Origin: Pseudopyrenochaeta lycopersici
Lineage: Eukaryota > Ascomycota > Dothideomycetes > Pleosporales > Pseudopyrenochaetaceae
Length of the DNA stretch: 31,359 bases
Assembly (NCBI GenBank): GCA_003313425.1
Contig: NHZP01000119.1
Location: 1 to 31,359, forward strand
Direction of reading: 5' to 3'
The notes beneath the pieces are model-generated. The model searched no databases, was not told the DNA's origin, and saw nothing but the letters and a program-made list of their open reading frames with translations. Positions 1-31,359 of the stretch are shown here, in pieces; within the stretch, counting starts at the first letter, position 1; every line of letters begins with the position of its first letter. The translations under genes and the position numbers were made by a program.

Positions 1-2493
1 TTTCCATGGCGAAGTTCCGTCAGATCAGCCACGACTCTATTTCAGGACACTTTGGCAGTATGCAGTGAACTTATGTATGGTTGGAGTCCGCCAATCGATC
101 TGGGTAGCATTCGTGACCATCTTGCTGATACTTCCGCCGGCTATTCCTTCGTGACTGACAGTGCGAATGGCCTCTCAGAATCGTACCTAGAGCTATCTCG
201 CAGGGCTTCCTTGGCGACGGTTAATGGACTGCTGGCTGATGATGACTGGGACGACCAAGCGGTCCGCCGGTACCTAGAGCTATACAGTCAAATGACCGAG
301 CTGATGATGTTGTCGCTGTATTTGCTGGAGGACAGGCTCCAAGGGAACAGAACTGTCAGCGCTCGAGCACTGCAACGGATCTTCGACATCTCGTGGTGTG
401 TGTGTATATTCACGTAAGATGGCGCTGATCTTCAGGCACGCCAAGTCCCGGCGCTCGACCAATCATGAGTTCTACGTGGTGAGATTCATGCCAGATGAAG
501 TTGGTCGGCTTCTCTACTATTATCTTGTGTTCATTCGGCCATTTGTATGCATGCTCCATCGAGAGTTCCACGCAGGGGACATCGATAGCACGCTTCTCTT
601 TTCATTGCCGGACTGTTCCCAAAAGAGCCATTGAAGACGTCGGTGCTTACGAAGGCACTCGAGCGTCAAACCACGAGCACTGTGGGTTTCCGATTGAGCG
701 TTAGGACATATCGACAGCTAGTGATTGCAGTAACCGATAAACATATTCGACACATATCAGAACCTTTCAACAGGCATGACGACCGAAGCACAAAGGCAGA
801 TCCGAATGTAGCATATGCATGGCAGAGGTGGGCACAGACCACTGCAAAGAGGCATGTCATATGGAATTGACGGTGCATTCCCGGATACGCTTCAACCTGC
901 GCTGCTCAATATTTACGAATGGGCCATCGAACGAGTGGCACAAGTTTCTGCAGCTAGAACCAGCAGCTCACAACGCCTGTATCGAGACGATCGAAGGTCA
1001 AAAGCGTAAGGTGCCGTCTTCTTCCAGCGATAGTTCTCCAAAACGGCGTTGTACCACTCAGCGAACGGGCATAGATTCATCCCCACCGAATGAGCAAGCC
1101 CTCCTCAAGCCCATGCCACACAAGATCGGCCAAGGCCCGTGGGCGAAGGAAGTCGAAGTTGCCTTTTACAAAAGCACACTAAAACAAGCATGGCTAGGTT
1201 GTATGCCTATCTTTTAGTCGCCCAAGTCACTTCGAGCGCGACAGAGTGATCGAGGAGAGGAAAAAGATTTTGGCCCACATCACGAGCGAAGAAGCAGAAC
1301 TCAACAGACGCTTTGATTCCCGCCACCGGCTGCACGGTATAGATAAAGAGTTCGTACGCTGGAGAAACGTTGGCTGCCAGCTTTGTTACGCGGACAGTGG
1401 GAAGATGGAGCCCGATCACCTACTTGAGCACTGCAACCGTCACCGTAGCTCCGCAAGAGCTCGACAAATTTTCGATTGGCTTCAAGCGCTCGAGCTTCCA
1501 CGGCGCTCAAGGGGTGCTAGCTGGTGCGATTTATGCTCCATGACTGAATTTGTGTGTGCAGATATCATTACAGGCGTCCGGCTAGGTGACGCCAAGCACG
1601 AGGCCGAAAGAAGTTATTGGAGAGAGCAGGCGGAGAAGTCGCTTGACGGGGATGGGAAATGCCAAATGAAGCTGGTAGTAAAGAGGACTATTGCTGCACT
1701 TTGTGCTTACGATGAACACATCCTTGGAGCCTTTTTGATGGAAAGACTTAGTGAGGAGAACGGAGTAGATATCATGGCGAAGAATCAGGTAGAGTTCTGG
1801 TTCCGGCAACGCGTCTCTCTGGGTGGCAGTGCAGTCTTGAGGCTTCTTTTCGTGTTTGAAATGCTTATAAGTGCTTTCAACTTCAGACGATCCCAGCCAT
1901 CAGCGACAAAGAGCCCTAATTCAAGCGTAATCTCCCCACTGCTATGTGGTTACGGCTGGGACAACGACGATGAAGTACAGGGCTGGCACAACACGTTGAA
2001 GTGGTGGATGGGAAAATGTGGATTCTGTGCTGGACGCGGGCTCGAAGATACCAAGATCAATCACAGTTTGAGCAACTGTAGGCGCGGGGGATTAACACAG
2101 CGGTCGATCCGCATGGGCGAAGCCATCTTTCTTGAAGGTTTCAAAGCGAAAGGTGGTTGTGCGAGGTGCGCTGTGCCTCGAGAAATTTGTGACAGGTGGG
2201 CAAAATCAAGCGACGGAGTCTGGAGAGAGCAACCTCTGGAACGTTGTCAATACGGGCGCTTGGTATACGATACAGTTGTCGGGCTATACCAATGTACCGA
2301 TACAAGGTACGCCTTCGACTTGTTGACAACGATAGAAGAGGAGGGTGAGGAGGAGTACCGTGACCTGGACGATGTTGACGTGACCATGTGGCTATGTAGG
2401 AAGTTGGTTGTTGCCAACGTTGAAGGTACTGAGATGCTGCGACAGCTTTGGGTATGGACGCAAATGCTACAAAAGGCACGCTTAGAGTACTAA
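1..2493 (+). pseudogene. Decayed telomere-linked RecQ-type gene, helicase core absent
   Basis: The reading runs through several frames without start or stop logic. Frame 1 is open from the window edge to 417. Frame 2 gives 398-634 (contains FMPDEVGRLLYYYLVFIRPF). Frame 1 resumes at 631-870 (VRTYRQLVIAVTDKHI), frame 2 near 860-930 (NIYEWA), frame 3 near 930-1217 (EWHKFLQLEP), and frame 1 gives the 415-residue tail at 1246-2493. The order of these blocks and the Cys/His-rich tail (CQLC...HLLEHC, CGFC...HSLSNC, CARCAVPREIC, then CQY) resemble, from memory, the regions flanking the helicase in fungal telomere-linked RecQ genes. No Walker A, DEAH or other helicase motif lies between the two parts, so the core looks deleted. 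The tail alone is still an intact ORF. Location next to a telomere fits the family. Some frame changes could be introns, but at least the break at about 930 falls inside a continuous conserved stretch. Confidence 0.55.
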
Positions 2494-3103
2494 GATTTTA
2501 GAGTACTTTTGGGGTCGTCATAACGACGCTAGATCTCTACCAAGTAGCTAGAGTACAATGATGCTGCAGCATATCAGCCCTAGTTCTTCTAATAAGTACC
2601 CTTAAAAATGTACTGTTACGAGAAGGAGCGAAGACATTGATCAAAATATACGGTTGCTTACATTACGCGATGTCATTGTAATTCTATTGCTACTCGTGTA
2701 GAATACGCATCCTTAACCTTCGGACAGGTAGACAAAGGCTTAGAACTACTTGATAATGCTTTCTTGAAGACTTTGGCGTCTTGGTCTGCAAGCAGCATGG
2801 TACTGCAGTCGTTAATCTCGACACGTATCCCCTGCAGCATCATACTATGTACCTAAACTGTACCTTTAGGGTTATGTTAGGTTGCCCCCAGGGGCAAGAA
2901 TTGAGTTGGCCTCCGGGGGCAAGACCCTAGGGGGGTTAACAAGCGTGGGAAGTAATGCCTGCCCCTAGGGGCAAGATGCCTGTGCGAACAACGTAGCTTC
3001 GCGAACTTCAAAACTTTATATAGCCTTCCCACCTACCACTCTATAGCGTGCCTATTCCATAAGAAGCTATTTTCCTAGGCTCTATTATACAAAAACCGCT
3101 CCT
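2494..3103. other. Intergenic region between two gene relics
   Basis: No convincing ORF is present. The right part holds the GC palindromes and a TATATA at 3017-3022 that would suit a promoter for the relic starting at 3104. The left part (2494-2870) shows nothing I can name. Confidence 0.5.
2882..2976. repeat. Three GC-rich palindromic motifs around GGGGCAAG
   Basis: Three related sites end in GGGGCAAG. The first, at 2882-2897, is a near palindrome (TTGCCCC, CA, GGGGCAA). The second is near 2909-2924. The third, at 2960-2973, is a perfect palindrome, TGCCCCTAGGGGCA. They lie about 45-135 bp upstream of a TATATA (3017-3022) and the ORF that starts at 3104, so they could be binding sites for a dimeric regulator. 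That role is inferred only from position and symmetry. Confidence 0.4.
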
Positions 3104-3634
3104 ATGAAACGCAAAGGCGATAAAACGGCTGTTAAGGGAAGGAAGAAGCAACGAGTAGAGGTGAAAGATGTAGACTCCGTTCACGAGCAGGCTGAGCCAT
3201 ATCGACTGGCTACTGCTAGGTTTCCAATCGATGTGCTTACTTCAGAGTAGACGACTGGCACCAACCGGTCCATCAACGAACACCACAAGCGCCGCCTCTG
3301 CCAGACATTCAGAGAAGTAGGCGTCCTTCGCAGAAATGAAAGCCGCCGACTGCGGGTTGCTTGCACAAAAGCGCAAGTGCACCAGATGCTTGACTATCTC
3401 AGGCTGAGAGAAAGCGGAGTTCCGAGCGATCGTAGTGGCCAGCGAACTGAGGGAGGAGATGATGCGGATTGGCCATCGTTCGAAGACTGGAGTAGCGTTG
3501 TTGGACAGAGGGCAGAACCTATGGCGTGCAACCATCGAGTAGAGGCCTTAAAGGAATATTTGCATGGTTCTCAGTCTGCGCATAGGGGGCGGTGGTGGAT
3601 TGGTGACATCTACGACAAAGGTTCCATCCCTTAA
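3104..3634 (+). pseudogene. DUF3723-like fungal protein fragment with in-frame stop
   Basis: From ATG 3104 a 48-codon ORF with a basic N-terminus (MKRKGDKTAVKGRKKQ) runs to TAG at 3248-3250. The same frame then continues without a break to 3634, giving a further 127 residues. The segment just after the stop (RSINEHHKRRLCQTFREVGV, then RRLRVACTKAQVHQML) recalls the N-terminal part of the fungal DUF3723 family, often found in subtelomeric or transposon-rich DNA. That assignment is from memory and uncertain. The family is normally much longer and no continuation is visible after 3634, so this is read as a truncated gene with one nonsense mutation. A TATATA lies about 85 bp upstream of the ATG. 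Confidence 0.4.
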
Positions 3635-3935
3635 GCCGCAGCAGCTAAGACGAGCTAACCCTAACGGCAGACGCAAAAAAAAAAGCTCATAGGTAGCTGT
3701 TATTAAGAGCTGAGTTTTTGGGACGGGCTCTTAAGTGGCCGGGACCACGTCTAACCGAAAAACCTTGCCTAAATGCGAGATACTGTCGTTGTTCCGCTGC
3801 TGACTGTCAAGGTCTATAGGCAGGATATTTAAGTAGAAGCGTCCGCGAACTAATGCAGTCTTTGGGTCTGGTCTTGAGCGAAGACCACACAAGGAAGATT
3901 ATCCACAATATGCTTGTAAGACTACGCTGTGTAAT
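3635..3935. other. Gene-free spacer with a short C-strand telomere match
   Basis: No coding signal. CTAACCCTAAC (3655-3665) matches 11 nt of the telomere C-strand, opposite in orientation to the terminal telomere. A ten-A run follows at about 3675. Confidence 0.4.
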
Positions 3936-4739
3936 TTAAACAGCTACTAACACGGTAAGAGCTGCAAAAAGCCAGACAAGAGGTGTGCTGTGTAGTAACT
4001 CGCCGTGGTTCTTATTCTCGTTCTTGTTCTCGCTGTCAAAGTTTACAGTAATATTCATAGCCGGCCTCGTTGACTTGGGCCTAGCCTCCCGAGTTTTGCG
4101 CGCTTTCTCAGACCCAGTCCTAGTAGGTCTCTTGCTTTTTGATCGTTCCAGGCTTCTTTTTACCTCCTGTTTGCTTGGTGCATTGTACACGTTCCCTGCG
4201 ACGGTGTGTAGGCTAGCCCACGGCTCCACAAACAACGCTGCCGGGTCCTCAGGTTGGCCATCTGTTGTGTTTAGAAGAAGCTGTGTAGAGCCATCCAGTA
4301 GAGGCAGGTTACTAGTTGGCAATTCCATAGCATAAGGTGCCTGCGAGGAGGGCTTTTTTGGGTTGACAAGCTCGTACACCATCTTGCCCGCGAGAAACGT
4401 AAGCTGATGGGAGGACACCAGACCCGACTGCATAGAGCAAAGAGACGGAGAGGATGCATTGCATCTGGCCTCATCAACCAGAAGGAGCGTGTAGGAGCCA
4501 GGAAGCCTCTGCTCTGTGCCTATCCTTACAGCCACGGCAGGATCTATGGTGGCTGCGGGGCCTACGTGTTAGGGTCATGTTGCTGTGCACAGCGTAGATA
4601 GCAACTCACGCTCCACGGGGATGCCAACACCGCCACTAGCAACCGCCGTGTTGAATTCTACGGTAAGATTATCCATGGCTATGCCTCTTACAGACTGTAA
4701 AAGGCCAGCCATCAGAACTGTACGACAAGTGAAGTGCAT
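3936..4739 (-). CDS. Secreted protein with GPI-type tail, possibly PEBP-like
   Basis: I join two exons on the minus strand. Exon 1 is 4739-4610 and exon 2 is 4561-3936. The 48-bp intron 4609-4562 starts GTGAGT, has CTAAC near its end and finishes in TAG. The joined frame is 252 codons (251 residues). The N-terminus MHFTCRTVLMAGLLQSVRGIA looks like a signal peptide. The C-terminus is a hydrophobic stretch (PLVWLFAALTVLVAV) directly after an Asn-rich segment, as in GPI-anchor signals. In the middle, SYTLLLVDEARCNASS resembles the strand preceding the ligand site of phosphatidylethanolamine-binding proteins, but the HRY-type motif is not evident, so PEBP is a weak guess. A Lys/Arg/Ser-rich linker lies at about residues 172-205. 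Likely a cell-surface or wall-associated protein. Confidence 0.6.
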
Positions 4740-5807
4740 TTTTGGTAGGCAGGCGTAAGAGGAGATAGATAGACAAATAGGAGGACAGGACGTTTAGGCT
4801 GGGTAGGTAAGAATAGACGAAAGAAAAGAGAAAGGGGCACAGCGAATCCAAAGATGAAGGAAATGCAGCAGAGACAGATGCCGAAAGAGCGTCGGTTTTT
4901 TGTAGCCGTTACCTCGCTGCCGCATATCGCATACGGACTTGGTGTAAAGCGCAGCACAAGGTAAAGACAGCATACCTAACACTAGCGTTTCTCTACGTCC
5001 CTGCTGCATCATGCAAAGACCTTAGTTGTCAACAAAACAGCATAGCGAGAATAGCTAAACGTCCAAGTAACTAGCATGTCAGTAAATCCCGACTGTTGGG
5101 CCTGTGTTGGGGAAGTGAGAACCAGCGGTTGAAACAGTTCGCCAAGGGAGGTGCAGTGGAGACGCACAGACTGTTAGAGGTCGGAGTAAATGCACGAGCT
5201 GCGCTAAGACACTTACAGCAGCTTCTAGAAGGCTTTGAAACACTACACAGACCAGACAGGTGTTTCTTAGCCGCTGATCCTGTTACCCAATACGGCTGCT
5301 TCGTTTATGCCCCCTTCTGTTCAGTGTGGTGATTAATTAGCGCGATTGTGTCAAGTTCGGCCGCGTTATGCCGAATAGGCCGTGCACTGGGGGTGCTAGG
5401 GAAGTACCGTTCATGCCAAGGCAATGCGGGTCTAGTCATTGTTGTCGTCTATGTCGCGACGTCCCTGCCAAGAACAAACCCTACGAGTTTCTTCAAGAGC
5501 CTCCCTTATTATACGATTGTTTTTGCTGACAAACAGATAGGTTTGAAGGGCTATCGTTTATGCGTCTGGCTTGGTAGCTAACATGTCGAAACGATGCAAG
5601 CAGCTTGGCATGTTAGGGGCACGATTTTCGTCCTTATAGGAGGTATCTTGAAAGGATATAAAATAAGCATCTTTTACCCTAATTAGAACTCATATCATTA
5701 GCATCTCTCTATTTCATTTCTAGACACGCATCTTCTGTGAATGATTTCACTCAGCGCTCTTTTCCCTAACTTCAAGACTACCAATCCTTAACAAAGCCCC
5801 GTTCACT
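4740..5807. other. Divergent intergenic region with a TATA-type promoter on its right
   Basis: It separates the minus-strand GPI-type gene from the plus-strand Kex2-repeat gene. The left part is pyrimidine-rich on the minus strand (about 4790-4840), as in many fungal promoters. GATATAAAATAAG at about 5656-5668 is a good TATA candidate for the gene starting at 5808. ORFs of 77-78 codons at 5096-5332 and 5348-5581 have no supporting features. Confidence 0.45.
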
Positions 5808-7033
5808 ATGCGAGCATCAACGGTCGCGGCCATTTTGGCGTTTACTGCAGGCATGACTGCTAATGCCGCACCTGTTGTCCTCTCAGAGGGTCTCTCTGAT
5901 AGCCTCCCGTCTGGGCTTCTAACCACGGTTGGCCTTGATGTACCTGCAGGTGTTGATGATCTGTAGGTCCCACACAGCGAACAATATACTAGGTTACTAA
6001 CAGCATCAGGAGCCAGACAATCCGAGACCAGAGTTCTGAGGAGGCCCAGGCGGTTGCAAAGAGAGAGCCACAGCGAGGCCGGGGCCGCGGTGGACGTGGC
6101 CGGGCGGGTCGTGTTGGCGGTGTTGTTGAGGGTGTAACTGAGGGGATTGGCGGCGCAGCAGACGCAATTTTCATCGGGCAGACGATCCAGGACCAGACAT
6201 CTCAAGAGGCGCAGCCAGTGGCGAAGAGAGAGCCACAGCGAGGCCGGGGCCGCGGTGGACGTGGCCGGGCGGGTCGTGTTGGCGGTGTTGTTGAGGGTGT
6301 AACTGAAGGTATCGGCGGGGTGGCAGATGGAATCTTCATCGGACAGACGATCCAAGACCAGACGTCTGAGGAATCGCAGCCAGTAGCGAAGAGAGAGCCA
6401 CAGCGAGGCCGAGGACGTGGTGGACGCGGGCGAGCTGGTCGTATTGGCGACGTCGTTGAGGGCGTAACTGAAGGTATCGGCGGGGTGGCAGATGGAATCT
6501 TCATCGGACAGACGATCCAAGACCAGACGTCTGAGGAATCGCAGCCAGTTGCGAAGAGGGAGCCGCAGCGAGGCCGGGGACGTGGTGGACGCGGGCGAGG
6601 TAGTCGTGTTGGCGGTGTTGTGGAGGGCGTAAGTGAGGGGATTGGCGGCGCAGCAGACGCAATTTTCATCGGACAGACAATCCAAGACCAGACCTCTCAG
6701 GAGGCGCAGCCAGTGGCCAAGAGGGAGCCGCAGCGAGGCCGGGGACGTGGTGGACGCGGGCGAGGTAGTCGTGTTGGTGGGGTGGTTGAGGGTGTAAGTG
6801 AGGGTATTGGCGGGGTGGCAGATGGAATCTTCATCGGACAGACGATACAAGACCAAAGCTCTGAGGAGGCGCAACCAGTGGCGAAGAGGGAGGCACAGCG
6901 AGGCCAGGAAGGTGGTAGACTTGGGCAGGCAGGGATTTGCCAGGTGGGGGTTGAGTCAGCGTGTAATGGCGACTCAGCTAGACCAGATTTGGAGTTTGGT
7001 GCAGATTTAGACTTCACTGGTGCAGATTTCTAA
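5808..7033 (+). CDS. Kex2-processed secreted precursor with five 55-residue repeats
   Basis: Exon 1 is 5808-5962 and exon 2 is 6010-7033. The 47-bp intron 5963-6009 begins GTAGGT, contains TACTAAC and ends CAG. The splice keeps the frame, giving 392 residues. The N-terminus (MRASTVAAILAFTAGMTANA) is a signal peptide. Exon 2 carries AKR sites whose Ala codons start at 6056, 6221, 6386, 6551, 6716 and 6881, exactly 165 bp apart. This defines five repeats that each begin after Lys-Arg with an Arg/Gly-rich head (EPQRGRGRGGRGRAGR) and continue into a Gly/Val amphipathic part (GGVVEGVTEGIGG) and QTIQDQ. The sixth unit diverges and is Cys-containing and acidic. Dibasic sites at this spacing are typical of fungal Kex2-processed repeat precursors (repellent-like, pheromone or cyclic-peptide types). 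I cannot tell which. The cationic RGG head could bind nucleic acid or membranes. Confidence 0.75.
6056..6880 (+). repeat. Five 165-bp tandem coding repeats
   Basis: Units start at 6056, 6221, 6386, 6551 and 6716 and differ from one another by small numbers of substitutions. All keep the KR cleavage site and the reading frame. Variants alternate (AADAI versus VADGI, RAGR versus RGSR), suggesting unequal exchange or gene conversion between units. Confidence 0.85.
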
Positions 7034-8063
7034 GATAGATCGTTAGTAGTTTCTACAAGCGAGTAAAGTACAAAATATAGATTGTTAATAAGCAAGTCGA
7101 TTTATTTAGGGTTGTAACAAGCTACTATAGATAAGGGAGTAATAAAAAGCAGTGTATAAAGCATAAAAAAGAATTGTAAAAAGAAGGGTAAGGGATTGTA
7201 TTAGAGGTAAGTAGTAATAGTATTATTATTTAGGGGGTTAGAGAGTAGGTTTAGAGTTAATTAAGAATAAGGTAGAGTTAAGTAAAAGGTATAGAAGTGT
7301 TAGATAAAATACTAAAATACGCTTTGCAGAATTAATAATTACGATAAATTAATTGTGTGTTGATTATAATTATATTCCTTATTAAGTTCTGTCTCCTACT
7401 TTCTTCTATATGTCCTCTACTTCTAAAGGTTCTGTTAATTAGTAATAGTTATTAGTCCTTCCTATACTGTACTTCTAAGGTTCTCCTTATATTTAATAAG
7501 AAGAGTAAGTTATTTTAGAGTTTAATAAGAGTAGGTTAAAAAGTGTTAAGATATAATAGAGAGTAGATTAGTAGCAGTAAGAGATTAATTAAAATTAAGA
7601 TTAAGAGTATTCTTATTAGATATAAATGTGTAAGTTTAAGGAGGCTAGATAGTAGCACAAGTATTAAGTAGAACTAGTTAGTAGAAGGGCATGTAAAAGA
7701 GTTTTAATAGAGAAGACATAATAAAGCAACTAGGGTAATAATAATAAATTTGGGGTTAGTTTAGGTAAATAGTTATTTTATATAACAAGGGGGATAAGTT
7801 ATTAATTAGAATGATATAGTAATTTAATTTAGTAATAGTAGAAGGATAAGCATAGAGGTATTTAGTATTATAAGAGAAGAGTTATGTATATTAGTAGAAG
7901 AAGAAGAAGTAATAGGTTATAAATTAGGTAATAGAGGTTAGGTTAGAGTTCTATAGAAGATTAGAAGATTAGAAGATAAAGAAGAGTTATAAGTAGATTT
8001 TAAAAGTGTAGGTAAAGTAAGTAATAGTAGTAAAGTATTTAGGTTAAAGGTTAGGGTAAGTTA

Positions 8064-8200
8064 AGTAGGGGTAAAAGAGGGGCAAACGACTAAAGTAGGG
8101 GTAAATAAGAAGGAAAGTAGTAAAGTAGGGGTAAATAAGGAGTAAACAACTAGAGTAGGGGCAAAAAAGGAGTTAGCGACTAGAGTAGTAGTAAACTTAT
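8064..8200. repeat. 30-bp tandem repeat, five degenerate copies
   Basis: The motif AGTAGGGGTAAA or close variants starts at 8064, 8094, 8124, 8154 and, more degenerate, 8184. In one plus-strand frame it would encode a 10-residue repeat (KVGVNKE-type) broken by stops, so it may be the relic of a repetitive protein. Confidence 0.6.
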
Positions 8201-8228
8201 AAGAAGGTGTAACCGTAACGAGGGGCGG

Positions 8229-8545
8229 TCTAAGCAGCAGGCTGAGCAGCAGGCCGAGCAGCAGACTAAGCAGCAGGCTAAGTAGCAGCAATACAAGCGG
8301 CGATAGGAGCAGCAGGAGCGCGAGGCAGCAGTGCACAGTCTGTGGCAGTGTCCGCAGCTAGGGCAGGAGGGTTTCTAAGAGATAGATAAGCTGCGGAGCA
8401 GAGTAAGGTATAAAAAGGAGGTTCAAACGTGCTGGAAGTGTGGGATAATAGAGTATCTCTGCGGCAGAAAGCAAGGTAGCAAGCAGAGCAGTAAGCAGAG
8501 CAGCAAGCAGAGTAGTAGGCAGGCAGATTGCGCATAGCCGAACGT
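8229..8545 (+). pseudogene. Relic with CAG-rich tract and zinc-knuckle-like fragments
   Basis: GC content is higher than in the surrounding block. From 8229 a run of AGCAGCAGGC units would read QQAEQQAEQQTKQQ in one frame. It is followed by RQQCTVCGS (near 8322) and, in another stretch near 8430, QTCWKCG, each soon hitting stops. Such Cys-x2-Cys-Gly pieces occur at the ends of some fungal transposase and retroelement proteins, so this may be a mutated transposon remnant. The evidence is thin. Confidence 0.25.
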
Positions 8546-8830
8546 AGCGATAGCAGTACTATATAGGCTACGAGCAGGAGCAGAGGCAAAAGCAAGGCTA
8601 GAGGTAGGTAGAGGAATTTAAGATAGTAGGCTTTGGGAGGTAGGATATCAAGGGCAGGTAGATAGTAAGGAGGAGCTAGGTAGATAGATAGGAGAGGTAT
8701 ATCAAGATAGGCAGATTTTTAAGCATATTATTAGTAAAGGAGTAGCTAGTATTATATATAGTATCTTAGAAGAGGAAAGAAGAAAATAGATATATTTTAT
8801 ATAGTATTTATAAAAGAATAGTTAACTAGT

Positions 8831-8988
8831 TTAAATAAGAAAAAAGAAGAAGAGAGTAAAGTAATTTAATATAAGATGTTAGAAGGAGAGTAGAGAATAG
8901 CTAGCTACGTTAAATAAGAAAAAGAAGAAAGAGAGTAAAGTAATTTAATGTAAGACATTAGAAAGAGGGTAAAGAATAGCTAGCTACT
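8831..8988. repeat. 79-bp tandem duplication
   Basis: Two copies (8831-8909 and 8910-8988) each begin TTAAATAAGAAAAA and end AATAGCTAGCTAC. The start of a third copy follows at 8989. They differ at scattered sites. Confidence 0.6.
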
Positions 8989-9599
8989 TTAAATAATATA
9001 TAAAATAGCTATAATTAGGTTAATTTTAAGAAAAGTTAAGTTTATATATAAGTCTTAGTAGAAAATACTATATAAATAACAATAGTAAGAAGCTATAGTA
9101 TATAAAATTATTCTAGAAATATAGTAGTATAACTTTTATAGTAGTATAATAAGAAGTTATTAAAATATAAAAGTTAAAAGATAAAAAGAAAAGAAGAATA
9201 AAAATATTAGAGTTAATAATTAATAATCTTATAGTAAAGAATAGTTTTTAAAGTAAAGTAGATAAAATAGTAGGAAAGAAGAAAGTAGTAGGTAAAGTAG
9301 CAGTAAGTAAAGTAAAGTAGAAGATAAAATAGTAGTATGTAAGATAGTAGTATGTAAGATAGTAGAAAGTAAGATAGTAGAAAATAAGATAGTAAGTAAA
9401 AGTATAGCTAAAGTAGTAGTAAGTAAAAGAGTAGATAATATAGTAGTAGGTAATATAGTAGAAAAAGAAGTAGATAAGAAAGTAGTAAGTTAAGTAGTAG
9501 GTAAAGTAGTTAATAAGTAAGTAGATAAAATAAAAGTAGATAAAGTAGTAGTAAAAGAAGTAAAAGTAAATAATAGGTTAGTGGTATTAATAGGAAAAA

Positions 9600-10627
9600 A
9601 GAAGAGGAAGGTAAAAGAATTAAAATATAGTATAAAGAAGAGTAAATAATAAGTAAGTATAATTAAAAGAAAGAGGTTAAAAAGAGTAAAGTAATAAAAG
9701 ATAAGTTAAAAAGCGTAAAGTAATAAAATAGAAACAAAAGAAAGTAAAGTAATAAAATAGAGGTTAAAGAAGAATAGATAGTAAGTAGTATTAATTAGAA
9801 AAAAAAAGATAGTATAATAATATAAAAGAGTATAGTAAATAGAGATATTATAAGTAATAGAGTAGATAGTATAGTAGAAGTAATATTATAAAAGTTCCGA
9901 ATTTAAAAAGAATAAAATAGTAGGAATAGTTTTAAAGTTAATAAGAATAATTAAAGTAAGTAGTAAGTAGTTAAAGACTAAGTAGTAAATAGTTTTATAA
10001 AAAAAACGAAAGTAAAGTAATATAATATAGGAGAGAAGAATAGTAAGTTATAAGTAATAGAGTAGGTAGTATAGTAGAAGTAGTAAAATTAAGATATAGA
10101 ATTTTAAGAAAATAGGATAGTAGAGATAGGTTTAAAGTTATTGAGAAATATTATTTAACGTTAGTATAAGTAGAGAGTAGTAAGTAGAAGGTAGTTTTAT
10201 GTTATTAAGGTTAAAAAAAAGTAAAGTAATAGAATATAGTATAGATAGATAAAAGGGATGTACTAGGTAGTATTATAGGTTAAAAAGAAAAGAGTTAAGT
10301 AATTTAAAATAGTATAGAGGGAGATAGTAGAGTTTTAGTAGGTAGTTTTATAGAGTTAAGAGTTAGGAAAATAAAGTAATAGTATTTTAGTAGACAGATA
10401 GTAAGGTTTTCGTAAGTAGTATTAATTAGAAAAAAAAAAGAAGAGTTAAGTAATTATATAAAGTATTTTAAGAGATAGATAGTAGAGATTCGCTAACCGG
10501 TTTTAGAGGGGTAAGAAAGAGGAGAGGAAAGCGATTTAATATAGTATAGAGGGAGAAAGATAGTAGGGATTCGGTAAGCAGTTTTATAAGGTTAAGAAAG
10601 AAGAGAGTAAAGCGATAGGATATAGTA
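9600..10627. repeat. Decayed satellite of about 80 bp
   Basis: Loose copies share GAGAGTAAAGCGAT or AAAGTAATA, then ATATAGTATAG. Clear neighbours start at 10531 and 10612, 81 bp apart, and weaker ones lie near 10296 and 10444. In the last copy ATATAGTATAG runs straight into GGTTAGGG, so the old telomere was seeded inside this satellite. Confidence 0.45.
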
Positions 10628-10646
10628 TAGGGTTAGGGTTAGGGTT
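10628..10646 (+). repeat. Old chromosome-end telomere, three TTAGGG repeats
   Basis: TAGGGT three times plus T, joined on the left to decayed satellite and on the right directly to CCTTTCACTAGAAAGTTG, the first base of unit 1. It marks where the array was attached to a pre-existing telomere. Confidence 0.85.
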
Positions 10647-10664
10647 CCTTTCACTAGAAAGTTG
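10647..10664 (+). other. Right half of origin hairpin at array left end
   Basis: CCTTTCACTAGAAAGTTG is present without its partner arm. The partner is replaced by TTAGGG repeats, as expected if a circle was opened in the hairpin loop and joined to a telomere. Confidence 0.75.
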
Positions 10665-10905
10665 TCAAGTGGTCGGCAGCCTCGCGCTGCCTACCCTGGA
10701 CACTTTACCTGTAAGCAGAGCCTGTGACTGGAGGGAACAACGAAGTGTTAGTCTTGAATAAGACTAGAGGCAATGCACTTACTAAGCATAGCAGAGCACG
10801 GGCGCGTGCTGATCATCGGATCGCTGCTTGCCCACTTTTTTTTTCAATCAGTTGTCTGATTGGTCTATGAATGTAGACAACATGGAATGGGCAGCCCTCT
10901 GCTAA

Positions 10906-10956
10906 CTAGGGACTAGTAACTCTTGGCGAAGACAGCGTGGATATCACGGTATATAA
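10906..10956 (+). promoter_or_regulatory. Unit 1 promoter: CTAGGGACTAG plus TATATAA
   Basis: CTAGGGACTAG at 10906-10916 and TCTTGGC just after it recur at the same place in most units. TATATAA at 10950-10956 is 59 bp before the start codon. Confidence 0.6.
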
Positions 10957-11014
10957 GCAGGGGAGGGCCTCCCCCGCCCATGGAAGTGATGTTTTTGGTT
11001 TACTCCAAATGACG

Positions 11015-11904
11015 ATGGCGTCGTCACCCAGAGTGCACATCTCTACGGAGCATGATGGAAGTGTTTCTAGCGTACAGCTGGAGCGTGTTTTGTCGGGGAT
11101 CGACTGCCTTGTAGAAGGAATTCGAGGGGAAGCTATTGCAGCGAGTGCATCTAGCTTACATTGTGTGCGGGCGCACATAGACAGTATGTTCTCTTTTTGT
11201 AGATGTTTTAGTAGTTGGGCGGAGGTCCCCCAACTAACGGAGTAGCAGAGTTGGTGGAGCAAGGCATCTCTTTTACGTTTCATCTAAAGCCGGATGGCGC
11301 CTTAGACGTATGGCTCACTCGGGAGAGCGGGCAGGCTCCTCGCCAGTGTTCTGCGCCCAATGTGTGTGGGTGCTATTTTGGAAATTGTGCGTCTGCCGAC
11401 AATGCCCTGACTGCATTTCTTGTCTGGAGAGCAGATGTTGTAGGAGAATACAATCAAGTGCGGAGCATGGTTGTGTTCGCGAAGCTCTGTTCCGATACAT
11501 TTGATGTATTCATCAAAAGCGTGCTGCCTTGTGTGTATACACGTGATAGGGATCTTGTGCAGGCGGAGGACGTGGATACGCTGTTTGGTTTGCTAGACGT
11601 AGGCGGATTTTCCAGTAGCGTGGGGTGCGGGTGCACATTGCGAGAGCATTGTCTGTCCTGTTTGTCGTTGCGTTTTAATCGGCAACGTTTCACGAGATGG
11701 GACATGTTCAGTGGGCCATTCCCATGTGGTCCAGACGGCTGGTTTCCTGGGTACAGTGATGCGGTTGGAATTGTACAACCGTTGGCGCTTGACTGGCTCA
11801 CATGTCCGCATATTGCGTTATCGTCTACTTTGTCTATTGACGGTGCACTTAGTAATTGTTCTGTAGATGAGTTACTATGGATGACTATATTTAGGAATGA
11901 TTGA
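11015..11904 (+). CDS. ESG-family protein, unit 1
   Basis: Exons are 11015-11183 and 11249-11904. The intron 11184-11248 (65 bp) begins GTATGT and has CTAAC near its AG. The splice falls after the first base of a codon, as in all family members, giving 274 residues. ATG is chosen by alignment with the leaders of other units (GACGATGGCGTCGTC is a version of the palindromic start context). Family landmarks are LVEQGISFTF at the start of exon 2, LTRESGQAPRQC, GCGCTLREHCLSC, GYSDAVG and DWLTC. The C-terminus is about 30 residues longer than in the paralogues. No known domain is recognised. Cys pairs suggest metal binding or disulfides. Confidence 0.75.
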
Positions 11905-12166
11905 GTTTTGTTGGATAGACCATGGAAGAATGGTTGATTTGTAGCATTAGTACGTGCGGTAGTAGAATTCTGTTGTTAAGGTATGCATGGCTGTGGTACG
12001 GCATAGTACTGTGCAATATTCTGGGAAGCGAAGGCTGACATTAGCGTAGGGTGGTTAATGGAACATCGAACCTTCAAAAAAATTGGCTAAGTCCAATTTC
12101 ACAGTGGCTGGAGGCCATGCAGAGTCACGTTGGCTGTGGCGCAGATCGTGCGCACAGACCCCGACT

Positions 12167-12220
12167 CAACTTTCTAGTGTGGCGAACCGCCTATATATGA
12201 TTCCTTTCACTAGAAAGTTG
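12167..12220. other. Origin-like hairpin, unit 1/2 junction
   Basis: CAACTTTCTAGTG (12167-12179) pairs perfectly with CACTAGAAAGTTG (12208-12220). The loop holds a small GGCGAACCGCC hairpin and TATATATGATT followed by CCTTT. No telomere repeats (n=0). Confidence 0.75.
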
Positions 12221-12462
12221 AGCAAGTGGTCGGCAGCCTTGCGCTGCCAGCCCTTGCAACTTTACAATTAAGCAGGGCCGACGAGTGGAACGAGTAGCGA
12301 AGCGTTAAACTAGAATTAGTTTAGGGGCGCTGCACTTAGTAAGCAACGCAACGCACGGACGTAGCGTGAGATCATCTGATCTGTGGGTTGCCCACTCTTT
12401 TTCAATCAATCATTTGATTGGTCTATGGCGATAGACACGGGGTATCGGCACCCCGGTGCTTA

Positions 12463-12508
12463 CTAGGGACTAGGTTCTCTTGGCGGTGCCATGGATAGAG
12501 GTATATAA
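12463..12508 (+). promoter_or_regulatory. Unit 2 promoter: CTAGGGACTAG plus TATATAA
   Basis: CTAGGGACTAGG lies upstream and TATATAA at 12502-12508 is 73 bp before the ATG. The leader contains CTACTTTGTGTAG, shared with units 8 and, loosely, 11. Confidence 0.6.
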
Positions 12509-12574
12509 TAACCACAGGGGAGCTGTGTGCACGGAGTGTTCTACTTTGTGTAGTTTCATCTTTTCTACACTGCG

Positions 12575-13368
12575 ATGGCATCGCACACTGGGCAAGAGGC
12601 TGAGGCGGGTTTCGCTGGCACCCGTGTTCTCCCATCGACGATAGATGGGTTGCAGGAAGGAAGCGCTTCCGCATTGTCCGTAGGGACACAAGCAGAGTTT
12701 AACGTAGTGAGGGATCACGTGCCTGGTAAGTGTCTCTTTATCTCGTTAGAGAGGTAAGTAGTTAGTAGGGGAGCCTATCTGACATGCGTACAGTGTTCAT
12801 GGGACGCGGTATTTCTCTCACGTTTAGTGTGGAGTTGTCGGGGAGACAATCATGTTGGATTACCAAAGAGAGTGGGCAGCCCCCTCGGCAGTGTGTGGAG
12901 CAACGACACAGAGCATGTCTGAAGTTCCATGAAGATCTCTGTTACGAGGGGGGCACCCGGCAGTCGCTCCTGGTCCTCAAGGTAGATGCACTCCAGGATG
13001 GGGTGGAGCGGAGCCAGGTTGTGTTTGCGGAGCTCTCAGTAGAGACATTCGATGTGCTTACACGGCGCATTCTACCTCTTATCACAACGTCAGAAGGCCA
13101 GAGGGCGGAGGCTTCTGTTGTTGACGAAGTGTTTTACGCGTTAGACGAAGGGGTTTTTAATACGCGGGTGGACTGCGCGTGTTTACTATATAAGAGGTGT
13201 GAGCCTTGCGCGTCGGTACGTTCCCAGTCACGGAGGTTTATTCGTTTAGCTCGATTTTACGGCGTATGGCAGCGGTCAAAGCTTTATTGGTTTATTGGGT
13301 TCAGCGATGCGGTAGGGACTATACAGCCGGAAGGCGAGGACTGGTTAACCTGCCGGCGTTCCTGCTGA
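12575..13368 (+). CDS. ESG-family protein, unit 2
   Basis: Exons are 12575-12725 and 12794-13368. The intron 12726-12793 starts GTAAGTG, has CTGAC, and ends CAG, giving 241 residues. The start codon sits in GCGATGGCATCGC, a short palindrome. Exon 1 encodes about 50 residues ending VVRDHVP. Exon 2 begins VFMGRGISLTF. Landmarks are WITKESGQPPRQC, FAELSVETFDVL, DCACLLYKRCEPC, GFSDAVG and DWLTC. Exon 1 is 151 bp, identical in length to units 3, 4 and 12. Function is unknown. The paralogue set suggests diversification of one role across several segments. Confidence 0.8.
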
Positions 13369-13745
13369 GCTGGTTGTAGTAGGTTTTTCTACTCTTTATT
13401 AATGTATATGGGGTATACTAAGGTAGTAGTAGTAGTTGTCTACGATACGATTACGATGCGTTACATTTTGCGTATCAGCTTAGTTTAGTTTAGTACGTTA
13501 TTATAACAGTACGTTGATACACTCAATTTTATCTTTATTTCGGTAGTTACTGATTTTGTAATGGTAAAGTCGTTATGACAATGAGAAGTCGTTGTGGGGC
13601 GGAGCTCCGTCATGAAGGGTGGCTACGCTTACGATGGAACATGGAATTTTCCAAAAAAAAAATGGCTAAGTCCAATTTTGTTGTGGCTGGAGGGCCATGC
13701 AGAGTCACCTGGGGGTGTGGCGCGGAGAGCGCACAGGCCAGAACT

Positions 13746-13798
13746 CAACTTTTCTAGTGTGGCGCAGCCTATATATGATTCCTTTCACTAGAAAGTTG
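13746..13798. other. Origin-like hairpin, unit 2/3 junction
   Basis: CAACTTTTCTAGTG (one extra T) pairs with CACTAGAAAGTTG (13786-13798). The loop carries GGCGCAGCC and TATATATGATT. No telomere repeats. Confidence 0.7.
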
Positions 13799-14038
13799 TC
13801 AAGTGGTCAGGAGCCTTGCGCTCCTTACCCTTGTCACTTTACACGTAAGCGGAGCCCATGACTGGAGGGAGTAACGAAGTGTTAAACCACTTGGGGTTTA
13901 GGGCCTCTGCACTTAGTAAGCAAGCCGAAGCACGGACGTAGCGCGAGATCATCTGATCTGTGGGTTGCCACATTTGTTAAATCTAAGATTTGATTGGTCT
14001 ATGGATATAGATTCATGGAAGGGGCACAACACTGCCTG

Positions 14039-14085
14039 CTATGTAGTAGTTTCTCTTGGCGGTGCCATAGATAGAGGTATATAAT
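14039..14085 (+). promoter_or_regulatory. Unit 3 promoter with TATATAA
   Basis: CTATGTAGTAG replaces CTAGGGACTAG, followed by TCTCTTGGC and TATATAA (14079-14085), 65 bp before the ATG. Unit 12 has the same variant. Confidence 0.55.
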
Positions 14086-14149
14086 AACAACAGAGGATCT
14101 GTGTTCATGGATATGTTTTACAATATGTAGTTTTTTTACTACACATGCG

Positions 14150-14941
14150 ATGGAGTCGCGCTCTGGACAGGGCACTATGGCGGGAGCCAGTGCTACCATA
14201 AGCTTCTTATCTATTGTGCGTCAGTTACAGGAAGGGAGTTCCTGTTCATTGTCTGTAGAGACAGCTGTGGAACTGCAACGCGTGAGAGATCACGTGCACA
14301 GTCAGTGTTTTTCTTTTCCCCTAGACACACGATAGGTTGGCCGATGCCCAACTAACGTCATCACAGTGCTGGTGGAGCAGCATGTCTCTCTCATGGCGTA
14401 TGTTGATGCGTCGGGAAGACAAGCTTGGTCGATTACCAAGGAGAGCGGACGCCTTCCCCGTCAATGTACCGAACAACAACGCATGGAGTGTTTTGAGGAT
14501 TACCAGGAACTCAGTGCCTCGGGGGGTACCCAGCAGGCGCTTCTTGTCCTCAAGGTGGATACGAGTTGGAATGGCGTGGTGCGGAGCCGTGTTATATTTG
14601 CGAAGCTCTCCCTAGAGACACTGGATGTTGTCGTACAGCGGGTACTGCCTAGAATTAGATTGCCTGGTGGGCAAGTTGTAGATGCTGTAAGCATGGAGGG
14701 ACTAATGCAGTTTTTAAGCATTGGGTACTATAGTACGCGGGTGGATTGCGCGTGTACTTTGTACAGAATCTGTCAGCCTTGTGTGTGTGCGCACCGGATT
14801 TCATCGAGGTTTCTTCGTTTGAATGGGTTTTCTGGGGTAAGGCCATTCGGGAAGTGTTACTGGTTTACTGGGATCAGTGACGCTGTGGGAGCAGTACTAC
14901 CGTCTGGCAGGAACTGGTTGAGTTGCACTCGTTCTTGGTAA
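14150..14941 (+). CDS. ESG-family protein, unit 3
   Basis: Exons are 14150-14300 and 14367-14941. The intron 14301-14366 (66 bp) begins GTCAGTG, contains CTAAC and ends CAG, giving 241 residues. The start lies in GCGATGGAGTCGCG. Landmarks are MLVEQHVSLMA after the splice, WSITKESGRLPRQC, FAKLSLETLDVVVQRVLP, DCACTLYRICQPC, GISDAVG and NWLSC. A basic patch (RISSRFLRL) follows the second Cys cluster, as in the paralogues. No transmembrane segment or signal peptide is visible, so a cytoplasmic or nuclear protein is likely. Role unknown. Confidence 0.8.
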
Positions 14942-15314
14942 GAATATCGTGATGGTAAGATTACCTAGTCCCTGTGTCCATGTAATGGTAATAATATATC
15001 TCAGTAGGAGATGGGTGCCTAGCATATTTATGGAGATAATTTGTTTGGGTATATTTGGTAATTGTAAGTAACGATTGTGTATCGAATTTTTTTATTTTTT
15101 GTTAAAATAAAGTCATTGTATACTGTATGAATCTGTGCTAACTACAGTAGTATGAGTAGTAAAGAATTTGTATGGCGGAGGTCAGTCAGTAAGGGTGGGA
15201 GCCCTCAGGATGGAACACCATCTCTCAAAAATTGGCTATGTCCAATTTTGTTGTGGCTGGAGGGCACGTTGGGTCAGCTGGGTGTGGCGCGGATTTCGCG
15301 CACAGACCCTCCCT

Positions 15315-15368
15315 CAACTTTCTAGTGTGGCGTTTTGCCTATATATGATTCCTTTCACTAGAAAGTTG
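15315..15368. other. Origin-like hairpin, unit 3/4 junction
   Basis: Perfect 13-bp arms. The loop contains GGCGTTTTGCC (same as unit 12/13) and TATATATGATT. No telomere repeats. Confidence 0.75.
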
Positions 15369-15605
15369 TCAAGTGGTCGAGAGCCTTGCGCTCGGGACCA
15401 CGACGGCTTTACTCTAAGCTTTGCCCGCGACTGGAGGGAGTACCGAAGGGTTAGGCTCTTTAGAGGCTAGAGGCAAGAGCCCTGGTAAGTAACACGAAGC
15501 ACGGACTGTGCGGGTCATCTGATCTCAGGTTACCCACATTTTATTTAATCAGGCTTCTGATTGGACTATGAATATAGAGTCATGGAATGGGCTGCCCTCT
15601 GCCTG

Positions 15606-15655
15606 CTAGGGACTAGTGTGTCTTGGCAGAGATAGCATGGACATGTCTATATAAG
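15606..15655 (+). promoter_or_regulatory. Unit 4 promoter: CTAGGGACTAG plus TATATAA
   Basis: CTAGGGACTAG is at 15606-15616 and TATATAA at 15649-15655, 76 bp before the ATG. Confidence 0.6.
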
Positions 15656-15730
15656 AACAACAGAGGATCTGTTTTCACGGATGTGTCCTACATTATGTAG
15701 TGTTTTCTTTTGTTCTACTGCTATATTGCG

Positions 15731-16524
15731 ATGGAGTCGCGTGTCGGGCAGGGTGCTGATGTGGGGACCACTAGCACATCCACCTTTCTATCTGCAATAG
15801 ATAGGATACAGGAAGGAAGTTCCTGTACATTGTCTGTAGAGACGCCCATGGAGTTTGAAGGCGTGAGAGATCACGTGCCCAGTCAGTGTCTTGCCTTTTC
15901 CCTAGACACGGAAGAAGTTGGGGGAGGGCCCCGACTAACATCATCACAGAGTTTGTGGAGTATGGGATGTCCCTTACTGTCTACGTAGGTCTTTCGCGTA
16001 GGCGATCTTGGTGGATTACCAAAGAGAGTGGACGCTTTCCTGCCGAGTGTGTGGAACAACACCACATGGAGTGTCTAGAAGGTCACAAGGAAGGTTGTGT
16101 TTCGGGAGCCGCACAGCAGTCGCTCCTGGTTCTTAAGGTGGATGCACCGGCCCATGGGCGTGTATGGAGTTTCGTTGTTTTTGCTCAGCTCTCAGTAGTG
16201 GCACTGGATGTGCTGGTGGAGCGCGTTATCCCTCTTCTTGCATTGCCGGAGGGGCAGTTGGCAAATGCCCTATTTGAGAACAGATTGTTCATTATGTTGA
16301 ACCATGGGTGGTACAGTACGTGCGTGGACTGCGCCTGTACGCTGCAGAGAAGGTGTGAGCCTTGTGGGTTTGTAAGCCATACTTCGCGGAGGTTCCTTTG
16401 GATCAGTAGATTTGATAATCTATTCTTATGTACAGGGTGTAACTGGTGGAGCGGTGTTACCAATGCAGTTGGAGTAGTACAGCCGCATGGTGTTGACTGG
16501 CTGACTTGTCCAAGTAGGATGTAG
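15731..16524 (+). CDS. ESG-family protein, unit 4
   Basis: Exons are 15731-15881 and 15950-16524. The intron 15882-15949 (68 bp) begins GTCAGTG, has CTAAC and ends CAG, giving 241 residues. Start in GCGATGGAGTCGCG. Exon 1 (MESRVGQGADVGTTS...) closely resembles that of unit 3. Landmarks are FVEYGMSLTV, WITKESGRFPAEC, FAQLSVVALDVLVERVIP, DCACTLQRRCEPC, GVTNAVG (variant of SDAVG) and DWLTC. The conserved block VVDxA/VLKVD in the middle is kept. Unknown function. Confidence 0.8.
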
Positions 16525-16912
16525 TTTATGTGGCTCATGGAGTGGCAGTACTCTATTGTAATTAAAGAGGGGTGGTCCTTTATACCTATAGATATAGGTG
16601 TTGAGTCGATGTATACGAAGTTGTATAGCTTGGAATGGTAAGTACCTGTCTCATGGTATAGGTATTTTATTTCCTGTTTCTTTTTTTAAAAAAAAAAAAA
16701 AATCCGTATATATTGTAACACAAATTAATTATGTTGTACAGATTCTGCATAGTAGTAAGAACAATGAAGAAATTGTAGTGCGGAGCTCGGTCAGTAAGGG
16801 TGGGAGCCCTTCAGATGGAACATCAAACCTCTCGAAAAATGCGTAAGTCCATTTTTGCTGTGGCTGGAGGTCACGTTTTACCGGGGTGCTGAAAAATTTT
16901 TCAGCCACGACT

Positions 16913-16965
16913 CAACTTTTCTAGTGTGGCGCAGCCTATATATGATTCCTTTCACTAGAAAGTTG
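16913..16965. other. Origin-like hairpin, unit 4/5 junction
   Basis: CAACTTTTCTAGTG pairs with CACTAGAAAGTTG. The loop has GGCGCAGCC and TATATATGATT. No telomere repeats. Confidence 0.7.
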
Positions 16966-18525
16966 TCAAGTGGTCACCAGCCTCGTGCTGGAGACCCTGG
17001 ACACTTTACATCTAAGCTGTGGCCTCGAGTGGAACGAGAAGCGGACGCGTCAAGCTACTTGTAGTTTGGGGCCATTGCCCCCTGTAAGCCAACAGACGCA
17101 CGGACTGTGTGAGTCAGATGACGCTGGGTTGGCACGTGAGGAGCACCCCTGCCCTCACATCTACTAGATGTTCATAGCTATGGACACAACGGAGTGGGCG
17201 CATTATGGAATAATAGTCTTGGCGTAGGCAAAGGGTAGTGTCTCTATGCCCTTTTCTTTCCGTGTGTATACTGCGGGTACATGTGGAGCATGTTATGTAT
17301 GGTGACTTTGTGTGGAGCACAATTGTACGGTAGTATCTTTTCATCAACTGCGTGAGCCTCTTTTGGCGGGCAGCGATCCGCCTCTGATTCCCATGGAGTG
17401 GGGGTTCAATGATAAGTGCTCGGGCGTGGCTGATGTAGCCCTGCTTGCGGAGCAGGCAAATGGTATGTATTTGTTGCGTGCATGTGCACTGTATTTGTCA
17501 GGGCTGACTTTCTGTTGCAGCAATGGGTATGCTGCTGTTTGGTGCCAGTCCGGGTGGGCTGTTTTCCACGGTGTGGTCTCTAGTAGGGGACACAGTGTTT
17601 GCATCTATGGTTCGAGGAAACGCTCGAACCCCGCTGCTTGTATCCGCGGATGGCGGTGTGTGTTGTACATCTCCTTCTGGAAGGTATGAGATTGTGTTGT
17701 CACGCTACGGGGGTAGTCGTAGGGAAGCAGTGGAACATCTTCTTCTTGAGTTGGAGCGTATGTTTTCGGAGAAACACAAGGGTACCTTGATTAGGGCTTC
17801 CCTAACGATGTCTGAGAATTCTGACGGCTGGATATCGGCTGGACATGGTTAATGTTGTGTAGTATTGTTTGGTATCTATTGAGATACTATCTTTGTTGCA
17901 GTAGAGCTATGCTGGAGGCATTGGGACGGCGTCTTAACAGGTTGTGTTTATTGAAGAAGGACTTTAGTTAATACTATCGTATTGCCAGTGTACCTACGCA
18001 ACAGTACACTGCTCTCGGTAGTATGGAGGTCCAGCTGTACGTGTACGACCTTACTCAAGTAAGTGGTAGAACCCTGAATAAGCTGCTTTTATCTTGAATC
18101 GACGTAGAAGAGCGTTATTATCGTAATCGAACGCTCAAGTTGTTGACCAGTGTAGGGACTCGGTATGAACATGATGTATGTTTTTTTTGTACTCTTAGTA
18201 TTGTGTATATCATTCTTATAAGTGTTGCTTATATGCTAGAAGTGTCTTTTTATGTTTTTTAAAGTAAACATTTTATAGTGTGTAGCTTTTAACTTGTTGA
18301 TATTTCGTGGCATCGTAATCTTTGATGGCGTTGGAGGTTGTTGTTTTAGTAAGGGTGTGAGCCCTTCAGATGGAACACCGTCTTCTGAAGAAAAAAAGCG
18401 TAAGTCCATTTTTGCTGTGGCTGACGGCCATGCTGAGTCAGGATGCTGTGGCTCGAGAGAGCACACATGTGGCGCAGATTGTGCGCACAGGCCTCTCCGA
18501 CAACTTTCTTGTGCTATATATGATT
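16948..18525 (+). mobile_element. Array unit 5 (small unknown gene)
   Basis: 1578 bp. The first 213 bp match unit 7 with one mismatch, and about 140 bp match unit 10. No TATATAA is found in front of its gene. The stretch 17853-18290 has no clear gene, although a spliced extra exon near 17910-17970 (reading ALGRRLNRLCLLKKD) is possible. Confidence 0.85.
17393..17852 (+). CDS. Unknown small protein, unit 5
   Basis: Exons are 17393-17462 and 17521-17852. The intron 17463-17520 (58 bp) begins GTATGT, has CTGAC and ends TTGCAG, giving 133 residues. As in the ESG genes, the splice falls after base 1 of a codon. Exon 1 is MEWGFNDKCSGVADVALLAE. Exon 2 begins MGMLLFGASPGGLFSTVWSL and ends with a helical EAVEHLLLELERMFSEKHK and a polar tail. 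No domain is recognised. Upstream in-frame codons back to 17306 lack an ATG, so 17393 is the first possible start in this frame unless another exon exists. Confidence 0.55.
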
Positions 18526-18543
18526 CCTTTCACTAGAAAGTTG
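18501..18543. other. Origin-like hairpin, unit 5/6 junction
   Basis: CAACTTTCTTGTG pairs with CACTAGAAAGTTG with one mismatch. The short loop is CTATATATGATT plus CCTTT, without the GGCG..GCC minihairpin. Confidence 0.7.
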
Positions 18544-18782
18544 TCAAGTGGTCGAGAGCCTTGCGCTCGGGACCACGACGGCTTTACATCTAAGCAGGGC
18601 CCGCGAGTGGAACGAGTAGCGGAGGGTTAGGCTTTTTAAAGACTAGGGGTGCTGCCCCCTGTAAGCAAAGCAGAGCACGGACGTGGCGTGTCAGATGACG
18701 CTGCTTTGCCCACTCTTTTTCGGAATTTTATTCTGATTGGTCTATGAATGTAGACAACATGGAATGGGCTTGTCCTTACTCA

Positions 18783-18830
18783 CTAGGGACTAGGTGGTCT
18801 TGGCAAGACAGTATGGGCATGCCTATATAT
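18783..18830 (+). promoter_or_regulatory. Unit 6 promoter: CTAGGGACTAG plus TATATAT
   Basis: CTAGGGACTAG is at 18783-18793 and TATATAT at 18824-18830. Confidence 0.55.
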
Positions 18831-18963
18831 CAGAGGGGAAGGCCCTCCCTCTCATGGATATGGTTTTTTAGGACGTTTTCTTAAGGTGGACGCCGTTAGA
18901 GGTACTCTAGCTTCAGCGAGGATCGTTGATTGTTTGCTTTGCCTTCTCCATAGGAAGGGCACT

Positions 18964-19730
18964 ATGGCGGGTCCCATTGCTGCTACGTCTCACAAGGTGA
19001 GGTACGGGTACGCACAGTACGGAGTATTTGATATTCCAGGTGAGGCTGGATTTCGAGGGCTTGCTGAAAAGCATATAAATGGGAATTGTTACCAATGGTT
19101 TGGGTCATGTGACACTATGGATCGTGGTGAGCGATGCTTGCTGGTAAGGTTTGCGGAAGCGCTTTCCCAGGATGATGCCGCGCAGGTGATGGGCCTTGGA
19201 CTTCCTGCAGACTATGTGTGGTTAATGGAGTTTCCACCTAGAATTCTGTTCCCTGCCGAATGGGTTCTTCAGCGGCAGGCGAGAGTCGTTCGAGGATCTC
19301 TGAACAGGGCGGATGCTATGTTTGGCGCACCGTTTACTCTACAGGCTAAGCCGAGTTTTGATATAGAAACGGTTATCGAGTACGAAGAGTATGATTATAA
19401 TACTATTGTATTGTGCATGGCTATGCTAATGTTGTTGTCTATAGGAATGGGAGTATCCGTACTGTAGTTCGGCAGGTTACAGTAAATTGTTCTGCTGTGA
19501 TGTGGAGCAAGTTGGCGAAGTTCCATCTACACGCTATTAAGTTAGAGGATGGACATTACGTGTTATTTTTTGTAGGAGATGAAGGGCGGGAGCTATTGAA
19601 AGTTTTTTGGAAGTTGTGGGATGATGTGTGTGCATCACCGTTACTTTTAGGTAAGGTGTGTTATCCGTCTTTGCCCTTGGACGTGGGTTTGCGTGGAGTG
19701 GAACGTAAGTTTGTTAGTTTACAACTCTAG
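18964..19730 (+). CDS. Unknown 236-residue protein, unit 6
   Basis: Exons are 18964-19388 and 19445-19730. The intron 19389-19444 (56 bp) starts GTATGA, contains GCTAATG and ends CTATAG. The join restores the frame (EYEE then NGSIRTVVRQ). The ATG lies in GGGCACTATGGCGGG (18957-18971), a 15-base match to unit 3 exon 1 (14170-14184), which hints at recombination between segments. A CATAG acceptor just upstream (18953) suggests a 5' leader intron. The protein is mixed alpha/beta in look, with no Cys clusters and no known motif. It ends LRGVERKFVSLQL. As a single-copy gene of this size it is one candidate for a structural protein, but nothing proves that. Confidence 0.65.
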
Positions 19731-20075
19731 GTATGATGTATGCATGTTGGATTACTATGTTATGGAATTCTTTTATGAACACTTTTTTTTTAATAGAGTA
19801 GGTTATACGCTAGCCCTTACAGAGTTCTGTATTGTTTATTAGAACGTCTCTTTGCTGCTGTAGAATTTTTGTATTCTTGCACTTTGTCGTTAGAGTGCGG
19901 AGCGACTGCCATTGTATACTGAGATATTTCTTAGAGCATAAAGAATTTGTGGTGCGGATGCTGGTTAGTAAGGGTGTGGATGCCCTTCGCTCAGGAAAAA
20001 AAAATGCGTAAGTCCATTTTCCCTGTGGCTGGAGGTCACGTGTGGGGGATGAAAAAAAAATTTTCAGCCACGACT

Positions 20076-20129
20076 CAACTTTCTAGTGTGGCGTTCCGCC
20101 TATATATGATTCCTTTCACTAGAAAGTTG
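20076..20129. other. Origin-like hairpin, unit 6/7 junction
   Basis: Perfect 13-bp arms. The loop holds GGCGTTCCGCC and TATATATGATT. No telomere repeats. Confidence 0.75.
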
Positions 20130-21707
20130 TCAAGTGGTCACCAGCCTCGTGCTGGAGACCCTGGACACTTTACATCTAAGCTGTGGCCTCGAGTGGAACG
20201 AGAAGCGGACGCGTCAAGCTACTTGTAGTTTGGGGCCATTGCCCCCTGTAAGCCAACAGACGCACGGACTGTGTGAGTCAGATGACGCTCGGTTGGCACG
20301 TGAGGAGCACCCCTGCCCTCACATTCAACATTATCACGTGGATGCGTGGTTTCCTGGATAGGGTCAGGAGGGGAGCGGGGTGCTCTGTCGGGACGGTACA
20401 GTCTTTTTTTGTTGTGCGGAGCCTGCAACTACTTTGCTCTTTGGAACGAGCATTACTCTACTTCGTCGCGGAAGCGTAATGGTTCGTAAGTTCTGGCTGC
20501 GGACGCAGGTGTGCTTTGTCACTTGGTGTAGGAGTCGCGTTGACGACATCGTTCAGTTTGAGCGTATGCTACGGGATGCAGTGCCGACCGGGACGGCTAT
20601 GTATGGGTGTAAGGAATTGCACCGGGATGGAGTGCCTCATTATCATGCGGTGCTCTGCTTTCCGGAGGAAGTTCGTTGGGATGATGCGCACGCTCAGTTA
20701 AGTCTCAAGTTGCCGGACGGCAGTGTTGATACGCGTTCTATACGTTTTCGCCTGCCACTTGCTGGGCAGCCTGTGGAGCAGTTTCTTCGTCGCACACAAA
20801 GGTATTGTGCGAAAAATCAAAACAAGGATTTGTTTGGTGTACGCATCGAATGGGATCATATGCGTCCTGGCAGCAAGGCTCCAATACTCAGATGCAGTGC
20901 TTGCCTGCATAGTGGAGCTCTCTCAGATTCATGGGTTTGTTGCGAATGCGCGAACGCACAGAGGCATGAGGAAAGCATGGTATGGTTTTCGTATTTCTTT
21001 GTTTCTCCTGTCCTTGACGTACGTCACGTATGTGTTTTTTGAGGCTGACAATGTGGTTGTCTTTAGGTTCAAGATTTGCTTCTTCAGTTAGATGCAGTGA
21101 AGCATCAGTTGAGTGAATTAGAGCGAGGGACTCGTTCTCTTTTACGGGTAGATCAATTTGATTTGCCTATTCGTGGTGCTGTTCACCGCAGAAATAGCAG
21201 TGTTGGTCCGGAGGGTTTTTAGTATAGTATTATACTTGTCAAGTATGTCTTTTGCAGGTTTTATTTCTTCTTTGGAAAAGGGTAGTGTTACTTTTCTAAT
21301 GCAGTTATGCTCTATGTCTATAGGCAACACGTTCTGTGTTTATGGTTTGGTGTGCAATAGCAAGGGTTTGTTTTACATTCCTAGGGAATTCCTATTGTAG
21401 TAGTGTGTAGCTGTATTATTATCTGTGGTGAGCAAAGTATTGTAGGATAGTTGCTAAAGGCAGTAGCTATGTCGTATATTGTATGCGTATTTTTATTTTG
21501 TTTTGTGTAGCGACAAGACAAGTATAGGATTGGTAAAGTTGTATTTTTTTGGAACATTGGTTCTGTCTCTCAGAAATTGGCTAAGTCCAATTTTACTGTG
21601 GCTGGAGGGCACGCCGAGTCAGGTTGGGTGTGGCGCGGACTTCGCGCACAGACGGGTCGAGTTGGGGCACGGGCCCCTCCGACAACTTTCGAGTGCTATA
21701 TATGATT
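20112..21707 (+). mobile_element. Array unit 7 (Rep gene)
   Basis: 1596 bp. The shared 5' region stops at about 20324, after which the usual promoter block (CTAGGGACTAG, TATATAA) is missing. After the Rep gene, 21223-21560 has no supported ORF. Confidence 0.85.
20479..21222 (+). CDS. Rep-type HUH endonuclease without helicase domain
   Basis: Exons are 20479-20979 and 21067-21222. The intron 20980-21066 (87 bp) begins GTATGG, has CTGAC and ends CTTTAG in phase 0, giving 218 residues. The N-terminal domain has the three motifs of rolling-circle Rep proteins in order: motif I VCFVTW (about 11-16), motif II PHYHAVLCF with HYH at 54-56, and motif III YCAK with Tyr109 and Lys112. A CxxC pair (139/142) and a second CxxC (154/157) form a zinc-ribbon-like insert. 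Exon 2 is a Leu/Glu-rich probable coiled coil (VQDLLLQLDAVKHQLSELE). There is no Walker A, so the SF3 helicase usual in CRESS-DNA Reps is absent. It should nick and rejoin DNA at the loop of the origin hairpin in the nucleus. Frame is open upstream to 20380 but without ATG. Confidence 0.8.
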
Positions 21708-21725
21708 CCTTTCACTAGAAAGTTG
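21683..21725. other. Origin-like hairpin, unit 7/8 junction
   Basis: CAACTTTCGAGTG pairs with CACTAGAAAGTTG with one mismatch. The loop is CTATATATGATT plus CCTTT. No telomere repeats. Confidence 0.7.
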
Positions 21726-21963
21726 TCAAGTGGTCACCAGCCTTGCGCTGGTTACCCCTGACACTTTACACGTATGCGTTGCCAACGAGTGGAACGAGTA
21801 CCGAAGGGTTAGTCTTGAATAAGACTAGAGGCATAAGCCCCTGTAAGCAAAGCAGAGCACGGACGTCGCGGGTCAGATGACTCTTCTTTGCCACTCTTTT
21901 TATCAATCGGGTTTCTGATTGGTCTATGAACGTAGACGCAGGGACGGGGCACACTCGTGCTCC

Positions 21964-22011
21964 CTAGGGACTAGGTTTTCTTGGCGTAGCTTGAGGTAGA
22001 TACCTATATAA
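21964..22011 (+). promoter_or_regulatory. Unit 8 promoter: CTAGGGACTAG plus TATATAA
   Basis: CTAGGGACTAG is at 21964-21974 and TATATAA at 22005-22011, 129 bp before the Rad52-like ATG. Confidence 0.6.
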
Positions 22012-22139
22012 GACTAACAGTGGAGCTGTTTTCACGAAGTGTTCTACTTTGTGTAGTTTCTTTTCTTCTACGCTGCGATTGTATCGCTTGCACTGATTAA
22101 GTGCGTACGGAGATTGTCCCATTTGATTCTTGTTTAAGA

Positions 22140-22988
22140 ATGGATCACCGCATCAGCGATAGTAGAGCGGCAGGCGTCGCGGGCCAGGATGGCGGGTCTG
22201 GTACTGCTGTAGGGATAACCAGCAATGGGAAGAGGGCGAAGCTTTGTCGGGACGATCCCACTGGAGGTGTTGTCTCTCTATTGCGGAGCAAGGAAGTCGT
22301 AGAGGATTTGTTATCACGTGTTCCGGAGCCATCGCTGATGTCTAGCCGACCTGGTGGGGGAGGCTCGGTGTCGTATCTTTCAGCAACGGATGCTATCCGC
22401 CTTGCTAACAGGGTGTTTGGTTTTGACGGATGGGCAAACGAAATTCTCGAAGATGAACGGCTTGGAGAGGAACCGGGGCCGGTGTCTAAGACTAGGCAGT
22501 CTACTACGACTACGACTACGACGGTCTATTGGCGATCGAAGATAGCAGTCACACTGGCGGAGCACTTAGGAGGGGCGCGCCATGAGGATTGGGGCTATGG
22601 GAAGGCCACAGCTGCTAGTAAACTCGTAGCCATTGAGAACGCAGCGAAGGAGTCTGTGACGGATGGCATAAAGCGAGCGTTGATTTTTTTTGGCGAGGCT
22701 ACAGGGAACTGTTTTAAGGATCATGCCTATCTCGCCTGGGCACAGCGTGTTATGCGGAGCGGCGAGTGTGCTAGGAAGAGATTTTCTATGGATGAAGTTG
22801 TGCGTTTGGATGACGCAGGCAGTGATCGATGTCCCGCTGGTGGATCTACCAGTGCATTGGCTTCTCGGGTGGCTGTGCCTGTTACGAGGTCTCCTGTTAA
22901 GCAGGAAAAAGAGGTGGAACGGCTTGGTGGGGACGCTGATATATTTGATTCAGATGATTTTGATTATGATATGGGGGAGTTCAATTAG
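22140..22988 (+). CDS. Rad52-family single-strand annealing protein
   Basis: Uninterrupted 282-residue ORF. The Rad52/Rad22 annealing domain spans about 50-205. YLSATDAIRLANRVFGFDGW (79-98) matches the N-terminal helix-strand of the fold. SKIAVTLAEHLGG then HEDWGYG (148-154) matches the strand and GYG motif. AKESVTDGIKRALIFFG (169-185) and GNCFKDHAYL (189-198) match the most conserved DNA-binding part. A longer linker (105-128) holds a seven-Thr run from an ACT/ACG microsatellite near 22501. The C-terminus is short and acidic (DADIFDSDDFDYDMGEF) in place of the Rad51-binding region of cellular Rad52, and recalls acidic tails that recruit single-strand-binding proteins. The cellular protein is usually longer (over 400 residues). 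Expected role: annealing of complementary single strands, for example between segment ends or telomeric overhangs. The N-terminal 50 residues are not recognisable. Confidence 0.9.
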   Translation: MDHRISDSRAAGVAGQDGGSGTAVGITSNGKRAKLCRDDPTGGVVSLLRSKEVVEDLLSRVPEPSLMSSRPGGGGSVSYLSATDAIRLANRVFGFDGWANEILEDERLGEEPGPVSKTRQSTTTTTTTVYWRSKIAVTLAEHLGGARHEDWGYGKATAASKLVAIENAAKESVTDGIKRALIFFGEATGNCFKDHAYLAWAQRVMRSGECARKRFSMDEVVRLDDAGSDRCPAGGSTSALASRVAVPVTRSPVKQEKEVERLGGDADIFDSDDFDYDMGEFN

Positions 22989-23257
22989 GTACAATGTAAC
23001 CATTTTTTGTATTACGTTTACATTGCGTACAGGTTTGGTGGAACTGTTCATTTGGTAACGAACGTTATTCCATTGTAGTTGTTTATTGCGTGGTGCTTCG
23101 TCATGAAGGGTGTGGGCGCCCTTGGGATGGAACATCAAATCTTCAAAAAAAAATGCGTAAGTCCATTTTCCCTGTGGCTGACAGTCACGTTGGCTGTGGC
23201 TCGGGAGAGCGCACATGGGTTGCTGTGGCGCAGATTGTGCGCGCACAGGCCACAACT

Positions 23258-23318
23258 CAACTTTCTTGTGCTATATATGATTAGGGTTAGGGTTAGGGTT
23301 CCTTTCACTAGAAAGTTG
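23258..23318. other. Origin-like hairpin split by three telomere repeats, unit 8/9
   Basis: The left arm CAACTTTCTTGTG and TATATATGAT end at 23281. Then come 19 nt (23282-23300) equal to the usual single T plus three TTAGGG units. The right arm starts at CCTTT, 23301. Confidence 0.8.
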
Positions 23319-23740
23319 TCAATGTGGTCGGCAGCCTTGTGCTGCCTGACCCATGTAACTTTACCCTAAGCTTTGCCCATGACTGGAGGGAGTACCGAAG
23401 GGTTAGGCTCCTTGGAGACTAGGGGCAAAAGCCATTAGTAAGCAAAGCAGAGCACGGACGTGAGGGGTTGGTCGAGCGATCAGCGAGTTGTATGACGGAG
23501 GAGGAGTTGTCTGGGTACCACGACATCTCGGAGAGTACTCTCTTTGCGCCTTTTTATCCAATTCTTTTCATGATCAAATCCTGTAAGGTTTGTCATATTT
23601 AGCCGCAGCGGAGGCGCGCTCTTCTTAACGGGAAGTGTCGTGCTATTTTTGCACGCCCTCAGGGACTGCGAGGTTGGCTTTCCATTTCGCGCGGACGCGA
23701 TATTTTTCACGGTGGAGTCGTTTCGGTTGTCTAGCGGAGC

Positions 23741-24515
23741 ATGTTTAGCAAAGGATTTGCTCAGTGGGACTGTTATACTGTGCAGCGGGCAGTGCACGCA
23801 CTTGAAGAGAGTCGCGTAGCTCCTTTCTCGGGGAGCGAGGCTGAGATCGTATCTCTAGTGGAGAACATCCAAGGTTGGTTCGACTCATACGTGTGCTACG
23901 TTTGTGGCACACAGGCCATGCTTGGTCCTGTGTTTTGCTAACGGTAAGGTAGTGTTTCAAGACGCTGCCGTTTCTGTCACGTGCGAGGTTTCGCAGCAAT
24001 GTGGTGTAAAGTGGTGGTTTACAAAGGAGAGCGGTAGGCTCCCGCCGTTGTGTGATGATTGTATATCATTTTTACGGAGTGTGCCAGGCGGGTTGATGCC
24101 CCGGCGACGACGGGCTGCATTGGTTGCGAAGTTTATGCGCGGGCCGCAGGAGTGCGAGGTGTTGGTTGCGCCCTTGGTTTCCTCTGCCGTTGAGTGGCTT
24201 TACGCGGAGATTGCGCCTATGGTGTTGGTACATGTTCGACATGACACTTGGGGTTCTGTGCAGCAGATCTGCTCATGGCTTGTGTCCCCCGTTCCCTGCC
24301 CTTGTGTAGGTGCTGGGACTCGCTGTGTTGAGCAGCAACTGTGGGACTTATGTGGCTGGAGGCTTGTTCGACTCCCTGAGCTCAATCCTGCTCCTTTGCC
24401 AACGTGGTGGGCAGGTGTATCAGATGCTGTAGGTGATCGCCAGCTCGGATCGCGCCCTTGGATGCGTTGCCCCTGCGATCGCTCTGATGTAAGGTGTTTT
24501 GTTGTTATAGAGTAG
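23741..24515 (+). CDS. Divergent ESG-family protein, unit 9
   Basis: Exons are 23741-23873 and 23953-24515. The intron 23874-23952 (79 bp) starts GTTGGT, has GCTAAC and ends GTAG, in the family phase, giving 231 residues. Exon 1 (MFSKGFAQWDCYTVQRAVHA...) does not resemble the others in sequence. Exon 2 keeps the landmarks AAVSVTCEVS, WFTKESGRLPPLC, then CPC and a shortened Cys cluster, GVSDAVG and a final CPC. The DCACxL block is altered (SPVPCPCVGAGTRC). This is the most distant of the seven paralogues. Confidence 0.65.
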
Positions 24516-24740
24516 TTTTTGAGTGTTCTACTTATAGCTCGGAATGTGCGTGTTAGGGTGTAATCGTTGGTTATTGTAGTACTGCACTTTTCGTTATATA
24601 TTTATTGTGTATGCGATATTGTCCATGTGATATTGTGGGAACTATTTTTATTTTTAATTGTTGGTTAGTTATAATACTACCTAATCGTGTTGTGCGGTTT
24701 TGTAGAGGAGCGATAACAATAAAGGATTTTCGGTGCGGAG

Positions 24741-24839
24741 CGTTGTTGTTAAGGGTGCGAACCCTAGGATGTTTCGACAAAAAAATTTGGCGAAGGACAA
24801 ATATGGGTGGCGGTGCGGGTCGCGCACAGGCCCCTCTGA
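24741..24839 (+). other. Conserved structured 3' region (unit 9 as example)
   Basis: Before each origin hairpin come paired elements. AGGGTGCGAACCCT here corresponds to AAGGGTGGGAGCCCTT in unit 4. ATTTG/CAAAT (24785-24802) corresponds to AAAATTGG/CCAATTTT in unit 3. In other units the next element is TGTGGCGCGGATTTCGCGCACA or TGTGGCGCAGATTGTGCGCACA, again with compensating changes. Confidence 0.55.
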
Positions 24840-24898
24840 CAACTTTTCTAGTGTGGCGCAGCCTATATATGATTAGGGTTCCTTTCACTAGAAAGTTG
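24840..24898. other. Origin-like hairpin split by one telomere repeat, unit 9/10
   Basis: TATATATGAT ends at 24873, then 7 nt (24874-24880: the T plus one TTAGGG), then CCTTT at 24881. Arms CAACTTTTCTAGTG and CACTAGAAAGTTG. Confidence 0.8.
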
Positions 24899-26489
24899 TC
24901 AAGTGGTCACCAGCCTCGTGCTGGAGACCCTGGACACTTTACATCTAAGCTGTGGCCTCGAGTGGAACGAGAAGCGGACGCGTCAAGCTACTTGTAGTTT
25001 GGGGCCATTGCCCCCTGTAAGTAACACGCAGCACGGACTGTGTGAGTCAGATGACGCTGGGTTACACGTGGGTGGCACCCTTGGCCCCACACTCTATCAG
25101 ATTCTTCGTCTGATTGGGCTATGGCGATAACCTCATGGAATGGGCACGTCTTTGCTCGCTAGGGACTAACGCTTCTTGGCGTTGCCATGTCTTTGGGACG
25201 ACGAGTAGTTAAGAGAGGGGTGTGCCCTCTGCCTCTTCTCTCTACCACGGAGGTGGTGTCTTTGTGTAGCAATAGTAGCAGGATGCGGTTCTTCACATTT
25301 GTTACAGGTGATCGCCGAAGGAGGCTTCCAGGCGATATTTGGTTGATGGTGATGGAGTCACTCGTCGCGGGGTCGACGTTCTCAGAGCTGGTGGCCAGCC
25401 TGTACCGGATGGACTTTTTTAAAGAATGTTTCTTTAGACTGTGGGTGCGGATGCAGCCCGAGGGAGTATGCCTGGAGCCCTTTTCAGGCACCGATATAGA
25501 ATTGGATATGGTGATGGATCACGTGCACGGCGAGTGCTTTCTTTTCTCTCTATATAAGTTGAGAGACTCCCTACTAACTGGGACAGTTCTTGTGGAGCAA
25601 GGTGTTTCAGTGACACTTCACGTTAGGATGAGTAGGCGACGAACATGGTGGCTTACCAGGGAGAGTGGACTTACCCCGTGCGAGTGTATTGAGCAAGCGG
25701 ATGCTTCTTCTGTGTCATCCTACTTGGTAGTTGTTGATGAACGCGCGCTCCCCCCGAGCGTCTCTCCTCGCTGTTTACGTATTTCCTCATGGATTGCGAT
25801 GTTAACTGTGGATACATTGTATGTGTTACGGCATCGGATAATTCCCGGGGCGTCCTATCATCGTTATGCGCGTTACTTGGGAGATATGGGGTATTGGAAC
25901 CTGTTGGAGCGTGGTTTCTTTAGTAGCAGGCGTGACTGCGCGTGTGGCCTGGAAGGTTATCTTTTACCGTGTGGTGAGTGCGAGGCGGTCCCAAAACGGC
26001 TCCGGTTGTTTGGTGTGTTGCCACCGTACTGGGGTCATCATGATGCATTGGAAGAGGTTGAACCACAGTCATGGTTTCATGGCGTGACAGACGCCAGGGG
26101 TTGTATTACAGAGGACTGTACGCCGTGGTTGCAGTGTGCATGTGCGGAAGGAACTGGTTGTAGTACGTAGTGCCTTATTTTATTGTAAGGGACAGAGGTT
26201 TTGTTTATTTAGTGGGCGAATGCCTGATTGATGGAATGGTTGTATAGAGTGTGTAAACAGATTCAGTATATCGAGTTGTGGAACAACAAAAATCAAAAAA
26301 ACGGTAAGTCCAAAAAAAAAACATTGAAATTTTTTTGGCTAAGTCCAATTGTGTGTGGCTGGAAGACACGCAGAGTCAGTGTGGCTCGGGAGAGCACACA
26401 TGGGTTGGGTGTGGCGCGGATTTCGCGCACAGACCCTCCCTCAACTTTCTAGTGTGGCGAACCGCCTATATATGATTAGGGTTAGGGTT
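24881..26489 (+). mobile_element. Array unit 10 (ESG-family gene)
   Basis: 1597 bp plus two TTAGGG repeats. The first 140 bp match units 5 and 7. The normal upstream TATATAA is missing; the only TATATAA lies inside the predicted intron (25550). Confidence 0.85.
25352..26170 (+). CDS. ESG-family protein, unit 10 (GC-AG or retained intron)
   Basis: By alignment the exons are 25352-25529 and 25587-26170, giving 253 residues. The predicted donor is GCGAGT instead of GT. The 57-bp interval 25530-25586 contains CTAAC and ends ACAG but is also in frame and stop-free, so an unspliced 272-residue form is possible. Start ATGGAGTCACTCG resembles the family start context. Landmarks are VLVEQGVSVTLHV, WLTRESGLTPCEC, DCACGLEGYLLPC, GVTDARG (variant) and PWLQCAC. 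Upstream in-frame sequence is open to 25187, so a longer N-terminus cannot be excluded. Confidence 0.65.
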   Translation: MESLVAGSTFSELVASLYRMDFFKECFFRLWVRMQPEGVCLEPFSGTDIELDMVMDHVHGECFLFSLYKLRDSLLTGTVLVEQGVSVTLHVRMSRRRTWWLTRESGLTPCECIEQADASSVSSYLVVVDERALPPSVSPRCLRISSWIAMLTVDTLYVLRHRIIPGASYHRYARYLGDMGYWNLLERGFFSSRRDCACGLEGYLLPCGECEAVPKRLRLFGVLPPYWGHHDALEEVEPQSWFHGVTDARGCITEDCTPWLQCACAEGTGCST

Positions 26490-26507
26490 CCTTTCACTAG
26501 AAAGTTG
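26442..26507. other. Origin-like hairpin split by two telomere repeats, unit 10/11
   Basis: Perfect arms. TATATATGAT ends at 26476, then 13 nt (26477-26489: the T plus two TTAGGG), then CCTTT at 26490. The loop has GGCGAACCGCC, as in unit 1/2. Confidence 0.8.
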
Positions 26508-26766
26508 TCAAGTGGTCACCAGCCTTGCGCTGGAGACCCTCGACACTTTACATCTAAGCAGGGCCGACGAGTGGAACGAGTAGCGGAGCGTTAAACTCTT
26601 TAGAGTGTAGGGCCGCTGCACCCTGTAAGCAAAGCAGAGCACGGACTGTGCGGGTCACTTGACCTTGGTTTGCACGTGGGAGACACACCTGGCCCCACCA
26701 CCCTCTCAATCAGCTTTCTGATTGGGCTATGGCGATAGACACAGGGAGTGAGCAGCGCTCTGCTAA

Positions 26767-26818
26767 CTAGGGATTAGGTTCTCTTGGCGTAGCGCAAGAC
26801 AGATATCGAGAGATATAA
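26767..26818 (+). promoter_or_regulatory. Unit 11 promoter: CTAGGGATTAG plus ATATAA
   Basis: A one-base variant of the CTAGGGACTAG motif (26767-26777) and a weaker TATA (26813-26818) lie at the same spacing as in other units. Confidence 0.5.
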
Positions 26819-26979
26819 GAGGGGGAAGGCTCTCTCCCCGCTCACGGAGTGTTCTCTATTATGTGTAGTTTCGTCTCTTTTTACATTGCGACTGCATTGT
26901 ATAGATCTCGCGTGGTATGCGTGCAGAGGATCTGTGTACTGGTAGTAACTTTGGCTGACTCTATGCGTAGCGTTGTGTT

Positions 26980-27543
26980 ATGATTGTGCCTCGGTGGGAT
27001 CGTTGGCGCATACATTCAGGAGTTCCGGTTACGGGATGCCCAGGAGGGGTTCGCTTTGTGAAGCTGCGGTTTAAACAGGTGTTTTCCCCGAGCGGAGCGG
27101 AGGTATCTTCGATTCTTCGCAAGTCTTTGCCGGTAGGGACACGTTGGCATGCAGCTTGCCTTGGTGCTGGTGCACTTGACGCGGATGCCTCGCCTGTTGG
27201 TGATCCTGTGTGCAGTGTGTTGTATGGTGGTATCCGGGGGCCAGCATGCCGTGCGCCCTACTGCCAATTCGTCTGGGTAGACGTGTTCATTGATTTTGGT
27301 GGATGCAGTAGTCGCGAAGCGCTTGATCTGGGAAAACATGTTACGCTTTGGGGACGGAGGCCTTGCGTGAAGGCGTGTTCTGGAGGGTACGGTGATGCCA
27401 ATGCAGAGCGTTGGGGTACTACAGGAGGTGCGCCCTTTGGTTACGCGTTTGACCAAGAGTTGTCTATGTTTTCGGCGCCATTGGAGTTCTGGCGGTGTGG
27501 CACTCCTCTTTTATTGGACGCGGAGGAGGAGGAGTTACGGTAA
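26980..27543 (+). CDS. Unknown 187-residue protein, unit 11
   Basis: Single ORF from ATG 26980. It is rich in Gly, Cys, Trp and Arg, with segments GVRFVKLRFKQVF, VWVDVFIDFGG and an acidic end (LLLDAEEEELR). The alternation of hydrophobic strands could suit a beta-rich structural protein, but no family is recognised. The leader between the lost ATG context (about 26886) and 26980 contains GTATGCGTGCAG and a CTGAC...GTAG acceptor, so a leader intron ending at about 26970 is possible. Single copy in the array. Confidence 0.65.
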   Translation: MIVPRWDRWRIHSGVPVTGCPGGVRFVKLRFKQVFSPSGAEVSSILRKSLPVGTRWHAACLGAGALDADASPVGDPVCSVLYGGIRGPACRAPYCQFVWVDVFIDFGGCSSREALDLGKHVTLWGRRPCVKACSGGYGDANAERWGTTGGAPFGYAFDQELSMFSAPLEFWRCGTPLLLDAEEEELR

Positions 27544-28042
27544 TAGTCTTATTTGCGCATAATGAAGGCGTTTGGGTATAGGTACTGTGCTTAAGGTATA
27601 TGTCAGTTGTCTTTGTTATACCATGTGGTATAGATTTCGTACGCTATGAGGTTGTGCTCTGTTAATTTTGCGTTGTGTTCAGAGCATGTTCATTGGATGC
27701 ATAGGGTCTCAATAGTGGGACACGGCAGGCAGGATGCGTCCTCTGTAGTATTGGTCAGTGTCTATTCCATTGCTATGAGGAGTAGTGTTGACTTGAATTG
27801 ACTAGGATGTGTGTGTTGTGTGCGCACAATTTTTTTCCCGGGCATATATGCCTGTGGGAGCAGTGTGGGCAGGATTGATGGTAAGCGGAGCAGAAAATTG
27901 ACTAAGTGCTCGAGGGTGGGAGCCCTTGTAGATGGAACATCAAATCTGAAGAAAAAATGCGTAAGTCCATTTTTGTTGTGGCTGGAGGGCACGGCGAGCC
28001 ACGTTGGGGGGTGTGGCGCGGAGAGCGCACAGACCCTGCCCT

Positions 28043-28114
28043 CAACTTTCTTGTGTATATATGATTAGGGTTAGGGTTAGGGTTAGGGTTAGGGTTCCTT
28101 TCACTAGAAAGTTG
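28043..28114. other. Origin-like hairpin split by five telomere repeats, unit 11/12
   Basis: TATATATGAT ends at 28065, then 31 nt (28066-28096: the T plus five TTAGGG), then CCTTT at 28097. The left arm is CAACTTTCTTGTG. Confidence 0.8.
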
Positions 28115-28372
28115 TCAAGTGGTCGGGAGCCTTGTGCTCCTGGCTACGACGGCTTTACCGTTAAGCAGGGCACGCCTAGGGACTAGGCAGCGGAGCGTTA
28201 AACTACGAGTAGTTTAGGGCCTCTGCCCCCTGTAAGTAACACAACGCACGGGCAGTGCGGTCATCTGACCTTGTGTTGCACGTGGGAGACACACCTGGCC
28301 CCACCACCCTCTCAATCGGGTTTCTGATTGGTCTATGGATGTAGACGCATGGAGTGGGCACCCTGTTGCGTA

Positions 28373-28420
28373 CTATGTAGTAGTTTCTCTTGGCGGTGCA
28401 CAAGGAAGAGATGTATATAA
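28373..28420 (+). promoter_or_regulatory. Unit 12 promoter with TATATAA
   Basis: The CTATGTAGTAG variant (as in unit 3), TCTCTTGGC, and TATATAA at 28414-28420, 56 bp before the ATG. Confidence 0.55.
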
Positions 28421-28475
28421 CTACAACAGCGTCTCTGCTGTTGGCACGGAGTGTGTTTTTTAAAACTTCATTGCG

Positions 28476-29252
28476 ATGGCATCGTATACCGGGCAGGGAA
28501 CTAGCCTGGTCAAGGCTGTTGGTGATGGTGATTTACTGTCACTCGACCAGCTTCGGCCGGGTCAGAGGGGCTCCCCCTTCCCTGGGACAGCGGCAAACAT
28601 TCAAGAGGTGCGGAGGCACATTCCTAGTAAGTATGTACTTCTTTCGTTAGGTTGGGCTTCCCCAACTAATAGAATAATAGAGCTGGTGGAGCAAGCTGTG
28701 TCCCTTACCTTCTGTATGGAATTGTCGGGAGAACAGTCTTGGTGGCTCACCAAAGAAAGCGGATGCCTTCCTATCCAATGCCTTTCTCATAAGCGCAGAT
28801 TATGTCCGGAAGACTACAAGGAACGTTATGCGCAGAGATTTATTCGACAGTCGCTCCTTGTGCTCAAGGTAGACGCACGCTTGTATGGGGTGGAGCGGAG
28901 CTTTGTTGCGTTTGCGGAGCTCTCAATAGAGGGACTTGATGTGCTTGTACAGCGCATTTTACCTCTTCTTATACTACCTGGAGGGCAGAGGGCGGAGGCT
29001 TCTGTTGTTGACGAAGTGCTTCAGTTGTTAGACAATGGATGGTATAGCACCAGCGTGGACTGCGCGTGTACGCTGCACAGGGCATGTGAGCCTTGTGGGT
29101 TTTTATCTTATAAATCTCAAAGGTTTGTTCGTCTAGACCGATTCCATTGTGTATGGCCTTTTGGAGAGTCCGTGTGGTTTGCTGGACGCAGCGATGCGGT
29201 AGGAGAAGTCCATCCCTTGCGGTGTGAGTGGCTTTCCTGTTCCAGTCTGTAG
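28476..29252 (+). CDS. ESG-family protein, unit 12
   Basis: Exons are 28476-28626 (151 bp, the family length) and 28681-29252, giving 240 residues. The intron 28627-28680 begins GTAAGT, has CTAAT and ends ATAG. It is 54 bp, in frame and free of stops, so an unspliced 258-residue form would also be open. Start in GCGATGGCATCG. Landmarks are LVEQAVSLTF, WLTKESGCLPIQC, FAELSIEGLDVLVQRILPLL, DCACTLHRACEPC, GRSDAVG and EWLSC. Very close to unit 2 in the region RAEASVVDEV, pointing to recent exchange or duplication. Confidence 0.8.
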   Translation: MASYTGQGTSLVKAVGDGDLLSLDQLRPGQRGSPFPGTAANIQEVRRHIPSKYVLLSLGWASPTNRIIELVEQAVSLTFCMELSGEQSWWLTKESGCLPIQCLSHKRRLCPEDYKERYAQRFIRQSLLVLKVDARLYGVERSFVAFAELSIEGLDVLVQRILPLLILPGGQRAEASVVDEVLQLLDNGWYSTSVDCACTLHRACEPCGFLSYKSQRFVRLDRFHCVWPFGESVWFAGRSDAVGEVHPLRCEWLSCSSL

Positions 29253-29643
29253 GTGGCATCATGTTTATCTAAGGTACGGAGTATACTATGGTATTGTTAA
29301 CAATGGTGTGATCTTGTAATCCACGTGTGTTTTTAGTAATCATAGGTGCAGGAATCCGCATCGGTGTGTAGTAGTAGTGTAGCGTCCTAGGTATGTTTGT
29401 TATACTAGCAGTGTAATTATTTTTATCTCTTCGAAAAGAGTATTAATGTAGTAATGGCAGGGCCCTTACAACAAATCAGAATTTGTGGTGCGCAGCTTGG
29501 TCAGTAAGGGTGTGGGAGCCCTCAGGATGGAACACCATCTCTCAGAAAAAAATAAAAAATTGGCTAAGTCCAATTTTGTTGTGGCTGGAGGCGATCCCAG
29601 GTCACATGGAGTGTGGCGCATGGAGGGGGCACGGGCCCCGACT

Positions 29644-29697
29644 CAACTTTCTAGTGTGGCGTTTTGCCTATATATGATTCCTTTCACTAGAAAGTTG
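29644..29697. other. Origin-like hairpin, unit 12/13 junction
   Basis: Perfect 13-bp arms. The loop has GGCGTTTTGCC and TATATATGATT. No telomere repeats. Confidence 0.75.
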
Positions 29698-29960
29698 TCA
29701 AGTGGTCGAGGAGCCCCGTGCTCCTTGACCCCTGACACTTTACCTGTAAGCAGAGCCCGCGATTGGAGATCGCAACGGAGTGTTAGTCTTTTTAAAGACT
29801 AGGGGCGCTGCACTTAGTAACCACAGCAAAGCACGGACGTGTGGTCATCTGACATGGTGTGGCACGCTTTGATCTTCGATCTAATTGGTCTATGAACATA
29901 GACACGGGGGGCGGGCAGGACACTGCCAACTAGGGACTAGTCACTCCTGGTAGTGCTGGC
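29680..29960 (+). other. Conserved structured 5' region (unit 13 as example)
   Basis: Most units share the same chain of short hairpins with changing bases but kept pairing. Hairpin 1: GGAGC/GCTCC here (29710, 29720), GGCAGC/GCTGCC in unit 1 (10675, 10686), CCAGC/GCTGG in unit 5 (16977, 16987). Hairpin 2: TAGTCTTT/AAAGACTA here (29784, 29794), TAAACTA/TAGTTTA in unit 2 (12306, 12317), CAAGCTAC/GTAGTTTG in unit 5 (17051, 17061). Hairpin 3: GATCATCTGATC (12370), GTCAGATGAC (17113), GGTCACTTGACC (26653). Further helices follow (AATCAG/CTGATT, GTCTA/TAGAC). It lies before the TATA box, so it is a DNA element or a separate transcript. Confidence 0.6.
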
Positions 29961-30002
29961 TGTTTGGATACACCGGCTGAGATTTGTCTGTGGAGCGGAC
30001 AC

Positions 30003-30791
30003 ATGGTAGTGTTAGAGAGTGGGCAGCGGAGCGGTCTTCATGGACTGTACAGTTCTAGTCATATTGTACGCCGTGGTCGGCGTGTCCTCTGCGTCTGCAC
30101 AGTGTGCATTCCGAGTAGGGTTGTTGTCAGGATGCGACAATTGGAGACCCGGCTTCAGAGTGGGCGTATGCGTTACTCGACGTCTGTTCCCACCGCCGCG
30201 CTTAGCGAGGTTGAGTTTGCTCAACTACTGGGAGGTGTTCTGAATAGTATCGGTGGGCGTACGGTGCGCTGGGAAGCGCCATCATGGTTGGTAGCCGCAG
30301 TGAGACCCGTGGGTTCTCATGGAGTGTCCCCGATAGGTTCCTGTACGGAGTATGAAGTGTTGGTGTCGTTTGCGCAGCGGACTCGGGTAGCGCATTCGTC
30401 TCGACGTCTCCATCTGCAGCGGAGCGAGTGGAATGTTACTATTGAGCGGGTACCGTGTCATGGCAAGGTGCGGAAGGAGTTTTTCCGCGATGAACTCGAG
30501 CGATGGAGTCGTGGAGCTCCCTTTTCTGCCGGTTGTTTTGGCACCGGACTCGAGGCTGTCGGCGTAAACCAGTCTGGCTATGAAGTGGCCGTTCGTGGGG
30601 GATTTCGACGTTACGATAGTGGCGGGTACACGTTGTTGAGCACGAGGAGCGCTGTTGATGATAAGAAACGTCAAGAGTATCGGCAGATGGTATCTTTTAC
30701 TGCGGAGCTAGAGGCCATTTTTTTAGAGATGTGTCGTCTTACACGTCTTCTCGAGGAAGTTAATTGTTATGTTGATGGTTTATGCTTGTAA
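30003..30791 (+). CDS. Unknown protein of up to 262 residues, unit 13
   Basis: Open frame from ATG 30003. A second in-frame ATG at 30132 begins MRQLETRLQSGRMRYS and would give 219 residues. Either could be right, and the lack of a TATATAA makes an upstream exon possible. The protein is basic (many Arg, e.g. RRLHLQRSEWNVTIERVPCHG), with a central SPIGSCTEYEVLVSFAQRTR and a helical, Leu-rich end (ELEAIFLEMCRLTRLLEEV). High Arg content and single copy make it a candidate nucleic-acid-binding or capsid protein, without any motif to prove it. Confidence 0.6.
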   Translation: MVVLESGQRSGLHGLYSSSHIVRRGRRVLCVCTVCIPSRVVVRMRQLETRLQSGRMRYSTSVPTAALSEVEFAQLLGGVLNSIGGRTVRWEAPSWLVAAVRPVGSHGVSPIGSCTEYEVLVSFAQRTRVAHSSRRLHLQRSEWNVTIERVPCHGKVRKEFFRDELERWSRGAPFSAGCFGTGLEAVGVNQSGYEVAVRGGFRRYDSGGYTLLSTRSAVDDKKRQEYRQMVSFTAELEAIFLEMCRLTRLLEEVNCYVDGLCL

Positions 30792-31223
30792 CAGTAGATG
30801 TTACTGGTAAACTAGCCTTAGTAGAAGCGTTAGGGTATGTTACTGAATAGGCTTGTTTTTCATAGCTTTACGCAGTATGGGTTAATTTTGGTAGGTAGAG
30901 CCAGTTTTATGTTTTTTTGCGGACGCCATATTATCGGTAGAGGTACTATTTGAGTTGTATACTACTCCTAGCCAAAGAAATAGAGTAGTATTATGCACAG
31001 TTTTAGATTGGTTTGTATTATTCACTAATTATTGTATGTAGGTTTTGTACAGAAGCCAAGAAAAAAGAATTTGTATGGCGGAGCTGTCGTCATGAAGGGT
31101 GTGGGCGCCCTGTTAATGGAACATCAAACCTCTCGAAAAATGCGTAAGTCCATTTTGTTGTGGCTGGAGGGCCAGGCAGAGTCACGTTAGCTGTGGCGCG
31201 GATTTCGCGCACAGACCCTCCCT

Positions 31224-31248
31224 CAACTTTCGAGTGCTATATATGATT
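31224..31248 (+). other. Left half of origin hairpin at array right end
   Basis: CAACTTTCGAGTG and CTATATATGATT are present and the CCTTTCACTAG arm is replaced by telomere. This is the complement of the half hairpin at 10647. Confidence 0.75.
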
Positions 31249-31359
31249 AGGGTTAGGGTTAGGGTTAGGGTTAGGGTTAGGGTTAGGGTTAGGGTTAGGG
31301 TTAGGGTTAGGGTTAGGGTTAGGGTTAGGGTTAGGGTTAGGGTTAGGGTTAGGGTTAGG
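31248..31359 (+). repeat. Terminal telomere, about 18.7 TTAGGG repeats
   Basis: 112 nt of uninterrupted TTAGGG-phase sequence to the window edge. The G-rich strand runs toward the right end, as expected for the right end of a chromosome. Confidence 0.95.

Follow-up and report, generated by a model that had tools for sequence, protein, structure and literature searches.

Thirteen near-equal units at a telomere of Pseudopyrenochaeta lycopersici, probable segments of a hyper-multipartite CRESS-DNA virus or virus-derived element

In the literature examined, which was consulted in excerpt, published segmented DNA mycoviruses have three to four segments. Fusarium graminearum gemytripvirus 1 has three, and Botrytis cinerea ssDNA virus 1 has four of ~1.7 kb that share common regions; its stem-loop nonanucleotide is cut after ...TT, and its Rep gene has a putative intron (PMC10731770). 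Nanoviruses, as described in the sections consulted, carry one protein per segment on segments of equal length that are all replicated by one Rep, and their Clink protein binds SKP1 (PMC11064520, PMC10653810). According to similarly partial sources, HHV-6A/B and Marek's disease virus store viral DNA at telomeres, and Pyricularia MoTeR arrays are inserted in telomere repeats and have their copies separated by short telomere tracts (PMC8381367). Fungal chromosomes also carry ssDNA-virus Rep genes, 42 of them in Tuber as a transposon-like repeat, in the excerpts consulted (PMC3198968, Liu 2011); the words 'telomer' and 'tandem' are absent from the text of PMC3198968.

The window, that is, the whole stretch of 31,359 nucleotides analysed here (contig NHZP01000119.1, assembly GCA_003313425.1), is likely the end of a fungal chromosome, and its array of units resembles each of these systems in part. 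It is reminiscent of the fungal multisegmented genomoviruses in the features named above for the Botrytis virus, including segment size, but those are free viruses of three to four segments in the excerpts consulted, whereas here an estimated 100 types form telomere arrays with Rad52 and ESG genes. One protein per segment, one segment length, and a single Rep for all are nanovirus features, but nanoviruses are plant viruses with eight segments of about 1 kb and, to our knowledge, are not known at telomeres. The family Nanoviridae is delimited by 6–8 segments of about 1 kb, and the 69 types of 1,536–1,609 bp found here fall outside it. As in MoTeRs, the arrays lie within telomere repeats, with short tracts between copies, but MoTeRs are retrotransposons of two kinds, whereas the present units have Rep-type boundaries and many gene types, and no reverse transcriptase match was found in Pfam for 8 window unit ORFs and 20 ORFs of other units. 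The telomere-integrating herpesviruses, in the accounts consulted, likewise keep viral DNA at telomeres, but as large genomes bearing telomeric repeats of their own rather than as arrays of small segments. The endogenous geminivirus-like Reps of Liu 2011 comprise, in the text consulted, Rep genes or Rep-bearing repeats only, in contrast to the multi-gene arrays here. We consider it probable, at roughly two in three, that the 13 units are the segments of a CRESS-DNA virus, or of an element derived from one, that is hyper-multipartite; Rep would have joined them to telomeres, and telomerase would have healed the ends.

Unit boundaries in the window

Thirteen exact copies of the unit start CCTTTCACTAGAAAGTTG lie in the window, 13/13 on the + strand, at start-to-start distances of 1,556–1,609 bp, telomere spacers counted in (Table 1). 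Unit 1 is preceded by a 17-base telomere stub, TTAGGG repeats (3, 1, 2 and 5) stand at four internal joins, and the terminal telomere follows the last unit directly. The coordinates, the stub, and the terminal telomere bear out the sequence-only reading, which had described 13 near-equal units, in one direction and cut at the same point of one hairpin, between an old and the present telomere.

Both edges of a complete unit fall at TATGATT^CC, a single point within the loop of a predicted stem-loop whose stem folds, as DNA, at about −8 to −13 kcal/mol. The unit edge separates bases 7 and 8 of a CRESS-type nonanucleotide, the position at which a CRESS origin stem-loop is cut and at which, judging from the edge itself, cleavage would occur here. 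The loop of Eragrovirus and Becurtovirus, two geminivirus genera (TAAGATTCC, TAAGATT^CC, cut between bases 7 and 8 according to the sections consulted of PMC10653810), differs from it by one base.

Table 1. Features of the telomeric array (window coordinates)
Feature	Position	Strand	Content
Older host telomere stub	10630–10646	+	GGGTTAGGGTTAGGGTT, under unit 1
Unit 1	10647–12202	+	ESG-family gene, C-terminal exon about 11251–11904
Unit 2	12203–13780	+	ESG-family gene 12784–13368
Unit 3	13781–15350	+	ESG-family gene 14369–14941
Unit 4	15351–16947	+	ESG-family gene 15952–16524
Unit 5	16948–18525	+	ORFs of no assigned kind, e.g. 17523–17852 (no match in Pfam at E 1)
Unit 6	18526–20111	+	ORF 18964–19467 (no match in Pfam at E 1)
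Unit 7	20112–21707	+	Rep paralogue, HUH nuclease motifs without helicase, ORF 20479–21042
Unit 8	21708–23282	+	Rad52-like gene 22140–22988
Telomere spacer	23283–23300	+	3 repeats
Unit 9	23301–24874	+	ESG-family gene 23955–24515
Telomere spacer	24875–24880	+	1 repeat
Unit 10	24881–26477	+	ESG-family ORF 25187–26170
Telomere spacer	26478–26489	+	2 repeats
Unit 11	26490–28066	+	ORF 26980–27543 (no match in Pfam at E 1)
Telomere spacer	28067–28096	+	5 repeats
Unit 12	28097–29679	+	ESG-family gene, ORF 28476–29252, apparently reading through an intron
Unit 13	29680–31248	+	ORF 30003–30791, in a second small paralogous family
Present telomere	31249–31359	+	joined directly to the TATATATGATT end of unit 13

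Rep and cargo genes

The gene content of the window agrees with what had been read from the letters: seven units carry the paralogous ESG family, unit 8 a Rad52-like protein (PF04098, E 7e-28), and unit 7 an HUH protein of the Rep type (REP_ORF2-G2P in Pfam at E 1.4e-4, below cut-off). The Rad52-like gene has 13 genome copies identical in protein, and about 40 of 69 unit types carry one paralogous family. The unit 7 Rep paralogue, with 3 copies in the genome, is without the helicase half present in a second Rep segment, unit type T31, which lies outside the window. T31 carries an intact CRESS-type Rep with HUH nuclease and helicase in nine intact copies identical in protein; two further Rep copies, each at the start of a contig, are broken. 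Specifically, the T31 ORF, aligned with 14 relatives, contains the motifs HYH, Tyr-x-x-Lys, and GPSRLGKTEW, which we take to be those of an HUH nuclease and an SF3 helicase, and it matches Gemini_AL1_M (8.7e-4) and REP_ORF2-G2P (1.5e-3) in Pfam, both below the curated cut-offs. On these motifs, the predicted protein has the combination of HUH nuclease and SF3 helicase that characterizes the Rep of Cressdnaviricota. Helitrons have a two-tyrosine RepHel and insert between A and T; the single Tyr motif and the telomere joins at TT^CC do not fit that group.

The 14 Rep relatives are up to 57% identical and include sequences from Pyrenophora and Colletotrichum; the contig of the Pyrenophora tritici-repentis relative measures 1,600 bp, the length of one unit, and for 6 of the 14, 2 of them from named fungal genomes, the longest contig is 1,368–1,600 bp. 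The longest contig is 1,021–1,529 bp for 9 of 12 ESG relatives, and the unit 9 ESG protein shares 57% identity with a metagenomic protein across 170 aa. Scans of IMG/VR found no relative. A capsid candidate outside the window, a 398-aa ORF with 8 identical copies, has the most basic first 120 residues among the 69 types and no homologue among 5.77 billion proteins, PDB, or Pfam.

Arrays across the genome

The exact unit start occurs 893 times in the 62.7 Mb genome and the backwards-read pattern, a control for chance, 0 times, indicating that the unit start is not a product of chance; the count covers exact starts alone, and units with an altered start fall outside it. The 123 complete units sampled, with a length of 1,578.6 bp (SD 10.7, range 1,536–1,609 bp), represent 69 distinct types. 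The genome is estimated to hold ~100 types, from which the 13 units of the window would be one draw, and by extrapolation (893 × 1,579 bp) the element would occupy ~1.4 Mb, or 2.2% of the genome. Sampled copies of the same type are mostly 100% identical. Among 13 non-identical copy pairs, 6 have substitutions at unit ends (for example, 56/56 at 29–202 and 29/29 at 43–177), 6 differ by gaps alone, and the remaining one has 2 internal substitutions.

Every exact start (893/893) is preceded by a unit end or a TT-ending telomere tract: 852 stand behind the unit end ATGATT and 41 behind a telomere tract, 40 with AGGGTT and 1 with the variant AGGGGTT (C4). Wherever a sampled array contains a non-terminal telomere tract of at least 2 repeats (14 cases), CCTTTCAC comes next, and these arrays show no variant unit start. 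The tracts beneath units have 1–5 repeats, versus 71–143 bases in eight contig-end telomeres. Short telomere stubs are present at 21/21 host-side first junctions seen; at least 21 arrays, that of the window among them, have such a junction, with ~14 different host flanks, and because several arrays have a common flank, the 21 junctions do not represent 21 independent events. All nine arrays read from the host junction (C4, C5, C10, C18, C23 at both ends, C50, C54, and C119) reach a contig end, five of them in telomere repeats. Three array ends (C5, C54, and C65) are truncated and healed at other points; only unit starts are constant. Direct joins of different types could come from recombination within common ends.

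The order of types is near-random: among 110 neighbour pairs, only 5 ordered pairs recur and 4 neighbours are identical, so the arrays do not all repeat a single set. There is a slight enrichment of identical neighbours (4 versus 1.13, p 0.03). The 5 recurrent pairs, against 0.64 expected, show that recombination, too, distributes blocks; one of them, the block of units 8 and 9, is found again on C81 with an identical 3-repeat spacer. These blocks, together with one host flank common to several ends, favour a somewhat unlikely account in which telomeres received a few units on one occasion and break-induced or telomere-attrition-induced replication has since copied arrays from one deprotected end to another, with a Rep that has no present joining role. 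MoTeR arrays amplify in this manner after telomerase loss, keeping short tracts between copies, in the portions consulted of PMC8381367. Host recombination of this kind, however, leaves unexplained why telomere-joined starts sit at a Rep-type cut site, why the order of 69 types is near-random, and why the pair of units 11 and 12 occurs both with 5 repeats between them and with 0; it is also compatible with units that are segments of a CRESS-DNA element.

Origin of the units

Strong support for a multipartite rolling-circle origin comes from a full CRESS-type Rep with helicase, a common stem-loop in which units are bounded at the usual cut position, segments of near-constant length that carry different genes and follow one another in near-random order, and substitutions between copies that fall mostly at unit ends. 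In this respect, the sequence-only proposal of a captured multipartite rolling-circle genome holds, but not as one genome of 13 parts, given at least 21 arrays, 893 starts, and an estimated ~100 types.

Beyond that origin, we infer that Rep joins units to chromosome ends, that segments pass through a free circular phase, and that they are encapsidated. Segments would replicate as circles, with a common Rep acting in trans and remaining on the 5′ CC end of a cut segment, and Rad52 may aid strand annealing in replication. Where the circle is not re-closed, Rep would link the CC end to a telomere worn down almost completely, whose ...TT-3′ acceptor resembles the segment's own ...GATT-3′, or to the 3′ end of a preceding unit. 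Telomerase would then prime on the new GATT-3′ end and add AGGGTT, unless another unit is joined first, and repeated rounds would yield arrays that point and grow outwards, while subtelomeric exchange would also copy blocks between chromosome ends. The weakest part of the proposal is that the proteins of the diversified ESG family may serve in interaction with the host. Possible, although at somewhat less than even odds, is a living virus of about a hundred single-gene ssDNA segments whose whole library is stored as chromosome-end arrays; its Rep would use the telomere 3′ tail as acceptor, telomerase would cap the product, and replicative release at the TATGATT^CC cut site would issue free segments anew from the arrays.

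It is unlikely that the units form a rolling-circle transposon family, descended from a virus and targeting telomeres, that has no virion stage, moves only within the genome, and is inherited with the chromosomes. Consistent with such a family are Rep-derived transposons in Tuber (PMC3198968, in the text consulted), the position of all 893 exact starts behind a unit end or telomere tract, so that none was found outside arrays, and a capsid candidate that lacks homology. By contrast, equal unit length suggests packaging, and many of the Rep and ESG relatives come from contigs roughly as long as a segment, although contigs that short are frequent in any case. We know of no transposon whose single Rep serves passengers of constant length and, by estimate, a hundred different kinds. 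Subtelomeres often house antigen- or effector-like gene families, and the paralogous family in so many of the types could suggest that the units are such a host-owned family, amplified like a satellite, with a few captured viral genes; this is very improbable in view of the common stem-loop with its Rep-type cut site, the constant length, the intact Rep, and the Rep and ESG relatives on short contigs elsewhere. An assembly artefact is barely credible, for although many arrays run unresolved into contig ends and most small contigs were left out of the reading, the host-side junctions have about 14 different flanks and every array read from its host junction reaches a contig end, five in telomere repeats.

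If the units are indeed segments of one multipartite element, their number would be more than tenfold above the eight of nanoviruses (PMC11064520) and about twenty-five fold above the four of the Botrytis virus (PMC10731770), as given in the sections consulted. How a multipartite element keeps its parts together would then become testable, through storage on chromosome ends, and the arrays suggest a route by which an HUH Rep could add DNA to a telomere and telomerase heal the end.

Unit arrays at telomeres

The 13 units at the right end of the contig (C119) each open with CCTTTCACTAGAAAGTTG and close with ...TATATGATT. Unit 1 is preceded by a 17-base telomere stub, four joins carry 3, 1, 2 and 5 TTAGGG repeats between units, and the final unit continues straight into the terminal telomere. 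The stretch before the stub contains 1.7% C and 21% G, with TA/AT of 2.0 and (CA+TG)/(AC+GT) of 0.06, against 1.06 and 1.08 in the array; its base composition resembles the aftermath of repeat-induced point mutation, whereas that of the array does not. The loss of C is strand-asymmetric, an asymmetry that both-strand repeat-induced point mutation alone would not obviously produce.

Across the genome (62,731,430 bases in 188 contigs), a search for the exact unit start gives 893 hits and its reversed control 0; the count covers exact starts, so that units with altered starts would escape it, and no altered start was found in the sampled arrays. Specifically, ATGATT immediately precedes 852 of the 893 starts, AGGGTT immediately precedes 40, and the variant AGGGGTT precedes the one remaining start, on C4. 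The 41 telomere joins comprise 21 first junctions with host DNA inside (one on C119 and 20 on other contigs) and 20 internal joins. By our reading of the flanks, about 14 different host sequences adjoin the first junctions, and all nine arrays read from the host junction reach the contig end, + arrays rightward and − arrays leftward. First units stand on stubs of 1–3 repeats and the 20 internal spacers hold 1–5, whereas eight contig-end telomeres measure at least 71–143 bases each; unit joining thus appears to occur on very short telomeres. Array ends also break and heal: C5 and C54 terminate in truncated units with telomere added, and one site on C65 combines break, healing and re-addition.

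Coordinates of features in the window (C119) and elsewhere in the genome
Location	Positions	Feature
C119	6014-6920	165-bp tandem repeat within an open frame, encoding an Arg/Gly-rich repeat
C119, + strand	9001-10600	Stretch before the stub
C65 (stretch L033)	246300-246700	Unit cut at CCTATATA, then telomere repeats, then a new unit
C65	290951-291171	Short piece of capsid-candidate gene start
C89	100072-100292	Short piece of capsid-candidate gene start
C12	1420608-1421119	Likely host RAD52
Genome stretch L022	7713-8111	Unit peptide with F-box-like N-terminus

Segment genes and repertoire

Unit type T31 (C23, C92) encodes a Rep of 392 aa in which motifs of both an HUH nuclease and a helicase are present; two further copies, located where C99 and C166 begin, are broken. 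Its Pfam matches, Gemini_AL1_M (8.7e-4) and REP_ORF2-G2P (1.5e-3), are both below cut-off. Relatives at E 1e-3 or better number 14 of 2,343 candidates; relatives occur in Pyrenophora tritici-repentis (52% identity, on a 1,600 bp contig), P. seminiperda (57%, on a 241,788 bp contig) and Colletotrichum sojae (40%). Unit 7 of the window encodes a shorter Rep, 46% identical to the T31 Rep across the nuclease part.

A capsid candidate of 398 aa comes from type T26 (C18, C54): over its first 120 residues it is more basic than the protein of any other of the 69 types; no homologue of it was found among 5.77 billion proteins, PDB or Pfam. The short pieces of its gene start on C65 and C89, with stop codons in one frame, perhaps represent a defective or recombinant segment type. 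Unit 8 encodes a Rad52 that may be a captured fungal gene, since the likely host RAD52 is 45–48% identical to it, in two stretches.

The paralogous ESG family is present in about 40 of the 69 types. A profile of its seven window members gave 12 matches among 5,159 candidates, one of them from Zopfia rhizophila. One of the 12 matches unit 9 at 57% identity across 170 residues, whereas the other window members reach 21–27% in the alignment that it heads, so a particular segment, beyond the family as such, seems to be conserved elsewhere. A second small family comprises unit 13, T8 and T25 (E 5e-4 and 3e-8). The F-box-like peptide (E 7.5e-4, below cut-off) recalls the nanovirus Clink protein, an SKP1 binder; most other unit proteins scanned gave no match.

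We sampled about 228 kb of array ends and host flanks. Counting the 13 units in the window, there were 134 unit pieces, and 123 of these are complete (1,536–1,609 bp, mean 1,578.6, SD 10.7). At 95% identity the complete units form the 69 types, 35 with more than one copy, and Chao1 estimates 96. A second estimate of about 108 results when 893 is divided by the average genome-wide copy number of four genes, each number being a lower bound: at least 13 identical copies of Rad52, 9 intact and protein-identical of Rep, 8 identical of the capsid candidate and 3 of the short Rep. Most pairs of types have no full-length alignment; among 20 between-type full-length alignments, identity is 65–72% in 16, 85% in one and 94% in three. 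Same-type copies are mostly 100% identical. In thirteen, the sequence departs from that of the type's first copy: in six through substitutions near unit ends (e.g. 56 of 56 at 29–202; 29 of 29 at 43–177), the pattern expected from exchange of common regions between segments, in one through 2 internal substitutions, and in six through gaps alone. Unit order is near random over 110 neighbour pairs, although identical neighbours number 4 where chance predicts 1.13 (p 0.03), and recurrent ordered pairs number 5 where it predicts 0.64 (0 of 2,000 shuffles reach 5).

Proposed cut site and joining, and affinity

Reps of CRESS (circular, Rep-encoding, single-stranded DNA) viruses cleave the loop nonanucleotide between bases 7 and 8, remain attached to the 5′ end that this creates, and then link that end to a 3′ end. 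Most geminiviruses carry TAATATTAC as this loop, and the genera Eragrovirus and Becurtovirus carry TAAGATTCC (PMC10653810). Three of four Botrytis virus segments carry TACTCTT^CA (PMC10731770). The element's own nonanucleotide, TATGATT^CC, is predicted to be flanked by the two arms of a stem, and we infer that the unit edge is a Rep cut between its bases 7 and 8. We likewise infer joining of the unit to a telomere 3′ tail: a tail ending in GGGTT would present the same TT-3′ as the unit's GATT-3′, and telomerase could extend this GATT-3′ with AGGGTT, which together would yield both observed junction kinds. Host recombination very likely contributes to the spread of units, judging from the recurrent pairs and identical neighbours and from the precedent of MoTeR (Pyricularia telomere retrotransposon) arrays (PMC8381367).

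Membership of nanoviruses, MoTeRs or Helitrons was rejected on the features tested. Segmented DNA mycoviruses are described with three segments (Fusarium graminearum gemytripvirus 1) and four (Botrytis virus; PMC10731770), and nanoviruses with eight (PMC11064520); no comparable element was found in the literature searched. Judged by its Rep and origin, the element belongs to Cressdnaviricota as a putative virus, and it works like a multipartite CRESS-DNA virus with segments accumulating at telomeres.
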